Below are positions 1 through 64,000 of a stretch of DNA of 64,000 nt, one piece after another (positions within the stretch are counted from its first letter, which is position 1; every line of letters starts with the position of its first letter). The DNA comes from Spirochaetota bacterium (GTDB lineage: Bacteria; Spirochaetota; Spirochaetia; SZUA-6). The stretch is from the NCBI GenBank assembly GCA_013151965.1, contig JAADHF010000131.1, positions 193,763-257,762 on the forward strand, written 5' to 3'. The notes beneath the pieces were generated by a model. The model ran no database searches. It saw nothing but the letters and a program-made list of their open reading frames with translations, and was not told the origin of the DNA. The position numbers and the translations under genes were made by a program.

Positions 1-192
1 GAATCTCTGAAATTAATCGGCAAGGTATCCGCATCCGGCAGGGTGTATCCGGGTGTAAAGGTTTTTATCAAGAATGCATCCCTTGTTGTGCGCACCGAAT
101 TTAAATTTGTCACCTTTTATCTGCAGTCGAACGATGTAAAGGTTACAAAATATGAAGCTGTGGAAGAGGAAGATATTACGAGGAGGCTTTAA
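1..192 (+). CDS. FapA-like (DUF342) flagellar assembly protein, C-terminal end only
   Basis: The reading frame is open at the left window edge and ends with TAA at 190-192, so only the last 63 residues are visible. The segment SLKLIGKVSASGRVYPG, followed by short beta-rich turns and an acidic tail, resembles the right-handed beta-helix C-terminus of FapA/DUF342 proteins, which are commonly encoded beside flagellar and chemotaxis genes. The stop shares one base with the next start (A192), so translation is probably coupled. The family call rests on a short fragment and on the chemotaxis genes that follow. Confidence 0.6.
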   Translation, partial: ESLKLIGKVSASGRVYPGVKVFIKNASLVVRTEFKFVTFYLQSNDVKVTKYEAVEEEDITRRL

Positions 193-515
193 TGTCTGTA
201 TTGCCTATTGATCTGCAGACTCTTTTTGCACAGATGAACCAGGTAGGTAAAGAGCAGGCTATCCAGAAAAATATATCCCCTCTTCATCAGTCCCTTCAGG
301 GCACGGAAATCGCAAAGCAGACAGAAGAAAAGGATAAGTCCGTTAATGAAACGAAAGATGTCGGTGAAGGACTGGAAAAAATAAAAGATGAACAGAAAAA
401 AGGAAAAAAGAAAGAAGCTCCGAAAAGAAAAGATGAAAATAGACAGGAAAAGAAAAAGGAAAACGGTATTTTTAAAGATCCTGATCTCGGACGGCATATC
501 GATATTGTCGGTTGA
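192..515 (+). CDS. Lys/Glu-rich hypothetical protein in the chemotaxis operon
   Basis: A 107-aa protein of very low complexity. After an ordinary N-terminus (MSVLPIDLQTLFAQMNQVGK) residues 45-95 are almost entirely K, E, D, R and Q, then a less charged tail resembling FKDPDLGRHIDIVG closes it. There is no signal peptide or membrane segment. It starts one base inside the stop of the FapA-like gene, with AGGAGG at 181-186 as ribosome binding site. The charged middle looks disordered or helical, and no known domain was recognised. Its position suggests a motility role, but that is inference from neighbours only. Confidence 0.75.
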   Translation: MSVLPIDLQTLFAQMNQVGKEQAIQKNISPLHQSLQGTEIAKQTEEKDKSVNETKDVGEGLEKIKDEQKKGKKKEAPKRKDENRQEKKKENGIFKDPDLGRHIDIVG

Positions 516-543
516 GTATGGATTCGGGTAAATTATTACGGGA

Positions 544-1008
544 ATGAGTAGCATATATGGTTTTTTTTTAATTATTTCGCTGAATCTGGTAATTGTTCTA
601 TCAATCTTTTTAGTCTTAAAAAAAAGGATAGACAGTATTTCGGATTCAAGGCTGGTGCTGAAAGATATAAGGGATGAAGTGGATAGGATGCTTGTGGAGT
701 TAAATCAGACAACGGAACGAAATATTGCACTTCTGGAAGATAAACTGGTGGAAGTGCATAATACATTGGACCGTGTCGATAACAAACTTAAACTGCTGGA
801 CAGAGGAAGGGATAAGCAGGATTTAACTAAAAGGGTATATACCGATATAGAGAAGAGCAAGCCGGCTGTTACGCAGAAGAGAGACCTGCAGCAGGAAGTT
901 CTTAACCTGTACCATTCCGGTTTAACAGAATCCATTATTGCAAAACGATTAAACCTCCCGATTGGTGAAGTTCAGCTTATTATTTCTCTAAGTGCCACAA
1001 GGGGATAA
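544..1008 (+). CDS. SwrB-like membrane-anchored coiled-coil protein with C-terminal HTH (DUF6115-like)
   Basis: A 154-aa protein with one N-terminal membrane helix (residues 5-25), a long heptad-like acidic/basic region (about 30-95) and a C-terminal helix-turn-helix-like motif around LNLYHSGLTESIIAKRLNL (about 120-142). This is the layout of Bacillus SwrB, a fla/che-operon protein that promotes flagellar type III export activation. The gene lies directly before cheW, as swrB lies at the end of the Bacillus fla/che operon. The ribosome binding site is weak: ACGGGA almost touches the ATG. A SwrB-equivalent role is inferred from architecture and context, not from clear sequence identity. Confidence 0.6.
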   Translation: MSSIYGFFLIISLNLVIVLSIFLVLKKRIDSISDSRLVLKDIRDEVDRMLVELNQTTERNIALLEDKLVEVHNTLDRVDNKLKLLDRGRDKQDLTKRVYTDIEKSKPAVTQKRDLQQEVLNLYHSGLTESIIAKRLNLPIGEVQLIISLSATRG

Positions 1009-1024
1009 AGGAGGTGGTTTTCTA

Positions 1025-1468
1025 ATGGAATATAGATATGTTCTGTTTCGTGTAGGTGAAGTACGCTATGCGATTAATCTGGAGTATGCGGTTCAAATAT
1101 TCAGGAATCAAAATATTCTCGATGTACCGCGGGCTCCCCGTTATGTGGAGGGTGTCATTAATGTCCGCGGCGGGGTCGTCCCTGTAATTAATATGCGGGA
1201 ACGTTTCGGATTGCCAAGAGAAGAAAATGAAAAAAAGAAAAGAATAGTTGTCATAAGAATCGATGACCATCTGTACGGATTACTTGTCGATGATGTCAGA
1301 GAGATTGTGGAAATAAAAGAAGAAACTGTGGACAGAAATGTAACTTCCGTATTCGGTTTAAGGAAAAATATGATTGATGGGATAGCTAAATTGAATAACA
1401 AACTGATCATAATTCTCTCCATCAAGGAGGTTGTGAATTCTAAAGGAGAGATTAAGATTGCAAAGTAG
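1025..1468 (+). CDS. cheW: Chemotaxis coupling protein CheW
   Basis: CheW is the SH3-like adaptor that links methyl-accepting receptors to the CheA kinase in the cytoplasmic array. The 147-aa product has the typical start (YVLFRVGEVRYAINLEYA), the conserved centre GVINVRGGVVPVINMR and the later strand YGLLVDDVREIVEI. The frame is open further upstream to a GTG at 992, but a strong AAAGGAGGTG (1007-1016) sits 8 nt before ATG 1025, so that start is preferred. It lies between the SwrB-like gene and cheA. The C-terminus is a little longer than in compact CheW proteins. Confidence 0.93.
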   Translation: MEYRYVLFRVGEVRYAINLEYAVQIFRNQNILDVPRAPRYVEGVINVRGGVVPVINMRERFGLPREENEKKKRIVVIRIDDHLYGLLVDDVREIVEIKEETVDRNVTSVFGLRKNMIDGIAKLNNKLIIILSIKEVVNSKGEIKIAK

Positions 1469-1483
1469 GAGGCTTTGCCGGCA

Positions 1484-3508
1484 TTGATAGCAGGAATTGA
1501 TGAAAAAAAATTAAAACGGGCTTTTCTTGATGAGGTAGAGGAAATTCTTGAACATCTCGACCAGGCTCTGCTGGAGCTGGAGAAGCAGCCCGATAATACG
1601 GAACTCCTCAATGAAGTTTTCAGATTTATTCATTCTTTAAAATCGGAAGCTGCCATGCTCGGATTTACCAGTTTAAGCGGGCTTGCCCATAAAATAGAAG
1701 ATGTTTTTGATAAACTCAGAAATCGGGAGATGTCCATTACCCAGGTTTTAATGGACACGATTTTAAGTGCTACCGATCAGCTCCATGAGATTATTTCTGT
1801 AATAGAAAAAGGCGGAAGGGATGATGATTTTAATGTAGCTGAAATTGTTAATCTGTTAAAAAGTGCCTGCGGAGAAACGATAACCCTGGAGGTTAGTAAG
1901 GAAGATGTAGATGAACCTGTCAGGAAACGCATAGAGTTTGAAAAGCGGCATGAATTTAGCTGTTTCGAGAAAGAACAGCTGATCGAGGCGGGAGAAAGAA
2001 AAGAGGAATTTTATCGTTTAACATGCAGGATCGATGATGAATGTCCTATGAAGTATGCACGGGCGTATCTGCTCCATAACAACCTGGAAAAAATAGTTAA
2101 TGTCGTTAAGGCAATTCCCTCCATGGACCTGGAACAGGAATCCGATGAAAACTATGCAACAATTGTATTCTATATTACCGCTTCCTGTGATGAAAAAGAA
2201 ATATATAAAGCCGTAGAAATAGATCAGGTGCAGAAAGCCGAGCTTCTGAAACTGGATTTATCAGAATATATGTTGCCGGGCAGAAAGGATACTGAGCAGA
2301 ACGGAAGGGCGGGCACAGCGGCACTAAGTCTTAAGAGGGTGGAAAGAAATTCAATAAGGGTGGGGACGAAAAAGCTGGATGAACTGTGGAGTCTTGTGGG
2401 TGAATTGATTATTAACAAATCCCAGCTTTCTAAAATAGCAAAGATTATAAATTCCTTAAACATTAATCCGGCGATGAGTGAAACGGTAGAAGCTGCAGTT
2501 GATAAGCTGGATAAAATAACCGACGGTATTCAGCAGGCTATGATGGAAACCCGGATGGTGCCGATTTCCGTTATATTTAATAAACTCCCGCGTCTTGTGC
2601 GGGATCTGTCAAAAAAACTCGGGAAAAATGTAAAACTCACGATTACCGGAGAGGAAACCGAGATCGACAGGAGTATAGTCGAACAGTTGTCCGAACCTAT
2701 TACTCACATAATACGGAACTCTCTCGATCACGGGATAGAATTCTCCGATGTGCGGGTGGCAAAATCCAAACCTTCAGAAGGTACGATTACCGTATCTGCA
2801 AGCCAGGAAGGAGGAAATATCATCCTTCAAATATCCGATGACGGCAGCGGTTTCGATTTAAAAAAAATCGAGGAAAAAGCTTTAGAGAAAGGTCTTATTA
2901 CAAACGGAGATACCGCATACGATAAAATAGTCAGATTTATCTTTTTGCCCGGATTCAGCACGAAGGATGAAGTGACGGACCTTTCCGGCCGCGGTGTGGG
3001 TATGGACGTTGTTGCCACGAAAATTAAGGACGAACTTCACGGTGATGTCTCTCTTAATACCGATCCGGATAAAGGAAGTACTGTAACCATAACATTACCG
3101 CTGACTTTGACAATATTAAATGCTGTAATAATTCGTTCCAGAGATCATCTTTATGCTATTCCTGTAAATAAAACAGAAGAGACTGTGGAAGTGCTTAATA
3201 CCGAAATACGGTATGATAACGGCAGAGCCATGTACAATTACAGAGATGAGGAAGTCCCTGTTATTTATCTCGATTCCCTTTTGGGAAAGCGGGTAAGCAG
3301 GGGAGAAGAAAATTACGGTGTAATCATAAGGCACGGATCGATGAAAGGCTGTCTTTTTGTGGACATGCTTGTAGAGGAACTGGATATTGTTATTAAGCCG
3401 ATAGATGATATACTTAATTCAAAGCATCTTTTTTCGGGTATTTCGGTCTTGGGAGACGGCAGTATAGTTTATATTCTCGATACTTCGTCAATTTTAGAGA
3501 GGTTGTGA
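1484..3508 (+). CDS. cheA: Chemotaxis histidine kinase CheA
   Basis: CheA autophosphorylates on a P1 histidine and passes phosphate to CheY. The sequence shows P1 with FRFIHSLKSEAAMLGF (the phospho-acceptor His is about residue 50), a P2-like domain around 155-250, the P3 dimerisation helices, P4 with N box IIRNSLDHGIE, G1 DDGSGFD and G2 GRGVGMDVV, and a CheW-like P5. The start is uncertain: AGGAGG at 1467-1472 is only 2 nt from TTG 1475 but 11 nt from TTG 1484, which is chosen here; the longer form adds three residues. About 674 aa is normal for the family. The gene follows cheW by a few bases. Confidence 0.95.
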   Translation: MIAGIDEKKLKRAFLDEVEEILEHLDQALLELEKQPDNTELLNEVFRFIHSLKSEAAMLGFTSLSGLAHKIEDVFDKLRNREMSITQVLMDTILSATDQLHEIISVIEKGGRDDDFNVAEIVNLLKSACGETITLEVSKEDVDEPVRKRIEFEKRHEFSCFEKEQLIEAGERKEEFYRLTCRIDDECPMKYARAYLLHNNLEKIVNVVKAIPSMDLEQESDENYATIVFYITASCDEKEIYKAVEIDQVQKAELLKLDLSEYMLPGRKDTEQNGRAGTAALSLKRVERNSIRVGTKKLDELWSLVGELIINKSQLSKIAKIINSLNINPAMSETVEAAVDKLDKITDGIQQAMMETRMVPISVIFNKLPRLVRDLSKKLGKNVKLTITGEETEIDRSIVEQLSEPITHIIRNSLDHGIEFSDVRVAKSKPSEGTITVSASQEGGNIILQISDDGSGFDLKKIEEKALEKGLITNGDTAYDKIVRFIFLPGFSTKDEVTDLSGRGVGMDVVATKIKDELHGDVSLNTDPDKGSTVTITLPLTLTILNAVIIRSRDHLYAIPVNKTEETVEVLNTEIRYDNGRAMYNYRDEEVPVIYLDSLLGKRVSRGEENYGVIIRHGSMKGCLFVDMLVEELDIVIKPIDDILNSKHLFSGISVLGDGSIVYILDTSSILERL

Positions 3509-3520
3509 TCAGGAGGAAAA

Positions 3521-3886
3521 ATGGCTGTTAGAATATTGCTTGCAGATGATCTGTCTTTTATGAGAATGGTTCAGAAAGAGATATTAAGCGGGAGAGGATA
3601 CGACGTAGTGGGCGAAGCTTCCGATGGGCTGGAAGCCGTGGAGAAATACAGAATATTAAGCCCCGATGTTGTTATCCTGGATATTACAATGCCTAATATG
3701 AACGGCCTCGATGCCATGAAGAAGATATTACAGATAGATTCCGATGCAAAAATAATTATCTGTTCCGCTCTTGGTCAGCAGAGGTTAATTGTCGAAGCAA
3801 TAAAATCGGGTGTTAAGGATTTTATTGTGAAGCCTTTTAAACCTGAAAGGATGTTTTCCGCCATAGAAAAAGCCGTAAAGGGCTGA
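3521..3886 (+). CDS. cheY: Chemotaxis response regulator CheY
   Basis: A single-domain receiver of 121 aa. The acidic pocket is D9/D10, the phospho-acceptor D54 lies in VVILDITMPNMNGLDA, the switch Thr/Ser position is S82 (CSALGQ) and the conserved Lys is K104 in FIVKPFKPERM. Phospho-CheY would bind the flagellar switch. AGGAGG stands a few bases before ATG 3521, 12 bp after cheA. It is the last gene of the operon, and a strong hairpin follows at 3931-3971. No output domain is present. Confidence 0.95.
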   Translation: MAVRILLADDLSFMRMVQKEILSGRGYDVVGEASDGLEAVEKYRILSPDVVILDITMPNMNGLDAMKKILQIDSDAKIIICSALGQQRLIVEAIKSGVKDFIVKPFKPERMFSAIEKAVKG

Positions 3887-3930
3887 ATTCTTAAAGAATA
3901 AAGACTTTAACTTTACCTGTTTAAAAAAGT

Positions 3931-3971
3931 AAAAACGGTATGCCTGGACGTCTCTACAGCATACCGTTTTT
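3931..3971. terminator. Bidirectional intrinsic terminator between cheY and the maf gene
   Basis: Perfect inverted repeat of 13 bp: AAAAACGGTATGC (3931-3943) pairs with GCATACCGTTTTT (3959-3971) around a 15-nt loop. With A-run and T-run on opposite flanks it can end transcription of cheY on the + strand and of the leftward maf gene on the - strand. Confidence 0.88.
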
Positions 3972-4056
3972 CCAGAGGGGTGTGTTTTTAATACTATTTC
4001 CCTCAATTATAAGTTCGGATTATTTAAGAATAACTTTAGCATAAATTGGAATACCG

Positions 4057-5874
4057 CTATTTTGTGCCTATCCGTAATAGTTCTATATGGTAATGTACCG
4101 ATTCTTTAAGTTCTCTGTATAGTTTAAGACTGTTATTTAAGATTTCAGTATTGTTTTCCGCATTAATATTACTGTTTATATCATGAATTGTCTTCTGCAG
4201 TAAAAATCCGGCAATATTTCTCGATTTCATGGAGAGAATGGTTTTATCTATTTTATCGAGTTCCTCTATGATTTTCGTGTAGTCCTCTCCGCTCCGCAAG
4301 AAGGATTGCAGTTTTTTTGTTTTTGTAATTCCAAGCTCGGCAAGATTTTCTATTTCTTTAAAATCGCCGATTAAATCGGCCATGGATTTGTATAGCTTCC
4401 CGTCAGCGTTTTTTTTCCGCTTTAAATCGAAATGATCTTTATCGATTTTAGACAGTAAGCTGTCGATATGCTTCCTTATACATGGTAATTCAAGAAGTTT
4501 ACCCGGCTGCACCGCGGAAGTATTTTTAAGTTTTAACCCGGTTCCGGTAAGTATATACGTTTTGGTTTTATGGTGCTGTACAAATTGATTTTCGAACCAT
4601 TTTTGGTATATCATCATTCTCTGGTCGGATATTATCCGCTTGTGATCAAAGGAGTAAGTGTAAAATGGTGCGGCGGAAAAAATGGCAAGGAAAGAATTCG
4701 TCTCCACAGGCAATGTTCTGCATGCAGTATGATACCACATATTTTCAAGGGAGGTTCCCCTGCAATGAGTTTTATTAAACGGGAATCCCAGATCCATTCC
4801 TGCGATATAAACCGGACTGCAGCCCAACAAACGGGCAAAATCCCAGGCGGTTGTTGTAACGGAGCCTCCGGCTCCGAGTGTACCCTTTTCTCCTAATATA
4901 GACTCGAAGTATCTGCCTAAAGGAAAGAGGGATCCTGCAAAAAAACCTTTGCCGGAAAGAAGTTCGAAGACACGCGGATGCGTGGCCGGTTCGGCTATAA
5001 AAAATGAATTGTCAGCGGTTATTCTCTCCAGATATTTTGTATTCCAATACTGCGGATCTACAATAATAATAAAGTCCGGCTTTATTCCTCTATTTAAAAG
5101 CGGCCCGACAGCGGTATCAACAGCGATAAGCAGCGTTCTTTTTGATATTTCGGGCAGCAGACCAATAAACGTATCAAGGCTTGGTCCTGCGGCAATAATA
5201 ACGGCCGGTATATTGTTAAAGATCCGGGATAAGACCGAAACACCGGGGTGCTGTGGAAAAAGTCCGACATTCTTTACAAGGTTTTTTACCCATAGTCTGC
5301 CGAATCTCTGTAAAGTCTGATTATTTATTTCCTTTCGCCTTATAAAATCTTTTATAACTTTCTCGGTTTCTATATAGTATTTTTCATTTTTTAGAAAGAC
5401 AGAGCGCAGTTTGTATATCTGTACTGCCGATACCGGGAAATTATCAGGTATAAAAGAACTGAATTCTTCCGGACTGCTCCCTAAAATAAAAACGACTGTA
5501 CCGGAACTTAAGAAATGCGACATATCACGGGAAGACAGTGCTTTAAGAAAAAAAGAAATATCCGGTTCGACTACAAGAAGAGGCGTACGGGGATGCTGCT
5601 GTAAGAATGCCTCGGTCAGATATCCGAGTCCGAAGCCGAGAATTACGCCTGAGGATATTTTTAAGGGTGTATTTTTTTTTATTATTTTAACGGCTTCACT
5701 TTCCGGGTCGTATCTGCTGTGAATATAGAGCCCTTCAAATATTCCGGTGGGATTTCCGGAAGGGGTATCTATTATCCGTAAATTACTTAAGGGAGTAATG
5801 TTTTGTTTAAAAGCATACTTTAAAAGCGGGTTGTTTTTAAATATTATTCTCAAGTTATTGTCAAGAAAATTCAT
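4057..5874 (-). CDS. Maf-type motility accessory factor (DUF115), flagellin glycosylation
   Basis: A 605-aa protein with the central MAF/DUF115 domain: IIAAGPSLDTF, then LIAVDTAVGPLLNRGIKPD and, further on, VYIAGMDLGFPF with a following His/Cys stretch. Maf proteins act as glycosyltransferase-like factors that place nonulosonic acid sugars on flagellin before export; the family also resembles MptE pterin pyrophosphokinases. The C-terminal third (about 450-600) is helical and charged. Its ATG overlaps the stop of the PBP gene by 4 bp (ATGA), so the two are translationally coupled. The proximity of chemotaxis genes fits a motility role. Confidence 0.82.
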   Translation of the reverse strand: MNFLDNNLRIIFKNNPLLKYAFKQNITPLSNLRIIDTPSGNPTGIFEGLYIHSRYDPESEAVKIIKKNTPLKISSGVILGFGLGYLTEAFLQQHPRTPLLVVEPDISFFLKALSSRDMSHFLSSGTVVFILGSSPEEFSSFIPDNFPVSAVQIYKLRSVFLKNEKYYIETEKVIKDFIRRKEINNQTLQRFGRLWVKNLVKNVGLFPQHPGVSVLSRIFNNIPAVIIAAGPSLDTFIGLLPEISKRTLLIAVDTAVGPLLNRGIKPDFIIIVDPQYWNTKYLERITADNSFFIAEPATHPRVFELLSGKGFFAGSLFPLGRYFESILGEKGTLGAGGSVTTTAWDFARLLGCSPVYIAGMDLGFPFNKTHCRGTSLENMWYHTACRTLPVETNSFLAIFSAAPFYTYSFDHKRIISDQRMMIYQKWFENQFVQHHKTKTYILTGTGLKLKNTSAVQPGKLLELPCIRKHIDSLLSKIDKDHFDLKRKKNADGKLYKSMADLIGDFKEIENLAELGITKTKKLQSFLRSGEDYTKIIEELDKIDKTILSMKSRNIAGFLLQKTIHDINSNINAENNTEILNNSLKLYRELKESVHYHIELLRIGTK

Positions 5875-7742
5875 TTTAAAATAATTGTTATTTTCATGCC
5901 TTTTTTAAGTTTTGTGCCGGCGAACGGCTGCTGGCTTACAACGTATCCGGATCCGATAATATTTACTTTAAAGTCATCGAGTTTTAACAGTGGAAGCAGA
6001 TACCGTTTCGATCTGCCGGTTAAATCAGGCATTACCGATCCGATCTTTATCCTGCCGGGAATATCAACTTTAATTTCTTTCGGTGCTTTATACACAGTAT
6101 CGGTTTTTAAGGGAATGCCTCTGTAGGTAACGAGGAATTCGGTTATTTTTTTAAATACGGGAGCGGCGATACGTCCTCCGTATGTCTCGTATTTGGGATT
6201 GTCGATTACAACATATACAATTATATCGGGGTTATTCGTTGGGAATATTCCTAAAAATGAGGATATAAAATGGTTTTTCGAGTACCTTCCCGTTTCGGTG
6301 TCCAGAACCTGTGCGGTTCCTGTTTTTGCAGATATCCTTAAACCCTTTATTCGTGCCCGCCTTGCAGTTCCCTGATCTGCGGTAGCTGTCTCCATCATTG
6401 CTAAAGTTTCCTTTGCCACTTTAGGAGAAAGTACTTCTCTCACCGGTTCCCGCGGGTATTCTTTAATTATATCCCCCTGCGGCGAGACAATTTTCCTTAC
6501 AATCCGCGGCTTTAAAAGGACACCGCTGTTTGCAAAAACTGTTGCTGCACTGACAAGCTGAACGGCAGAAACTGCGATCTCCTGTCCCATGGCAATTGTC
6601 GGCTTTGATCTTGCCGACCATGTCCGGGGCTTTCTTAGTATTCCGGCGGTTTCGCCGGGCATAGGGAGGCCTGTCGGTTTGCCGAAACCATACATGCGCA
6701 GCATCTTGTAGAATACATTTTTACCAATTTTATCGGATGCATATGCCGCACCAACATTACTGGAAACCTGGATAATACGCTGGGGAGTAACATCCCGGTG
6801 CAGTCCGATATCCTTTATCCTTATAATCCTTCCATTGCGTAATTTTTTTTCATAAACACCGTTACTGTAGAAATGCTCATTGTACTTTATCGCTCCTGTC
6901 TGAAGCATGGATGAAATCGAGAATACCTTGAATACGGAACCGGGTTCATATGTAAATGTAAGCGGTCTGTTTCTCAGTGCACTTCGGTTATAGTTTGTGT
7001 AATCATTCGGGTTAAAATTGGGTATGGACACGTAACCCAGTATTTCACCTGTTTTTGCTTCCATGGCCAGTATTATTACAGCATCAGCCTTATTTTTTTC
7101 AAAGGCCTCTTTTGCCGCCTTTTGAATAATATACTGAATATTTACATCTATTGTAAGAAATACCTGATTGCCGTAGATTTTCTTAATACCTCTGCCGATT
7201 GCCGGAGGAGATAATACCTGGTTAAAAGAGTATTCGATTCCTCCGAGTCCTATATTGTCCACACCTACATATCCCAGTACATGGGACGCAAGCTCCTGCT
7301 CGGGATAGCTTCTTCCGTATTCCGGAATAAGGTTAATGCCTTTAAGCATCTGTTTTTCTTTTAAGGCTCTGATCTTATCTGCTGTCGTGGGGCTTACAAG
7401 CCGTTTTAAAAAAACAAATCCGGAATGATTTTTAAATTTATTAAGTATCTGTTCTTTGCTCATGCCGAGAATTACGGAAAGTATCGATGCTGCTGCTGCA
7501 GGTTTTTCGATAGACGGCATCCATGCAGCAACCGAGTCCAGCCTGGTGGATACTGCCAATATCCTTCCGTTTCTATCCAGTATTGATCCTCTCTCTACAA
7601 TAGGGAATTTTATAATATCCTGTTTCTCCTGTACCGGTAAAAAGACCATCAACTGTGTAAGCCTTCCGATAAGTACAATTACAATAGCACATAAAAACAG
7701 TATAAAGAAAGTGAGCCTTCTCTTATCTTTTTTAGTCCGCAA
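5871..7742 (-). CDS. ftsI: Class B penicillin-binding protein (FtsI/PBP2-like) with C-terminal PASTA domain
   Basis: A peptidoglycan transpeptidase anchored in the inner membrane. Visible are an N-terminal membrane helix (about 10-33), the dimerisation region (IVERGSILDRNGRILA), active-site S269-V-F-K272, S327-S-N329 and K473-T-G475, and a PASTA-like domain from about 560 to the end. The start is TTG, with AGAGGA about 6 nt upstream on the - strand. At 623 aa it fits FtsI-type PBPs; no mraW or ftsL gene precedes it, so the role in septal versus lateral wall synthesis is not certain. Confidence 0.88.
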   Translation of the reverse strand: MRTKKDKRRLTFFILFLCAIVIVLIGRLTQLMVFLPVQEKQDIIKFPIVERGSILDRNGRILAVSTRLDSVAAWMPSIEKPAAAASILSVILGMSKEQILNKFKNHSGFVFLKRLVSPTTADKIRALKEKQMLKGINLIPEYGRSYPEQELASHVLGYVGVDNIGLGGIEYSFNQVLSPPAIGRGIKKIYGNQVFLTIDVNIQYIIQKAAKEAFEKNKADAVIILAMEAKTGEILGYVSIPNFNPNDYTNYNRSALRNRPLTFTYEPGSVFKVFSISSMLQTGAIKYNEHFYSNGVYEKKLRNGRIIRIKDIGLHRDVTPQRIIQVSSNVGAAYASDKIGKNVFYKMLRMYGFGKPTGLPMPGETAGILRKPRTWSARSKPTIAMGQEIAVSAVQLVSAATVFANSGVLLKPRIVRKIVSPQGDIIKEYPREPVREVLSPKVAKETLAMMETATADQGTARRARIKGLRISAKTGTAQVLDTETGRYSKNHFISSFLGIFPTNNPDIIVYVVIDNPKYETYGGRIAAPVFKKITEFLVTYRGIPLKTDTVYKAPKEIKVDIPGRIKIGSVMPDLTGRSKRYLLPLLKLDDFKVNIIGSGYVVSQQPFAGTKLKKGMKITIILK

Positions 7743-7910
7743 GTAGTTTCCTCTTAATTTGACCGTTTTCGGGTCCTGTGCATCCTTTTATTATAATCAT
7801 ATTCATATCAGAATTTTTTAAGTTTAATAATGTCATTTTTTTCGGGTTTATTCCAGACAATAAGGTACCGGTTAAGCAATACTGATTCTCCTTATAATTA
7901 ATAGGGCTCC

Positions 7911-9047
7911 ATGATTATTTATATTAATATGGACCTATTTTCTTGTCGATACGTTTTACATGGGGAATTAATGATAACCGTATTAAATAATCAAAACATC
8001 AAAAGAAGAAATTTACATAGAAATTTATCCGCAGCTATTCAGAAAAAACCTGCAGTTGTCAATAGCGGAAACAGAAAAGATGCGGATATTCCGGATCAGA
8101 AATCAATTGTACCGGGAAAGAAATTAAACTCTGCAGTTATACTTGTGCTTTCCGTAATAATTATACTGATGATCTACCTGGAACTTAACAGGCGTGAATC
8201 CGGCATAGCTCCCGTCTCTTTCCCCAGGGATAACAGTGCGGAGATGCTTCTCTTAAAGACGACCATACCGGAGCATAATACTGCCGGTACCTTGACTAAA
8301 AAGTTATCGCCGGCTGTAATAAAAAGCCTGAAAATCGTTAAATACAGGGTAAGGAAAAGGGATACCCTGTCTTCGATTGCTCAGAGGTACAGACTGAATC
8401 TCGGAACTTTAATCAGTTATAATAATATTCGTGACGCCAGGCGTCTTTCTGTGGGGACATTATTGGAAGTACCGAACAGAAACGGGCTTAAATACAGGGT
8501 AAGGCGTGGTGACTCTTTAAGCGGGATAGCGCAGGGATTTCATGTACCTCTTAAAGAAATACTGGATTGGAACAACCTCTCCACTTCGATAATTCAGCCG
8601 GGTCAGGAGCTTTTTATCGCCGGCGCAGTTATGAATACGAACGATCTGAACAGAGTACTCGGAAAATTATTTATATATCCCACCAGAGGAAGGCTTACAT
8701 CGAGATTCGGAATGCGGCATGATCCTTTTACAGGGATCTGGCGCTTTCATAACGGTGTAGATCTTGCAAATAGAATTGGTACGCCTGTTGTCGCTGCAAT
8801 GTCGGGAAGTGTTGCAATGGTCGGAATAAATCCGACCTACGGCCGCTACGTTATTCTTAGGCATCCGGACGGTTTTCAGACTCTATATGCGCATTTAAGC
8901 CGTATTCTCATATCGAAGGGCAGACGGGTTTCTCAAAATCAGGTAATAGGTAAAATGGGTACCACAGGCTACAGTACGGGAAGTCATCTGCATTTTTCGA
9001 TCTTTAAAAACGGAGAACCGGTTGACCCGTTAAAGTACCTGCATTAA
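7911..9047 (+). CDS. LysM/M23 family cell-wall metallopeptidase (first of a tandem pair)
   Basis: A 378-aa membrane-anchored murein hydrolase or activator. One membrane helix lies near residues 73-88, followed by two LysM peptidoglycan-binding repeats (starting YRVRKRDTLSSIAQRY and YRVRRGDSLSGIAQGF), then an M23 lysostaphin-type domain. The zinc ligands HNGVD and HLHF are both intact, so it may be an active endopeptidase. A TATAAT lies at 7893-7898 with no convincing -35. No Shine-Dalgarno sequence precedes ATG 7911; ATG 7971 (GGGGA 5 nt upstream) is an alternative that removes 20 residues. The next gene is a shorter paralogue 13 bp away. Confidence 0.85.
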   Translation: MIIYINMDLFSCRYVLHGELMITVLNNQNIKRRNLHRNLSAAIQKKPAVVNSGNRKDADIPDQKSIVPGKKLNSAVILVLSVIIILMIYLELNRRESGIAPVSFPRDNSAEMLLLKTTIPEHNTAGTLTKKLSPAVIKSLKIVKYRVRKRDTLSSIAQRYRLNLGTLISYNNIRDARRLSVGTLLEVPNRNGLKYRVRRGDSLSGIAQGFHVPLKEILDWNNLSTSIIQPGQELFIAGAVMNTNDLNRVLGKLFIYPTRGRLTSRFGMRHDPFTGIWRFHNGVDLANRIGTPVVAAMSGSVAMVGINPTYGRYVILRHPDGFQTLYAHLSRILISKGRRVSQNQVIGKMGTTGYSTGSHLHFSIFKNGEPVDPLKYLH

Positions 9048-9060
9048 TCTATATGCTTAT

Positions 9061-10059
9061 ATGATTCGTATTAATCTGAAAGGCATGATCACTGAAAAAT
9101 CCGGAAAAAATAAAATCAGCGGGAATCATCTATATATCCTCCTTTTACTGGGAATAGTTGTTGTTTTTTTCACAGGAGCGGTTCTTCCTTTAAGAATAAC
9201 AGGCGGGTATATTTTTTACCCGAAGCATTGGAAGAATACCCTTGCCTATACCTTTGAAAAGCCGGATAAAATGGACAAAAAATCTGCCGGCACAAGCCTG
9301 CCTGCGGGCGGAAGGCTGGAAAAAACCATGCCTCTTGAAATTTATCATTACAGAGCAAAACCGGGTGATACATTGTCAGGTATTTCGGAAAGATTTTCTC
9401 TGACCCTCGATACTATTGCTTCGTTGAACAGAAGAGGAGGGAAGGGAGTTCATATTCTCTCTGTCGGGGAGATAGTGAAGATACCTTCCATGAACGGTAT
9501 TTATCTGAATGTAAACGGAAACCTGGATGCTCTGTGTAAAAGCAACGACCTTTCCCGTGAAGTCGTTCTAAAGGTAAACGGCCTTAAGGAAATCAAATCC
9601 TCCGGAAATGCAAGGCTGTTTTTCCCGGGTGTTCAGCATACGGGGATCGACAGGAGCATAGCTATCGGTGTGGCCTTCCTAAAACCTGTCCGTGGAGTTG
9701 TTTCATCGGGGTATGGTTTTCGGAAGGATCCTTTTAACGGGAAGATACGTTTTCACAGGGGAATCGATATAGCCGCGCCAATCGGAACATATGTTCATGC
9801 GGCTATGGACGGAAGAATAATTGCCGTGGGACACGATTCGATTTTAGGAAACTACATTCTTATTAAACATCCCGCCGGCTTTTCAACCCTCTATGGTCAT
9901 TTAAGCCGGATACTTGCAGTACGGGGAAAAACAGTCAGAAAGGGAGAAATCATAGGAAGAGTGGGGCAGACCGGAAGAGCGACAGGTCCGCATCTCCATT
10001 TTGAAATAAGACGTCTCGGCAGAACAACGAATCCCGAAGGAATGATTCCAAAGATTTAA
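9061..10059 (+). CDS. LysM/M23 family cell-wall metallopeptidase (second of a tandem pair)
   Basis: A 332-aa protein with an N-terminal membrane helix (about 22-42), one clear LysM repeat (YRAKPGDTLSGISERF), a second degenerate LysM-like stretch (about 160-195) and a C-terminal M23 domain with zinc ligands HRGID and HLHFEI. It would act on periplasmic peptidoglycan. It parallels the preceding gene in domain order, which indicates a local duplication followed by divergence. No good Shine-Dalgarno sequence is seen before ATG 9061; the gene is probably cotranscribed with its neighbour. Confidence 0.85.
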   Translation: MIRINLKGMITEKSGKNKISGNHLYILLLLGIVVVFFTGAVLPLRITGGYIFYPKHWKNTLAYTFEKPDKMDKKSAGTSLPAGGRLEKTMPLEIYHYRAKPGDTLSGISERFSLTLDTIASLNRRGGKGVHILSVGEIVKIPSMNGIYLNVNGNLDALCKSNDLSREVVLKVNGLKEIKSSGNARLFFPGVQHTGIDRSIAIGVAFLKPVRGVVSSGYGFRKDPFNGKIRFHRGIDIAAPIGTYVHAAMDGRIIAVGHDSILGNYILIKHPAGFSTLYGHLSRILAVRGKTVRKGEIIGRVGQTGRATGPHLHFEIRRLGRTTNPEGMIPKI

Positions 10060-10116
10060 AATATCGATAGAGTTTTCTTAATTTGCCGATAAAAATAGTA
10101 AGTGCAGAGGAAAAAG

Positions 10117-11199
10117 ATGAAGAAAATTGTTCTTTTTATTATCGGTCTGTTAGCCGTATTCTCAATTTTAAGGGTTAATTCCGAGGAAGTGCCCCGTTCG
10201 CAGTTTATTGTACATCCTGGTTATATGGAATTATCCGGCGGCGACAGCGATATAAAAGTTGCATTCGGTTTTTTGAATTCAAGAGGAAAAAAAGAGCAGA
10301 GGTGGAACCTGTTTCCGGTATATATCTCTCTTCAGTCAGGAAAAAGCAGTATTAAACTCAGTATGAGCGGTCTTTCTTTTCTTAAAAGAAATGGTGTCAG
10401 TATCGGTAAAATTGTCCGGATCAAGGGAGTTTACAGGAGTGATGTCATCAGCATAGGAGGAAATGTAATTGTATCGGGAAAAGTGGAAGGTGATGTCTGG
10501 ACTTTAGGAGCTGATATAACGATAAAAAAGGGCGCAGTTGTTACGGGCAGTGCTGTTGCACTCGGGGGTAAAGTTAAAGCGGAAAAAGGCGCAAGGATCA
10601 GCGGAAATAAACAGTCGGTGCCGAATCTGAAAATCCCCTTTTTATATTTTCTGACGGGCAAAAAATCCGCGCGTAATTTCAGATTACTTATAGAGTTCTT
10701 TAGAATATTGTTATTTATACTTATTTTATTTCTTGCTTTGCTTTTAATGAGGGGCAGTATCACAGGAACCGTCGTTGTTCTTCAGGATAAGTGGAAAAAT
10801 ATTTTACTGTTTGTTCTTCTGTCTGTTTTTGCTCTTCCGGTGATTGTAATATTATTGTCACTCTCCATTGTCGGAATCTTCTTTATCCCTGTATTCTTTT
10901 TAGCCGCATCAATCGTAATGTTTTTCGGTTTTATTTCAGTTACAGTGAGATTGGGAATGTGGATACGCGGAACGGCTAAACAGGAATTAGGCTTTCTCTT
11001 CGCATCCGGTCTGATAGGTTATCTTTTTTTCGAAGTACCCTTTTTACTCGGCTTAATTTTAAGTTACTCGGAAAAATCTCCTTTTCTTGTGACTGCGGGA
11101 AGTGTATTAAAAATTGCTGCAGTTTGTCTGTCTGCAGCAGGATTCCTGTACGGCCTTGGGGGACAACTGGAACACCTTCGTACTAAAAACGGTTTATGA
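10117..11199 (+). CDS. Membrane protein with bactofilin-like beta region (polymer-forming family)
   Basis: A 360-aa protein. After a signal peptide (residues 1-22) a beta-rich stretch at about 110-165 (VIVSGKVEGDVWTLGADI, then AVALGGKVKAEKGARISG) repeats like bactofilin or bacterial transferase strands. About four membrane helices follow (about 190-345). This layout is common in bacterial polymer-forming cytoskeletal membrane proteins of unknown exact role. AGAGGA at 10105-10110 supports ATG 10117 over the in-frame GTG 10102. Its end is only 9 bp from the convergent end of secA, and no terminator is evident between them. Confidence 0.65.
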   Translation: MKKIVLFIIGLLAVFSILRVNSEEVPRSQFIVHPGYMELSGGDSDIKVAFGFLNSRGKKEQRWNLFPVYISLQSGKSSIKLSMSGLSFLKRNGVSIGKIVRIKGVYRSDVISIGGNVIVSGKVEGDVWTLGADITIKKGAVVTGSAVALGGKVKAEKGARISGNKQSVPNLKIPFLYFLTGKKSARNFRLLIEFFRILLFILILFLALLLMRGSITGTVVVLQDKWKNILLFVLLSVFALPVIVILLSLSIVGIFFIPVFFLAASIVMFFGFISVTVRLGMWIRGTAKQELGFLFASGLIGYLFFEVPFLLGLILSYSEKSPFLVTAGSVLKIAAVCLSAAGFLYGLGGQLEHLRTKNGL

Positions 11200-11208
11200 C
11201 TTAGAAAA

Positions 11209-13929
11209 TTATTTTCCATGACAGTACTTGTATTTTTTTCCGCTTCCGCAGGGGCATGGATCATTCCTTCCGACCTTGGGATATGACCGCTTCACCTGCA
11301 CTTTGACAGGCTGTGCACTCGCGGCGATTTGACTTTCCGGCTGGTTGAACTGCCCCAATATCGTGTGAGATGCCTGGCCGAAATTGCTTCTCTCAATAAG
11401 CAGGTTGCTTCCCTCTACCGGTTTTATCTGAACTTTCAGTATCTTACGTGCAATTGCCGTTTTAATATCGTACAGCATTTCATCGAAAATCTGAAAACCT
11501 TCCAGTTTATATTCAAGAAGAGGATTCTTCTGGCCGTATGCCCTTAAGTAAACCGCTTCCCGAAGTGCCTCTAGGTTTTCAAGATGATCCTGCCATCGTG
11601 AGTCGATATTACGGAGGTATTCTATCTTTATAAAGAGATTTAAATTCTCTTTTCCTATTTCTTCGGACTTTTGTTCCAGATCCGCCTTTAAGTCCTCGAT
11701 TATTAATTTCTGCAGGTCGGATGACGATTTCTCTACCAGAGCAACAGCATCCGCGGACGGGGTATAAAAAAACTCTTCTTTTAATCTCTGCAGAAGCAGC
11801 TGCAGAGCTATAAGAGTATTCGCTCCTTTTTTACGGTATTCGTCGATAAGTTCTTCTGTTATTTCCGCTGCAGTCGCTATAACTCTGTCAACTAAATTTT
11901 TATCCTGTAATATTTCATCACGTTTATCATAGATGTATTTTCTCTGCTCATTAAGCACATCATCATACTCCAGCAGATGTTTTCTTATTTCGAAGTTTCT
12001 GTCTTCGACCTTTCTCTGAGCACGCTCGATGGATTTATTTATCCACGGATGTTCAATGGGCTCTCCCTCATCCATTCCAAGCTTCGACATAATCGATTTA
12101 AGATTATCCCCGCCGAACAGCCTCATAAGATCATCGTCGAGAGAAATATAGAATCTGGATGATCCGGGGTCGCCCTGCCTGCCGGAACGCCCGCGAAGCT
12201 GATTGTCTATACGCCTTGCTTCGTGCCGCTCCGTGCCCAGTACATGAAGCCCCCCGGCTTCTTTAACCCGGGCGTAGTCTTCCTGCCATATCTGTATTTC
12301 CTTTGCAAGGGCTTCATTAAAAACTTCCAAAGGCGCATCAGTGCCGACTTTTTTTCTGGCTCTGAATTCGGGACTGCCTCCGAGTTTAATATCCGTTCCT
12401 CTGCCTGCCATATTGGTAGCTATTGTTACCGCTCCCCTGGAACCTGCTTCCGAAATAATAAGTGCTTCACGGGCATGGTTTTTTGCATTGAGAACCTCAT
12501 GCCTGATTCCGCGTGACTGCAGTAAATGCGCCAGCCTTTCAGATTTATCGATGGAAACCGTGCCCACCAGGACCGGCTGTCCCTTTTTATTCAGGATTGC
12601 AATTTCATCACAAATGGCGTTAAATTTATCTTCTTCGGTGAGGTAGATAATATCGTCCATATCATTTCTTATTACAGGACGGTTGGTCGGAATCACAACA
12701 ACATCGAGGTCATATATTTTGGCAAATTCCGTTGCTTCGGTGTCCGCAGTACCAGTCATGCCTGATAGTTTTTTGTACATTCTGAAATAATTCTGGAATG
12801 TTATCGTTGCAAGAGTTCTGTTTCTCTGGGCAATTTTAATCCGTTCCTTTGCTTCTATTGCCTGGTGCAGCCCTTCCGAGTACCTTCTTCCGTAGAGTAT
12901 ACGGCCGGTAAATTCGTCTACTATCTGTACCTTGCCTTCCTGCACTACATAATCCACATCCTTTAAAAAGAGTTTGTGAGCTTTTAACGATTGGGTAAAG
13001 TAGTGTATATACTCGAAATTCTCATCCGTGAAAAGCGAACCCTTAATAAGGCCCCGTTTTAAGAGGAGTTTTTCGATGTTATTCATGCCTTCATCGGTAA
13101 AGGTGACCCGTTTTGCCTTTTCATCTATCTTATAGTCGCCTTTGGGGAATTCAGGGTAATCGCCTGTTGCAGGGTCTTTTTCGCATTCTATGAGATTATC
13201 GACAAGCTTGTTTACCTCGTAATACTTAAAGGTATCATCTTCTGCAGGCCCGGATATAATTAAGGGTGTACGTGCCTCATCTATCAGTATCGAATCGATT
13301 TCATCGACAATACAGAAATTATGTCTTCTTTGAACCTTTTCATTGCTGTCCCATCTCATATTATCGCGCAGGTAGTCGAATCCGAATTCGTTGTTTGTCC
13401 CGTATGTTATATCTTTATTGTATGCAAGTTTTCTTGCCTGATTGTCCATCTGAGAAAGAATGGCTCCGACTGAAATCCCTAAGTATTCATACACCGGGCC
13501 CATCCATTCCGAATCACGTTCGGCAAGATAGTCGTTAACCGTTACTATGTGAACTCCTCTTTCCGTGAGAGCATTAAGATAAGCGGCTGTAACGCTGGCA
13601 AGGGTCTTGCCTTCTCCTGTTTTCATTTCTATGATTTTACCCTGATGCAGAGCAATTCCGCCCATCAGCTGCACATCAAAAATACGCTCACCGAGAATTC
13701 TTCTGGCTGCTTCCCGCACCAGTGCATAAGCTTCGGGCAGAATGGAATCCAGACTTTCCCCGTTTTTATAACGTTCTTTAAACTCGTCTGTTTTAGATTT
13801 AAAGTCATCCTTGTCAAGATGCATTGTTTCGTATTCCAGAGAATTTATTTTCGTTACAACTGGTATTAATGTTTTTAAATCTCTGTCGTATTTGGATCCG
13901 ACAAACAGTTTTATTGCTTTTTCTATCAT
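11209..13929 (-). CDS. secA: Preprotein translocase ATPase SecA
   Basis: The motor of the Sec export pathway, 906 aa. Visible are the Walker A region KTGEGKTLA, the helicase motif [15 protein letters not shown], the second nucleotide-binding domain with [12 protein letters not shown] and [10 protein letters not shown], and the C-terminal SEC-C zinc motif [17 protein letters not shown] that binds SecB or ribosomes. The frame runs 49 codons further upstream, but the true N-terminus is clearly [16 protein letters not shown] at 13929. No Shine-Dalgarno sequence precedes that ATG. The gene is divergent from the lipoprotein gene at 14004, with only 74 bp between them. Confidence 0.97.
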
Positions 13930-13967
13930 AGTTGTAATGTAATGACTTTTATACCGGAAGGTCAAGA

Positions 13968-13995
13968 TTGACAAGCAAGATAGAGGGATTATAGT
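13968..13995 (+). promoter_or_regulatory. Sigma-70-type promoter of the 14004 lipoprotein gene
   Basis: TTGACA (13968-13973), 16-bp spacer, TATAGT (13990-13995). The expected start of transcription is about 14002, only 2 nt before ATG 14004, which has no Shine-Dalgarno sequence. The mRNA would be essentially leaderless. Confidence 0.7.
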
Positions 13996-14003
13996 ATAAG
14001 CAT

Positions 14004-15239
14004 ATGATAAGAATAAACAAATTATACTATGGGCTTTTGGCGCTGGCTGTTTTGTATGTCTTTTCCGGCTGCACAAAAAGCGGATTATCCGAATTAAAAA
14101 AAAAGAATCTGTTCAGTCTGAATATCGGTAAAATAGATAATGCGATCGACCTTTTCCAAATCCCCGGAAAAGGATTTGCGGCAAAAAACAGAGTATATAT
14201 GAGGAACGGGATATTCTATATTTCCAATGGAAATTCAAATAAGTTGATGGAATTTACATCCTACGGTGATCTTATCTTTATGCTCTACGATCCTCTGATG
14301 AATTCAAAACCTGTCCTTCTCGATTCCGGCCTTTCCGGTGGGGAAAAAACGACAAGACGTGCTGTAGCGTACAATTTCCATCAGATCGGCGAGGTGGTCG
14401 TGGACAGCAATAATAGTATTTGGGTGGAGGATGTTGTATCCCGGGATAAGTACGTAAAGGATAAGAAAAGAAATATTGTGCTTAAAAAGGTTGTGCGGCA
14501 CTTTTCACGGGAAGGCGAATTAATCAACTATATCGGACAGGAAGGAATCGGAGGCACCCCTTTTCCGTATATAGAAAATCTGTATATAACTGTTCATGAT
14601 GAGCCTGTGGTTGTAACACGTACTCCTCTTGAATGGGATATATTCTGGTTTTATTCTTCGGGAGAGTTAAAGTATCATATTAAAATCGATAACAGACATC
14701 TGCCCAATCCGTCGGGGGATAATGCCCGGAAAGGTGAAATAGGGAAAATTGTCGCTGATTATAATGATTCTATTCTCTATGTGGCTGTTTCTTACTTTAA
14801 AGATATAATAGATCCGTCGACACATACACGGTCCGGTGTTAAAAAGACAGGTTCGTATATATTTTCTTTAGACTTGAGAGATAAATTGTATAAAGAATTG
14901 ATTAAAATACCAGGCACGGAACAGCTTAAAGAGGTTGTGGGAACAAAAGAACTGAAAATACCCGGTCCGTCGTACGAATTAATGGGAATAACGAAAAATA
15001 GATTTATATTTTTACTGCGGAATGAAGGTGTTAATAAGTACAGGCTGCTTATAAAGGATTTCTCAGGTAAAACCATAGGGATGAGAATTATGACCATAGA
15101 AGATACGGCGCTTTATTTTAAGTATATAACAGTCGATCCATCAGGTATTATATACGGTATACTTGCCGATGATAAAGAAGCGCATATTGTCTGGTGGAGA
15201 AGCGACAAACTATTAAAGAAAGATGAAGAGAACAAATGA
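14004..15239 (+). CDS. Spirochaetal lipoprotein, beta-propeller-like
   Basis: A 411-aa exported lipoprotein: signal helix ending in lipobox FSGC with C23 as the lipidation site. The mature part is rich in short strands with aromatic/Gly turns ([31 protein letters not shown]), suggesting an NHL- or YncE-like propeller. I recall similar propeller lipoproteins from Leptospira and Treponema, but the exact family is not certain. ATG 14004 is needed for the signal peptide and lies 8 nt after a -10 box, with no ribosome binding site. The stop overlaps the next start by 4 bp (ATGA). Confidence 0.7.
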
Positions 15240-15820
15240 ACAGGAAATCAAAGGAAGGATCAAACGATTCCGGTCCGGATAAAAGTAAAAAACATGATTC
15301 TTTTACGGTAAAGAAAAGTGCGGAAGAAAAGATAGTTTTCCATTACAACAGAGACGAAAGGCTTTCCATGCCGACAGCCCCGGCTGAAGGAAAAAGGAGC
15401 AGGGGAATATTTAAAGGAAACAAAACTTTAATTATTTTGTTTATCAATGTTATCGTTATTTTCCTTGTGCTGTTTTTATTTTTTCGTTTCATTAACAAAC
15501 CTTCATATAAAAATGTTAAGGCCGGTTATCGTCTGGAACTGGATGCATTCCCGTATGCCGATGCTATTCTTGTTTCTCTCTATATTAAGAGGGTAAAAGA
15601 GAATAAAACAAATGGTAAATACCGGATTTCCGCATTATTCTATACATCAGGGGAACCGGAAAAGAAAAAGATAATAAGTGAAGATGCACCTGCCGGGAAA
15701 GACCGGGAGATTATACTCAGGACCAAACTGCATTGGCTGGCAAGAGATGATTCGGTTAATGCGGAAGTGGATATAGGAGGTGTGATGGTAGTACTCAAAA
15801 GATCTGTTAAGAAAAAATAA
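15236..15820 (+). CDS. Single-pass membrane protein of unknown function
   Basis: A 194-aa protein with a charged, Ser/Lys-rich cytoplasmic N-terminus (1-60), one membrane helix (TLIILFINVIVIFLVLFLFF, about 63-83) and an outside domain of about 110 residues with beta-type pattern ending in a basic tail. It overlaps the lipoprotein gene by 4 bp, so the two are translationally coupled and may work together at the envelope. No known domain was recognised. Confidence 0.7.
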   Translation: MNRKSKEGSNDSGPDKSKKHDSFTVKKSAEEKIVFHYNRDERLSMPTAPAEGKRSRGIFKGNKTLIILFINVIVIFLVLFLFFRFINKPSYKNVKAGYRLELDAFPYADAILVSLYIKRVKENKTNGKYRISALFYTSGEPEKKKIISEDAPAGKDREIILRTKLHWLARDDSVNAEVDIGGVMVVLKRSVKKK

Positions 15821-15822
15821 TA

Positions 15823-15851
15823 TTGACGATGAACTTTTATTTGATTATCAT
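15823..15851 (+). promoter_or_regulatory. Sigma-70-type promoter of the 15858 gene
   Basis: TTGACG (15823-15828), 17-bp spacer, TATCAT (15846-15851). The predicted +1 (about 15858) coincides with the A of the ATG of the next gene. Confidence 0.6.
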
Positions 15852-15857
15852 TTGCAC

Positions 15858-16271
15858 ATGGTACAGTTTTATTTTCTTTCCATAGTGGCAAATTTTTTAG
15901 GTGGTGTTGCGCTGTCGGCCGATTACCTGGGAACTAAATTTCCCTTTTTTGAATCGATGAAAGGTACATTTCAGAAGCGCAGTATTAAGATCGGCCTGGG
16001 ATTCACAGCCCTTATCGTGGGAATTTTTAAATTGATTGTAAAACCTGTCGGATGGGCTGTTCCTTTTGCGGGAGATCTTCTTCCTGCATTAACAGGTATA
16101 GGTATCGGTCTTGCTTTACTGTTTGATTTTTTCAAGCAGAAGACAAACCTGGAAAAGGAAAGCATGGAAAAAGTTGAAAATGCCGTTATGACATACAGAG
16201 TTCCTTTAGGGATACTCGGCATGGTTGTGGCCTTTCTTCACTTTCTGATTCCGGGTGCACTATTTCTGTAA
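15858..16271 (+). CDS. Small multi-pass membrane protein, unknown
   Basis: A 137-aa hydrophobic protein with about four membrane helices: residues 3-22, 44-62, 70-90 and the C-terminal end. Gly/Pro-rich turns (PVGWAVPFAGDLLPALTGIG) separate them. No family was recognised. ATG 15858 has no Shine-Dalgarno sequence and sits 7 nt from the end of a -10 box; a TTG two codons upstream is also possible. The gene is convergent with the EF-G-like gene, 29 bp apart, without an obvious terminator. Confidence 0.65.
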   Translation: MVQFYFLSIVANFLGGVALSADYLGTKFPFFESMKGTFQKRSIKIGLGFTALIVGIFKLIVKPVGWAVPFAGDLLPALTGIGIGLALLFDFFKQKTNLEKESMEKVENAVMTYRVPLGILGMVVAFLHFLIPGALFL

Positions 16272-16300
16272 AATAAAATCACTATGCAATAATATACGGA

Positions 16301-18376
16301 TCAGCTGTGTTCTTTCTCCGTTTTAGCGGCTTTTATAACGTCCTCCGCCGCTTTTCCGGTAATGGGATTGTAATGACTGAATTCCATCTCGAATGCTGCT
16401 GTACCCGATGTTATCGAACGCAGATCGATCGAATATCTGAGCAGTTCGGACTGAGGCACCTGTGCCTTAATTTCCTGTATTCCGCCCCCAATGGGCTCCT
16501 GCCCTAATACGCGTCCTCTTCTGGAACTTAAATCGGATAAAACATCCCCGAGGTATTGATCATCGACAAACACGAATAAATTCATTACAGGTTCGAGTAG
16601 AACGGGTTTTGCCTTTGCAACGGCATCTTTAAGTGCCCCGCGGGAGGCCAGTTTAAAGGCAAGTTCGGACGAATCGACAGGGTGTTCCTTGCCATCCACT
16701 ACTTTTGCTTCGATATCCACGATAGGATAACCTGCAAGGTAGCCGGCTTCCATTCCTTCGAGTATGCCTTTTTCCACGCCCGGTATGTAGCCTCTGGATA
16801 TAGCTCCGCCGACAATGGCATTGACAAATTTAAACTTTTCACCCCTGGGCAGAGGTTTAATTTCCAGAACGACTTTTGCATACTGGCCGTGTCCGCCTGT
16901 CTGTTTTTTGTGAAGATGTTCGGCTCCGGCAGAAGCTGTTATTGTTTCCCTGTAGGCGACTTTCGGAACCCATGTTTCTATCTCTATTTTTTGTTTTTCT
17001 CTTATTTTATCAAGGATGATCGAAATATGCTGTTCGCCCATTCCTGAAATTACATTTTCCTTTGTTTCTTTGTTAAAATGAAGCTTAAATGTCAGGTCCT
17101 CTTCCGCCGCTCTTATCAGAAGCTGATTTAATTTATCCTCGTCTTTCTTAACCTTTGCGGAAACTGCCAGTGAATGTACAGGCTGGGGAATCTGGAGGGG
17201 AGGAAAAACAATAGGACTGTCTATAGCGCAGAGAGAATCATTCGTTTTTACCGATCCGAGCTTTGCAAAACAGCCTATATCTCCTGCAATGAGTTCTTCC
17301 GCTTCTTCCAGCTTTTTGCCCTGAATTGTATATATCTTGGAAAGTTTTTCTTTCTTATCAGCATTTACATTGAGTATATCCGAATCCGGGGTAATTTTCC
17401 CCGAAATTATTTTAACGAGCGAAAGTTTGCCCGTAAATTGATCAATAGTTGTCTTAAAGACAAATGCGGAGAAAGGTTCCGATTCGTCATACTTTCTTGT
17501 AATTTCTTTTCCGTCTGCAGTAGAAGCCTTTTCTTCGTTGAATGGAAACGGTGCAGTTTCGGAAAGAATATCGAGCATCACCTTAAGTCCGGAATTTAAT
17601 TCCGCAGAACCTGCAAAAATCGGAACTATCTTATTCTCTGTTATTCCCTTCCTGAGGCCTTTGATTATTTCTTCCCTGGATAAAGTTCCCTCATCAAAAT
17701 ATTTCTCAATAAGTTTATCATCGCCTTCTGCCGCTGTCTCTATAAGCTGCTGCCGGTACTCTTCTGCCTGATCTTTGAATTCGGAAGGAATTTCCGTTTC
17801 CTCGATTTCTTTTCCTTCCTTGGAGTACATATATGCTTTTTTATCTACCAGATCGATAATTCCCTTAAATGAACTGCCGGAACCTATCGGCAGTGTAACC
17901 GCTATAACCGAAGATTTGAATTTATCCTTTATATCTGCGGCCGCTTTATCAAAATCGGCATGTTCCTTATCCATTTTGTTAACGAAAACGAATCTGGGCA
18001 TATGCCTGGCGTCCAGTCTTCTCCAGATTTTAATGGTTTGTATCTGTACGCCGACATCGGCGCCAAGTAATACCAGGGCGGAATCCGCAACACGGAGGGC
18101 GGCAACGACTTCGCCCACAAAATCCGAAGATCCCGGGGTATCAAAAATATTAATCTTCGTATTATTCCAGTTAATATGTTCGATCGATGTATGTATGGAT
18201 ATTTTTTTTGCAATTTCTTCTTCTGTAAAATCACTTACAGTCTGCCCTTTGTCCACGGATTCTCTTTTCGGTATTATTCCCCCGCCAAAAAGAAGTCCTT
18301 CTGTTAATGTTGTTTTACCGGTTCCTCCATGACCGCAGACTGCAATATTTCTGATGCCGGAAGTAGTGATACTCAT
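16301..18376 (-). CDS. EF-G-like translational GTPase (EF-G II type) lacking the catalytic His
   Basis: A 691-aa protein with full EF-G domain order: G domain with P-loop GHGGTGKTT and NKMD, then domains II to V including the KKQTGGHGQYAKV region. The G3 motif reads DTPGSSDF, where canonical EF-G has DTPGHVDF; the His that promotes GTP hydrolysis is a Ser. Thermus EF-G-2 likewise has a non-His residue here. The frame is open 20 codons upstream, but AAGGAGAG before ATG 18376 fixes the start at MSITTSGIRN. It is probably an accessory factor, not the main translocase. Its job is not known from the sequence. Confidence 0.82.
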   Translation of the reverse strand: MSITTSGIRNIAVCGHGGTGKTTLTEGLLFGGGIIPKRESVDKGQTVSDFTEEEIAKKISIHTSIEHINWNNTKINIFDTPGSSDFVGEVVAALRVADSALVLLGADVGVQIQTIKIWRRLDARHMPRFVFVNKMDKEHADFDKAAADIKDKFKSSVIAVTLPIGSGSSFKGIIDLVDKKAYMYSKEGKEIEETEIPSEFKDQAEEYRQQLIETAAEGDDKLIEKYFDEGTLSREEIIKGLRKGITENKIVPIFAGSAELNSGLKVMLDILSETAPFPFNEEKASTADGKEITRKYDESEPFSAFVFKTTIDQFTGKLSLVKIISGKITPDSDILNVNADKKEKLSKIYTIQGKKLEEAEELIAGDIGCFAKLGSVKTNDSLCAIDSPIVFPPLQIPQPVHSLAVSAKVKKDEDKLNQLLIRAAEEDLTFKLHFNKETKENVISGMGEQHISIILDKIREKQKIEIETWVPKVAYRETITASAGAEHLHKKQTGGHGQYAKVVLEIKPLPRGEKFKFVNAIVGGAISRGYIPGVEKGILEGMEAGYLAGYPIVDIEAKVVDGKEHPVDSSELAFKLASRGALKDAVAKAKPVLLEPVMNLFVFVDDQYLGDVLSDLSSRRGRVLGQEPIGGGIQEIKAQVPQSELLRYSIDLRSITSGTAAFEMEFSHYNPITGKAAEDVIKAAKTEKEHS

Positions 18377-18536
18377 TAATACTCTCCTTAATTTATGGGC
18401 TTGGTTAAATATATCTTTAGAAATTTTCTTTGTCAAGAATAGGCCGTGTTCTTCAGGTCTCCGGATAAGATTTGCTTACAGGCTATGCAGCCGTGGATTT
18501 CACAGTAAGATAAGAATCTTAAGTTTTATGGTTTTA

Positions 18537-18565
18537 TTGACCCCTGCATACTTTAGTCCTACAAT
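18537..18565 (+). promoter_or_regulatory. Sigma-70-type promoter of the 18572 gene
   Basis: TTGACC (18537-18542), 17-bp spacer, TACAAT (18560-18565). Predicted +1 at about 18572 is the first base of the start codon; ATGATG there gives two in-frame choices. No ribosome binding site is present. Confidence 0.7.
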
Positions 18566-18571
18566 ATATAT

Positions 18572-20305
18572 ATGATGATTAGGATTTCGCCTTTTGATCG
18601 TCTTGTTTCCGGGCTTTCAAAAAAGGAAAGAGAAGAACTGCTTGCCAGAATAGAGTCCTCCGTCCGGATATCTAGCTCTCCTGTTATGGATATACGGAAA
18701 GATCCGGATGAACAGGTAGATATCGAGGAAGAGTACAGCAGGCTGCCTTTTTTCCCCAGATTTTTTATCTGGATAAAGTCCATACTAGGAGGGAACAGCA
18801 GGGAAGAGCTCATGGAAGCCGCCCTGTATCTTAAGCTTCGGAAAAGGATCGAAAAAGGTTATCCGGGCATTGTTGATTTTAAAAATAACCTTTTTTTATC
18901 CGGTATGTTCGATAAATTAAAAAATCTTCTCGATGCTGTGACTTTTTTCCGTTCCTCTGTTTTGCCTGCCCTGGGGAAACACAGAGGAATATTTTTTACT
19001 TTTCTGGCAAATGAGGAGTTAAATGATATAGACAGGAAAATCGAGGAAGCGATAGAACCTGAAGCTATTCAGTCGGAAATGCAGTATCTCGATGTCCAGA
19101 ATATCAGGGCGGAGATGATGAATAAACTGGAAGAAGTAATTGACGGAATTGAAGAGGCTGACAGGATAAGAGTTTATAATGATGTCATAATTCTTCAGTC
19201 ACTGTACAATCTGTGTCTGTTCAGAATAGAGGATATAGCCGGAAAGTTTAAACAGCCCTTTGGTGCTTCGGAATATACAGTTCCGTTTAATGATATCAGC
19301 AGACTTATAACCGAACTTACCTGCCGTCTTTATTCTTTTAAGATTCCGCCGAATGCAAAGCTCCTGCAGATTTTGTTTTTTTTCTCATACCAGGAAAAGA
19401 ACAGCGGTGATTACGGTTTTGCGGATGACCTTACATCGGACCTTATGCATTCGGAGGAAAAACTGAATGCAATAAGAGATTTTAACCGGACCGTCCCGCT
19501 GCTTGATATTTCCCGATATCTCCTCAGGGATTTAAATTACAGGCCTGAAATTATGAGAGGCGGAGAAGATTGGTTTTTTTATTTTAAGAAATTCTGGGAA
19601 AAGAGGCTGGATTACAGATTCAGGGTGTTCAGGTTTAATAACCGGAGGCGGGAAATTATAAAAGAGATAGCTGAATTCTTTAGAATGGAGAAATTCGAAT
19701 TTCCTTTAAACTATAGAGATAATATTTCGGGCTACAATATACATGCCGCTTTTCCCGTTTCCATTGGTTTCCTGCAGAATTTCTATGATCGGTTTTTTTC
19801 GGTAAAAATAAATACTCCCTTAAAAATACTTGTTTTAAACGGGGAATTCTACAAGGAAGAGAACAGGGTAGAGTTTACGGATTCCTTCAATGGTACGGTT
19901 AATATTAAAGAGGATTTAAAACGGCTTTATAAAGATTTCGGAAAAACCGGAAAATACGGGATTGAATTGTCAAAAATAAGAAATGAACTTATAAAAACAG
20001 GATTAAAAGAAAAACAGGTAAATATAATTGTCGAAAATGCTGACAAGGATGCGGAGAGTATTATTAATAATTCACTTGTAAATTTAGGAAACCTGGTAAA
20101 GATTTTAGATGGTGTTTTGTACGGAGAGGTAGGAGGAAAGTACGATACTATTTCCAATTACGGTGATATCAATGGAAGCAGAAATAAGAATTATATAGAT
20201 TCCTTAAAATCAATAATTAAAATTCTGGATAAATCCGTTGTACTGTTGAACAAAGTCTATAAACTGGAAAAATCGAGGCCTGCTACGCTGATTGACTCTA
20301 ATTAA
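18572..20305 (+). CDS. Large cytoplasmic protein of unknown function (spirochaete DUF5312-like)
   Basis: A 577-aa soluble protein with no signal peptide or membrane segment, rich in charged helices. The start (RISPFDRLVSGLSKKEREELLARI) recalls proteins annotated as DUF5312 in Treponema and relatives; that match is from memory and uncertain. The C-terminal quarter has a long Lys/Asn-rich helical stretch. The gene begins at a leaderless-type promoter and is followed 26 bp later by pgeF and argS, probably in one operon. Confidence 0.6.
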   Translation: MMIRISPFDRLVSGLSKKEREELLARIESSVRISSSPVMDIRKDPDEQVDIEEEYSRLPFFPRFFIWIKSILGGNSREELMEAALYLKLRKRIEKGYPGIVDFKNNLFLSGMFDKLKNLLDAVTFFRSSVLPALGKHRGIFFTFLANEELNDIDRKIEEAIEPEAIQSEMQYLDVQNIRAEMMNKLEEVIDGIEEADRIRVYNDVIILQSLYNLCLFRIEDIAGKFKQPFGASEYTVPFNDISRLITELTCRLYSFKIPPNAKLLQILFFFSYQEKNSGDYGFADDLTSDLMHSEEKLNAIRDFNRTVPLLDISRYLLRDLNYRPEIMRGGEDWFFYFKKFWEKRLDYRFRVFRFNNRRREIIKEIAEFFRMEKFEFPLNYRDNISGYNIHAAFPVSIGFLQNFYDRFFSVKINTPLKILVLNGEFYKEENRVEFTDSFNGTVNIKEDLKRLYKDFGKTGKYGIELSKIRNELIKTGLKEKQVNIIVENADKDAESIINNSLVNLGNLVKILDGVLYGEVGGKYDTISNYGDINGSRNKNYIDSLKSIIKILDKSVVLLNKVYKLEKSRPATLIDSN

Positions 20306-20331
20306 AGACTCTGATTAAATGCTTGTTCGAA

Positions 20332-21099
20332 ATGGTTAAACATATAACACTCTCTATCGCAGATGAAGATCTATATACGGAAATACCTTTCCCTTATATT
20401 CCGGATTGTAATATCAGGGGTTTTGTCTCTTTAAGGAATGCGGGGAATATGAGCATTTCCGGCAGTGATACTGTAAGAAGCAGAAACCGGATCTATTCCG
20501 CTTTAGGGATTAACGGAGACAGGGTTGCGTTTCTGCACCAGGTTCATTCAAAGAAAGTTCTGAATGCCGATACCGTAAAGGATAAACCGGCAGGCGGAAT
20601 TACGGGAGACGGACTTATCTCCGGTGACAGAAGTATCATACTTTCGGTTACTGTAGCGGACTGTCTTCCCGTATTTCTTCTGGATAAAAGAAACTGTTTT
20701 TTCGGTTTGCTTCATTCCGGCCGGAGAGGAACGGGTATTGTACTGAATGCGGTAAAAATGATGGAGAAGATGCTTGGAAGCGTAAAAGAAGATATAGCTG
20801 TTCTGCTTGGCCCGGGAATCGGTGTGTGCTGTTATGAAGTTTCCGAAGATCTGTATCTCAGTTTTAAGAACAGCTATGGTGGAATATCGGCCGTTAAACG
20901 GAATAACAAATATTTTATAGATTTAAGGGAGGCAAATATCAATATTCTTAAAGATACCGGCATTAAAGATATAGGTGTAATAGATGACTGCACGTCATGC
21001 AATAAAGATTTGTATTCTTTCCGGCGTGACGGCAAAGAAAAATTCAGAACAATGACGGCTTTGATCGGGGAAATAAGCAGAGAGGATGTGGAAAAATGA
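20332..21099 (+). CDS. pgeF: Peptidoglycan editing factor PgeF / YfiH laccase-domain protein
   Basis: A 255-aa protein of the DUF152/YfiH family, whose members act as purine nucleoside phosphorylase/deaminases or as peptidoglycan editing factors. Conserved metal and substrate motifs are visible: FLHQVHS, VTVADCLPVFLLD, LHSGRRGTG and GVCCYEVSEDLY, with the late Cys pair DDCTSC. ATG 20332 is used; a TTG three codons earlier is possible. No clear ribosome binding site is seen. The stop overlaps the argS start by 4 bp (ATGA). Confidence 0.85.
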   Translation: MVKHITLSIADEDLYTEIPFPYIPDCNIRGFVSLRNAGNMSISGSDTVRSRNRIYSALGINGDRVAFLHQVHSKKVLNADTVKDKPAGGITGDGLISGDRSIILSVTVADCLPVFLLDKRNCFFGLLHSGRRGTGIVLNAVKMMEKMLGSVKEDIAVLLGPGIGVCCYEVSEDLYLSFKNSYGGISAVKRNNKYFIDLREANINILKDTGIKDIGVIDDCTSCNKDLYSFRRDGKEKFRTMTALIGEISREDVEK

Positions 21100-22868
21100 G
21101 AGATTTAAAAGGGTATTGGCGGGGAGTAATCGGCAGAGTAATAGATTTAATTGCCGAAAATGAAAAAAAAGGGACCGGTATGGTCAGCCCTGATTCGATT
21201 ATCACGGAAGTTCCTCCCGACCCCGAAATGGGCGACATTGCTTTTCCTATGTTTCAATTTTCTAAGATATTAAAAAAATCACCGAAAGAAATAGCGGAGC
21301 AGTGCAGAACACTCCTGGAATCGGAACATTTAACGGATAAAAAAGCAGGCACTCCTGAAGTTTCCGGGGCTTATCTGAATATCCGGTTAGACCGCATGCA
21401 GGTTACAGAGGAAGTGCTGGCAAGGATAGGAAAACAGGCTGATGATTACGGGAAAGGGGAAGCCTTAAATAAAAAAAGAATCACCATAGAATTCTCATGC
21501 CCGAATACAAACAAACCTCTGCATCTGGGGCATTTAAGAAACGACGCCATAGGGATGAGCCTGTCGCTTATACTTGAAGCATCGGGCGCTCTGGTGAGAA
21601 GAGTAAACCTTATTAACGACAGGGGAATTCATATATGTAAATCCATGCTGGCCTATAAAAAGTTCGGAGAGGGAAGTACTCCGGATACAGAGGGGGTTAA
21701 AGGAGATCATTTTGTAGGAAAATACTATGTTCTGTTTAACGAATGGGCAGAGAAGGACCCGGATGCGGAAAAAAAAGCGCGTAAAATGCTGAAAAAATGG
21801 GAACAGGGTGATCCGGAGATAATGGAGCTGTGGAAGAAGATGAATGGATGGACTATCGATGGGATACAAAAGACCTATACTGCCACAGGAGTGGAGTTCG
21901 ATCAGGTATATTACGAAAGTGATACGTATAAATTGGGAAAAGAGGAAGTACTTAAAGGGCTAAGTAAGGGGGTTTTCTACAGGGATAAGGATGATTCGGT
22001 ATGGGTGGACCTTACCGGGGAAGGCCTCGATAAAAAAGTTCTTCTAAGAAGTGACGGTACATCCCTGTACCTGACGCAGGATATCGGTACTGCAGTTATG
22101 AGATATAATGACTGGCCCTTCGATACCCTGATCTATGTAGTTGCTTCGGAGCAGAATTATCACTTTAAAGTTCTCTTTAAAGTTCTGAGTCTGCTCGGAT
22201 ACAAATGGGCTAAGAATCTGTATCATCTTGCCTATGGAATGGTTAATCTCCCGGAAGGGAAGATGAAATCGCGCGAGGGGAAAGTTGTAGATGCGGATGA
22301 TCTTATAGAGGATCTATGTGAACTCGCTTTAAAGGAAATCGTTGCAAAGGGCAGGGATTCGGAAATATCAGACATAAAAACCACGGCAGGGATGATTGCA
22401 GCAGGTGCACTTAACTATTATCTGCTGCAGGTATCACCTTACAAGGACATGGTTTTCTATCCTGAAGAATCTATTTCGTTTACCGGAAATACCGGACCTT
22501 ATCTTCAATACACGGGAGCAAGGATTTCCAGTGTTTTAAGAAAGTATTACGGGAATAAAGAAAAATACGCCGGAGGAGCACTAAAGCCCGGGCTGTTGAC
22601 AGGGAAGGAAGAGTGGGAACTTGTAAAAATGTTAGCTAATTTCCCCGGGATTATCGAAAATGCCGCGGAACAGAAGAATCCGTCTGTTATTGCCGTTTTC
22701 CTTTTTGAATTAGGGAAGCATTTCAGCCGGTTTTATCACGATAACCCGATTCTGCATAATGAAAACCGCGACCTTATCGCAACAAGGATAGCACTCGCAG
22801 AATCTGTCGTGCAGGTTTTAAAGAACGGTCTTAAGCTCATCTGTGTTCCTTTTTTGGAAAAGATGTAA
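21096..22868 (+). CDS. argS: Arginyl-tRNA synthetase
   Basis: Class I synthetase of 590 aa that charges tRNA-Arg. The N-terminal tRNA D-loop recognition domain (about 1-115) is followed by the HIGH motif as HLGHLRND and by a KMSKS-like site in MKSREGKVVDADD, with the alpha-helical anticodon domain at the C-terminus (YLQYTGARISSVLRK onward). It is translationally coupled to pgeF. Its 3' end overlaps the convergent CAP-domain gene by 32 bp. Confidence 0.95.
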   Translation: MRDLKGYWRGVIGRVIDLIAENEKKGTGMVSPDSIITEVPPDPEMGDIAFPMFQFSKILKKSPKEIAEQCRTLLESEHLTDKKAGTPEVSGAYLNIRLDRMQVTEEVLARIGKQADDYGKGEALNKKRITIEFSCPNTNKPLHLGHLRNDAIGMSLSLILEASGALVRRVNLINDRGIHICKSMLAYKKFGEGSTPDTEGVKGDHFVGKYYVLFNEWAEKDPDAEKKARKMLKKWEQGDPEIMELWKKMNGWTIDGIQKTYTATGVEFDQVYYESDTYKLGKEEVLKGLSKGVFYRDKDDSVWVDLTGEGLDKKVLLRSDGTSLYLTQDIGTAVMRYNDWPFDTLIYVVASEQNYHFKVLFKVLSLLGYKWAKNLYHLAYGMVNLPEGKMKSREGKVVDADDLIEDLCELALKEIVAKGRDSEISDIKTTAGMIAAGALNYYLLQVSPYKDMVFYPEESISFTGNTGPYLQYTGARISSVLRKYYGNKEKYAGGALKPGLLTGKEEWELVKMLANFPGIIENAAEQKNPSVIAVFLFELGKHFSRFYHDNPILHNENRDLIATRIALAESVVQVLKNGLKLICVPFLEKM

Positions 22869-23553
22869 CCTGAAAATCAGGATTTAATATATCGGAGAAA
22901 ACCATCCTGTCATCTGCAGTTATATAACCCAGTCTGATGTACGGTGATAATTTCTTAACGTCTATGATAAATGTGAATTCACCCGAACCGGGGTTCCACC
23001 GGGACGGCTTAATACTGCTGAAGCCGGAAAAAAGCAGAGGATTTTTTATATTCTTTCTGAAACGGGATAAGAAAATACCTGATAATGCCAGATTAGTTCC
23101 GGAGTATTGTAATTTGAGATTTTTAGTATATATTCTTGTAAACATAACAACAACGATAAAAATGTTTCCCTGTACGGAAACTCCGATGCCGCAGTTTGTC
23201 CAGTACGGATCCAGAATCACTTCTCTGTGTGTACCGCTTTTAAGCCAGGCTTTTTCGATTCGTGCTATACTGTTTCCGGCTCCGATAATTTCTCCGACAC
23301 GGAGAGAAGTGCCGCCGTTTTTTCTGTAACGGTCCAATCCGTTCCGTCCGTTTTTATCAATGTGGCTCAGTTCTGCATTTTTCAGTAGCTTTTGCGAATA
23401 TTTTATAGCGGTGAAAGAGAGTCCGGAGTCCGGTTTTAATGCCGGCAGGCTGTAATTTTTCCTTGCACTGTTTAACCAGTTAATGACGGCAGTATCTCCG
23501 AAAGAGGTATACACGGGAATTAAAAAGAGGATAATTATTAAAGATCTTTTCAT
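22837..23553 (-). CDS. Secreted CAP (SCP/PR-1) domain protein
   Basis: A 238-aa exported protein with signal peptide MKRSLIIILFLIPVYTSFGD. The CAP domain shows LNSARKNYSLPALKPDS, SHIDKNGRNGLDRY, VGEIIGAG, AWLKSGTHREVILDPYW and CGIGVSV, in the standard order. Bacterial CAP proteins are secreted and of mostly unknown activity. About 80 extra residues of beta type follow the domain. The start codon is close to two overlapping TATAAT boxes (23559-23569 on the - strand) with no Shine-Dalgarno sequence, though no good -35 is seen. Confidence 0.82.
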   Translation of the reverse strand: MKRSLIIILFLIPVYTSFGDTAVINWLNSARKNYSLPALKPDSGLSFTAIKYSQKLLKNAELSHIDKNGRNGLDRYRKNGGTSLRVGEIIGAGNSIARIEKAWLKSGTHREVILDPYWTNCGIGVSVQGNIFIVVVMFTRIYTKNLKLQYSGTNLALSGIFLSRFRKNIKNPLLFSGFSSIKPSRWNPGSGEFTFIIDVKKLSPYIRLGYITADDRMVFSDILNPDFQVTSFPKKEHR

Positions 23554-23603
23554 AGTAAATTATATTATATATAGTTTTTATACACTTGTTCTACGGAGTA
23601 GTT

Positions 23604-25646
23604 ATGACGATAATCGAGAAAATCAGAAATATCGGAATTATGGCCCATATAGATGCCGGAAAAACCACGACAACAGAGCGGATACTGTACTACACGGGGA
23701 AAAGCCACAGAATGGGGGAGGTCGATGACGGCGAAGCTGCAATGGACTGGATGCCTCAGGAACAGGAACGCGGCATAACGATAACCTCTGCAGCTACCAC
23801 ATGTTTCTGGCTGGATCATCAGATAAATATTATCGATACTCCGGGGCATGTGGATTTTACCGCAGAGGTAGAGAGGGCTTTAAGGGTGTTGGACGGCGGT
23901 ATAGTAGTATTTTCTGCTGTGGAAGGTGTGGAACCGCAGTCGGAAACCGTCTGGCATCAGGCAGACCGGTATGGAATACCAAGGCTCGCCTATATAAATA
24001 AAATGGACAGAGTCGGTGCTGATTATTTCCGTGTCATAGGTGAAATGGAAGACAAATTAGAAGCCGAGCCGCTTATTGTTCAGATACCTCTTGGGAGAGA
24101 GAGTGATTTCGAGGGTGTAATCGATCTGGTTAAACTCAAGGAGATAAGGTGGGATCAGAGCGATTTCGGTACAACATTGATGTATTCGGAAATAAGCGGC
24201 CCATACAGGGATAAAGCTTTAAAGATGTACGAAAAGATGATAGACCGGTTAACCGGCATATCCGAAACATTGACGGATCTTTACCTGGAAGGCAAGGAGA
24301 TATCGGAAGAGCTGATTAAGGAGACGATTAAAAGAGGTACTTTAAACCGTGATTTTATCCCGGTATACTGCGGTGCATCGCTGCGTAATATCGGAATACA
24401 GCCTCTGCTTGACGGAATAATAGACTATTTGCCGTCACCTGCGGAAGTACCTCCCATGTCGGGACATCACAGCAAATCCGGAAAGGAAGTAGAGATACCC
24501 TGCAAACGGCAGGCTCCTCCTCTGGCTCTTGTCTTTAAGATACAGAATGACAGGGAAGCGGGAGCTTTAAGTTATATGAGAGTCTATTCGGGAAGTTTTA
24601 AAAACGGAGGCGTGGTTTATAACATAAGCAAGAAAAAGCGTGAAAGAATAACAAGATTGCTGAGAATGCATGCAAACCGGTATGCAAGGGAAGATCTGGT
24701 GGAAGCGGGAGATATTGCAGTTGCAATCGGTTTAAAACTTACACAGACAGGAGATACCATAGGAACGGATAAATTCCCCATTCTTCTGGAAAATATAAAA
24801 TTCCCGGAACCGGTTATTTCCGTTGCAATAGAGCCTAAAACACTATCGGAAAGGAAGAAGTTAAACGATGTGCTCGATCTGCTTGCAAAGGAGGATCCGA
24901 CTTTCTCCGTAAAAGAAAACGAAGAAACAGGACAGTTGATTGTCTCGGGAATGGGTGAACTGCATCTCGATGTTCTTATTACAAGAATGATGAAGGAATA
25001 TAAGGTAGAGGCCAAAGTCGGAAAACCCCAGGTTTCCTACAGGGAATCAATTTCTAAAGAAGCGGTGCATAAGGAAAAATACCACAGGGTAATAGGCGGC
25101 AAAGAAAATACGGCGGTGATTACTCTGAAGGTAAAACCTCTTGCAAGGGGAAGCGGGAACAAGTTTGTAAATAATACGACAGAGGATATCCTGCCTGTAG
25201 AGTTGATGGAAAGTGTAAAAAGGGGAGTCGAAAATGCCTTTAGTTCGGGTATTGTTTACGGTTATCCGGCAATAGATGTAGAAGTGAGCCTTAAGGATGC
25301 CGAATATAATCAGTCCACCTCTACCGTATTTGCATTCGAAGCTGCCGGTTCTCTTGGCTTCGACGCGGCATGCAGAAAGGCCGGCCCCGTACTCCTGGAG
25401 CCTATAATGCTTGTGGATGTTATGTGTCCCAAAGAGTTTATAGGTGATGTAATCGGTAATCTGACATCGAGAAGCGGTGTAGTAATTAATATGGAGAGCA
25501 AACCCGGTGCGGATCATATACATGCAGAGGTGCCCCTTGCAAATATGTTCGGCTATTCCACGGCCTTAAGGTCTTCGACACAGGGAAGGGGAACGTATTC
25601 CATGGAATTTTCCCATTTCGCAGTAAAAGAAGGCGGATTCGGCTGA
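23604..25646 (+). CDS. Elongation factor G2 (spdEFG2-like), probable ribosome-recycling GTPase
   Basis: A 680-aa EF-G family GTPase with intact [25 protein letters not shown] and NKMD motifs and domains II-V. The stretch [12 protein letters not shown] and the tail [17 protein letters not shown] closely recall Borrelia EF-G2, which works with RRF in ribosome recycling and not in translocation; organellar EF-G2 is similar. The recycling role here is inferred from that resemblance. GGAG at 23595-23598 supports ATG 23604 over the in-frame TTG 23586. It is distinct from the EF-G-like gene at 16301, so the main translocase must lie elsewhere. Confidence 0.85.
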
Positions 25647-25669
25647 TTAAGGAAATAGTACCGCCCCGC

Positions 25670-25699
25670 TTGACAGTGGAATTGTTTTGTTCCTAAAAT
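25670..25699 (+). promoter_or_regulatory. Sigma-70-type promoter of ileS
   Basis: TTGACA (25670-25675), 18-bp spacer, TAAAAT (25694-25699). Predicted +1 near 25706 gives a short leader that carries AGGAGG (25712-25717). This rules out upstream in-frame start codons. Confidence 0.7.
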
Positions 25700-25722
25700 A
25701 CCAGAGTTTACAGGAGGACATA

Positions 25723-28700
25723 TTGTATAAGCCGGTTGATTCGAAAGTGAATTTCCCTGAAATGGAAGAGAAAATATTAAAATTCTGGCAGGAAAATGAC
25801 ATTTTCAAAAAGACCATAAGACAGCGTGAAAATAACGATGAATACGTTTTCTATGACGGCCCTCCTTTTGCTACCGGACTGCCTCATTTCGGGCATTTTG
25901 TGCCGGGAACGATTAAGGATATCATCCCGAGATATCAGACAATGAAGGGTAAAAAGGTGGAGCGCCGGTTCGGCTGGGACTGCCATGGCCTTCCCGTGGA
26001 ATATGAGATGGAAAAGGAACTCGGGATTTCCGGAAAACGCGAGATAGAGGAATTCGGTGTTGCTGAATTTAACGAATCATGCCGTTCCATCGTTTTGCGT
26101 TATACCCATGAATGGCGCTATATTATCACCAGGATGGGACGATGGGTGGATTTTGATAATGATTATAAGACAATGGACACGGATTATATGGAGTCCATAT
26201 GGTGGGTTGTAAAAAAACTGTGGGACAGTGATTTACTCTATGAAGGATACTATATTCTTCCGTACTGCCCCAGATGTTCCACTGTACTTTCCAATTTCGA
26301 GCTGAACCTGGGCGATTATAAGGACGTACATGATCCCTCCGTTACAATCCGGTTTAAAGTAACAGGTGAAAAAAATACATACTTTTTGGCGTGGACAACA
26401 ACTCCGTGGACGCTGCCTTCGAACCTTGCACTCGCACTCGGACCTGATATCGATTATGTAAAGATTAAGGACGGAGAGGATTATTATATTCTGGCGGAAG
26501 AAAGGCTTTCGGATTATTACAGATCGGAAGATGAATACGAAATTACAGCGCGGTATAAAGGTTCGGAGCTTGCAGGCAGAAGTTATGAACCCATTTTTCC
26601 GTACTTTAAACAGCTTTCGGAAAAAGGCGCATTCAGGACTTATCCTGCCGGTTACGTTTCCACGGAGGATGGTACGGGAATAGTACATACGGCTCCCGGT
26701 TTCGGGGAGGAAGATTACTCGCTTTTAAAGGGAACCGGTGTTCCTGTTGTCTGTCCGATAGACGAAGAAGGAAGATTTACTGCGGAAGTTTCCGATTATC
26801 AGGGTGTTTTTGTTAAAGATGCGGATAAAAGGATAATTAAAGATTTAAGAGAACGGGGGATACTCGTTAAATCGGGAACCCTGCTTCACAGCTACCCCCA
26901 TTGCTGGAGATGTCATTCTCCTCTTATATACAGGGCCATATCCTCCTGGTTTGTTGATATTGGTAAAATAAAGGAAAAGATGCTTAAAACAAACCGAACG
27001 GTAAACTGGGTGCCCGCACATCTTCGTGACGGACGTTTCGGCAAATGGCTCGAAGGCGCAAGAGACTGGGCGATTTCCAGAAACAGGTTCTGGGGTAATC
27101 CTCTGCCGATATGGAAATGTGAAGAATGCGGCAAAATGGTATGTCTCGGCTCAAGAGGGGAACTTGAAGAACGTACGGGCCGGAATATTACCGACCTGCA
27201 TAAGCACTACATAGATGATCTTACATTTAAATGTGATAAGTGCGGGGATACGATGAAGAGAATTCCGGAGGTTCTGGACTGCTGGTTCGAATCCGGAGCA
27301 ATGCCGTATGCTCAGAATCACTACCCCTTCGAGAATAAAAAGCATTTCGAAGAACATTTTCCCGCCGATTTTATTTCGGAAGGACTGGATCAGACCCGGG
27401 GCTGGTTTTACACATTAACCGTACTTGCAGCTGCGTTGTTTAACAAACCGGCTTTTAAAAACGTTGTGGTAAACGGCCTTGTTCTTGCCGGGGACAGTAA
27501 GAAAATGTCAAAATCAGAGAGAAATTATACCAACCCCTCTGATGTTGTAAATACCTACGGTGCCGATGCGATGAGGCTTTTTCTTATGCATTCTGCAGTA
27601 GTTAAGGCGGAAGACTTAAAGTACTCTGATTCAGGTGTAAAAGAGGTGTTAAAAAATGTAATTATTCCGCTGTGGAATGCATATAGTTTTTTTGTTACCT
27701 ATGCAAATATAGACGGCATAAAGCCGGTAAAGGCGCCCGATAATCCCGAGAACCCGCTGGACCGGTGGATACTTTCCGAAGCGGAGGGAATGGTGGGAGA
27801 AATAACCGGACAACTGGACAGCTACGATCTTCAGAAGGCAATCGATCCAATTGTGAATTTTATCGATCTTCTAAACAACTGGTATATCCGCAGGTCCAGA
27901 AGACGTTTCTGGAGATCGGAGAATGACCTGGATAAAGAACAGGCGTATCAGTCTTTGTACTCGGTACTTATGAAACTTGTAACGGCGGCAGCCCCTTTTA
28001 TACCTTTTACAACGGAGGAACTCTATAAGAACCTTAAACCCGGTAATTTACCCGAATCGGTTCATCTCTGTGATTTCCCGGTGGAGAATTCCGAAATACG
28101 TGATTATAAACTGGAAAGTAAGATGAAAATAACACGTCAGGCTGTTTCCATGGGCAGAGCCATAAGAACAATGCATAATTTAAAGATAAGACAGCCTTTA
28201 AAAGCGATACATCTGGTAACCAGGGACGAAGAAGAACAGAAGGCCCTTATGGAGATGGAAGCTATAATACGGGATGAACTTAATGTGAAGGATGTTGTAT
28301 TCAGAAAAAACGAAGAGGAGCTTGTGGAGTATAAAGCCAGGCCGAATTACCGCCTGCTTGGAAAACAGCTCGGCAGGGATATGAAATACGCTGCAGGAGA
28401 GATAGAAAAATTATCAATGTCGGATATACAATCGTTAATGGACGGAGCTGTTCTTTCGATTCAACTGGGAGAGAGAAGTTTTGACCTTACTATAGACGGA
28501 ATACAGATCGTGCGGATCGAAAAGGAAAATCTAAAGGTTATTAATGAAGGCTCCCTGACCGTGGCGCTGGATTCCGAATTAACGGAAGAACTCGTTCAGG
28601 AGGGAATAATCAGGGATATGGTTCGAAGTATCCAGAATCTCCGAAAAGAAATGGGTTTTAAAGTGACGGACCGGATTTATCTGCGGGTTTACGGTCCCGA

Positions 28701-28848
28701 TTCCATAAAAAGAGCAGTGGAAAATTTCTATGAGCATCTCACATGCGAAACTTTATCAACACAGTGGAGCTGGGAAAAGGTTGACAGCTCAAAGGAGATC
28801 GAATGCGGAGAGGAAAAATGTTTTATCTCCATCGAAAAAACAGCTTAA
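25723..28848 (+). CDS. ileS: Isoleucyl-tRNA synthetase, type 2 (eukaryote-like)
   Basis: A 1041-aa class I synthetase. The HIGH motif is HFGH (55-58) in GPPFATGLPHFGH, the form found in IleRS2 and eukaryotic cytosolic enzymes, and the KMSKS motif is KKMSKSERN. The editing (CP1) domain holds AWTTTPWTLPSN. Cys pairs CEECG and CDKCG suggest a zinc-binding insertion. The start is TTG 25723, 5 nt after AGGAGG. IleRS2 enzymes are commonly insensitive to mupirocin; that is family knowledge only. The end overlaps the next lipoprotein gene by 31 bp. Confidence 0.95.
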   Translation: MYKPVDSKVNFPEMEEKILKFWQENDIFKKTIRQRENNDEYVFYDGPPFATGLPHFGHFVPGTIKDIIPRYQTMKGKKVERRFGWDCHGLPVEYEMEKELGISGKREIEEFGVAEFNESCRSIVLRYTHEWRYIITRMGRWVDFDNDYKTMDTDYMESIWWVVKKLWDSDLLYEGYYILPYCPRCSTVLSNFELNLGDYKDVHDPSVTIRFKVTGEKNTYFLAWTTTPWTLPSNLALALGPDIDYVKIKDGEDYYILAEERLSDYYRSEDEYEITARYKGSELAGRSYEPIFPYFKQLSEKGAFRTYPAGYVSTEDGTGIVHTAPGFGEEDYSLLKGTGVPVVCPIDEEGRFTAEVSDYQGVFVKDADKRIIKDLRERGILVKSGTLLHSYPHCWRCHSPLIYRAISSWFVDIGKIKEKMLKTNRTVNWVPAHLRDGRFGKWLEGARDWAISRNRFWGNPLPIWKCEECGKMVCLGSRGELEERTGRNITDLHKHYIDDLTFKCDKCGDTMKRIPEVLDCWFESGAMPYAQNHYPFENKKHFEEHFPADFISEGLDQTRGWFYTLTVLAAALFNKPAFKNVVVNGLVLAGDSKKMSKSERNYTNPSDVVNTYGADAMRLFLMHSAVVKAEDLKYSDSGVKEVLKNVIIPLWNAYSFFVTYANIDGIKPVKAPDNPENPLDRWILSEAEGMVGEITGQLDSYDLQKAIDPIVNFIDLLNNWYIRRSRRRFWRSENDLDKEQAYQSLYSVLMKLVTAAAPFIPFTTEELYKNLKPGNLPESVHLCDFPVENSEIRDYKLESKMKITRQAVSMGRAIRTMHNLKIRQPLKAIHLVTRDEEEQKALMEMEAIIRDELNVKDVVFRKNEEELVEYKARPNYRLLGKQLGRDMKYAAGEIEKLSMSDIQSLMDGAVLSIQLGERSFDLTIDGIQIVRIEKENLKVINEGSLTVALDSELTEELVQEGIIRDMVRSIQNLRKEMGFKVTDRIYLRVYGPDSIKRAVENFYEHLTCETLSTQWSWEKVDSSKEIECGEEKCFISIEKTA

Positions 28849-29726
28849 TTTATTCAGCCCTTTCGCTGTTTATTATTCTTCTCTCCATTTCATCCTGTGC
28901 GACTGCTCCGCCTATGAGAGCTTCCGAGGATTGGTTTGCATTGCTCCCCTCGCATTCCGGCATATATATATATCTGGATAAGAACAGGACAGCAGCAATG
29001 GTTGAGAACGTTCTGAAATCCATGGATCTTTTTGATAATGATATTAAATTTATTCTATCTAAAACCACAAAAATTTACGGGGCTGTAGATTTTTCCGGTG
29101 ATTCCGAACCTGTGTTGTCCATTCTTACACTCGGATCCTATCCGTCCTCTTTGATAGGCTTAAGGCTGTCCATGAACAGGGAATGGAAAAGAAGGAAAAG
29201 TATCAGGCCGTATTTCGTAAGCGGCAGTAACAAAATGGAAATCTCTCTGCCCGGCAATAATGTTATTCTTATTTCACAGGGTAAGATAGAAGAGATGCTT
29301 AAGAATTATCAATCACCTCCTGTTTTTAAGATGCCCATGGAGGTAAAAAATGATCTTCATTCATCGGATTTTCTCGTTTTTTTCCCGTTGTTTTCGGAGG
29401 GGACAGCATTGAATAATAACTTAAGCAGCATGAAAACTACGGTAAATGAGCTGTGGCTGACCGGAAGAAGAGACGGAGAGATGTTTAAACTGAACGGTGT
29501 TTTCGGTTTATCCTCGGAGAAACAGGCAAAGCTCTTTGCCGTAGTTTTTAAGTTTATCATAACTGCATGGCTGAGGCAGGAAAAGGTACAAAATATAGGT
29601 AAGTTGTTAAAATCTGTTGTTGTAAAAGCTGACGGGAATTTTGTGAGAATATCCGGTCTAAAATTACCGGAAAAAAAGATTACTTCACTGCTGACCGGGA
29701 TGGTTAAAAAGGGAAAGAGTAAGTGA
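28818..29726 (+). CDS. Lipoprotein of unknown function
   Basis: A 302-aa protein with signal helix and lipobox SISSC (lipidated C27). The mature part starts ATAPPMRASEDWFALLPSHSG and is of mixed alpha/beta type. No conserved motif was recognised. ATG 28818 lies 3 nt after GGAGAGGA (28807-28814); an in-frame ATG at 28803 is less likely. It starts inside the 3' end of ileS, and its stop overlaps hisH by 4 bp, so ileS, this gene, hisH and hisF probably form one transcript. Confidence 0.7.
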   Translation: MFYLHRKNSLIYSALSLFIILLSISSCATAPPMRASEDWFALLPSHSGIYIYLDKNRTAAMVENVLKSMDLFDNDIKFILSKTTKIYGAVDFSGDSEPVLSILTLGSYPSSLIGLRLSMNREWKRRKSIRPYFVSGSNKMEISLPGNNVILISQGKIEEMLKNYQSPPVFKMPMEVKNDLHSSDFLVFFPLFSEGTALNNNLSSMKTTVNELWLTGRRDGEMFKLNGVFGLSSEKQAKLFAVVFKFIITAWLRQEKVQNIGKLLKSVVVKADGNFVRISGLKLPEKKITSLLTGMVKKGKSK

Positions 29727-30337
29727 ATAACGGAAGTACCGGAGTTGTCGATTATAAAGCGGGAAATCTAAAGAGCGTCGAAACGGCATTACGCCATCTG
29801 GGTGCCTCGTTTTATATTTCAGGGGATCCGGATAAAATATTTAAAGCGGACCGTTTAATAATCCCGGGTGTGGGAGAGGCACGTACTGCGATGGAAAATC
29901 TTAAGCAGGCAGGACTCGATACTGCAATAATCGATTTTTACAATACGGGAAAACCCGTTCTGGGTATATGTATCGGGATACAGCTCCTCTTCGAGAGTTC
30001 AACGGAGCGGAATACCAGGTGCCTCGGCCTGCTAAAAGGCACGGTAGTCCGGTTTCCGGAAACGATCGGCTTAAAAGTGCCCCATATGGGGTGGAATCAG
30101 GTTATGCCTGTAAAAAAGAATTATTTGTTTTCAGGGATACCGGCCGGTTCTTCTTTTTATTTTGTGCATTCCTACTATCCGAAACCGGCTGTATCTGATT
30201 ATGTATTGGCGGAGACGGAATATGGCATTAAATTTGCCAGTGCCGTAGGCTGTAATAACATAACGGCTGTTCAGTTTCATCCTGAAAAATCCGGTAAAGC
30301 GGGACTTAAACTGATTTCCAATTTTCTGAATTTTTAA
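29723..30337 (+). CDS. hisH: Imidazole glycerol phosphate synthase glutaminase subunit HisH
   Basis: A 204-aa class I glutamine amidotransferase that feeds ammonia to HisF in histidine biosynthesis. The nucleophile Cys is in VLGICIGIQLLF, with the His/Glu pair in AVQFHPEKS and the family signature VPHMGWN. The oxyanion region reads IPGVGEARTAM, slightly off the usual PGVGAF. The start is GTG, overlapping the previous stop (GTGA). hisF follows after 19 bp. No other his gene lies in the window. Confidence 0.92.
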   Translation: MNNGSTGVVDYKAGNLKSVETALRHLGASFYISGDPDKIFKADRLIIPGVGEARTAMENLKQAGLDTAIIDFYNTGKPVLGICIGIQLLFESSTERNTRCLGLLKGTVVRFPETIGLKVPHMGWNQVMPVKKNYLFSGIPAGSSFYFVHSYYPKPAVSDYVLAETEYGIKFASAVGCNNITAVQFHPEKSGKAGLKLISNFLNF

Positions 30338-30356
30338 GACGGAGAGATCGTAAATA

Positions 30357-31127
30357 ATGCTGGAAAAACGAATTATTGTATGCCTCGATGTAAAAGAAGG
30401 AAGAACTACAAAGGGTATTAAATTCAAAGAGAATAAAGATGTCGGTGATCCTGTTAAAATGGCGGAAACCTACTATAAAGACGGCGTGGATGAGCTTGTT
30501 TTTTATGATATAACGGCCTCTGCGGAAAAAAGAAAGATAATGATAGATGTCGTCAGGCGGGTGGCGGAAAGGATCTTTATTCCCTTTTCGGTCGGCGGGG
30601 GAATCGCAGATACGGATGATATGCGGGAGGTTTTACTGGCCGGTGCGGAGAAGGTCAGTGTAAATTCACAGGCGGTTAAAAATCCCTCCGTAATAGAGGA
30701 GGGGGCCTCTCTGTTCGGAAGACAGTGCATTGTACTGGGTCTGGATGCTGCACGTGATCCGGGAATGAAAAACGGATACAGGGTTTTTATTAACGGAGGA
30801 CGTACAAAAACCGATCTGGATGCACTTGAGTGGGCTGAACGTGCAGAGGTGTTAGGTGCGGGGGAGATTGTCGTTAACTCCATGGATGCGGATGGTACTC
30901 AGGATGGATATGAGAATAATCTGACGCGGCTTATTTCGACTAATGTAGGAATACCGGTGGTGGCATCGGGAGGCGCCGGCAGGCCGGAGCATCTGTACGA
31001 TGTGTTTACCAGGGGAAAAGCGGATGCCGCGTTAATTGCCTCGATGGTGCATTATAACAGATACCGGATTTCGGATATTAAAAAATACCTTAAGGACAGG
31101 GGTGTCTGCGTAAGAATTGTTTCATGA
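30357..31127 (+). CDS. hisF: Imidazole glycerol phosphate synthase cyclase subunit HisF
   Basis: A 256-aa (beta/alpha)8 barrel that makes imidazole glycerol phosphate and AICAR from PRFAR with HisH-supplied ammonia. Catalytic Asp residues are in VCLDVKEG and VLGLDAARD; phosphate-binding motifs are FSVGGGI and VVASGGAG. It carries an extra few residues ([10 protein letters not shown]) and the reading [18 protein letters not shown] lies before ATG 30357. It pairs with hisH as an isolated two-gene unit. Confidence 0.92.
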
Positions 31128-31205
31128 ATATGTTATTGCCAATTTAAGACTATTTTAATATATTTATAACTATAATTCTTGAAATCCCTCTGTCAGGAGA
31201 ACATG

Positions 31206-31508
31206 ATGCCCACATACGATTATGAATGTACACATTGCGGTCATACTTTCGAAGCTTTTCAGAAGATTACGGATGGTCCGATTAAGGTCTGCCCTGAATG
31301 CGGCAAATCCCTTAAACGGCTTATCGGCGGCGGATTAGGCATAATATTTAAAGGCAGCGGGTTTTATACAACCGATTATAAACGCTCTTCGGCTAATTCC
31401 GGAAACGCCGCTTCGAAAGCGGATAAGCGAAAAAGCGAAACGGGGAGTAATGGTTCTGCGGATAAGACCGGCAGTGATAAGGATAAACATTCGGATTCTA
31501 AAAAGTGA
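31206..31508 (+). CDS. FmdB-type zinc ribbon protein
   Basis: A 100-aa protein with the FmdB/putative regulatory zinc ribbon: MPTYDYECTHCGHTFEAFQ, then CPECGKSLKRLIGGG. The four Cys form a rubredoxin-like zinc site. The C-terminal 40 residues are a disordered Ser/Lys/Asp-rich tail. AGGAGA at 31195-31200 fits ATG 31206. The function of the family is not settled. Its end overlaps the convergent thiI by 11 bp. Confidence 0.85.
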   Translation: MPTYDYECTHCGHTFEAFQKITDGPIKVCPECGKSLKRLIGGGLGIIFKGSGFYTTDYKRSSANSGNAASKADKRKSETGSNGSADKTGSDKDKHSDSKK

Positions 31509-32664
31509 CAATTTTTATTTTATCTATTGCTTCTTCGATTAAGTCATCGAGATTAAGGGATTTGTAGATGGCTTCCATGTCCTTGAAAACCGGTTTTACG
31601 ATAGGATGAACCGGAGCAAACAGGGTACAGCAGTCCTCATAGGGAAGAATCGATGTCCTGAATGTGCCTATGTTCCGGGCAATATTTATAATTTCTTCCT
31701 TGTCCATTCCGATCAGCGGCCTGAAAACCGGAAGGTCGCTTTTACTGCCGCTGAAACGTATACTCTCCGGGGTCTGGCTTGCAACCTGTCCAAGGCTCTC
31801 GCCTGTTACCAGGCAGAGGGCATATTTCTGTTTTGCAAGTTTACATGCAATAGCTACCATGGCCGCCCTCATCATAAGAGTAACAGCCCGGGACTGTGAA
31901 TGTTCCTTGATTCTCTCCTGTATTGCCGTGAAGGGGAGAATATTTAATACGAATTTAGGGATGTAACCGGAAAGCAGCCGGGATAGTTTTACAACCTTAT
32001 CAAGGGCTTTTACGGAAGTATAGGGAGGCGAATCGAAATAGATTGCCTCCTGGGTAAGACCTCTTTTCGCCATATAATAACCTGCAACAGGAGAATCGAT
32101 TCCTCCGGAAAGTAAGAGAATTCCTCTTCCCGAAACTCCTACAGGAAGTCCGCCCGGGCCTTTTATCTGCCCTGCATACAGGTAGGCATATTCGCGTATT
32201 TCCACATTCACAGTCCAGTCCGGTTTGTGTACGTCAACTGTAAGTTCCTTATATTTTGAAAGCAGAAAATCACCGAGTTCACATGCAATTTTATACGAAT
32301 TAAAGGGGAAGGACTTATCCGTCCGCCTGGCTTCGATTTTAAAGCGGAGAAGATCTTTTGATACGGAAGGTGCGGCAAGAAGACCGGCGGCTTTTTTTAT
32401 CTCTTCCATTTCCTTATGCACCTTTAGAGCGGGTGCAAAGCCGATAATTCCGAATATTTCTTTTAAGCCCGATATTATCCTGTCATGCTGACCGGAAGGA
32501 TATTCGATATAAAAACGGCCCTGATGCCGGATAATGTTTATCTTTATTGCGCTGAATTTAAGTTTTATATTGCTGACAAGCTTTTTCTCGAAATATTTTC
32601 TGTTTCCCTTTTTTAATGAGATCTCCCCGTATTTTATAAGAATGAGGTTTGTCATATTATTCAT
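31498..32664 (-). CDS. thiI: tRNA 4-thiouridine synthetase ThiI (without rhodanese domain)
   Basis: A 388-aa protein with ferredoxin-like and THUMP domains (about 1-165) and a PP-loop ATPase domain with LLLSGGIDSPVAGY. It adenylates U8 of tRNA for sulfur insertion. The E. coli-type rhodanese extension is absent, as in Bacillus ThiI, where the partner cysteine desulfurase supplies sulfur directly. A Cys pair in YEDCCTLF is present. Its ATG overlaps the cysteine desulfurase stop by 4 bp, matching the Bacillus nifZ-thiI arrangement. Confidence 0.92.
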   Translation of the reverse strand: MNNMTNLILIKYGEISLKKGNRKYFEKKLVSNIKLKFSAIKINIIRHQGRFYIEYPSGQHDRIISGLKEIFGIIGFAPALKVHKEMEEIKKAAGLLAAPSVSKDLLRFKIEARRTDKSFPFNSYKIACELGDFLLSKYKELTVDVHKPDWTVNVEIREYAYLYAGQIKGPGGLPVGVSGRGILLLSGGIDSPVAGYYMAKRGLTQEAIYFDSPPYTSVKALDKVVKLSRLLSGYIPKFVLNILPFTAIQERIKEHSQSRAVTLMMRAAMVAIACKLAKQKYALCLVTGESLGQVASQTPESIRFSGSKSDLPVFRPLIGMDKEEIINIARNIGTFRTSILPYEDCCTLFAPVHPIVKPVFKDMEAIYKSLNLDDLIEEAIDKIKIVTF

Positions 32665-33863
32665 GCTCCGGCTATACCGGTTAACCGCGGTATTGTATCT
32701 CTGATTATGGAAATTGCCGTATTTATCTCTTCTTCCGTTGTAGTGTTTCCGAAGGAGAACCGTACCGCGGATGAATATAATTCAGGATTGTATCCCATAT
32801 TTTTTAATACTCTTCCTCTTGATAGACTGCTGTGTGCACTGCATGCAGAACCAGCAGAAATCATAATGCCTTTCTCCGAGAGCGCACGTACGGTTACTTC
32901 CGAAGGAACCGGCGGGAATGCAGCACTGATTATATAGGGCGAGAATTGTGAGGATTCGAAATTAAGGCGCTCTTCCGGGATAATTACAGCATTCTTAATT
33001 TCTTTTATTTCCCTTATAAAATAACAGGATAGTGCATACATTTTACCAGGATTTTCATGCACGGCAGGAACGGCTTTCTCTGCCGAGCGAAAAAAGCCGT
33101 ATATGCCTGGAAGATTTTCCGTTCCGGGTCTGATGTTCTTTTCCTGTCCGCCCCCGGAATATAGAGGGATTATTTTTTCGATATCCTTTAGATATAAAGC
33201 ACCCACTCCCCTTGGTCCTCTGATTTTATGGGCACTGAACGAAGCCGAATCCACACCTGAGCCTGTCAGGGAAAACGGTATTTTCCCCAATGCCTGTACA
33301 GCATCGGTATGAATGTGTATATACCTGCCGGTATTTCCCGAGTATTTTCGTACGATTTCCGTTAAGCTCTCTACCGGCTGAACGGCACCTGTTTCATTGT
33401 TAACCAATATGACGGAAACTAAAACCGTATCCTTTTTAAGTTTCCCTTTAAGATCGTCAAGGTCAACTATGCCGTTTCTGCCGGTGCGGATAAAATCGAG
33501 GGTAAATCCGATATTACTTAAGGTTCTTGCCGGCTCATACATCGACGGATGTTCGATACCGCTTATGATAATTCCGGGATGGTGTTTAAGGATACTGTCT
33601 GTTTTTAGTTTTTTTAAAAGAGAAAAAAGAACGAGGTTGTTGGATTCCGAACCTCCCGATGTAAAGATAAGCTGGTCGTCCCGTATATCGAGTACTTTTG
33701 CCATATTATTTCTGCAGGTCATAAGGAAATCACCGGCCTTTAATCCCTGTTCATGTACGGATGAAGGATTGGCAAAATATGTAAGAGCGATCCGGTTAAC
33801 GTCTGTTAGAATATCAATATCCGGGATTGCCGTTGCCGCCCAGTCAAGGTATATTTGTTTCAT
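32661..33863 (-). CDS. Cysteine desulfurase (NifS/IscS/NifZ family)
   Basis: A PLP enzyme of about 400 aa that draws sulfur from cysteine as a persulfide. Visible are the N-terminal LDWAATA, the PLP Lys in SFSAHKIRGPRGVGAL and the catalytic Cys in SAGSACSAHSS. Coupling to thiI suggests it serves tRNA thiolation, like Bacillus NifZ; no iscU-like scaffold is nearby. The start may be ATG 33863 or the adjacent GTG 33866. Both lie within about 11 nt of a -10 box and lack a ribosome binding site. Confidence 0.9.
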   Translation of the reverse strand: MKQIYLDWAATAIPDIDILTDVNRIALTYFANPSSVHEQGLKAGDFLMTCRNNMAKVLDIRDDQLIFTSGGSESNNLVLFSLLKKLKTDSILKHHPGIIISGIEHPSMYEPARTLSNIGFTLDFIRTGRNGIVDLDDLKGKLKKDTVLVSVILVNNETGAVQPVESLTEIVRKYSGNTGRYIHIHTDAVQALGKIPFSLTGSGVDSASFSAHKIRGPRGVGALYLKDIEKIIPLYSGGGQEKNIRPGTENLPGIYGFFRSAEKAVPAVHENPGKMYALSCYFIREIKEIKNAVIIPEERLNFESSQFSPYIISAAFPPVPSEVTVRALSEKGIMISAGSACSAHSSLSRGRVLKNMGYNPELYSSAVRFSFGNTTTEEEINTAISIIRDTIPRLTGIAGA

Positions 33864-33874
33864 CACTGTTACAC

Positions 33875-33903
33875 ACTATAGAGAAGTAAAAATATTTCTT
33901 CAA
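33875..33903 (-). promoter_or_regulatory. Promoter of the cysteine desulfurase-thiI operon
   Basis: On the - strand: TTGAAG (33903-33898), 17-bp spacer, TATAGT (33880-33875). The predicted transcript starts 1-5 nt before the start codon (GTG 33866 or ATG 33863). Confidence 0.65.
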
Positions 33904-33919
33904 GTTTAAAATAATGTTC

Positions 33920-33948
33920 TTGAAAAAATATTATACTCAAGATATGCT
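33920..33948 (+). promoter_or_regulatory. Promoter of the arsR-family gene
   Basis: TTGAAA (33920-33925), 17-bp spacer, TATGCT (33943-33948). Predicted +1 near 33955 leaves about 5 nt before ATG 33960. The region is AT-rich and lies back to back with the leftward promoter at 33875-33903. Confidence 0.5.
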
Positions 33949-33959
33949 ATATATAAATT

Positions 33960-34247
33960 ATGGAAATAGATAAATCTTTAGTTGAAAAAATCGAACATCT
34001 GGCGCCTCTTTTAAAGGTCTGCGGACATCCTTTAAGGTTAAAGATTCTCTGTGCAATAGAGAAAAATGAATCGTGTGTAACGGAGCTGTGGACATGCCTT
34101 AATCAGACGCAGCCTGTTGTTTCGCAGCATCTGGCTGTACTTAAAAAAAGGGATATTGTCCGTTCTTCCGTAAGGGGAAATAAGAGGTATTACTCCATTA
34201 TTAACCCTTTTATCAAGACTCTTGTTCGGGATATTATTCTGTCCTGA
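33960..34247 (+). CDS. ArsR-family winged-helix regulator
   Basis: A 95-aa DNA-binding repressor-type protein. The recognition helix region is QTQPVVSQHLAVLKKRDIV and the wing is RSSVRGNKRYYSI. In the usual alpha-3 metal motif position (ELCVCDLC) it reads ESCVTELWTCL, keeping one Cys and adding another, so metal or redox sensing through a different Cys set is possible. It is divergent from the cysteine desulfurase gene with a 93-bp shared control region. What it senses and controls is unknown. Confidence 0.85.
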   Translation: MEIDKSLVEKIEHLAPLLKVCGHPLRLKILCAIEKNESCVTELWTCLNQTQPVVSQHLAVLKKRDIVRSSVRGNKRYYSIINPFIKTLVRDIILS

Positions 34248-34330
34248 ATTATCACGTATATAATATTTCTCATACGGTTCGATTGTTCCCGGAAAGGCCG
34301 TAAGCTGTTCCCTGTTTTTAAAAAAGCTTT

Positions 34331-35863
34331 TTATTGAAACTGTTTAACGAAATTCAGTATAAGGTTTGTAACTGTTATAAGCGCAGTTGTAAAGGTTGTA
34401 ATTACAACTATGTTGTCGAATATTTTTTGAGTCTGTATCCAGCTGGTCTTATCGACATAGATTAAATCACCGGGATGCACCTCAGAGGTGAGCAGTGCAT
34501 GTTTTCTGCTTCCTTTATTATCTACAAAGAAAATCTTATTCTTATCTCCCGTATCAGGGTTTATTCCTCCCGCTGCAAGCAGATAGTCGGAGACCGTATA
34601 TCCGCTTGAATACGAAAAGGCACCGGGATTAAAAACCTGTCCGGATACGAAAACCTTAAGTTTCTTTATCGGGATCAGAACGTAATCATCCGCCTGCAGT
34701 TTTATGTCGTTATCGCGGTTTTGGTTTTCCCAGAGGGATTTAACATCTAAAGGTATTTTTTCCCCCGTTGCACCCCTTACTATGTAGCTTGCTGATGCGT
34801 CGGCAAAGGGAGTCGGCCCTCCGAGCTGGGTTAACACATCCAGAAGTGTTATTCCTGAAATATAAGGTATATTTACAGCAATGCTCCTTGTGGGAATAGT
34901 TACGGGTTTATCATGGGATATGGGTTTGCCGTACAGTGCACCTTCTATCATGATCATCCCCTGTTTTTCCGATTTTCCGCGTATTACTACTCTGTCTTCG
35001 TTTTTAATTTTCATGTGGCCCTGTTCAGAGAGATTCACTGTCATAAGAGAAACATTCTTCTGTAAGAACCTTGTTATTTCTATTTTGGAAACCTCTGCAT
35101 CCAGTGTTGCTCCGCCTGCATAATAGATTAGGTTGTCGAGGTCTTCTCCGGGAAGGAGTTCATAAATTCCGGGATATCTTACTTTGCCGCTGATTTTAAC
35201 GATAATCTGCGCCTGGGGGATGTATATTTTATCACCGGGTTGAAGGGTCGGATTCTGGGATATATCCGCATGCAGATTGAACTGTGAAAGATCGATGGTA
35301 CGCTGAACACCGTTTCGAAAGAGTATTACATTCCTGTAACTCGCTCCGGCTTTTAATCCCTTTACTTCGGTTATTGCATCCCATACCCTGGTCAGAGGAT
35401 TGGCGGTAATCATACCCGGCTGTTTAACTCCGCCGTAAACGAAAACATCAAATTGTGCAGGTGAACTAAGTATAAAACTTACGTAGTCGGTCGGAATCGA
35501 TGATTTAATTTTTTTCTGAACTAAATTCCGAAGTTCCATGAAGGTCATTTTTTTTGCATTAACAGTACCGATATAAGGAACGTCCAGATCGTAATTCTGC
35601 TGAAGCACAAGTATATACGATGTTACCTTGTCAAGCTTTATAATGAGCTGATAAGAATCTCCCGGTGTAGGCCTGTATACAGTATTGCTCAGTATACGTT
35701 TTATTAAAACAGCATCATTCGGCGTCCTCTGGATACTCGGCACACCGAGCTGTCCGAAACTGGAAATTTGCAGATTATTATCCTGGGAAACCTCCGCGTT
35801 ATTGTCGGCGGAAAGCATAAAAGCGGATAAAAGCAATATTATAATTACGGCATTTCTTTTCAT
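34331..35863 (-). CDS. SLBB-domain polysaccharide export-type protein
   Basis: A 510-aa exported protein with signal peptide (MKRNAVIIILLLSAFMLSAD), a Poly_export-like N-terminal domain (about 85-150, ending FVYGGVKQPGMI) and several SLBB repeats (KISGKVRYPGIYELLPGE; VFVSGQVFNPGAFSYSSGY). It ends with a hydrophobic helix (about 485-505). Wza-like proteins pass polysaccharide through the outer membrane, but no glycosyltransferase, Wzc or Wzx gene is near. The start is ATG 35863, which sits 8 nt from a -10 box; longer in-frame starts lie upstream of the predicted transcript start. Confidence 0.8.
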   Translation of the reverse strand: MKRNAVIIILLLSAFMLSADNNAEVSQDNNLQISSFGQLGVPSIQRTPNDAVLIKRILSNTVYRPTPGDSYQLIIKLDKVTSYILVLQQNYDLDVPYIGTVNAKKMTFMELRNLVQKKIKSSIPTDYVSFILSSPAQFDVFVYGGVKQPGMITANPLTRVWDAITEVKGLKAGASYRNVILFRNGVQRTIDLSQFNLHADISQNPTLQPGDKIYIPQAQIIVKISGKVRYPGIYELLPGEDLDNLIYYAGGATLDAEVSKIEITRFLQKNVSLMTVNLSEQGHMKIKNEDRVVIRGKSEKQGMIMIEGALYGKPISHDKPVTIPTRSIAVNIPYISGITLLDVLTQLGGPTPFADASASYIVRGATGEKIPLDVKSLWENQNRDNDIKLQADDYVLIPIKKLKVFVSGQVFNPGAFSYSSGYTVSDYLLAAGGINPDTGDKNKIFFVDNKGSRKHALLTSEVHPGDLIYVDKTSWIQTQKIFDNIVVITTFTTALITVTNLILNFVKQFQ

Positions 35864-35870
35864 GCTCTGC

Positions 35871-35899
35871 ATACTAAATTTTTCAAAAAGTGTAGTCAA
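35871..35899 (-). promoter_or_regulatory. Promoter of the SLBB protein gene
   Basis: On the - strand: TTGACT (35899-35894), 17-bp spacer, TAGTAT (35876-35871). The predicted +1 is at or one base before ATG 35863, which has no Shine-Dalgarno sequence. Confidence 0.7.
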
Positions 35900-35956
35900 G
35901 CTCTCAGAGCTTAATGTTCCGGATTGTATATCCGCGGATTTTTTAAAAGCTTATAC

Positions 35957-35985
35957 TTTAAAAAGAAGTAAAAATGGTTTATTAT
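35957..35985 (+). promoter_or_regulatory. Possible promoter of the PEBP gene
   Basis: TTTAAA (35957-35962), 17-bp spacer, TATTAT (35980-35985), ending 10 nt before ATG 35996. The -35 is weak, so this is a low-confidence call. Confidence 0.35.
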
Positions 35986-35995
35986 TACAGTTAAG

Positions 35996-36535
35996 ATGAA
36001 AAAGTTGTTTTATGCTGTGTTTATGTTTTCCTTTATCTGTATATCAATCCAGGGAGAAGGAGGCGATAAAAAAATGAGTTTTACCTTAAGAAGTACCGCA
36101 TTTGAACCCGGGGGTAAAATACCATCCGTATTTACATGCGAGGGTACAGATATTTCCCCTCCGCTTGTGTGGGACCATGCACCGGAAGGAACAAAGGTAT
36201 TCGCCCTTATCTGCGATGATCCCGATGCCCCTGTAGGAACATGGGTGCACTGGGTGATCTACAATATTCCCGGAGAGGCAAAGGGCATTGGGGAAAAAGT
36301 AGACCTTTCGGAGAAGTTAAAAGACGGAACCCTCCAGGGAAAGAACGACTTCGGAAGAATCGGATACGGGGGTCCGTGTCCGCCCAGAGGAAAACCTCAC
36401 AGATACTTTTTTAAACTATATGCTCTGGATAAATCTCTTCCCGTATCCGGGGGTTTAAGGAAGAAGGAACTGCTTGCCGCAATGGAAAAACATATTCTGG
36501 GCGAAGCGGAATTTTACGGCATCTACGAACGGTAG
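35996..36535 (+). CDS. Exported PEBP / YbhB-YbcL family protein
   Basis: A 179-aa protein with a signal peptide (1-21) followed by a phosphatidylethanolamine-binding-protein fold. Conserved ligand-site motifs are CDDPDAPVGTWVHWVIYNIP and GGPCPPRGKPHRYFF. Bacterial members are small soluble proteins without a settled function. No Shine-Dalgarno sequence precedes the ATG. A short hairpin overlaps the stop codon. Confidence 0.85.
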   Translation: MKKLFYAVFMFSFICISIQGEGGDKKMSFTLRSTAFEPGGKIPSVFTCEGTDISPPLVWDHAPEGTKVFALICDDPDAPVGTWVHWVIYNIPGEAKGIGEKVDLSEKLKDGTLQGKNDFGRIGYGGPCPPRGKPHRYFFKLYALDKSLPVSGGLRKKELLAAMEKHILGEAEFYGIYER

Positions 36536-36548
36536 TATCTATCGTTTT
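36529..36548 (+). terminator. Short hairpin and T-run after the PEBP gene
   Basis: ACGGTAG (36529-36535) pairs with CTATCGT (36539-36545), with one G-U pair and a 3-nt loop, and is followed by TTT. It overlaps the stop codon. A weak intrinsic terminator. Confidence 0.4.
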
Positions 36549-36634
36549 ATCAAAACTGTTCCATAAGTGCCAAAGACTCATATATGTTGAATATTGGCTT
36601 GACTTTGTCTTTGGTTTTTTGGAACTTTAAGCTG

Positions 36635-38383
36635 ATGTCGAAAGGTCCGCTTCTAAGAATCCTAACATATATTTCCCATAACTGGTTTTTTGCTCTTGGG
36701 GCTTTTTTCGCACTTCTGATAAGCTCGGCCAGTAATCTTGTTGTGCCGCATCTGATACAGCGCATAATCGACAAAGGCATAGTGGCAGGCAGTATAAAGG
36801 TAATACTTTTCGGAGTACTTATTATAACCGCCGCCGCAGTTATAAGGGCGGTTTTTACATTTCTTCAAGGCTATTGGGCTGCAAAACTGTCTCAGGAAGT
36901 TGCATACAACCTGCGGAATGTCTTATACAGCCATATTCAAAATCTTTCCTTCAGTTATCATGACAGGGCACAGACAGGGCAGCTGTTAACAAGGGTCACC
37001 AATGATGTGGAACTTGTGAAAGGCTTTATACAGCGGGGATTTATTCAGTTATTAAGCGCCTTTGTCATGATGGGCGGAAGTCTCGCTTTCCTTATAAGAA
37101 TCAATGCGCGTTTAACGCTTATAGTAATTCCGGTTATGTTTATTATTCTTGTGTTGTTTGCTGTTTTTGCGGGGATAGGAAGGCCTCTCTTTGTAAAGGC
37201 AGAGCAGAAACTCGGCGAGCTGAATTCGTTTATTCAGCAGAACATCCTTGGAATACGGGTTGTAAAAGCATTTTCCCGCTCTGAGTATGAGATAAAAAGA
37301 TTTAAGAAACACAATAAGGGATTGTACGATATAAGTCTGTATACCGGGAAGATATTTGCCGGTGTTATTCCTGCAATATTCCTCTTGTCGAATATGAGCA
37401 CTTTGATTGTTATCTGGTCCGGCGGTTTCCAGGTTCTTGCAGGGCATCTGACCATCGGGGAACTTGTTGCTTTCCAGAGTTATCTGATGATGACCTTTTT
37501 TCCCGTACTTATGCTTGGCATGGTAATTATGTCCGTATCCCAGGCCGGAGCGGGTGCAAAGAGGATTTTTGAGGTTCTTGATGTCGGCATCGAAGTAAAA
37601 AACGTGCCGGGAGCGAAAGAACTGTCTGCAGTAAAGGGAAATGTGACGTTCGAAAACGTATCGTTTCAATATTTTACAGAAGGTACCTATGTCTTAAAGG
37701 ATGTAAGTTTTAATATAAAGGCCGGAACCCATGTTGCTGTTTTAGGAGCTACAGGTTCCGGCAAGAGCACTATAATCAATCTTATCCCGAGATTCTACGA
37801 TGCTGTTTCGGGAAGAGTGATGATAGACGGGTTTAATGTCAGGGATGTGACTCTCGAATCGCTCAGAAAAAACATCGGTATCGTGCTTCAGGATACATAC
37901 CTTTTTTCCGGGACGATACGGGAAAATATTGCATACGGAGATCCAGATGCCCCGTATGATGAGATAAAAAATGCAGCGGCCGAGGCGGATGCGGATGATT
38001 TTATAGAGTCGTTCCCTTACGGATATGATACTGTAATCGGTGAAAAAGGTGTTATGCTTTCGGGGGGGCAGAGACAGCGAATTGCAATAGCACGTGCGAT
38101 TCTTATAAAACCGGGGATATTAATTCTGGATGACAGTACAAGTCATCTGGATGCCGTAACGGAAAAGAATATAGAAAAAGCTGTTGCCGGTTTAAGTTCC
38201 GGAGTAACAACATTTACAATTGCTCAGAAGATTAAAACTATTATCAAGGCCGACATTATCCTTCTCATGGATAAAGGGAGACTCGAGGATATGGGGACAC
38301 ACGAGGAACTGCTGGAGAGAAGTCCGTTATATGCAGATATAGTGGAATCCCAGTTAACAGGGTTTAAGGAAAAGGGAAAGTGA
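36635..38383 (+). CDS. Heterodimeric ABC exporter, subunit with degenerate catalytic site
   Basis: A 582-aa half-transporter: six membrane helices (about 1-310) and an ATPase domain with Walker A GATGSGKST, signature LSGGQRQRI and Walker B LILDDSTSHLD. The catalytic Glu after Walker B is Asp, and the H-loop His is Gln (FTIAQKI). These are the hallmarks of the degenerate half of asymmetric exporters such as TM287/288 and BmrCD. The start is placed at MSKGPLLRIL; an in-frame TTG 51 bp upstream exists. The partner gene follows after 13 bp. Confidence 0.88.
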   Translation: MSKGPLLRILTYISHNWFFALGAFFALLISSASNLVVPHLIQRIIDKGIVAGSIKVILFGVLIITAAAVIRAVFTFLQGYWAAKLSQEVAYNLRNVLYSHIQNLSFSYHDRAQTGQLLTRVTNDVELVKGFIQRGFIQLLSAFVMMGGSLAFLIRINARLTLIVIPVMFIILVLFAVFAGIGRPLFVKAEQKLGELNSFIQQNILGIRVVKAFSRSEYEIKRFKKHNKGLYDISLYTGKIFAGVIPAIFLLSNMSTLIVIWSGGFQVLAGHLTIGELVAFQSYLMMTFFPVLMLGMVIMSVSQAGAGAKRIFEVLDVGIEVKNVPGAKELSAVKGNVTFENVSFQYFTEGTYVLKDVSFNIKAGTHVAVLGATGSGKSTIINLIPRFYDAVSGRVMIDGFNVRDVTLESLRKNIGIVLQDTYLFSGTIRENIAYGDPDAPYDEIKNAAAEADADDFIESFPYGYDTVIGEKGVMLSGGQRQRIAIARAILIKPGILILDDSTSHLDAVTEKNIEKAVAGLSSGVTTFTIAQKIKTIIKADIILLMDKGRLEDMGTHEELLERSPLYADIVESQLTGFKEKGK

Positions 38384-38396
38384 AGGATAACAGGTT

Positions 38397-40211
38397 TTGT
38401 TAGGCGGAGGCAGAGGGCACGCTCTAAAGAGAGAGGTGGAACATGCAAGAAATCCAGGTGAAACCTTAAAAAGGCTTGGTGCTTATCTTAAACCCTGCAC
38501 AGTTTATTTCATTATAATATTCGCTTCCATCCTGCTTTCCACACTGCTTTCCGTTACCGCTCCGGCTATTATAGGAAGGGGCGTCGATGTTCTTTACAGT
38601 TTTATAAAGGGCACTTCGGCTGGAGCCGGAGTTAAGGAAAGCAGGGATTCACTTTCACGGCTTATGGTTATTCTGGGATCCGTGTATGCCGGAGTCTGGC
38701 TGCTAAATGTATTAACCTATTTCTTATTAAATATCGTCAGCCAGAGGGTTCTGTATGATATACGCAATGATATATTCTTAAAAATACAAACGCTTTCCAT
38801 GGAATTCTTTGACAAAAATAAAACCGGCGATATAATGTCCAGGCTTTCAAATGATACTGCAACGATAAATCGTGTTTTAAACATGGGCTTAAACAGATTC
38901 TTAAGCAGCATCTTTACTTTAGCCGGTATTATGACTGCGATGTTTGTACTAAATGTACGGTTAGCACTGTCGGGTTTTGTTATAATTCCGGTAATGGTCA
39001 TGACTACGATCTTTTTTTCCGGGAAAGCACGAAAAGCGTTTCAGAGAACAAGAAAAACAATAAGCGGTATCAATGTCGAACTCGAGGACAATATAACGGG
39101 AGTAAAAACCGCTCAGGCCTTTAACCGTACCGGCAGGAACAGGGAAGCCTTTAAAAAGGTTAATGCCAGAAACCGGGATGCCAATGTAAATGCGGAATCC
39201 GTTCTTGCAGCCTTTTCTCCGGCACTCGATGTATTGAGTACTCTGGGTCTTGCTGTAATTTTAGGCTACGGAGGATGGCTTGCTCTTAAAGGTTTTGTAA
39301 CGATCGGATTAATCGTAGCTTTTCTTCAGTATATAAGACGTTTTTTTCAGCCTGTCCGTGCAATTTCTATCCTGTGGGGCAACCTTCAGTCAGCAGTAGC
39401 AGGTGCCGAAAGAATCTTTGAACTGATGGATGAAAAACCTGCGATAACCGAGAAGAAAAGTCCGATTATCCTTGTATCTGTTAAAGGTAATGTCTCGTTT
39501 CAGCATGTTTCTTTTTCATATTCGGATAGAGCGGAAGTGCTTAAAGATATAAACCTTTCAATTTCGGAAAATACTGTAGCTGCTATCGTAGGGCCTACAG
39601 GTGCAGGAAAGACTACGCTGGTTTCTCTGCTTGCCCGTTTTTACGATGTTACCGAAGGTAAAATATTAATTGACGGATTCGATATCAGGGATTTAAGCCT
39701 GCTTCACTATAGAACCAAATTGGGAATAGTACCACAGGAGCCCTTTCTTTTCCCCGGTACCATTAATGAGAATATACGTTACGGAAAATTGGATGCTTCA
39801 CAGGAAGAGATTCTAAAAGCCTCCGAATCGGCTAATGCTCATGGTTTTATTACAGATCTCCCGGCAGGATATAATACCGAATTGTCCGAAGGAGCCCAGA
39901 ACATAAGCAGGGGTCAGAGACAGCTCATAGCAATTGCCAGAACCATACTTTCGGATCCTGCGATTCTGATATTGGACGAAGCTACATCGAGTGTGGATAC
40001 CCGCACGGAATCCCTTATACAGGATGCCCTTAAAAACCTGTTTAAAAACAGGACGAGCTTTATAATAGCGCACAGGTTAAGTACCGTGCAGAATGCTGAT
40101 ACTATTATTGTAATAAAGGACGGTGTCATAGCGGAACAGGGAAGCCATGCGGAATTGCTTAAATGCAGGGGGGTTTATTATAATTTACATATAGAACAGT
40201 CTCTGGTTTAA
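38397..40211 (+). CDS. Heterodimeric ABC exporter, catalytic subunit
   Basis: About 600 aa with six membrane helices, Walker A GPTGAGKTT, an intact Walker B/Glu (LILDEATSSVD) and H-loop IAHRL. Its signature reads NISRGQRQ instead of LSGGQ. That complements the first subunit: the degenerate site is built from Walker motifs of the first and signature of the second, leaving one competent site. Substrate unknown; such pairs export drugs, peptides or lipids. The start is unclear: TTG 38397 or GTG 38436 (after AAAGAGAGAG) are both possible. Confidence 0.88.
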   Translation: MLGGGRGHALKREVEHARNPGETLKRLGAYLKPCTVYFIIIFASILLSTLLSVTAPAIIGRGVDVLYSFIKGTSAGAGVKESRDSLSRLMVILGSVYAGVWLLNVLTYFLLNIVSQRVLYDIRNDIFLKIQTLSMEFFDKNKTGDIMSRLSNDTATINRVLNMGLNRFLSSIFTLAGIMTAMFVLNVRLALSGFVIIPVMVMTTIFFSGKARKAFQRTRKTISGINVELEDNITGVKTAQAFNRTGRNREAFKKVNARNRDANVNAESVLAAFSPALDVLSTLGLAVILGYGGWLALKGFVTIGLIVAFLQYIRRFFQPVRAISILWGNLQSAVAGAERIFELMDEKPAITEKKSPIILVSVKGNVSFQHVSFSYSDRAEVLKDINLSISENTVAAIVGPTGAGKTTLVSLLARFYDVTEGKILIDGFDIRDLSLLHYRTKLGIVPQEPFLFPGTINENIRYGKLDASQEEILKASESANAHGFITDLPAGYNTELSEGAQNISRGQRQLIAIARTILSDPAILILDEATSSVDTRTESLIQDALKNLFKNRTSFIIAHRLSTVQNADTIIVIKDGVIAEQGSHAELLKCRGVYYNLHIEQSLV

Positions 40212-40325
40212 ATAAAATAATACATTATATGTAATTATATACAAAGTAATTGAATGTTTTATTGTTTTTATGTACATTTTTATTTAAATGTGTTTTAAAA
40301 TAATATTTGATAAAGGAGTTTCGAA

Positions 40326-41582
40326 ATGAGTCAGGAAAATCTTAATCCCTTCGCAATTGCCCAGCAGCAGCTTGATGAGGCGGCAAGGATTCTTAAGCTG
40401 GATGAAGCAACACATCAGATGCTCAGATGGCCGGTTAGAGAGCTTCATGTAAGTCTGCCTGTACGGATGGATGACGGGAGTATACAGGTTTTTAAGGGTT
40501 TCAGGGTACAGTACAATGATTCACGGGGGCCTACAAAAGGAGGAATCCGTTTTCATCCGGCGGAGACGATAGATACGGTAAGGGCTCTTGCAGCCTGGAT
40601 GACATGGAAAACAGCCGTTGTGGATATTCCACTCGGCGGAGGAAAGGGAGGGGTTATCTGCAATCCGAAGGAAATGAGCAAGTACGAACTGGAACGTCTT
40701 TCCAGGCAGTATATCAGGCAGGTCGGCAGGCTTATCGGACCCGCAAAGGATGTGCCGGCACCGGATGTTTATACAACTCCGCAGATTATGTCGTGGATGA
40801 TGGATGAGTTCTACTGGCAGCAGGGTTACAATGCCTTTGGTGTAATTACAGGCAAACCCCTTGCCATAGGAGGTTCAAAGGGCAGGGGAGACGCCACTGC
40901 ACGGGGAGGTGTTTTCTGTGTCAGAGAGGCCTGTAAAAAACTGGATATCGACCCGACTAAAGTAACGTATGCCGTACAGGGTTTCGGCAATGCAGGTCAA
41001 TTTGCAGCAACATTGATGAAAGAACTTCTCGGTGCGGATAAACTTGTTGCTGTTTCCGATTCCCGCAGCGGTGTTTACAGTGCTGATGGTCTGGATCCTG
41101 AAAAACTTGTCGAGTATAAACTAAAGAACGGAAAAGTAAGCGGATTCCCCGGGGCAGAGTCGATCAGCAATGAGGAACTCCTTGAATTGGATGTGGATGT
41201 TCTTATTCCTGCTGCATTGGAAAATCAGATTACAGCGGATAATGCAGCCAGGATAAAAGCCCGGATCTCTGCGGAATTGGCAAACGGGCCCACTACCCCC
41301 GAAGCTGACAAAATTCTCTACGACAGAAATGTATTTGTAATTCCTGATTTTCTATGTAATGCAGGCGGGGTAACGGTAAGTTACTTTGAACAGGTTCAGA
41401 ATGCTTACAACTACTACTGGACCATAGATGATGTGTATAAAAGGCTCGATCAGAAAATGACGGATGCATTCCGGAATGTGTACGAAAATTCTCTGGAGTA
41501 TAGTGTAGATATGAGGAAAGCAGCATATATTGTGGCTGTGTCGCGTGTGGCGGAAGCGATGAAACTTCGAGGCTGGGTGTAG
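40326..41582 (+). CDS. gdhA: Glutamate dehydrogenase (Glu/Leu/Phe/Val family, hexameric type)
   Basis: A 418-aa enzyme interconverting glutamate and 2-oxoglutarate plus ammonia. Substrate-site motifs [11 protein letters not shown] and [12 protein letters not shown] and the Rossmann motif [13 protein letters not shown] are clear, and the length fits the RocG/GudB-like class. AAGGAG precedes the ATG. It is monocistronic with a strong terminator at 41624-41688. Cofactor preference cannot be read safely. A second, unrelated large NAD-type GDH lies at 47061. Confidence 0.93.
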
Positions 41583-41623
41583 ATTAGAGTCGGGCAGTAC
41601 TGACAAAATTATACAATAGGCAG

Positions 41624-41688
41624 GCTGTCTTCCGGGTGAAATATTTTAAGTGCCGGATTAGATTAAACGGCCGGAAGACAGCTTTTTT
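41624..41688 (+). terminator. Intrinsic terminator of gdhA with a long loop
   Basis: GCTGTCTTCCGG (41624-41635) pairs perfectly with CCGGAAGACAGC (41671-41682), followed by TTTTTT (41683-41688). The loop is 35 nt, unusually long, and contains a further CCGG. Confidence 0.75.
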
Positions 41689-41712
41689 CTGTGAATTAAC
41701 ATCTTGTTTTTA

Positions 41713-41741
41713 TTGAACTATTGTTAAATAATCGTTACATT
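41713..41741 (+). promoter_or_regulatory. Promoter of the cobO-hypAB operon
   Basis: TTGAAC (41713-41718), 17-bp spacer, TACATT (41736-41741). Predicted +1 near 41748 gives a leader with AGGGAGA before the GTG start at 41784. Confidence 0.5.
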
Positions 41742-41783
41742 CATCAATATGGTAATCAGTAATCTTATTTAAGGGAGAAGTAT

Positions 41784-42200
41784 GTGTTTTTTTTATTCCC
41801 CTTTGGGTTTTTCGGAACATTTATAATAATATTTTTGGCCCTCAGAATCGGCAAAAGACTTTTCAGAGACCTGTTCGAGGATGACCGGGAGATTTCTCCG
41901 GGATGGAAGCGAAGTTTCCGTAATTCGAGATTATTCGACAATCTGAACGCAAAGAGTTTTACAGTTAAAAAGCCCAGGGATGCCCAGCACCAGATATTTC
42001 GATTGGCCAATAAAATGCACGGCAGGCTGACTGTATCCGATATTGTTATCAATACAGGTATCAGTATCAAGGAAGCAGAGGAAACGATGAATAAAATGGT
42101 GGATGGTATGAGGGTGCGTATGGAAGTTGATGACAGGGGAATAGTCATATATGAATTTCCCGAAATAATTGCCGGATACGAGGATAAGAATACATATTGA
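41784..42200 (+). CDS. Membrane-anchored protein with winged-helix-like tail, unknown
   Basis: A 138-aa protein: a Phe-rich N-terminal membrane helix (2-20), a basic linker and, from about residue 70, a pattern like a winged helix (LANKMHGRLTVSDIVINTG, then ISIKEAEETMNKMV) ending in a short strand region. GTG 41784 has AGGGAGA 5-6 nt upstream; the nearby ATG at 41782 is out of frame. Its stop overlaps the cobO start, so it is coupled to that gene. Role unknown; the context is cofactor and nickel metabolism. Confidence 0.7.
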   Translation: MFFLFPFGFFGTFIIIFLALRIGKRLFRDLFEDDREISPGWKRSFRNSRLFDNLNAKSFTVKKPRDAQHQIFRLANKMHGRLTVSDIVINTGISIKEAEETMNKMVDGMRVRMEVDDRGIVIYEFPEIIAGYEDKNTY

Positions 42201-42715
42201 CGAAAGGGTACGTTCAGGTTTATACCGGCAACGGAAAAGGGAAGACGACTGCCGCTTTCGGTGTTGCCGTAAGAATGCTTGGAGCCGGGTACAGGGTTTT
42301 TATAGGCCAATTCCTTAAAAAGGGTTTATACTCCGAACTTAAAGGTTTTAAAAGGTGGGGCGGTTCTATTTCCATCGAACAATTCGGAAGCGGCCGGTTT
42401 GTCGGCAAAGATGCTACAGTTAAAGACAGAAAACTCGCAGAAGAAGGTCTCGAAAGATGCTGGAAGGCCATCCGGAGCGGCGAATACGATCTTGTAATTT
42501 TAGATGAGTTAAATGCAGCTCTTTCCCTGGGAATTATTAAATTCGATACTGTCAGGCGGTTGTTACACGAAAAACCGGATAATGTGGAGCTGATACTCAC
42601 AGGCAGGGGGGCACCTCCAGAGCTGATTAACGAGGCTGATCTTGTCACGGAGATGGTGGAGATAAAACATTACTACGGCTCAAATGTTTCAGCCAGGACC
42701 GGTATCGAGAAGTGA
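42197..42715 (+). CDS. cobO: Cob(I)alamin / corrinoid adenosyltransferase (CobO/BtuR type)
   Basis: A 172-aa P-loop enzyme that adenosylates corrinoids with ATP to form the coenzyme B12 ligand. Motifs are VYTGNGKGKTTAAFG (modified Walker A), YDLVILDELNAALSLG and LTGRGAPPELINEADLVTEM, all typical of CobO. The start is TTG overlapping the previous stop (TTGA). No other cobalamin gene is in the window. It sits in an apparent operon with hypA and an archaeal-type hypB. Confidence 0.92.
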   Translation: MTKGYVQVYTGNGKGKTTAAFGVAVRMLGAGYRVFIGQFLKKGLYSELKGFKRWGGSISIEQFGSGRFVGKDATVKDRKLAEEGLERCWKAIRSGEYDLVILDELNAALSLGIIKFDTVRRLLHEKPDNVELILTGRGAPPELINEADLVTEMVEIKHYYGSNVSARTGIEK

Positions 42716-42730
42716 ATTCAGGAGATAGTA

Positions 42731-43156
42731 ATGCATGAATGGGCGCTTGCAGATGCAGTTGTTTCCACGGTAGAGGAAAAAGTAGGGAAGCGGAATTTAT
42801 CAATATTAAAAGAAGTGCATATCAGACTCGGTGAGCTTCAGAATATCGACCGGGAAATATTTGTTACAGGTCTTAAAATGATGCTTCGGGGTAAGCAGTG
42901 CGGCCTTGAAGTATTTAAAATCGATATGGAAGAAGCGGGGTTTAAGTGTAATTACTGCGAAACGGAGTGGAAACTAAACGGATATCCCGGGATCGGTGAA
43001 GATGAGCGCGAGGCAATACATTTTCTGCCGGAATCCGCCCATGCATATATGCAGTGTCCGAAATGCGGCAGTTCTGATTTTACAGTTGCAGCCGGCAGGG
43101 GTGTGTTAATTGAAAGTATCGAACTGAACGGTCAGGAGCCGACATACAATGATTGA
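42731..43156 (+). CDS. hypA: HypA nickel chaperone, archaeal (Thermococcus-like) form
   Basis: A 141-aa nickel metallochaperone for [NiFe] hydrogenase maturation. It begins MHEWALADAVVSTVEEKV, with the Ni-binding His2, and has two zinc Cys pairs (CNYC and CPKC). The pairs are separated by a long insert (about 42 residues) as in Thermococcus HypA; ordinary bacterial HypA is about 115 aa and starts MHEL/MHEM. GGAGA precedes the ATG. Its stop overlaps the next start by 8 bp. No hydrogenase structural gene is in view. Confidence 0.88.
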   Translation: MHEWALADAVVSTVEEKVGKRNLSILKEVHIRLGELQNIDREIFVTGLKMMLRGKQCGLEVFKIDMEEAGFKCNYCETEWKLNGYPGIGEDEREAIHFLPESAHAYMQCPKCGSSDFTVAAGRGVLIESIELNGQEPTYND

Positions 43157-43886
43157 CCCCAGGACATCCGTTGTGGAAAAAAGGCTTAAGAATGTTAAAC
43201 GAATAATTGTAGTATCCAGCGGCAAGGGCGGAGTAGGCAAGAGTGTCTTTTCTTCAGTTGCCGCCCTTCTGTCTGCAGAGAAGGGATTAAAAACCGGGCT
43301 TTTAGATCTTGATTTTCAGGGGTCTTCCGACCATATAATCCTCGGTGAAAAGGTTTCTCTTCCCGAGGAATCGGAAGGAATATGTCCTTTAAGACTATCG
43401 AGCGGAATAGATTTTGTAAGCTTTTCCCTGTTTACAGGCGAATCACCTCTGCCTCTGCGCGGCAAAGATACTACGAATGCAATTTTAGAACTGCTGGCAG
43501 TAACAATCTGGAAGGAACTTGACTTTTTGATTGTGGATTTACCGCCCGGAATAGGCGAGGAAATTCTGGATATTATAAGATTTATACAGAGGAAGGAGTT
43601 TATAATTGTATCTTCTTCGTCTTTAGTTTCCGTACAGGTTGTGGAGAGGCTGGTAAATCTTTTACAGAGTATGAATCTTCCTGTAACGGGAATTGTCGAG
43701 AATATGGCCATGGATTCGGTACATCATGTATCGGATATGTCGGAAAAATACGGATTGCCTCTTCTCGGCACCATTCCCTATTTCCCGGAGCTGGAAAGTG
43801 AGATTGGCGACTCAAAAAAACTTCTTAAAGGGAATTTTGCAAAATATCTTAATGCTGTTGTAAAAAATATGTTTAAAACTAAATAA
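43149..43886 (+). CDS. Mrp/MinD-family ATPase, archaeal-type HypB
   Basis: A 245-aa deviant-Walker ATPase: SSGKGGVGKSVFSS, LLDLDFQGSSDHIILG and FLIVDLPPGIGEEILDIIRF. The start MIDPR and the motifs SSDHIILG and PLRGKDTT recall the Thermococcus Mrp-family HypB, which forms an ATP-dependent complex with HypA for nickel transfer. It overlaps hypA by 8 bp. Bacterial HypB is a different, His-rich GTPase of the SIMIBI class. An Fe-S carrier Mrp role is an alternative, but the hypA overlap argues for nickel. Confidence 0.82.
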   Translation: MIDPRTSVVEKRLKNVKRIIVVSSGKGGVGKSVFSSVAALLSAEKGLKTGLLDLDFQGSSDHIILGEKVSLPEESEGICPLRLSSGIDFVSFSLFTGESPLPLRGKDTTNAILELLAVTIWKELDFLIVDLPPGIGEEILDIIRFIQRKEFIIVSSSSLVSVQVVERLVNLLQSMNLPVTGIVENMAMDSVHHVSDMSEKYGLPLLGTIPYFPELESEIGDSKKLLKGNFAKYLNAVVKNMFKTK

Positions 43887-43888
43887 GC

Positions 43889-43918
43889 TTGACAGCAATT
43901 TATCAAAAGCTTTAGAAT
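43889..43918 (+). promoter_or_regulatory. Promoter of the first sugar ABC operon
   Basis: TTGACA (43889-43894), 18-bp spacer, TAGAAT (43913-43918). Predicted +1 near 43925 falls on a palindrome (43925-43937). Confidence 0.7.
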
Positions 43919-43924
43919 TATTTT

Positions 43925-43937
43925 GTGCTTGAAGCAC
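43925..43937 (+). promoter_or_regulatory. Palindromic operator candidate at +1 of the sugar ABC operon
   Basis: GTGCTT (43925-43930), one central G, AAGCAC (43932-43937): a perfect 6-bp inverted repeat flanked by T-run and A-run. Its place at the predicted transcript start suits a repressor site. The repressor gene is not adjacent. Confidence 0.5.
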
Positions 43938-43969
43938 GAAAAACTAATAATCAAAAAAGGGGGAGTTTT

Positions 43970-45211
43970 ATGAAAAAGCTCAACAAACTTATCCTCATCG
44001 CTTTGCTGTTGTCTTTTCTGCCGGGTTTTCTTTTCGCAAAAGGACAGCAGGAAAAACCAAAGGTGACCTTTTACTGGGCACTGTACGATGGATTAACGGA
44101 AGACTTCAGAGCAAGCCTCCAGGATGCTTTTATGAAGGCTAATCCGGATATAAAGCTGGATATAGTACCTGTTCCCTGGAAGAATATGCACGATAAAATT
44201 ACAACTTCTCTCGCAGGCGGCAATCCTCCGGAAATTTCCGTAATAGGAACCAGATGGCTTCTTGAATTAATGGGTTTAAATGCAGTTGACGAAGTGACAT
44301 CTTACGTGAGTAAGGCTACTCTGGATAACATAGCCCCGGGTGCAATGGAAGCTAAGATCAAGGGCAAGCTGATGGGTCTTCCCGTTGCTGCCGGTGCAAG
44401 AATAATGGCAGTTAATACCAGCATTACAACCAGAATACCGATGACTATGGGAGAACTCGAGAAAGATGCTATGGCCGTCAACAACCCTCCGAAAGTCTAC
44501 GGTCTGATTATGCCGGGCAAAAAGCATACCGAGCTTACCGATTTTGCCTACTATCTGCTGGCTGCCGGCGGCTACTTCTTTGATATCAATTCCGACGGGA
44601 GCTATGGAAAATGTGCCGTAAATTCTCCTGCGGGAGTTAAAGCGCTTACTTTTATGAACAAGCTGGCTAATGTCGATAAGGTCGTGCAGAAAGGTTACCT
44701 CTCGATGGATAGGATGGGTTCTCATCCTGTCTTTTATGCTGGAAAAGCCGCGTATGTGTTTATAGGGGCATGGGTGGAATCGGCTATGAAACAGGCCAAT
44801 GCAAATTTCAAAGTTAAATATGCACAGATTCCTCCTTTCGCGGGCAACAAGTCTACTCCTTTAATTATTACAGACTCGATTGCAATTTTCAAAGATGCCA
44901 AGTATAAAAAAGAAGCGGGAAAGTTCCTCGATTTCTTCTATCAGGATAAATGGAAAGCCAAATTTGATGAACTTGTCGGGTTTCCTCCTGTAACAATTTC
45001 TGCAAGCAAACTGCCGCAGTTCCAGACGCCGCTGTATAAAGCTTTAGGAGTTGCTGCACTCAACGCGAGGGGCTGGCCTTTAATGGAAGGCTGGGCCGAA
45101 TACTCTGATATAATCTGGGATGCAAATCAGAAAGTATTCCTCGGACAGATGACTCCAAAGGCCGCTCTTGACGAAGCTGCTGCTAAAATCGATAAGGCGC
45201 GGGGAATGTAA
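43970..45211 (+). CDS. Carbohydrate ABC transporter solute-binding protein
   Basis: A 413-aa exported family 1 extracellular solute-binding protein. The signal peptide ends LPGFLFAKG, without a lipobox Cys, as in many spirochaete binding proteins (KGQQE tail). Strands such as VTFYWALYDGLTEDFR and the hinge region MNKLANVDKV fit the maltose-binding-like fold. GGGGGAG before ATG 43970 fixes the start; the in-frame TTG 43925 is at the transcript start itself. Two permease genes follow; the ATPase must be encoded elsewhere. The sugar is unknown. Confidence 0.88.
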   Translation: MKKLNKLILIALLLSFLPGFLFAKGQQEKPKVTFYWALYDGLTEDFRASLQDAFMKANPDIKLDIVPVPWKNMHDKITTSLAGGNPPEISVIGTRWLLELMGLNAVDEVTSYVSKATLDNIAPGAMEAKIKGKLMGLPVAAGARIMAVNTSITTRIPMTMGELEKDAMAVNNPPKVYGLIMPGKKHTELTDFAYYLLAAGGYFFDINSDGSYGKCAVNSPAGVKALTFMNKLANVDKVVQKGYLSMDRMGSHPVFYAGKAAYVFIGAWVESAMKQANANFKVKYAQIPPFAGNKSTPLIITDSIAIFKDAKYKKEAGKFLDFFYQDKWKAKFDELVGFPPVTISASKLPQFQTPLYKALGVAALNARGWPLMEGWAEYSDIIWDANQKVFLGQMTPKAALDEAAAKIDKARGM

Positions 45212-45243
45212 TTTTAGTAAAACACAAATAAGTTTTATTAATT

Positions 45244-45276
45244 AAAAACACAGAGGGTTTAACCCTCTGTGTTTTT
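45244..45276 (+). terminator. Strong hairpin between the binding-protein gene and its permeases
   Basis: AAAAACACAGAGGG (45244-45257) pairs perfectly with CCCTCTGTGTTTTT (45263-45276) around a 5-nt loop. It can act as a partial terminator and RNA stabiliser, giving more binding protein than permease. Confidence 0.85.
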
Positions 45277-45292
45277 CTAAAGGGGAAAGATA

Positions 45293-46204
45293 ATGGCTGA
45301 CCGGGTAATTATCGGAAAAAGATCAAAGTGGTGGAACGAGGAAACACGGCTCGCCTATCTTCTGCTTTTCCCTGCTGTTTTTGTTCTTGTCGCATTTATG
45401 TTTTATCCTATCGTTTATGTGTTTTTGATGTCCTTTTTTAATGCGGATAAGCTTGGGAGACTAAGGGCATTTTCCGGTTTAAAGAATTATAAAACGTTAC
45501 TGGCTACGAAGGAATTCTGGAAGGTAACAGGACGCTCTATTATATGGACAGCCATTGGCGTATTTTCCAAAACAATTTTCGGACTTGTAATAGCGCTTCT
45601 TTTAAATGTAGAGTACCGCGGCAGAAAGTTTTCACGGATGCTCTTTATCGTTCCGTGGGCATCTGCGGTTCCTATCAGTGCAATGCTCTGGATGTGGGTT
45701 TACAACCCGGAATTCGGCTTACTTAACTATACTCTGGAGGTTACAGGGTTGTGGAAAAATCCGCCGGTATGGCTGGGGAAACCCATATCGGCTTTCGGTG
45801 CCTGTATGTGGGTGGATATATGGATAGGTATTCCCTTTATGGCACTGGTTTTTCTTGCAGGGATGCAGTCGATTCCTTCGGAACGGTATGAATCGGCTTA
45901 TATAGACGGCGTTAATTCAATGCAGAAATTCTTTTACATTACTCTTCCCGGTATCGGGGAACTGCTTATGATTGCAACATTGCTTTCCAGTTTGTGGACC
46001 TTTAATGACTTTAATGTTATCTATATTCTTACAAGGGGCGGACCAGCCAATTCTACAAATATCCTTATCACTTCCATATATCAGTACGGTTTTGAATGGC
46101 TTAAATTTAATACGGCCTCTGTAATGGCGGTTGTTACGTTTCTGATTCTTTCTATAGTCAGTATTATATATGCAGGAATATACTTTAAAAGGGAGCGTGA
46201 ATAA
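45293..46204 (+). CDS. Sugar ABC transporter permease (MalF-like)
   Basis: A 303-aa inner-membrane protein with six helices. The ATPase-docking EAA loop is ERYESAYIDGVNSMQKFFYI followed by TLPGI. GGGGAAAG lies before the ATG. It starts just after the hairpin and its stop shares one base with the next start. The partner MalG-like protein follows. Confidence 0.9.
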   Translation: MADRVIIGKRSKWWNEETRLAYLLLFPAVFVLVAFMFYPIVYVFLMSFFNADKLGRLRAFSGLKNYKTLLATKEFWKVTGRSIIWTAIGVFSKTIFGLVIALLLNVEYRGRKFSRMLFIVPWASAVPISAMLWMWVYNPEFGLLNYTLEVTGLWKNPPVWLGKPISAFGACMWVDIWIGIPFMALVFLAGMQSIPSERYESAYIDGVNSMQKFFYITLPGIGELLMIATLLSSLWTFNDFNVIYILTRGGPANSTNILITSIYQYGFEWLKFNTASVMAVVTFLILSIVSIIYAGIYFKRERE

Positions 46205-47034
46205 TGAAGTGGAGAAACAGATCGAAGCCCTTTGTTATTATTATTACTATTCTACTCCTGCTGTTTATGCTTTTCCCTTTCTTTGTGATGATATCGACAA
46301 TGCTTAAATCAGGGGAGGGTGTTTACACCTCTCCGCCCAATTGGATTCCAAAAAAGATTATGTTTTCCAACTTTATCACGGTATGGACCGAGTATGACCT
46401 TTTGGGTTATTTCGAGAGCAGTTTAATCATTGCAATCGGTGCGACTATTTTTAATACGCTTCTCAGTGTTCCTGCCGCTTATGCCGTGGCAAGACTGAAA
46501 TTTCCGGGCAGGAAAACAATTCTTTATATGTTTCTTGTCATTCAGATGTTCTCGCCTGTAGTTGTTGTTATCTCGCTCTTTAAAATAATAGCAGGGATTC
46601 ATCTTCTGGATACTTATATAAGTCTTATATTGACGGATACTGTTTTTACTCTTGCATTTACAACATGGATGCTGAATGGATATTTTAAGTCTATTCCGCT
46701 TGATATAGAGCAGGCGGCTTTGATCGACGGCTGTACGAGAGGTCAGACCATAACAAGAATCATGCTTCCTATTGCGGTTCCGGGACTTGTTACTACTATG
46801 ATCTATACATTTATCTTTGCATGGAATGAATTTCTATTTGCACTTTCCTTTATAAAGTCGAGGCCCAAAATGCCGTTAACAATCGGCCTCTATAACTTTG
46901 TCGGCAGATGGTCCACACAATGGCAGTACCTGACAATGTCGGCATTTCTGGCTCTAATTCCGGTTCTTTTTCTCTTCTACGTAATTGAACGCCGGCTCGT
47001 TGCAGGTCTTGCGGGAGGGGCTGTCAAAGGGTAG
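46204..47034 (+). CDS. Sugar ABC transporter permease (MalG-like)
   Basis: A 276-aa inner-membrane protein with six helices and EAA loop EQAALIDGCTRGQTITRIML. It starts on the last base of the previous stop (ATAATG), with GGGAG upstream. With the MalF-like subunit it forms the channel. No MsmK-like ATPase gene is nearby, so a shared ATPase elsewhere is expected. Confidence 0.9.
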   Translation: MKWRNRSKPFVIIITILLLLFMLFPFFVMISTMLKSGEGVYTSPPNWIPKKIMFSNFITVWTEYDLLGYFESSLIIAIGATIFNTLLSVPAAYAVARLKFPGRKTILYMFLVIQMFSPVVVVISLFKIIAGIHLLDTYISLILTDTVFTLAFTTWMLNGYFKSIPLDIEQAALIDGCTRGQTITRIMLPIAVPGLVTTMIYTFIFAWNEFLFALSFIKSRPKMPLTIGLYNFVGRWSTQWQYLTMSAFLALIPVLFLFYVIERRLVAGLAGGAVKG

Positions 47035-47060
47035 TTAGAATCTACAGGAGATATAAAAGA

Positions 47061-49949
47061 ATGAATAGTCTAAAAGAAATTGCCGGTTCTTCATGTCTGC
47101 CGCTGGAAGATATAGCTGTCATTGAAGAAGCTCTTCTAAAAACAGGGTATTTTACAACTGAAAGGGCAAGACTGGAACTAAAATGGTTTGCCGTTGATCT
47201 CGGAATAGATGAGTACTATTTTAAAACTTCAGGCACAAAAGAGATTGCCGAACATCTCATAGCATTAAGTGCTTCCAAACTGGTTTCGGAGCATGGAGGA
47301 GCCGGTTTCGGTGTACAGTTGATCAACGAAAGGGATAACAGGGCTACATATATTGTGGAAGAAGAATCTTCCAGAACAGAAGAAATAGAAAAGAGGATAG
47401 AACAGCGTTATCCTATGTTCAGAATAGAGAGTTATCAGGCAAAAGGGGGCAGCCGTCCTCCTGCTTTGCGGTTCTATATAGTAACAAAACCTGTTTTTAA
47501 AAAGTCTTCCGAAGATAATAAAAAGAATACCTTCGAAACTGCAGCCGGCCTGGCTTTTTTATCAAGATCCGCAGGTGAAACAATTGCGCGGTACAAGAAG
47601 GCCTGGGAGGCTATGAATAGAAGAGAATCTCCGTATATTTCGATTACCGGCAAACCCGATACAAACGAAACAAGAGTAATGGTCGGGATCCATGGTTCGG
47701 GGAAAAGGCAGTTTTTAACGAATTTTTCTCATCTTCTTTACAAATACGGTATTAATTCCAATAGAAAGTACAGGGAGATTTTTACCGACAATAAGCGGAT
47801 ATACTCGTATTACTTTGATAAAATGGAAGCGGATGTTATTGAGGAATTCTCACGCGACCTTAATGCTGTTGTAATGCTGCCGGAAAATCCGGTAACACAG
47901 CTTTTCCTCGATGAAAAATATTCTGCTCAGGAAACCATGTACGCGATTTCCGCTGCAATGTTTACCCATCAATTCATGTCCATACTTACGGAAGAATACA
48001 TCGCCATGGAGAAAGCTGTAAAAGATCAGCCGGAAGTAAAAGGTATTCTTGATAATTTCAGGCTGCTCCTTATTAAAGATACCTTTTCTTCCTCGATGAT
48101 CGCACAGACCGTGTTAAAACATTATAAAATAGTTTCCCTCCTGTACTCCAGTTTTCTTGAAAAATTCGAAAAGCGGAGCAGAGCGGAAAATCACAAAAAA
48201 TTAAAAGAAAAAATAGTATCGGTAATCGAACGCGATGTTCCGTCGAACAGGGATAGAACCATACTTAAATATTTCTTAACCTTTAATGAATCGATTTTAA
48301 AAACAAATTTTACTATGAGAGATAAAACCTGTATGGCCTACAGGCTGGAACCTTCCTTTCTTAACAGAGTGGATTTCCCGGAGAAGGTGTTCGGACTCTT
48401 TTTCCTTGTGGGCAGAGAATTTATCGGGTTTCATATACGTTTTCGTGATATTGCGCGCGGAGGCATAAGAATCGTTAAATCACGGAATATCGATTCGTAC
48501 TATCATAATGTAGATACCATATTTTTCGAAAACTACAACCTTGCATCAACACAGCAGAAAAAAAACAAGGATATACCGGAAGGCGGTTCTAAAGGGACTA
48601 TTCTTCTTAATATTACAAATCAGAATGAAGAAGAGAGGGCATTTAAAAGTTATATCGATGGAATATTAGACATAGTAATGCCTTCTGATAATATTAAGGA
48701 CTTCTACGGCAGAAAAGAGATCCTCTTTATGGGCCCGGATGAAAGGACAGCAGGTTTAATGGACTGGGCGGCTCTATATGCAAAGAGGAGGGGTTTTCCT
48801 TTCTGGAAAGCATTTACAACAGGCAAATCACCGGAAATCGGCGGTATTCCCCATGATATGTACGGAATGACGACAATAGGGATTCATGAGTATGTTTTAG
48901 GTGTACTCGGGAAATTGGGACTGGAGGAGAGCGGCATAACAAAGGTTCTGACCGGAGGCCCGGACGGCGATCTGGGAAGCAACGAAATAAGGATATCCCG
49001 TGATAAAACTCTTGTTATTATCGATGGCAGCGGCGTTTTGTACGACCCGGAAGGGTTAAACAGGGAAGAGCTTAATAAACTTGCAGTTAAACGGGTAACT
49101 GCGGAAGAGTACAACCGGAATCTTCTCTCCAAACAGGGGTTTTTTGTATCCGTTAATGATAAAGAGATAAAGCTGCCGGACGGTGCCTTTGTTTCTAACG
49201 GCGAAGATCTTAGAAACAAATTTCATCTTGACCCGAGGGCAAGTGCGGATATTCTGGTGCCCTGCGGCGGCAGGCCGGGAGCTGTTAATATATCTAACTG
49301 GAAGGGGCTGTTCAGGAAGGACGGCACTCCCAAATTCAGGGCAATTGTCGAAGGGGCAAATCTGTTTATAACGGAGGATGCGCGGCTCAGGCTGGAAGAG
49401 AACGGGATAATTCTTTTTAAAGATGCTTCCACGAACAAGGGGGGTGTAACATCATCCTCCCTGGAGGTCTTTGCATCGCTTGCACTCGGCGATGATGAGT
49501 TTAACGAACACATGAGGGTACACAACGGGAAATTATCTGATTTCAGGAAAGTATATATCGAAGAGATTATAGCAACGATAAAGAAAAATGCCAGGGCGGA
49601 GTTTAATCTTTTGTGGACTGAGCACGAACAAAGCGGAGTCCCTTTTACAATTCTTACAAATGAGATAAGTAAAAAAATAAACAGGATTACGGATTCTATC
49701 TATGCCTCGGAGCTGTCGGAACCATCGGAGCTGTCGGGCAGTCACAGGCTGAAAGAGATTGTAATAGAGAAATATTCTCCTGATGTGCTGATTAAACTTA
49801 CCGGCCTGGATAACATTATAAAGAGGGTTCCTGATAATTATCTTAACGCTGTATTTGCAACAAAAATTGCGACCGATTTTGTTTACAATTTCGGTCTGCA
49901 TTCAACTGAGATAGACTTTTACAGATTTTTAGAGAGCCTTAAAGGATAA
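47061..49949 (+). CDS. Large NAD-specific glutamate dehydrogenase (about 110 kDa type)
   Basis: A 962-aa enzyme of the large NAD-GDH class known from fungi, protists and some bacteria. The catalytic part lies in the second half: FIGFHIRFRDIARGGIRIVK, GSKGTILLNI, GPDERTAGLMDWAALYAKRR and the Rossmann-side GGPDGDLGSNEI. The first half (about 1-400) is a regulatory-type region without known motifs. AGGAGAT precedes the ATG. This class works mainly in glutamate breakdown; here it sits next to sugar uptake genes. It is not related closely to the 418-aa GDH at 40326. Confidence 0.88.
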   Translation: MNSLKEIAGSSCLPLEDIAVIEEALLKTGYFTTERARLELKWFAVDLGIDEYYFKTSGTKEIAEHLIALSASKLVSEHGGAGFGVQLINERDNRATYIVEEESSRTEEIEKRIEQRYPMFRIESYQAKGGSRPPALRFYIVTKPVFKKSSEDNKKNTFETAAGLAFLSRSAGETIARYKKAWEAMNRRESPYISITGKPDTNETRVMVGIHGSGKRQFLTNFSHLLYKYGINSNRKYREIFTDNKRIYSYYFDKMEADVIEEFSRDLNAVVMLPENPVTQLFLDEKYSAQETMYAISAAMFTHQFMSILTEEYIAMEKAVKDQPEVKGILDNFRLLLIKDTFSSSMIAQTVLKHYKIVSLLYSSFLEKFEKRSRAENHKKLKEKIVSVIERDVPSNRDRTILKYFLTFNESILKTNFTMRDKTCMAYRLEPSFLNRVDFPEKVFGLFFLVGREFIGFHIRFRDIARGGIRIVKSRNIDSYYHNVDTIFFENYNLASTQQKKNKDIPEGGSKGTILLNITNQNEEERAFKSYIDGILDIVMPSDNIKDFYGRKEILFMGPDERTAGLMDWAALYAKRRGFPFWKAFTTGKSPEIGGIPHDMYGMTTIGIHEYVLGVLGKLGLEESGITKVLTGGPDGDLGSNEIRISRDKTLVIIDGSGVLYDPEGLNREELNKLAVKRVTAEEYNRNLLSKQGFFVSVNDKEIKLPDGAFVSNGEDLRNKFHLDPRASADILVPCGGRPGAVNISNWKGLFRKDGTPKFRAIVEGANLFITEDARLRLEENGIILFKDASTNKGGVTSSSLEVFASLALGDDEFNEHMRVHNGKLSDFRKVYIEEIIATIKKNARAEFNLLWTEHEQSGVPFTILTNEISKKINRITDSIYASELSEPSELSGSHRLKEIVIEKYSPDVLIKLTGLDNIIKRVPDNYLNAVFATKIATDFVYNFGLHSTEIDFYRFLESLKG

Positions 49950-50297
49950 TAAAGACTATCCGTTTTCTAATTTTAAGACATCTGTTCTTCAGCAATTTAC
50001 ACTGAAAGAAAATAATTACACTATTACCTGTTTTTCCTGTTACAGGGTCTGCAATAGCCTGCAGATAGTTCATTGATTCAACTGCAAAGAAATTATTTAA
50101 GAAAATATACTCATTAATAGCTCTATTATTTGTAAAATTATATTTATTAACCTTGACAAAAGGATAATAATCATTAAAATTACGATTAATTATGTATGTA
50201 TCCGGCTTAATAAAGTCAATATTAAATTATTAAAAGGATACTTTGTTGGATATAAGATGCAATTTTATATAACAACTTTTTAAAAGGAGGTATATAT
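49950..50297. other. Intergenic region of 348 bp
   Basis: No gene or tRNA-like structure is seen. The left part has a weak stem (GGATA/TATCC) just after the GDH stop. The right part holds the promoter at 50153-50180 and a leader of about 110 nt ending in AAAAGGAGG before ATG 50298. The region is very AT-rich, in contrast with the genes around it. Confidence 0.7.
50153..50180 (+). promoter_or_regulatory. Promoter of the second sugar ABC operon
   Basis: TTGACA (50153-50158), 16-bp spacer, TAAAAT (50175-50180). The arrangement TTGACAAAA, 12 nt, TTAAAATTA is repeated with identical spacing at 53496-53525, upstream of the enzyme genes of the same island. Confidence 0.75.
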
Positions 50298-51596
50298 ATG
50301 AAAAGAGTTGTGATTCTTGTAATCGTCATGGTTTTACTGTTAACCATGGCGGCTTTTACCGAGGGGAAACAGGAAAAAGGTCCGGTCACATTGACCTTCT
50401 GGTTTCCAGCCGGTGCAATTACTGCCACATCGATGCCATTCCGGGATGGTTCCCGTCCGTGGACTTCTTTCGAAGCAGAAAACAACGTCAGAATTAATGT
50501 GATTGCTGTAAATTATGAAACTATGAAGCAGAAGCTCCTGACCTCGCTTGCCGGCGGAAAAGCACCGGATATTGCAATGGTCGACAGCTCCTGGATGGGT
50601 GCATTTGTAAAGGACAAAGCACTGGTTCCGATTGCACCGGATGATGCAAAGAACTGGCTGGACGGGGTTTCCCCGGATACAAGAGAGCTTTCCGATTGGG
50701 GCGGCGGCAAGATGTACGGTTACCCCAACTGGGGAGAGGATGCCTATGCACTGACATGGAACGTGGATATGTTCAGGGAAGCAGGACTCGATCCGGACAA
50801 AGCCCCGGCGTACCTTGCTGAATTCAGAGAGTATTCCAAAAAGCTTACAGTCAGGGAGGGAGGTGAGTTAAAACGTGTCGGTTATGCAATACGGCATGTA
50901 GGAGAACCGAATGGCATAGTGGATAAGTGGGATTGGCTTCTGGTTTCTTCCGGAGTCAAATACGTGGATCCTCCTACAGTGCTGACAGGAGGCAGGAGTA
51001 TTATAGATATTCCGCCTGTGAGAAAGGCACTTCAATCCGCTCATGATATGCTTTACGTGGATAAATCCACCTCACTGAAATTTCCGGACCCGAGAGAATG
51101 CCTGTTAAAGGGACTTGCCGCCATGCAGATAAGCGAACTGGTAAGCATACAGGTAAGGCAGCCCAGGGAGGCACCCAATCTGAAGTGGGCCTTCGCACCG
51201 CCGCCTGCTGCTGAGAAAGGCGGAAAGCCCGCTGTACATATCTCGGCATGGAACTTTTCTGTCTTATCACCATCGAGGAACAAAGAACTGGCACTTAAGG
51301 CAATAAAATGGTATACGAATAAGGAAAATGATTTTAATATGGCCAAAAAGTACAGATCAACGCCAAGATGGATGGAAAATTACAATAAAGAACCTTTTCT
51401 GTCCGATCCTTTCGTAAAGCAGTTTAAATCGCTCCTGCCGTACGGGCAGCCATATCCTAAAAACCTTGCACTTCCAGGTATAATGGAAGGCATCGGTGCT
51501 GCAATCCAGAAAATTATGCAGAATACGGTCAGCGTGGAGGATGCTCTTAAAGGAGCGCAGAAAAAGGCAGATGCAGCAATAGAAGCAACGAAGTAA
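50298..51596 (+). CDS. Carbohydrate ABC transporter solute-binding protein (island locus)
   Basis: A 432-aa exported family 1 binding protein with signal helix (1-21) and no lipobox Cys. The N-terminus of the mature part reads GPVTLTFWFPAGAITAT, and the hinge-region PNWGEDAYALTWNVDMF is typical. AAAAGGAGG precedes the ATG. It leads a three-gene transporter operon in front of an aminotransferase/dehydrogenase set, so its ligand is probably the substrate of those enzymes. Ligand unknown. Confidence 0.88.
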   Translation: MKRVVILVIVMVLLLTMAAFTEGKQEKGPVTLTFWFPAGAITATSMPFRDGSRPWTSFEAENNVRINVIAVNYETMKQKLLTSLAGGKAPDIAMVDSSWMGAFVKDKALVPIAPDDAKNWLDGVSPDTRELSDWGGGKMYGYPNWGEDAYALTWNVDMFREAGLDPDKAPAYLAEFREYSKKLTVREGGELKRVGYAIRHVGEPNGIVDKWDWLLVSSGVKYVDPPTVLTGGRSIIDIPPVRKALQSAHDMLYVDKSTSLKFPDPRECLLKGLAAMQISELVSIQVRQPREAPNLKWAFAPPPAAEKGGKPAVHISAWNFSVLSPSRNKELALKAIKWYTNKENDFNMAKKYRSTPRWMENYNKEPFLSDPFVKQFKSLLPYGQPYPKNLALPGIMEGIGAAIQKIMQNTVSVEDALKGAQKKADAAIEATK

Positions 51597-51615
51597 AATC
51601 CAAAGTAATTAAAAA

Positions 51616-51655
51616 TGTCCCCTGGTCCGTCAATAACGTCAATAACCGGGGGACA
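51616..51655 (+). terminator. Hairpin between binding protein and permease genes (island locus)
   Basis: TGTCCCCTGGT (51616-51626) pairs with ACCGGGGGACA (51645-51655) with one G-U pair. No T-run follows, so it is more likely an RNA-stabilising or processing stem than a full terminator. It occupies the same place as the hairpin at 45244. Confidence 0.6.
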
Positions 51656-51676
51656 ATACTGTAGAAAGGAGAGGGT

Positions 51677-52573
51677 ATGCAAATGATCGACGGTTTTCTG
51701 TTTAAGGCAAAAAAGAACAGATGGCACTATGCGTATTTGTTTATTGCACCTGTGTTGATCTTCTTCGGATTATTCAGGGTATACCCGGCAGTGGAGACAC
51801 TTATTTTTAGTTTTTTCAAGGTAGAAATAGTGGCGAGACGGTACCAGTGGGTCGGGCTGAAGAACTTCTCTCTCCTGCTTCGTGATGATTCTTTTATAAG
51901 GGCGATTTCGAATACTTTTGTCTATGCAATCTACATAGTGACAATATCGGCATTCCTTGGTCTTATTCTTGCCGCAATGTTTAATTCAAATATGAAATTA
52001 GGCTCTCTGTTCAAGGCTGTCTACTTTGTTCCGTTCATAACAAGCACTGTAGCAGCTGCTGTAGTCTGGGGCTACCTGTACGATCCTAAATTCGGTCTTT
52101 TTAATATGATTCTGAAACTTCTGAATCTGCCGCAGCGCGGGTGGATTTCATCCTACAAGGATGCCCTGGGGAGCATAATCGTTTTCAGTATATGGAAAAC
52201 TCTCGGTTACAATATGATTATCTTTATTACAGGATTACAGAATATTCCTGAAACCTATTACGAAGCCGCTGTTATCGACGGTGCCGGGCCCCTGACAAGA
52301 TTTTTCAGGATAACGATTCCCCTGATATCTCCGACGATTTTTTTTGTCGTTATTTATAACACAATTCTTTCGCTGAAAGTTTTCGATCAGGTCTTCGTCC
52401 TTACAGCTGGGGGGCCTGCGGAAGCCAGCACTGTGGTTGTACTGCAAATTTACAACCAGGCATTTCTGAACTATCGTTTTGGTTATGCGTCGTCTATGGC
52501 ATTTGTTTTGTTCTTTATGATTATGATAATTACAATTTTACAATACTCCCTGAGCAGGAAATGGGCGGTATAG
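51677..52573 (+). CDS. Sugar ABC transporter permease (MalF/UgpA-like, island locus)
   Basis: A 298-aa inner-membrane protein with six helices and EAA loop TYYEAAVIDGAGPLTRFFRI. AAAGGAGAG lies before the start. Its 3' end is very close to the next gene, which has its own AGGA site. It forms the translocation channel with the following permease. Confidence 0.9.
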   Translation: MQMIDGFLFKAKKNRWHYAYLFIAPVLIFFGLFRVYPAVETLIFSFFKVEIVARRYQWVGLKNFSLLLRDDSFIRAISNTFVYAIYIVTISAFLGLILAAMFNSNMKLGSLFKAVYFVPFITSTVAAAVVWGYLYDPKFGLFNMILKLLNLPQRGWISSYKDALGSIIVFSIWKTLGYNMIIFITGLQNIPETYYEAAVIDGAGPLTRFFRITIPLISPTIFFVVIYNTILSLKVFDQVFVLTAGGPAEASTVVVLQIYNQAFLNYRFGYASSMAFVLFFMIMIITILQYSLSRKWAV

Positions 52574-52578
52574 GAATT

Positions 52579-53424
52579 ATGAAATCAACACTGTTTCAAC
52601 AGGGAATAAAAATAACCGGAAATACATTCGTATATTTCCTGCTGACGCTTTTTGGAATTCTGATGATTCTTCCCTTTTACTGGATGATAGTTACTTCCTT
52701 CCAGATACCGGAGAATCTTATAACTTTTCCGCCTAAATGGTGGCCGCAGCCTCCTACCGCAGAGCATTACAGGAATGCTATAAAGAAGGCTCCCTTTCTC
52801 CTCTACTACAGGAACAGCCTGTTTATTGCAGCAATATCGGTAAGCTCTTCAATATTTTTCGGATTGTTTGCAGGTTATGCTTTTGCAGTATATCATTTTC
52901 CGCTGCAGGGATTCTTCTTTATTCTCATCTTGAGTACTCTTATGGTTCCTATCCAGGTTACTTCGGTTTCTCTTTACATACTTATGGCTCGATTCGGATG
53001 GATCGACACATTTGCCGGGATACTTGCTCCGAATTTCGCCAGTGCTTTTGCCGTTTTTTTTATGCGTCAGACAATTATAAGCATGCCGGTTGACCTGATC
53101 GATGCAGCCAGAATAGACGGTGCCGGTGAAATTCGTATTGTAATCAATATTATATCTCCCCTTGTAAAAAGCGTAATTGCTACGATGGCCCTGATCCTGT
53201 TCATTGATTCATGGAACGATTTCTTATGGCCTGTGATTATCATAAACTCAAAATATTTAAGAACGATCCCGGTAGGCATTGCTTTTTTCAAAGACCCCTA
53301 TCACATCAATTTCGGCCCGCTTATGGCGGCAACGTCGATTGCAACAATGCCCATGATCATTATCTACCTCTTTCTCCAGAGGTTTGTTATAAAAGGCATA
53401 GCGACTACAGGTCTGAAATTTTAA
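52579..53424 (+). CDS. Sugar ABC transporter permease (MalG/UgpE-like, island locus)
   Basis: A 281-aa inner-membrane protein with six helices and EAA loop DLIDAARIDGAGEIRIVINI. AGGA about 4 nt upstream supports ATG 52579; an in-frame ATG at 52561 would overlap the previous gene by 13 bp. No ATPase gene follows, as in the first sugar operon. Confidence 0.88.
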   Translation: MKSTLFQQGIKITGNTFVYFLLTLFGILMILPFYWMIVTSFQIPENLITFPPKWWPQPPTAEHYRNAIKKAPFLLYYRNSLFIAAISVSSSIFFGLFAGYAFAVYHFPLQGFFFILILSTLMVPIQVTSVSLYILMARFGWIDTFAGILAPNFASAFAVFFMRQTIISMPVDLIDAARIDGAGEIRIVINIISPLVKSVIATMALILFIDSWNDFLWPVIIINSKYLRTIPVGIAFFKDPYHINFGPLMAATSIATMPMIIIYLFLQRFVIKGIATTGLKF

Positions 53425-53495
53425 GGTTTTCGAAAGCTATGTGCCTGTATAAGGAAAACAAATCTGATATATATCAAATATTTTATCAAATAGTC

Positions 53496-53523
53496 TTGAC
53501 AAAAACTTGTTTATATTTAAAAT
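53496..53523 (+). promoter_or_regulatory. Promoter of the aminotransferase-dehydrogenase-ROK operon
   Basis: TTGACA (53496-53501), 16-bp spacer, TAAAAT (53518-53523), followed at once by a palindrome. The hexamers, flanking A-runs and TTA extension match the promoter at 50153. Confidence 0.75.
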
Positions 53524-53542
53524 TAGATTTAATCGATCTAAT
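53522..53542 (+). promoter_or_regulatory. Palindromic operator candidate, probably for the ROK repressor
   Basis: ATTAGAT (53522-53528) and ATCTAAT (53536-53542) are perfect 7-bp inverted repeats with a 7-bp spacer, overlapping the -10 box and the predicted +1. At 50180-50190 the transporter promoter has only the left-hand similarity (ATTACGATTAAT). Confidence 0.55.
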
Positions 53543-53588
53543 ATAGCTTTAATAACACAAATAATTTATTTTAAGAGTGAGGATTGCA

Positions 53589-54833
53589 ATGGAAAAACTT
53601 GCTATTTTCGGCGGCAGAAAGACAAAGACAAAACCCTTCGGATCGGGTAAACGCATTGGTGAAGACGAAATAAAAGAGATACTGGAAGCACTTGACAGCG
53701 ACATTCTTTTCTATGTTTTCGGAACAAAGGTAAAGCAGATGGAAAAGCTGATGATATCCTTATACGGGATAAAGTACTGCAGCGGATGTTCTTCGGGAAC
53801 TGCAGCGGTACACATTGCTCTCGGTTCGCTGCAGCTGGCACCAGGTACGGAAGTGATAACGTCCTCTGTCACCGACATGGGGTCTTTAACAGGAATCCTG
53901 TACCAGCTCCTTATACCGCGTTTTGCGGATATCGACCCGGAAACTTACAACATGGATCCTGGAAGCGTGGAGAGCCTGATAAACGGGAAAACCGGGGCAA
54001 TTCTCGTTGTCCACCACGCAGGATTACCGGCGGAACTTGACAGTCTGATGAAAATCGCAGCGAAACACAACCTTCCGTTGATAGAAGACTGTGCACAGGC
54101 TCACTATACAAAGTACAAAGGAAAACTATGCGGAACCTTCGGAGATGTTTCCGCATTCAGCCTGAATCATTTTAAGCTTATAACAACGGGATCAGGTGGA
54201 ATAGTTATGACCGGCAGGAAAGATCTGGAAGAGAATATAAGACTGTTCATCGATAAATGTTACTTCAGGGACGGAAGAGAGAGAAATCCTTACTTTCTTG
54301 CGCCGAATTACCAGATGTCAGAACTTCAGGGTGCAGTTGCAATAGGGCAGCTGAAAAAAATCGAGAGTATTGTCGAAAGGAGAAACAAGCTGGGGATGCG
54401 TCTTGTAAAGGGACTTGCAGAAATCAAAGGTATTATTCCGCAGAAAATTCCTGAGTACAGCACACATTCTTTTTTTCTTCTGGTAGTAAGGATTGATCCG
54501 GATGTTATTCGCGTTCCCGTTAAAGAGTTCTGCAGGGCACTTGAAGCCGAAGGAATTCCTTCCAAGCCCAACATGATCACCGGAGGTATGCCGGTTTATC
54601 TTTATGATATCTTCCAAAATAGAAGTGCCTTTCCGAAAAGTATGATTCCTTTTGTTTCCGAAGATCTTGGATCTAACCTTGAATATCAAAGGGGCTTGTG
54701 CCCCAATGCAGAGAATGCCTTCGAACATACTTTTAATTTAAATATAACTGAATTCTACACAGAGGAAGATATCGATGATATGATAAGGGCAATAACAAAA
54801 GTATCCGGTTATTACGAAAGAGGAAAAAGATGA
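53589..54833 (+). CDS. DegT/DnrJ/EryC1 family PLP aminotransferase
   Basis: A 414-aa sugar or cyclitol aminotransferase of fold type I. The PLP Lys is in FSLNHFKLITTGSGGIV, with VHHAGLPAELDSLM and DCAQAHYTKYKG before it. Such enzymes move an amino group between glutamate or glutamine and a keto sugar or inosose. TGAGGA about 5 nt upstream supports ATG 53589; an in-frame GTG lies at 53577. It overlaps the Gfo/Idh gene by 4 bp. Direction (amination or deamination) cannot be told, but transporter and ROK neighbours favour breakdown. Confidence 0.88.
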   Translation: MEKLAIFGGRKTKTKPFGSGKRIGEDEIKEILEALDSDILFYVFGTKVKQMEKLMISLYGIKYCSGCSSGTAAVHIALGSLQLAPGTEVITSSVTDMGSLTGILYQLLIPRFADIDPETYNMDPGSVESLINGKTGAILVVHHAGLPAELDSLMKIAAKHNLPLIEDCAQAHYTKYKGKLCGTFGDVSAFSLNHFKLITTGSGGIVMTGRKDLEENIRLFIDKCYFRDGRERNPYFLAPNYQMSELQGAVAIGQLKKIESIVERRNKLGMRLVKGLAEIKGIIPQKIPEYSTHSFFLLVVRIDPDVIRVPVKEFCRALEAEGIPSKPNMITGGMPVYLYDIFQNRSAFPKSMIPFVSEDLGSNLEYQRGLCPNAENAFEHTFNLNITEFYTEEDIDDMIRAITKVSGYYERGKR

Positions 54834-55870
54834 GTTATGGATTCGGCATTTCAGGAACAGGAATGATTGCAAATTTTCATGCAGAGGCAGTACAGTCAAT
54901 GGCAGGCGGTAAACTTGCAGCTTGTTACTCCAGGAGCGAAGAAAGGGCAAAGAATTTCGCAGAGAAATACAGCTGCAGGGGGTATACGGATTTCAGGGCT
55001 TTCCTTGATGATACTGAAGTGGATATCGTTACTGTTTGTACACCTTCGGGCGCGCATCTCGATCAGGCTTTAAAGATTGCAGAAGCGGGGAAACATGCAG
55101 TCATCGAAAAACCACTCGAAATAACACTTAAAAGATGCTGCAGGATCATAGAGGCTTTCGAAAGTAATAATTTACAGCTTGGAGGGGTGTTCCAGTCACG
55201 TTTTTTCGATGCGGCACGTGTCCTGAAAAGTGCATTGGAAAAAGAAAAATTCGGCAGGCTGATTCTCGGAGATGCATATATAAAGTGGTTCAGAAGCCAG
55301 AAGTACTACGACGAGGGCGGGTGGAAGGGAACAAAAGCTCTGGATGGAGGAGGTGCTTTGATGAACCAGTCGATACATGCTGTTGATCTTCTCCAGTGGT
55401 ACATGGGAGCGGTGGACTCCGTGCAGGCGTACAAGGGGATACTCGGACATAAAAGAATAGAGGTGGAGGATACTGCAGTAGCTGCAGTGCTTTTTAAGAA
55501 TGGTGCTATGGGGGTAATCGAGGGCTCTACTGCTGTCTATCCGGGATTCTTAAAGCGTATAGAGATATCGGGAACCGAGGGCAGTGCTGTTCTCGAAGAG
55601 GACCATTTTAATACCTGGAGCTTTAAGAATCAGACAAAAGACGATAAGAGGATAATAACGGATTTCGGCATGCGGAGTAAGACGGGAGGAGGAGCGTCCG
55701 ACCCTTCTGCCATAGATTTTGCCGGTCACAGGAGACAGTTCGAAAACTTTGTAAAAGCTTTAAATGGCGAAGAAAAACTTCTTATAGACGGGAAGGAAGC
55801 CATGAAATCGGTCGAAATCATCCTTGCAATATACAGAAGCGCAGAAGAAGGAAAACCGGTAAGAATATGA
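54830..55870 (+). CDS. Gfo/Idh/MocA family NAD(P)-dependent oxidoreductase
   Basis: A 346-aa dehydrogenase acting on sugars or cyclitols. The Rossmann start is GFGISGTGMIANFHAEAV, the conserved EKP motif is in AVIEKPLEI and the C-terminal domain has GGGALMNQSIHAVDLLQWY. It is coupled to the aminotransferase (ATGA overlap) and overlaps the ROK gene by 4 bp. A redox step creating or removing a keto group beside transamination is the natural reading, as in the NtdC/NtdA pair of Bacillus kanosamine synthesis. That parallel is inference. Confidence 0.9.
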   Translation: MSYGFGISGTGMIANFHAEAVQSMAGGKLAACYSRSEERAKNFAEKYSCRGYTDFRAFLDDTEVDIVTVCTPSGAHLDQALKIAEAGKHAVIEKPLEITLKRCCRIIEAFESNNLQLGGVFQSRFFDAARVLKSALEKEKFGRLILGDAYIKWFRSQKYYDEGGWKGTKALDGGGALMNQSIHAVDLLQWYMGAVDSVQAYKGILGHKRIEVEDTAVAAVLFKNGAMGVIEGSTAVYPGFLKRIEISGTEGSAVLEEDHFNTWSFKNQTKDDKRIITDFGMRSKTGGGASDPSAIDFAGHRRQFENFVKALNGEEKLLIDGKEAMKSVEIILAIYRSAEEGKPVRI

Positions 55871-57072
55871 ATTTAACGCGGAACGAGATTGAAACACTTA
55901 AGCTGCTATTGAGGAAAGAAAAGGCAACCAGGCGTGATATTGCCGATGAAACGCAGCTCAGTCCGTTCGTAGTCTCCTCGGTCATTGAGATGCTGGAGAA
56001 GAAAGGCCTCGTTGAGGTTCTCGAAGAAAGTCAGGCAAAACGCGGACGTCCCTCTAATTTCTACCATATAAATCCCGATTCCGGGTATTTTCTCGGTATA
56101 TCCGCAGATTTGACAGTGATTAACATAATTCTGCTGAATTCCATAAACAGAACTGTAAGTGAAAGACAATTTCCGACCGGCAAAGGAGCAGGTGATTCCA
56201 GTGAGAACTTTAATCCCTTTCTATATGATATTCTTGACTCTCTCAAGAGGTTCCTGCAGGAGAACCAATCAAATAAGAAGAAAATACGGGCGATAGGAAT
56301 AGGTGTGCCGGGAATTATCGATTCGGACAGGGGAATATGGCTTCGGGGTCTTCGTATTCCCGGAATAAAACATATCAATATAAGGGAGCTTATACAGGAT
56401 AAGTACAATATCCCCGTTGTAATAGAAGATGTGGCACGAACCGTCACGTACTATGAGAAGAGTAATGGAAAGGGGAAAGGGACAAAGAATTTCTTCCTCC
56501 TTCATCTGGGCAGGGGTGTCGGCGGCGGTCTGGTTGTAAACGGCGAGATACTTAAGGGATACCATGGATTTGCAGGAGAAATAGGACATATCATAGTTGA
56601 ACCGTCAGGCTATCGATGCCATTGCGGTTATGTCGGCTGCCTTGAAACAGTCGCTTCCCTGGATGGAATTCTTCACAGACTAAACGACAAGATGCGGGAA
56701 GTTGTTGTGTCGTCGATGCACAGCCATGATTTTCACAGGGAAGAATTTCAGAATCTTAGAGAAGTACTTGAAGCTGCGGAAAACGGAGACAAATTTACTC
56801 AGTCGGTACTTTCCGGGATCGGTTCCTTTATCGGTGATGCCTGCTCCAATGTGCTTCTGCTTTTTAATCCCCGCAAAATCATTATTACAGGACCGAATGC
56901 AATACTTGCAGATTATTTAAGAGATACAATCTACCAGAGGATAAGGGAAAGGGTGTTTTCGGAAATGCTGTCCAATTTCGAACTGGTCTTTTCTAATTAC
57001 TCGCAGGATCACGAGGCATACGGGGCTGCACTTTTTGCAAGAGATCTGTACTGGCAGAAGGAAATCTTATAA
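55867..57072 (+). CDS. ROK-family transcriptional repressor (XylR/NagC-like)
   Basis: A 401-aa regulator with an N-terminal winged helix (ATRRDIADETQLSPFVVSSV, about 20-60) and a ROK sugar-binding domain. The ROK signature includes GRGVGGGLVVNGE, EIGHIIVEPSG and the zinc site CHCGYVGCLETVAS. It is last in the tightly overlapped enzyme operon, so it probably regulates itself and the transporter operon through the sites at 50153-50190 and 53496-53542. The effector is probably a sugar or amino sugar. Confidence 0.9.
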   Translation: MNLTRNEIETLKLLLRKEKATRRDIADETQLSPFVVSSVIEMLEKKGLVEVLEESQAKRGRPSNFYHINPDSGYFLGISADLTVINIILLNSINRTVSERQFPTGKGAGDSSENFNPFLYDILDSLKRFLQENQSNKKKIRAIGIGVPGIIDSDRGIWLRGLRIPGIKHINIRELIQDKYNIPVVIEDVARTVTYYEKSNGKGKGTKNFFLLHLGRGVGGGLVVNGEILKGYHGFAGEIGHIIVEPSGYRCHCGYVGCLETVASLDGILHRLNDKMREVVVSSMHSHDFHREEFQNLREVLEAAENGDKFTQSVLSGIGSFIGDACSNVLLLFNPRKIIITGPNAILADYLRDTIYQRIRERVFSEMLSNFELVFSNYSQDHEAYGAALFARDLYWQKEIL

Positions 57073-57104
57073 AAACAGCATATTTTACTATGGAAGGATT
57101 TTAT

Positions 57105-58121
57105 ATGAAAAAAAAGATATTGTTCGACCCTCATCCAAGAACCGGCGAATTGATTTTTACACAAAAAGATCTTAAGCGGCTGCATTCGTTGTTCGACATG
57201 GTCTCCTGGGAAGGCGAAAGAATGCCTGCTGAAATGGTAGATAAATCTCTTCCCGGGGTTTTCGCAGTAGTCGGCCAGACCGATCTCCCGCGTGAAAGAC
57301 TGGAAAAAGCAGGAAACTTAAGAGCAATAATTAATGTCGAGGGGAATTTTCTGCATAACATCGATTATGCGTATTGTCTGAGCAAAGGAATCTATATACT
57401 TAACGTGGGAATTGCTTTTTCCGAGGCAGTAGCGGAAATGGCTCTGGGCTTTGCTTTGTCCCTTGCACGGGGGATATCACTGGCTGACAGGCAGTTCAGA
57501 AATGGAAAAGAGATTTTCGGAGGGGCTTCCAACACTGATTCCTTCCTGTTAAAAGGAAAGAAGGTAGGAATAATCGGTTTGGGGAATGTCGGAAAAGCTC
57601 TTCTAAAGCTTCTTGAACCATTCAGGATGCAGATAGCTGTGCACGATCCCTGGCTCCCGGACAATTATATAAATGAAATGGGGGCTGAGCCGGAACCGCT
57701 CGATGTACTTCTTAAAACAGCAAGAATAATATTCGTACTTGCAGGTGCGACGACGGAAAACAGGGCGATGCTTGGGAAAAAAGAGCTGGGTCTCATCGGG
57801 AAAGACTCGGTCTTTATCCTGGCGAGCCGTGCGTCTCTTGTCGATTTCGATGCCCTATCTTATTACCTGAAGAAAGGCTCCTTTAAAGCTGCACTCGATG
57901 TATTTCCAGTTGAGCCGTTACAGGGGGACAATGTTTTAAGAGAGTTCGATAATGTACTGTTATCAGGTCACAGGGCGGGAGGGATACCCGAAGCTTATAA
58001 ACTGATAGGTGAGATGGTAGTGGACGATCTCGAGCTTCTTTTAAAGAATCTGTCGCCAGTCAGGCTTCAAAGAGCCAGTCTCGAAACGGTAAGAATGCTC
58101 AGCAGTAAGCCGGTCGGGTAA
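57105..58121 (+). CDS. D-isomer 2-hydroxyacid dehydrogenase family protein
   Basis: A 338-aa NAD-dependent dehydrogenase. The Rossmann motif is VGIIGLGNVGKALLKLL; the catalytic residues are present as Arg in ASRASLVD, Glu in DVFPVEPL and His in LSGHRAGG. The N-terminal substrate domain is shorter than in SerA and there is no ACT domain. GGAAGGA 6 nt before ATG 57105 sets the start. It may act on a sugar acid or hydroxypyruvate-like product of the island pathway, but that is inference from position. Confidence 0.87.
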   Translation: MKKKILFDPHPRTGELIFTQKDLKRLHSLFDMVSWEGERMPAEMVDKSLPGVFAVVGQTDLPRERLEKAGNLRAIINVEGNFLHNIDYAYCLSKGIYILNVGIAFSEAVAEMALGFALSLARGISLADRQFRNGKEIFGGASNTDSFLLKGKKVGIIGLGNVGKALLKLLEPFRMQIAVHDPWLPDNYINEMGAEPEPLDVLLKTARIIFVLAGATTENRAMLGKKELGLIGKDSVFILASRASLVDFDALSYYLKKGSFKAALDVFPVEPLQGDNVLREFDNVLLSGHRAGGIPEAYKLIGEMVVDDLELLLKNLSPVRLQRASLETVRMLSSKPVG

Positions 58122-58159
58122 GGGCCGTATTATACTGTACGCTGTATTTGTGTCTAATC

Positions 58160-58645
58160 TTACCCTGCATTCCATGTAAAAGTGCGTTCTGTGTTTTTAG
58201 GGATTCCTTTGATTTTAATCGTGAAACTATTGATTTTTCTCCCGACATCAAAGACGAGTACTCCGGAGGAATGATGTCCTCTTAATCCATCTGCATCGAT
58301 CGGCACGAGTATCTTTTCTTCATATTCCAATGTAGCTATACTCTTTAGATCAAACCGGCTCAGATTTACAGAATGGGTGTTCATGGAAAATTTAACTACA
58401 AGCTTTCCGTTTTTAATCTCTTCGGGAGTCAATTCTATTAAAACATCACCGCTGTCCATACTCCCCGAATGAATCAATTTAAACCCCGGATTATTCATGG
58501 AGTTTTTGGCTGTTTCCTGATCCTCAGATGTCCCTGCAGTTACTGTTGTACCGAATATAGTTTTTGAAACCTTGATGAGTACAAAGACTAATCCAACAGC
58601 AATTATAATGGATAATCCGAATAATAGAACCTTGTTTAACTTCAT
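58160..58645 (-). CDS. Membrane-anchored protein with His-rich extracytoplasmic domain, unknown
   Basis: A 161-aa protein with one N-terminal membrane helix (6-26) and an outside beta-type domain holding FSMNTHSVNLSRFDL and GLRGHHSSGVLVF. The paired His motifs suggest metal binding, and similar THSVDLS/GGHH stretches recur in exported proteins of anaerobes and archaea (from memory). It is the last gene of the Rrf2-headed operon, 14 bp after a membrane protein with a CCAHH motif. Function unknown. Confidence 0.65.
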   Translation of the reverse strand: MKLNKVLLFGLSIIIAVGLVFVLIKVSKTIFGTTVTAGTSEDQETAKNSMNNPGFKLIHSGSMDSGDVLIELTPEEIKNGKLVVKFSMNTHSVNLSRFDLKSIATLEYEEKILVPIDADGLRGHHSSGVLVFDVGRKINSFTIKIKGIPKNTERTFTWNAG

Positions 58646-58659
58646 TTTTTTATACCTCT

Positions 58660-59250
58660 TTACAGACTTATATATAGTGTTGCTAAAAAAGCGAAAACGC
58701 TGAAAATACCGGTGACATAGAGTGTTTTTTTCATGTTAATTTCCATAATAACAGAAAATACTCCTGTTCCTTTTTGATACAAGTTATGTTCCTGAATTAT
58801 TTTTAACATCAAATTAATTCCTATTACATTAGATAAGACCCCTGTAATAATAAACAGGTTCTGAAATTGATTAAAAAAGATCATTGCAGCCGATATTCCG
58901 AGTACCGGTAAAAAATCGGTTACATGATGTGCGCAGCAGGCAATCATTGATGTTGTAGATATTCCTCCTGCGGCGGCTACCGTCGAAGCGGCAATTCCTG
59001 ATTCCTTTCTCAACCTGAATACCGTACGTATGTAAGTATATAGACCAGCCTGAGTCCCGAATCCTGCAACAAGTAAAACCACCCAGTACCACATCTCCTT
59101 AAACTGCTCTACTGCATGCCGAAGGGAATTCGCAAATGTCAGCACCGAGAAATATACTAACAACAGAAGTGTTCCTGCAATAATACCCCATAATACGGGT
59201 TTTCCTATAAGATGCAGACTTTTATACTCTTTCTGTGATTCTTTAAGCAT
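58660..59250 (-). CDS. Multi-pass membrane protein with CCAHH motif, unknown
   Basis: A 196-aa protein with about five membrane helices (about 15-35, 52-72, 82-110, 117-145, 172-192). In the middle helices it has STTSMIACCAHHVTDFLPV, a Cys/His cluster that looks like a metal- or redox-binding site within the membrane. It overlaps the DUF1858 gene by 8 bp and is followed by the His-rich anchored protein. The pair could handle copper, zinc or another soft metal. No family name was recognised. Confidence 0.68.
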   Translation of the reverse strand: MLKESQKEYKSLHLIGKPVLWGIIAGTLLLLVYFSVLTFANSLRHAVEQFKEMWYWVVLLVAGFGTQAGLYTYIRTVFRLRKESGIAASTVAAAGGISTTSMIACCAHHVTDFLPVLGISAAMIFFNQFQNLFIITGVLSNVIGINLMLKIIQEHNLYQKGTGVFSVIMEINMKKTLYVTGIFSVFAFLATLYISL

Positions 59251-59488
59251 CGGTAATGTTAATTGAACTTACAATTTTAAATCCCGATTTACTAAGTATT
59301 TCAAAAACCTCGTCGAGGTTCTTGCCCTGTCTTAAACAGCCCCCGGACAATGTCATTCTTTTACCGACTGTTTTTCGAACAAGAGGATTTTTTATTCCCG
59401 GAAAACCGATATCTTTAAGGATGCCGATAAGTTCCGGATATTCTTCGGTTAATTCATAAATTGACTTTTCCGGATCAAGTTTTTTCAT
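59243..59488 (-). CDS. DUF1858 domain protein
   Basis: An 81-aa protein of the DUF1858 type: EKSIYELTEEYPELIGILKD, then GGCLRQGKNLDEVFEIL with its single conserved Cys. Such domains appear alone or fused in Fe-S and nitric-oxide-related proteins (for example beside hcp or in DUF438 proteins). It overlaps the following membrane protein by 8 bp. An exact role is unknown. Confidence 0.8.
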   Translation of the reverse strand: MKKLDPEKSIYELTEEYPELIGILKDIGFPGIKNPLVRKTVGKRMTLSGGCLRQGKNLDEVFEILSKSGFKIVSSINITDA

Positions 59489-59532
59489 CTAAATGCCTCT
59501 TTTACCCCTTCAAATTATTCTTTATAGCAGGA

Positions 59533-60375
59533 TTATACCCATTCTTCTTTTAAAATGCCGCCCCTGACACTAACGACAATCCATTTTAAGGGTATCTTGC
59601 CTTCTGCGCCTGCTACGGCACGCTGTGCAAGGTTTAAAAGTCCGTTACAGCAGGGGACTTCCATTGTCATTACAGTCAGCGTATTTATCTTTGCCATATC
59701 TATCAGTGCGGTAAGTTTTTCGAGATATATTTCCTGTCCGGTATCGAGCTTGGGACATGCTATTATAAGACTCTTTCCCTTTAAATACTTTCTGTGAAAA
59801 TCGCCAAGACTAAAGGCCGCGCAGTCCGCCGATAACAGAACATCGCTGCCCTTAAAATAGGGTGCACGCGGCGAGATCAAGTGCATCTGTACGGGCCAGT
59901 TAATAAGTTCGGAGCGGACAGGCGCAGTATCCGGCTCCCGGTCATTTTCAGCGTTGTTTTCTGAAAGGTTCATAGACCGTGTGCCGGGACAGCCATGATA
60001 ATGTTCTTCCTGATTAATATCGTCTGATGAAATCATAATATTTTCCTCCTTTAAGGTATCGAGTGCTTTCTGCAGATACTCCCTTTCCCCATGTTCCATA
60101 AGGTGACTGAGGTGAGCGATTATTACATTTTTCCCCTGAGGTATAATGTTTTTCATAACCTGTTTTTCATCATATGCTTCGGCTTCGCGCTCCTCGATGG
60201 TAATCGCTCCTTCAGGGCAGTGACCTATACATGCTCCGAGACCGTCACAGAAAAGATCGCTGATAAGCCGTACTTTTCCGTCTATTATCCGGAGAGCCCC
60301 TTCGGGGCAGTTTGGTATGCAGAGCCCGCATCCATTGCATTTACTTTCATCGATTTGAATTATTTGTCTTTTCAT
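59533..60375 (-). CDS. Ferredoxin-type Fe-S protein with C-terminal domain
   Basis: A 280-aa protein with two 4Fe-4S sites at the N-terminus: CNGCGLCIPNCPEGAL and the altered CDGLGACIGHCPEGAI. The rest (about 75-280) is soluble and carries YHGCPGTRSM and a late EVPCCNGLLNLAQ stretch with further Cys. The family occurs in anaerobes beside Rrf2, hcp or hydrogenase-type genes; its reaction is not established. It lies in the middle of the leftward operon, with 44 bp before the DUF1858 gene. Confidence 0.82.
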   Translation of the reverse strand: MKRQIIQIDESKCNGCGLCIPNCPEGALRIIDGKVRLISDLFCDGLGACIGHCPEGAITIEEREAEAYDEKQVMKNIIPQGKNVIIAHLSHLMEHGEREYLQKALDTLKEENIMISSDDINQEEHYHGCPGTRSMNLSENNAENDREPDTAPVRSELINWPVQMHLISPRAPYFKGSDVLLSADCAAFSLGDFHRKYLKGKSLIIACPKLDTGQEIYLEKLTALIDMAKINTLTVMTMEVPCCNGLLNLAQRAVAGAEGKIPLKWIVVSVRGGILKEEWV

Positions 60376-60436
60376 TTAAACTTCCTCTGTATCATCTAAA
60401 ATGGCAATATTTTTATAATAAAATAAATCATTCTTT

Positions 60437-61156
60437 TTAAAGATATATCTTCTCCGCAGTTTTTCTGCCTGTATCTGTTAGAAAAACCTTATTTATTATT
60501 CTCTCCAGTTTGGATTTGTCATCTGTTTTTACCTCATCCTTGATATTTACAAGCCAGTCTGCATCGTAAAGTATTTTAAAATTATCCGTATCGATAATAC
60601 CAGGGGAATGATGATGAGCTATAATTTCGCAAATTTCCTCTATAACTTCCAGTTTGAGTCCGAGTTTAAAAAGCATCTTTTTCGCAATCGGCGGTCCTTC
60701 TTTTTCCTGATATTTCCCTGCCGGTGAACCATACTTTTCTTCGGCAGCCTTTATACCGATGTCGTGGAGAATTGCAGCCGGCACAACAATGTGCCAGTCT
60801 CCATTTTCTTCAGCAAGAAGCTGTTCGGCATATTTTAAAACCTTTTTTGCATGGTTAATCCGCTTTACATCATCTCCGAAAGTGTTTGCAAGTTCTTTAA
60901 GCAAACTCTCTTTAATTGTCATATTTCTGTTCTCCATATATGTATTGTATGCGCTTTCTCCTACACACTCCTTCGCCAGTTTACACCATTCGAGACAGCT
61001 CTGGTTCTGATCTTTAAAGACGGTTTTTTTACATTTCGGACATACTGCCTTTATTTCATCCGTCCATATTTCCACTTCCTCTCCGCAGAAAGGACAGTCG
61101 AATGTTTCCGGTTTCGGTTGTCTTAGAAGACGGGCACCCGGGCATACTATATGCAT
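60437..61156 (-). CDS. HD-domain phosphohydrolase with N-terminal zinc ribbon
   Basis: A 239-aa protein. The N-terminus has CPFCG and CPKCK pairs plus SCLEWCKLAKECVG, indicating a zinc ribbon. The HD domain shows AAILHDIGIKAAEEKYGS and IAHHHSPG with the His/Asp metal ligands. HD proteins hydrolyse nucleotides or phosphodiesters; the substrate here is unknown. It is 32 bp downstream of the Rrf2 gene, so probably under its control. Confidence 0.82.
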   Translation of the reverse strand: MHIVCPGARLLRQPKPETFDCPFCGEEVEIWTDEIKAVCPKCKKTVFKDQNQSCLEWCKLAKECVGESAYNTYMENRNMTIKESLLKELANTFGDDVKRINHAKKVLKYAEQLLAEENGDWHIVVPAAILHDIGIKAAEEKYGSPAGKYQEKEGPPIAKKMLFKLGLKLEVIEEICEIIAHHHSPGIIDTDNFKILYDADWLVNIKDEVKTDDKSKLERIINKVFLTDTGRKTAEKIYL

Positions 61157-61188
61157 GGAAATCTTCCTCCTTCTTATTCTTATTGCAT

Positions 61189-61635
61189 CTATCTCGTTTG
61201 CATATTAAGTAATTCATTTTGTATAACATCATTTTGTTCATTTAATAGGGTTTTAAGTGTTATCGGATGCAGCTCTGAGATAATTGAGTCCTCGATGATA
61301 TCTATTTTCTTTTTCAGTATACATATTCTGATGTTAGGGCATGCTTTATTATTTGTAATACATGTATTCAGCCGGACCAGACCCTGAAATATATTGATAA
61401 GGTCAAGTAAAAATATCCTGTCTGCCGGTTGCGCCAGTTTAAAACCTCCGCCTTTCCCTTTTATGGAAAAAACCAAGCCTTCACGGCTTAGAATCTGCAG
61501 AATCTTTCTTAAGAATGACCAGGAGATTTTTAACTCTTCGGATAACTCCGCAGCAGTTACCGTTTTCCCCTTTTCCATGGCAATGTAGGAAAGCGCCCTG
61601 ACAGCATAATCCGTATTCCTTGTAAGTAATTTCAT
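61189..61635 (-). CDS. Rrf2-family transcriptional regulator with Cys triad
   Basis: A 148-aa winged-helix regulator. The HTH is TAAELSEELKISWSFLRKIL and the wing is FSIKGKGGGFKLAQP. Three Cys spaced C-x6-C-x5-C (TCITNNKACPNIRICI) match the Fe-S ligand positions of IscR and NsrR, so it probably senses NO, oxygen or Fe-S status. GCAGGAAAG precedes the ATG. A perfect 21-bp palindrome lies 25 bp upstream, suggesting autoregulation of the six-gene operon. Confidence 0.9.
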   Translation of the reverse strand: MKLLTRNTDYAVRALSYIAMEKGKTVTAAELSEELKISWSFLRKILQILSREGLVFSIKGKGGGFKLAQPADRIFLLDLINIFQGLVRLNTCITNNKACPNIRICILKKKIDIIEDSIISELHPITLKTLLNEQNDVIQNELLNMQTR

Positions 61636-61659
61636 CTTTCCTGCCGGTTAATAATATTA

Positions 61660-61680
61660 ATGATACTATAATAGTATCAT
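61660..61680 (-). promoter_or_regulatory. Perfect 21-bp palindrome upstream of the Rrf2 gene (probable operator)
   Basis: ATGATACTAT (61660-61669), central A, ATAGTATCAT (61671-61680). The ATACTAT/ATAGTAT core is like known Rrf2-family sites. It overlaps the AT-rich promoter region of the leftward operon; a TTGACA on the - strand lies further upstream, near 61715. It is the only such site noticed in the window. Confidence 0.75.
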
Positions 61681-61799
61681 ACTAATGATTTAATACAAAT
61701 TACACGTTTTGTCAATCTTTTTATTTTAAGAAAATTAAATATTATTACATATTTTCTGAGTAATAAAGTAAGATATAAATCTAAAAATAATAACCATAA

Positions 61800-62250
61800 T
61801 TCCGCTTTCCCGCACTGCTCCTGTGCCGGTTATTCTCCCGGGTGTATCTGAAAAGCAGCCATTCTAAGCCAGCAGCGGGTCAGAAAGATGATCAGGCAGA
61901 ACTCCGGTAACACTAAAAGCTTACAAGCATCCCTGTCCGGGAGATGAGAGATATAAGACCATACGCTATAGCCATACGTGTCTTTATCTGCAAATGATAG
62001 TATGATCGGGACGAAAAGCGATTGGAGAATACCTGTAAAAAAGGTTACGATTGAGGCGGGGCATAACAGATTAAAAATAATTTTGTTCCTGATAATGTAT
62101 TTGATGCAGGCGGTTAAATCTTTCCGGAAACTTTCTTCAGCGCTTTTGTCTTTTTGTTGTATTACGTTTTTTCTGATAAAGAATACAGTCAGAGCTGCAA
62201 CAATGAAAGTCATCATATCAAATGGTAAGGATAAACGGGATTCTTAGGCA
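61800..62250 (-). pseudogene. Degraded MFS transporter fragment
   Basis: A 128-aa open stretch (61830-62216) reads like the middle of a major facilitator of the drug/siderophore efflux type: SRLSLPFDMMTFIVAALTVFF, a cytoplasmic loop with FRKDLTACIKYIIRNKIIF, then FTGILQSLFVPIILSFA. In-frame stops bound it, the first five or so helices are missing, and after SYISHLPD the sequence loses MFS character, consistent with frameshifts. No intact copy is nearby. Probably a dead gene between the Rrf2 operon and the VWA gene. Confidence 0.65.
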
Positions 62251-62320
62251 AATTGATAATTTCTCCTTTGCCGGATTGCAATCGAGAAGTTATGAATTAA
62301 TCAGCAGTATCATAATCAGT

Positions 62321-64000
62321 TTAATTTCCCGTTAATTTCCCGAAAAAGAACCTGTTCGCTTCGGAGAAAACAAAGGCGCCGTCATCGATTATATAAAAAC
62401 CATTACCCTTATCGTTGGAATATATCTCATTTTTAAAATGTAAACTCCATAATAAATTACCTTTATTATCATAAATCTTCGGGCCGAATTTATCATTAAA
62501 GCCAAGATACTGTCCGTTTGATGAAATACTTATACATCCCGGCTTATCATTCGGTTTTGCTTCTACTGAGAAAACCGGCTTAAGTGAAGTAGTAATGCCG
62601 CTCTTTGATTTAACATCTGATATATTAAAGCAGCCAAAGTAGGTTGAATGATTATAATCATACATTCCCGCAAAGCTGTTTCCGCTGCCATTAATATCTA
62701 TACGGGAAAACCTCATTCCTGTTTTTTCCCACATAAGCTTCAGTTGTAAAACTCCTTTGGAATTAACCCCGAAAATATTGTGATCCTGAATGATAAGAGT
62801 AAATCCGTTTTCGGAAATCTTTACTGCACCGGGTTCTCCGAAATCTCCCCTGTAAACTCCATTTTCCCATAGAATAGTCTTGCCCTTTATGTCGTATACC
62901 AGGAAGTAGTAATCGTACTCCTGGTCATCGGGACTTGCCGTAAATGCAATAAACCTTCCATTTTTTGATATACTCACCGGTTTATAGGGATGATCAATAC
63001 CTAACCATTCCTTATGGAAACTGCCTTTCGCCTTGCTCAATAAATAAGGGTAATTTATTGCAGGCATATTAATCCCTTCAGGCTTTTCACTTTTTATTGT
63101 TTTTAAGTCCGCTAATTTTCTAACTTCATCAAAATTATACAGGTTGCCGTTATAACCATAACCATGTGTGTATTGGTAGAGATGATTGGATACATTTATA
63201 TTAAAGGCATCTGTAGAGTCATAGGTGCCTAAAAAGATACGCTCTCCGGCAGCATTTAATATACCTAAAACTTCACCGTCAAAAACGAACTGTCCATCGG
63301 GAGTTATCGCAATACTCGATACAAAACGTCCGCTTTTCCCGCCGAAAGGAACAAAACAGTATGACCATTTAATATCAGCACCTTTAAGATCCTGGTTCGA
63401 TACCCTGTTGCCTGACATGTTTAGTGTACCGGCAATTCTGTCTTTCGTTAATGCTTTGTATTTCAGGTTTATCAGCTTTTTTAGTTCCTTAAAGTAAAGA
63501 GCAACCTTTCTTTCGGTTCCATCCCATTTGCCATTTGCAGTAATGTATTCAAATTTATGCAGTGAATGTACATAACCAATAATATCTCTGTAGATAGCTG
63601 AAAGATTTTCCGTATCCTTTGCATAGAATGTTTTTCCCATGGAAACCCTGCTGATTGTTTCTAAAGTTTTTTTATCAACATTATTTCCAAGGCCAATCGA
63701 ATATACCGGAGTACCGGCCGCTTTTAATTTTATTTCAAGCTGTGATAATGTTATTTTGCTTCCATGGCCGCCACCGGCATTTTCATCCTTTCCATCTGTA
63801 AGTATAACTACAAGGTTTAATCCGCCGCTTTTTTCGGGATTTAACAATAACTTGTTTACTCCCGTGGATATAGAATCATAAAGTGCTGTTGCTCCATTTG
63901 CCTTTATTCTGGGAAGGGTATTTAACAGTTCATCCTTATCCCTGGTAAAACCGGTTAAAGGTTTTACTGTTGAATCAAAATCAACAAGCATTATACTATC
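62321..64000 (-). CDS. VWA-domain protein with propeller-like C-terminus, 5' end outside window
   Basis: At least 559 residues; the frame is open at the right edge, so the N-terminus, including any signal peptide and the DxSxS part of the MIDAS site, is missing. The visible VWA part has MLVDFDS, NGATALYDSISTGVNKLL (MIDAS Thr) and VVILTDGKDENAGG (MIDAS Asp). From about residue 215 the protein shows repeating strands of WD/PQQ-like type (SIAITPDGQFVFDGEVLG; VSISKNGRFIAFTASPD; ISISSNGQYLGFNDKFG), suggesting a propeller. Probably an exported adhesion or complex-forming protein; role unknown. Confidence 0.78.
   Translation of the reverse strand, partial: DSIMLVDFDSTVKPLTGFTRDKDELLNTLPRIKANGATALYDSISTGVNKLLLNPEKSGGLNLVVILTDGKDENAGGGHGSKITLSQLEIKLKAAGTPVYSIGLGNNVDKKTLETISRVSMGKTFYAKDTENLSAIYRDIIGYVHSLHKFEYITANGKWDGTERKVALYFKELKKLINLKYKALTKDRIAGTLNMSGNRVSNQDLKGADIKWSYCFVPFGGKSGRFVSSIAITPDGQFVFDGEVLGILNAAGERIFLGTYDSTDAFNINVSNHLYQYTHGYGYNGNLYNFDEVRKLADLKTIKSEKPEGINMPAINYPYLLSKAKGSFHKEWLGIDHPYKPVSISKNGRFIAFTASPDDQEYDYYFLVYDIKGKTILWENGVYRGDFGEPGAVKISENGFTLIIQDHNIFGVNSKGVLQLKLMWEKTGMRFSRIDINGSGNSFAGMYDYNHSTYFGCFNISDVKSKSGITTSLKPVFSVEAKPNDKPGCISISSNGQYLGFNDKFGPKIYDNKGNLLWSLHFKNEIYSNDKGNGFYIIDDGAFVFSEANRFFFGKLTGN

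Follow-up and report, generated by a model that had tools for sequence, protein, structure and literature searches.

The window, the whole stretch of 64,000 nucleotides analysed here, is part of contig C1 of a Spirochaetales MAG (3.6 Mb, 143 contigs). Among named genomes, Spirochaetales bacterium SZUA-6 is the nearest (89% identity in the DUF5312 protein); it probably lives in a marine habitat, because the SZUA-series MAGs originate from a Mid-Atlantic hydrothermal field (PMC8767757). Two congeners, G002 and G001, have about 90% and about 70% DNA identity to the window genome over the window, respectively. Several genes in the window have promoter boxes placed very close to the start codon. 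They are listed below with their boxes; genes without a name are designated by the coordinate of their start codon, and the gap is the distance from the end of the -10 box to the start.

11209-13929, minus strand: secA, predicted leaderless; Pfam SecA domains across the entire protein, start 13929 corresponding to conserved residue 1 in relatives
13936-13941, minus strand: -10 box TACATT of secA, 6 nt before the ATG; box and distance alike in most class relatives
13960-13965, minus strand: -35 box TTGACC of secA, spacer 18 nt; conserved in class relatives
13968-13973, plus strand: -35 box TTGACA of gene 14004, identical in both congeners
13990-13997, plus strand: -10 box of gene 14004, either TATAGT (13990-13995, gap 8) or TAGTAT (13992-13997, gap 6)
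14004-15239, plus strand: 411 aa protein of unknown family, predicted leaderless
15823-15828, plus strand: -35 box TTGACG of gene 15858, from the promoter scan and congener footprint
15846-15851, plus strand: -10 box TATCAT of gene 15858, gap 6 to the ATG
15858-16271, plus strand: 137 aa protein of unknown family, predicted leaderless; both congeners share the start and align from residue 1 (G002, 97%; G001, 79%)
18537-18542, plus strand: -35 box TTGACC of the DUF5312 gene, from the scan, congener footprint and class relatives
18560-18565, plus strand: -10 box TACAAT of the DUF5312 gene, gap 6 to the ATG at 18572
18572-20305, plus strand: DUF5312 (PF17239) protein, predicted leaderless; close promoter retained in class relatives
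32661-33863, minus strand: cysteine desulfurase-like class V aminotransferase, predicted leader about 4-5 nt
33875-33880, minus strand: -10 box TATAGT of gene 33863, gap 11 to the ATG at 33863 and 8 to the GTG at 33866
33898-33903, minus strand: -35 box TTGAAG of gene 33863
33920-33925, plus strand: -35 box TTGAAA of gene 33960
33943-33948, plus strand: -10 box TATGCT of gene 33960, gap 11 to the ATG
33960-34247, plus strand: ArsR-family regulator, predicted near-leaderless; upstream region conserved in G001
34331-35863, minus strand: SLBB polysaccharide-export protein, predicted leaderless
35871-35876, minus strand: -10 box TAGTAT of gene 35863, gap 7 to the ATG
35894-35899, minus strand: -35 box TTGACT of gene 35863, overlapping the spurious TTG start of a long ORF; conserved in G001
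35980-35985, plus strand: -10 box TATTAT of gene 35996, gap 10 to the ATG; -35 weak, only TTTAAA
35996-36535, plus strand: PEBP-family protein, a weaker near-leaderless candidate

A sequence-only reading of this DNA had proposed five main sites (14004, 15858, 18572, 33863 and 35863) at which a promoter abuts the start codon of a gene lacking a Shine-Dalgarno (SD) sequence. The boxes are present at all five, and the SD is absent there as well as at 33960 and 35996, which had been described as weaker and do have larger gaps (11 and 10). The reading was also right that some first genes carry strong SD sequences, such as AGGAGG before the TTG start of ileS (25687) and AAAAGGAGGT at gene 50298. It did not list secA, whose start at 13929 on the minus strand is preceded by the arrangement TTGACC-18-TACATT-6-ATG. 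The secA gene and gene 14004 are divergent, and their -35 boxes stand back to back, 2 nt apart (13960-13973, GGTCAAgaTTGACA), an organization that both congeners conserve.

At 14004, 15858 and 18572, boxes and start are preserved in both G002 and G001; at 33863, 33960 and 35863 they are preserved in G001. Conservation at 14004 is strongest in the block that contains both back-to-back -35 boxes together with the -10 box, where ATTATAGTAT is identical in both congeners. The start at 33863 is fixed by the Aminotran_5 match, which begins at residue 4. The longest ORFs of secA and of the SLBB protein reach upstream into their own promoters. For the SLBB protein, G001 carries a TAA in the frame of the upstream extension, and thus the ATG at 35863 is the start and the TTG of the long ORF belongs to the -35 box. 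Gene finders that rely on SD sequences will misplace starts in these genomes.

An inverted repeat, AATATTTcTTCAAG / CTTGAAaAAATATT (33891-33904 and 33919-33932), is conserved in G001 and overlaps the -35 boxes of the cysteine desulfurase gene and the ArsR-family gene. This repeat is likely an operator of the ArsR-family regulator, a candidate element that would govern both near-leaderless genes. Downstream of the DUF5312 gene and before the next gene, an element at 20332 (TTGACT-17-TTAAAT, gap 11) is also conserved in G001 and is a possible internal promoter.

The local evidence alone is insufficient, because a plain promoter scan of 13800-19000 shows no excess (12 found, 13.4 expected), and we therefore used start-anchored statistics. 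The genome-wide counts rest on 1.18 Mb of the MAG, about one third of the genome, taken in stretches. Genes were called from codon statistics with upstream signals unused, and the starts are those of our own caller, a few of them wrong. First genes were those with a divergent neighbour or separated by over 60 nt from a co-directional one (n=482); they were divided into non-SD first genes, with an SD match of at most 3 nt (n=228), and SD first genes (n=254). Promoters were of the sigma70 type and were required to match 9 of 12 consensus positions with a spacer of 16-18, and expected counts were taken from dinucleotide shuffles, which control for AT content. A search of the MAG for a 16S gene, from which the anti-SD could be read, found none.

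Among the 228 non-SD first genes, 27 promoters lie at a gap of 5-8 nt (1.6 expected) and 18 at 9-13 nt (2.0 expected), a total of 45 against 3.6 in shuffles. The 254 SD first genes have none at 5-8 nt and two at 9-13 nt (total 2 vs 3.6 expected), and their promoters peak 21-45 nt upstream (49 vs 10 expected). Close promoters are a feature of the non-SD first genes, with no excess among the SD first genes. When all first genes are counted regardless of SD, 47 promoters are found at 5-13 nt (7.2 expected). The identical procedure applied to 200 kb of E. coli K-12 gave 0 promoters at 5-13 nt. The samples from relatives are small, each of them above expectation (5+1 promoters at gaps of 5-8 and 9-13 nt in G003, 3+0 in G032, 4+0 in G030, and 2+1 in G025).

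A two-box EM model in which the distance was left free started from the E. coli consensus; after training on the sequence of this genome, it converges on TTGACA, a spacer of 17 and TATAAT, with a distance peak at gap 6 (log likelihood ratio 391 for real sequences vs 92 for shuffled ones). The model places 68 of the 482 first genes (14%; about 7% of all genes) at a gap of 5-13. ATG is the start codon in 65 of these 68 candidates (96%), compared with 334 of 391 other first genes, and the SD match is 3 nt or less in 64. Within the non-SD first genes, the model assigns 37.5 to gaps of 5-8 and 24.0 to gaps of 9-13. The candidates include secA as well as genes for a pyruvate kinase and for EPSP synthase-family, Mur ligase, penicillin-binding and MlaE proteins; membership of the class thus extends beyond regulators and mobile genes. 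The traits of the TA-led class of leaderless genes are found here: a Pribnow-like TANNNT 5-8 nt before the start above chance, no SD, a preference for ATG, and a start codon and promoter distance that are conserved in orthologues.

In orthologue pairs with G003, a genome of the same family, the predicted leaderless state occurs in both members of 7 pairs, in a single member of 4 and 3 pairs, and in neither member of 36 (Fisher p 3e-4). This count comes from G003, the orthologues in G030, G025 and G032 being too sparse. At a larger scale, we analysed 39 genomes of class Spirochaetia (one per family, plus a second from the window's own family), in which the pattern TTGAC-N17/19-TANNAT is followed by ATG at 5-8 nt in 1043 cases vs 338 at 0-3 nt; the excess is present in 39 of the 39. 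This wrong-distance control was chosen because a reversed-pattern control cannot separate leaderless genes from general promoter abundance. The DUF5312 gene has a close promoter (gap 6-13) in 15 class genomes, our own included, and one at 16-22 nt in three more.

For secA, we compared 29 class genomes in which its start could be read, ours among them; the best promoter is at gap 6-7 in 23 of these. The class motif is TTGACc-N17/18-TACATT-N6-ATG or a close variant, most -35 boxes are TTGAC(C/T/G), and the 6 nt separating the -10 box and the ATG vary freely. The promoter is 28-50 nt off, mostly with an SD, in the other six genomes. Seven further class genomes include three good fits and three with TACATT or TACAGT 5-9 nt away and a poor -35. 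In the seventh, G044 (family f24, 1.2 Mb), secA has an SD instead of the close promoter, an apparent loss of leaderless secA in a small-genome family. In 21 genomes from other classes of the phylum, no close secA promoter reaches a score of 5, and an SD match of at least 4 nt is present in 20 of them. The simplest reading would be that the class acquired leaderless secA early, at its base or close to it, and that some lineages lost it afterwards. We found no literature on leaderless secA, or on leaderless mRNA in Treponema, among open-access papers, and the class-wide, predicted leaderless secA is what is new here. One might further propose that leaderless secA and DUF5312 are a derived trait of class Spirochaetia, held by selection because the translation of these genes is then controlled separately (for instance in stress, or with limiting 30S initiation) and not a neutral by-product of compact intergenic regions; we regard this as doubtful, and offer it tentatively.

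We propose, with a probability of roughly 0.87, that a housekeeping-sigma promoter directly against the start codon gives rise to leaderless or near-leaderless mRNA, coexisting with SD initiation. The motif positions, the statistical excess, the mutual exclusion with the SD, the ATG bias and the conservation of promoter and start are direct observations, from which we infer the transcript start positions and the ribosomal mechanism. RNA polymerase with the housekeeping sigma would start about 7 nt past the -10 box. Since transcripts usually start 6-7 nt after this box, a gap of 5-8 nt predicts an mRNA that begins on the AUG or within 1-2 nt (leaderless), and a gap of 9-13 nt would leave a leader of a few nucleotides, too short for an SD. 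Elsewhere in bacteria, the ribosome (70S in the bacteria studied) binds the 5' AUG of leaderless mRNA directly. Translation here would most likely proceed by the same direct binding to a 5'-terminal AUG, while other genes, including those internal to operons, would use the SD.

The sequence-only reading had placed the transcript start on or next to the ATG throughout. As a prediction, this is upheld for about 60% of the candidates, whose gap of 5-8 nt fits a strictly leaderless start. Gaps range widely, from 5 to 13 nt, and short leaders may be present in about 40%; 33863, 33960 and 35996 are among these, their transcripts probably having leaders of 3-5 nt. An additional upstream promoter with a longer leader is possible at any single gene. 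The proposed coexistence of two initiation modes gains support from the genome-wide statistics, the congener footprints and the class-wide conservation of the predicted arrangement at secA and DUF5312, and leaderless or near-leaderless initiation alongside SD initiation is strongly predicted.

Alternatively, most transcripts could carry a leader, if a very short one (3-8 nt), with an initiation that is SD-independent and not strictly leaderless. We consider this a real possibility, though rather an unlikely one: the share of non-SD first genes that the EM model puts at 9-13 nt, the gaps of 10-11 nt at 33863, 33960 and 35996, and the finding that only about half of the Leptospira transcripts starting within 10 nt do so within 2 nt (PMC5243855) all speak for it, but the distribution peaks most sharply at gap 6, and the secA gap stays at 6-7 nt from family to family. 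It is hardly credible that the start codons were assigned wrongly and that translation really begins further downstream, after an SD. Isolated wrong calls exist (43925, see below), but the alignments of SecA, the DUF5312 protein and the 15858 product with relatives begin at about residue 1, the domain of the cysteine desulfurase starts at residue 4, and 96% of the candidates have ATG.

Chance promoter look-alikes in AT-rich intergenic DNA would fit the unremarkable plain scan, but a more than tenfold excess at the right distance in non-SD genes only, together with the footprints, refutes this explanation for the whole set and leaves it exceedingly improbable; single weak sites, for example 35996, could have arisen by chance. 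AT-rich upstream sequences of the enhancer type have been discussed for Bacteroidetes. A translation enhancer of this kind (low structure, S1 binding) that merely resembles a -10 box would agree with the slightly weaker mRNA structure of the candidates (mean -2.9 vs -3.8 kcal/mol) and with more A after the start. We nevertheless judge it very unlikely here, as the counted signal includes a conserved -35 hexamer at the right spacing and AT content was controlled by the dinucleotide shuffles.

Given the reports from Leptospira, a survey of genomes and Deinococcus radiodurans, leaderless genes are already known, including in this phylum, and the earlier statement that they are not well described in such organisms does not hold. 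In Leptospira interrogans, dRNA-seq identified 430-450 genes with a transcript start at most 10 nt from the start codon (PMC5243855). This bacterium belongs to the phylum of the window genome, and its mapped starts near the start codon (about half within 2 nt) resemble those predicted here; however, no sigma70 promoter consensus was found there (PMC5243855), whereas the boxes are recognisable here. In the survey by Zheng et al. (2011), 6 of 18 spirochaete genomes were predicted to have leaderless genes, amounting to 1.8-6.9% of genes (PMC3160421). Their TA-led genes have a Pribnow-like signal just before the start, as here, and a share similar to our roughly 7%, but the survey gives per-group counts and not conserved genes (PMC3160421); given its date, the uncultured lineage of the window presumably lies outside it. 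The leaderless genes of Deinococcus-Thermus similarly have TANNNT about 6-7 nt before the ORF alongside GGAG-type SD genes (PMC12340547). They differ in phylum and in extent, with an adjacent -10 motif in about one third of D. radiodurans genes (PMC12340547) compared with about 7% and a clear -35 box here. Our analysis provides a sequence-based set of predicted leaderless genes for a class with only a survey count in the papers searched, and points to an essential gene, that of the export motor SecA, whose predicted leaderless promoter is retained across many families.

Two further starts in the window deserve mention. At 36635, TTTTTTGGAACTTT lies immediately before the start and is conserved in both congeners; the -10 box is weak, and this promoter perhaps uses another sigma factor. 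At 43925, a GTG start 6 nt past a good TAGAAT box appears leaderless; this start is not conserved in G001, and the true start of the gene is probably downstream of the GTG.

Follow-up and report, generated by a model that had tools for sequence, protein, structure and literature searches.

The window, that is, the whole 64,000-nucleotide stretch of DNA analysed, contains a hypA gene and a hypB gene whose ORFs overlap by 8 bases, preceded by a corrinoid adenosyltransferase gene and an ORF referred to here as orf138. These features are as follows:

41784-42200, + strand: orf138, with an N-terminal hydrophobic helix and a C-terminal winged-helix domain
42197-42715, + strand: CobO/BtuR-type corrinoid adenosyltransferase, directly upstream of hypA (PF02572, 202 bits)
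42731-43156, + strand: long (Thermococcus-type) HypA, 141 aa (matches to NF003008 and to T. kodakarensis HypA, 3a43)
43149-43886, + strand: ATPase-type (Mrp/MinD-type) HypB, 245 aa (match to T. kodakarensis HypB, 3vx3/5aun; member of the Tk-HypB clade)

Identity of HypA and HypB

The translated HypA starts with MHEWALADA. The original prediction described it as an archaeal-type long HypA with a long insert between its cysteine pairs, and both points were confirmed. Against the long-HypA family model NF003008 (NCBIfam; PRK03824) it scored 152.5 bits, above the curated cut-off of 125, whereas its score against the ordinary HypA model TIGR00100 was 53 bits, below the cut-off of 88. The best solved relative was T. 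kodakarensis (Tk) HypA (3a43, E = 1.7e-29), and H. pylori HypA was a far weaker match in the structure database (E = 5e-4). The zinc site is formed by C73xxC76 and C109xxC112, with 32 residues between the two pairs, the long spacing that marks the Thermococcus type. The putative nickel site comprises M1-H2-E3 and H97 (codon at 43019-43021), the latter at the position of Tk His98; H2, E3, the four zinc cysteines, and H97 were kept in all 48 aligned long HypA sequences. An AlphaFold model of HypA (pLDDT 89) had the HypAB and HypAB-Ni complexes 5aup and 5aun as its first structural matches, in agreement with membership of the HypA fold.

HypB starts with MIDPR and carries a deviant Walker A motif, SSGKGGVGKS. 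Family models alone would name it merely an Mrp/ParA-type ATPase: it matched the general Mrp/NUBPL ATPase family of Pfam (PF10609) and fell below the cut-offs of the Fe-S carrier models MrpORP (150 vs 450 bits) and ApbC (99 vs 348 bits). Comparison with solved structures revealed a match to TkHypB (3vx3/5aun; E = 3e-67, 230 bits, residues 2-233) over the whole length, as expected if the two genes are the HypAB pair of Thermococcus that had been proposed; the TkHypB structures matched included the HypAB complexes 5aun-5auq, and the runners-up were archaeal Mrp proteins (E = 2e-27, 99 bits).

Phylogenetic analysis placed HypB in the Tk-HypB clade, separated from Mrp proteins with 100/100 support. 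The MinD-type Walker A (KGGVGK) was present in all 48 HypB rows of the alignment. The Mrp-type Fe-S CxxC was absent from the window HypB and from every other bacterial member (0/14, the window's included); it was seen in 7 of the 11 Mrp rows, the other four also being without it. Moreover, a long HypA gene immediately preceded this HypB in the window and in each of the 46 distinct complete loci. The PF10609 match and the weak MrpORP match would be expected of an ordinary Mrp/ApbC Fe-S carrier lying beside hypA by chance, but the score (both against the MrpORP cut-off and for TkHypB over Mrp), the separate clade, and the missing motif largely refute this reading, and the constant adjacency to long HypA also speaks against it; we regard it as very improbable. 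On these sequence comparisons, it is near certain that the pair is a HypAB of the Tk type.

Hydrogenase genes and gene neighbourhood

The genome that contains the window is 3.6 Mb in 143 contigs, 94% complete with 3% estimated contamination. The original prediction called it spirochaete-like, which agrees with an apparently spirochaete-like flagellin in G047 (L041), a genome from the same phylum. It has a single hypA and no second one, and a search with the GTPase HypB model TIGR00073 gave no match at E 0.001 anywhere in the genome; the same search finds hypB in 12 of 14 control genomes, E. coli among them. GTPase hypB was not found in any of the four genomes of the window's family (f1) either. 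This bacterium has no HypA or HypB besides the pair, with some residual chance that a GTPase hypB lies on sequence missing from the 143-contig, 94% complete assembly. A canonical HypB elsewhere in the genome would have counted against the original prediction; none was found, though a [NiFe] hydrogenase and other hyp genes are present.

The hydrogenase is encoded on contig C83 by a four-gene operon (alpha-delta-gamma-beta) together with a HycI-type maturation protease. Its four subunits are those of a Group 3b (sulfhydrogenase-type) [NiFe] hydrogenase; the best NCBIfam hydrogenase models were the sulfhydrogenase ones, though the scores were far below their narrow cut-offs. Both CxxC nickel motifs of the large subunit are present (RICGIC and DPCISC), and the solved structure nearest to this subunit is TkHyhL in the HyhL-HypA complex (5yxy). 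HypC, HypD, HypE, and the end of HypF are encoded on contig C51, and the pair is not adjacent to the hydrogenase or to other hyp genes in this genome.

Two further loci were observed. What appears to be left of another hyp cluster lies on contig C48 (L010:851-1254), where a second hypC precedes a hypD shortened to 64 aa. Contig C90:1-3811 (L008) encodes a complex I/group 4-like large subunit with a NuoL-like membrane subunit; the nickel CxxC motifs are apparently missing from this large subunit, so the complex is probably an energy-converting hydrogenase-related one.

The gene order GDH, orf138, cobO, hypA, hypB was found in four f1 genomes. Three more genomes of the window's family, two of them in its genus, share this arrangement, so that chance and assembly error are excluded as explanations. 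The number of contigs and the 3% estimated contamination could raise the suspicion that this stretch of contig is archaeal contamination of the metagenome bin. This synteny, which includes GDH and orf138, and the occurrence of the pair in G303, a genome of the order assembled as one contig of 4.8 Mb, speak against this, and the nearest relatives by far, at 89% and 72% identity, belong to the same genus; the chance of contamination is negligible.

The cobO gene keeps its position in all four f1 genomes and is absent beside the pair in the f57 and f58 loci, and a link between CobO and nickel insertion is doubtful. The orf138 product had no match in Pfam or NCBIfam. Two f57 genomes have its gene immediately before hypA; in the four f1 genomes cobO stands between them. 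The structure model had a pLDDT of 68 (about 85 in the C-terminal half), and its winged-helix matches were weak; it is possible that orf138 is a regulator or partner of the pair. The motif YEFPEII near its C-terminus was invariant in the orf138 sequences of families f1 and f57.

Several other neighbours were recorded. Two different glutamate dehydrogenases flank the window pair: one of 418 aa at 40326-41582, for which the best model was archaeal GdhA (619 bits, below the cut-off of 750), and a large one of 962 aa at 47061-49949, named by eye. The f57 loci have a 448-aa glutamate dehydrogenase right after hypB, and in f57 genomes cysteine desulfurase-like and ThiI-like genes, named by eye, diverge from orf138-hypA-hypB (L131:7284-9694, L136:1825-4208). 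A similar desulfurase-like gene, also identified by eye, is present in the f58 loci.

Neighbours in three other genomes link the pair with nickel and hydrogenase. In one f58 genome (G309), hypA-hypB lead into an operon of NuoE/F-like, small-subunit, and large-subunit hydrogenase genes, with hypF nearby; in another genome (G300), a CbiM-CbiQ-ABC (CbiMQO-type) cobalt/nickel transporter diverges from the pair; and in a Nitrososphaeria archaeon hypF, hypA, and hypB stand in a row with a protease and a hydrogenase alongside.

Distribution and origin of the pair

Because matches to the Walker A pattern dominated a contig scan with the HypB alignment, that scan served to find some archaeal relatives, and the distribution was taken from genome samples. 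Long HypA above the cut-off was present in 3 of 296 genomes across the window's phylum, two of those in another family (f38). Within the window's order it was present in 11 of 26 genomes belonging to three families (f1, 4/4; f57, 4/7; f58, 3/3), in line with the suggestion in the original prediction of an overlooked bacterial branch of the system. GTPase HypB above the cut-off was found in all five f59 genomes, all three f60 genomes, and one f58 genome (G308), and the two types were mutually exclusive in all carriers of the order except G308. That genome has the ATPase-type pair, a short HypA with GTPase HypB, and several [NiFe] large-subunit matches (L134, L207), which suits it to testing whether the two pairs serve separate clients.

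All 11 long-HypA carriers of the order had a [NiFe] large-subunit match, and four f56 genomes had no long HypA, no HypB above the cut-off, and no [NiFe] large subunit. In two f57 genomes that are 82-83% complete (G304 and G306) a hydrogenase was present and no HypA was found, probably owing to missing sequence. With cobO next door in the four f1 genomes and the hydrogenase on another contig, the pair could be thought to serve another metal enzyme (e.g., CO dehydrogenase or a cobalt/corrinoid pathway), the hydrogenase being matured without HypB. However, cobO is not beside the pair in the other two carrier families, the pair lies inside a hydrogenase operon in G309, it co-occurs with the [NiFe] large subunit in every carrier of the order and is missing together with the enzyme from the f56 genomes, and it replaces GTPase HypB across families. 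A different client therefore seems improbable.

Outside the phylum, long HypA was found in 2 of 400 genomes of a Chloroflexi phylum, in none of 399 of a Bacillota phylum, and in 86 of 300 Thermoproteota genomes; the five archaeal genomes examined that carry the pair all lacked GTPase HypB above the cut-off. Plasmid-borne spread was considered and rejected, as PLSDB contained no long HypA and its lone match, annotated as HypA, had 26% identity.

With distant Mrp proteins as the root and an archaeal sample of mostly Thermoproteota, the HypB tree had a single Tk-type clade (100/100), with the order's sequences in one clade (99/96) and the f38 pair sister to Thermococcus (100/95). Across the trees, three bacterial groups sit separately among archaeal sequences. 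The joint HypA+HypB tree rejected one clade of all bacteria (AU p 0.005), one clade of the two Spirochaetota groups (p 0.008), and one clade of archaea (p 0.004); the corresponding p values for HypB alone were 0.04, 0.15, and 0.007.

Two histories were weighed against these trees. The pair may be old in bacteria, passed on by vertical inheritance with many losses and not acquired from archaea; its presence in at least two bacterial phyla and the single clade of the order's sequences fit this account. Against it stand the rejection of both bacterial clades in the joint tree (less marked for HypB alone), the sister position of the f38 pair to Thermococcus, and the very patchy occurrence of the pair in bacteria when it is common in Thermoproteota. 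Old bacterial descent is accordingly the unlikely course, and transfer, which the original prediction had named as one explanation, is the probable one. The trees suggest at least two, and probably three, entries of the pair into bacteria, with vertical descent afterwards in the order. The direction of transfer is that indicated by the Mrp-rooted tree with its mostly Thermoproteota archaeal sample.

The large subunit in the window's genome shares 46-50% identity with its f59 and f60 counterparts and 34% with TkHyhL, so it is the loading kit, and not the enzyme, that looks archaeal. In f60 the hydrogenase large subunit is in one operon with a short HypA and a GTPase HypB. In f57 and f58 the pair is used alongside a different, diaphorase-linked hydrogenase.

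Proposed function and comparison with known systems

The HypA-HypB structures of T. kodakarensis (3a43, 3vx3, and 5aun-5auq) are those of Sasaki 2013 and Watanabe 2015, as reviewed (PMC7055735, PMC9164220). In the Tk HypAB complex, nickel is bound by the HypA N-terminal amine, His2, and His98; Tk HypB is a dimer whose ATP hydrolysis is stimulated by HypA, and the complex is 2:2 (PMC7055735). The reviews found describe ATPase-type HypB only from archaea or from unnamed "some organisms" (PMC7055735, PMC9164220, PMC12134894). We found no open-access paper on a bacterial ATPase-type HypB, though the original Tk papers of 2013 and 2015 could mention bacterial homologues, and no biochemistry for any bacterial member was found in the literature.

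We interpret the pair as the nickel-insertion kit of this bacterium, a Thermococcus-type HypA-HypB (probability about 0.9, judged from the genes). Nickel binding, ATP hydrolysis, and docking are assigned by homology with the Tk system. ATP-bound HypB would dimerise and hold two HypA molecules, and H97 of each HypA would be brought beside the N-terminal amine and H2 to form a tight nickel site; nanomolar binding of nickel by the HypAB complex is a mark of the long-HypA class. Upon ATP hydrolysis, nickel-loaded HypA would be released and would dock on the immature [NiFe] hydrogenase large subunit, after HypC-F have inserted the Fe(CN)2CO group, and the HycI-type protease would then close the hydrogenase site. 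An ancestor of the three families of the order would have acquired the pair from archaea or an archaea-like source and passed it on by descent.

A known archaeal machine, its activity inferred, thus serves as the sole HypB in a clade of uncultured, spirochaete-like bacteria; what is new is the host range and the replacement, not the mechanism. Sister families have the GTPase and a similar hydrogenase, which suggests that either nickel-loading kit can take the place of the other in nature; the order offers a natural experiment on the role of the nucleotide switch. Furthermore, a bacterial genome without GTPase hypB need not be without the maturation pathway. More speculatively, the archaeal ATPase HypAB may be a plug-in nickel module that was taken up by bacteria three times or more and displaced the GTPase pair in this order while the resident hydrogenase stayed bacterial, with membrane-anchored winged-helix orf138 as a new partner or regulator.

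Among known systems, the T. kodakarensis pair is the closest in kind (42% identity for HypA and 47% for HypB). The two share a long HypA with MHE and an extra histidine (98 in Tk, 97 here), an Mrp/MinD-type ATPase that starts with IDPR, and the same type of client, a cytosolic sulfhydrogenase-like enzyme (HyhL in Tk). They differ in that the present pair has a bacterial host and has GDH, orf138, and CobO as neighbours. The canonical HypA and GTPase HypB (TIGR00100 and TIGR00073), as in f59 and f60, have the same task of delivering nickel to [NiFe] hydrogenase, and there they serve the relative of the window genome's enzyme described above; the canonical pair differs in its short HypA and G3E-kind GTPase and is absent from the window's genome. 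The Mrp/ApbC carriers (2ph1, 3kb1, MrpORP) belong to the same P-loop ATPase superfamily, with a deviant Walker A, whereas most of them have the CxxC Fe-S site, and all fall in another clade and are unlinked to HypA.
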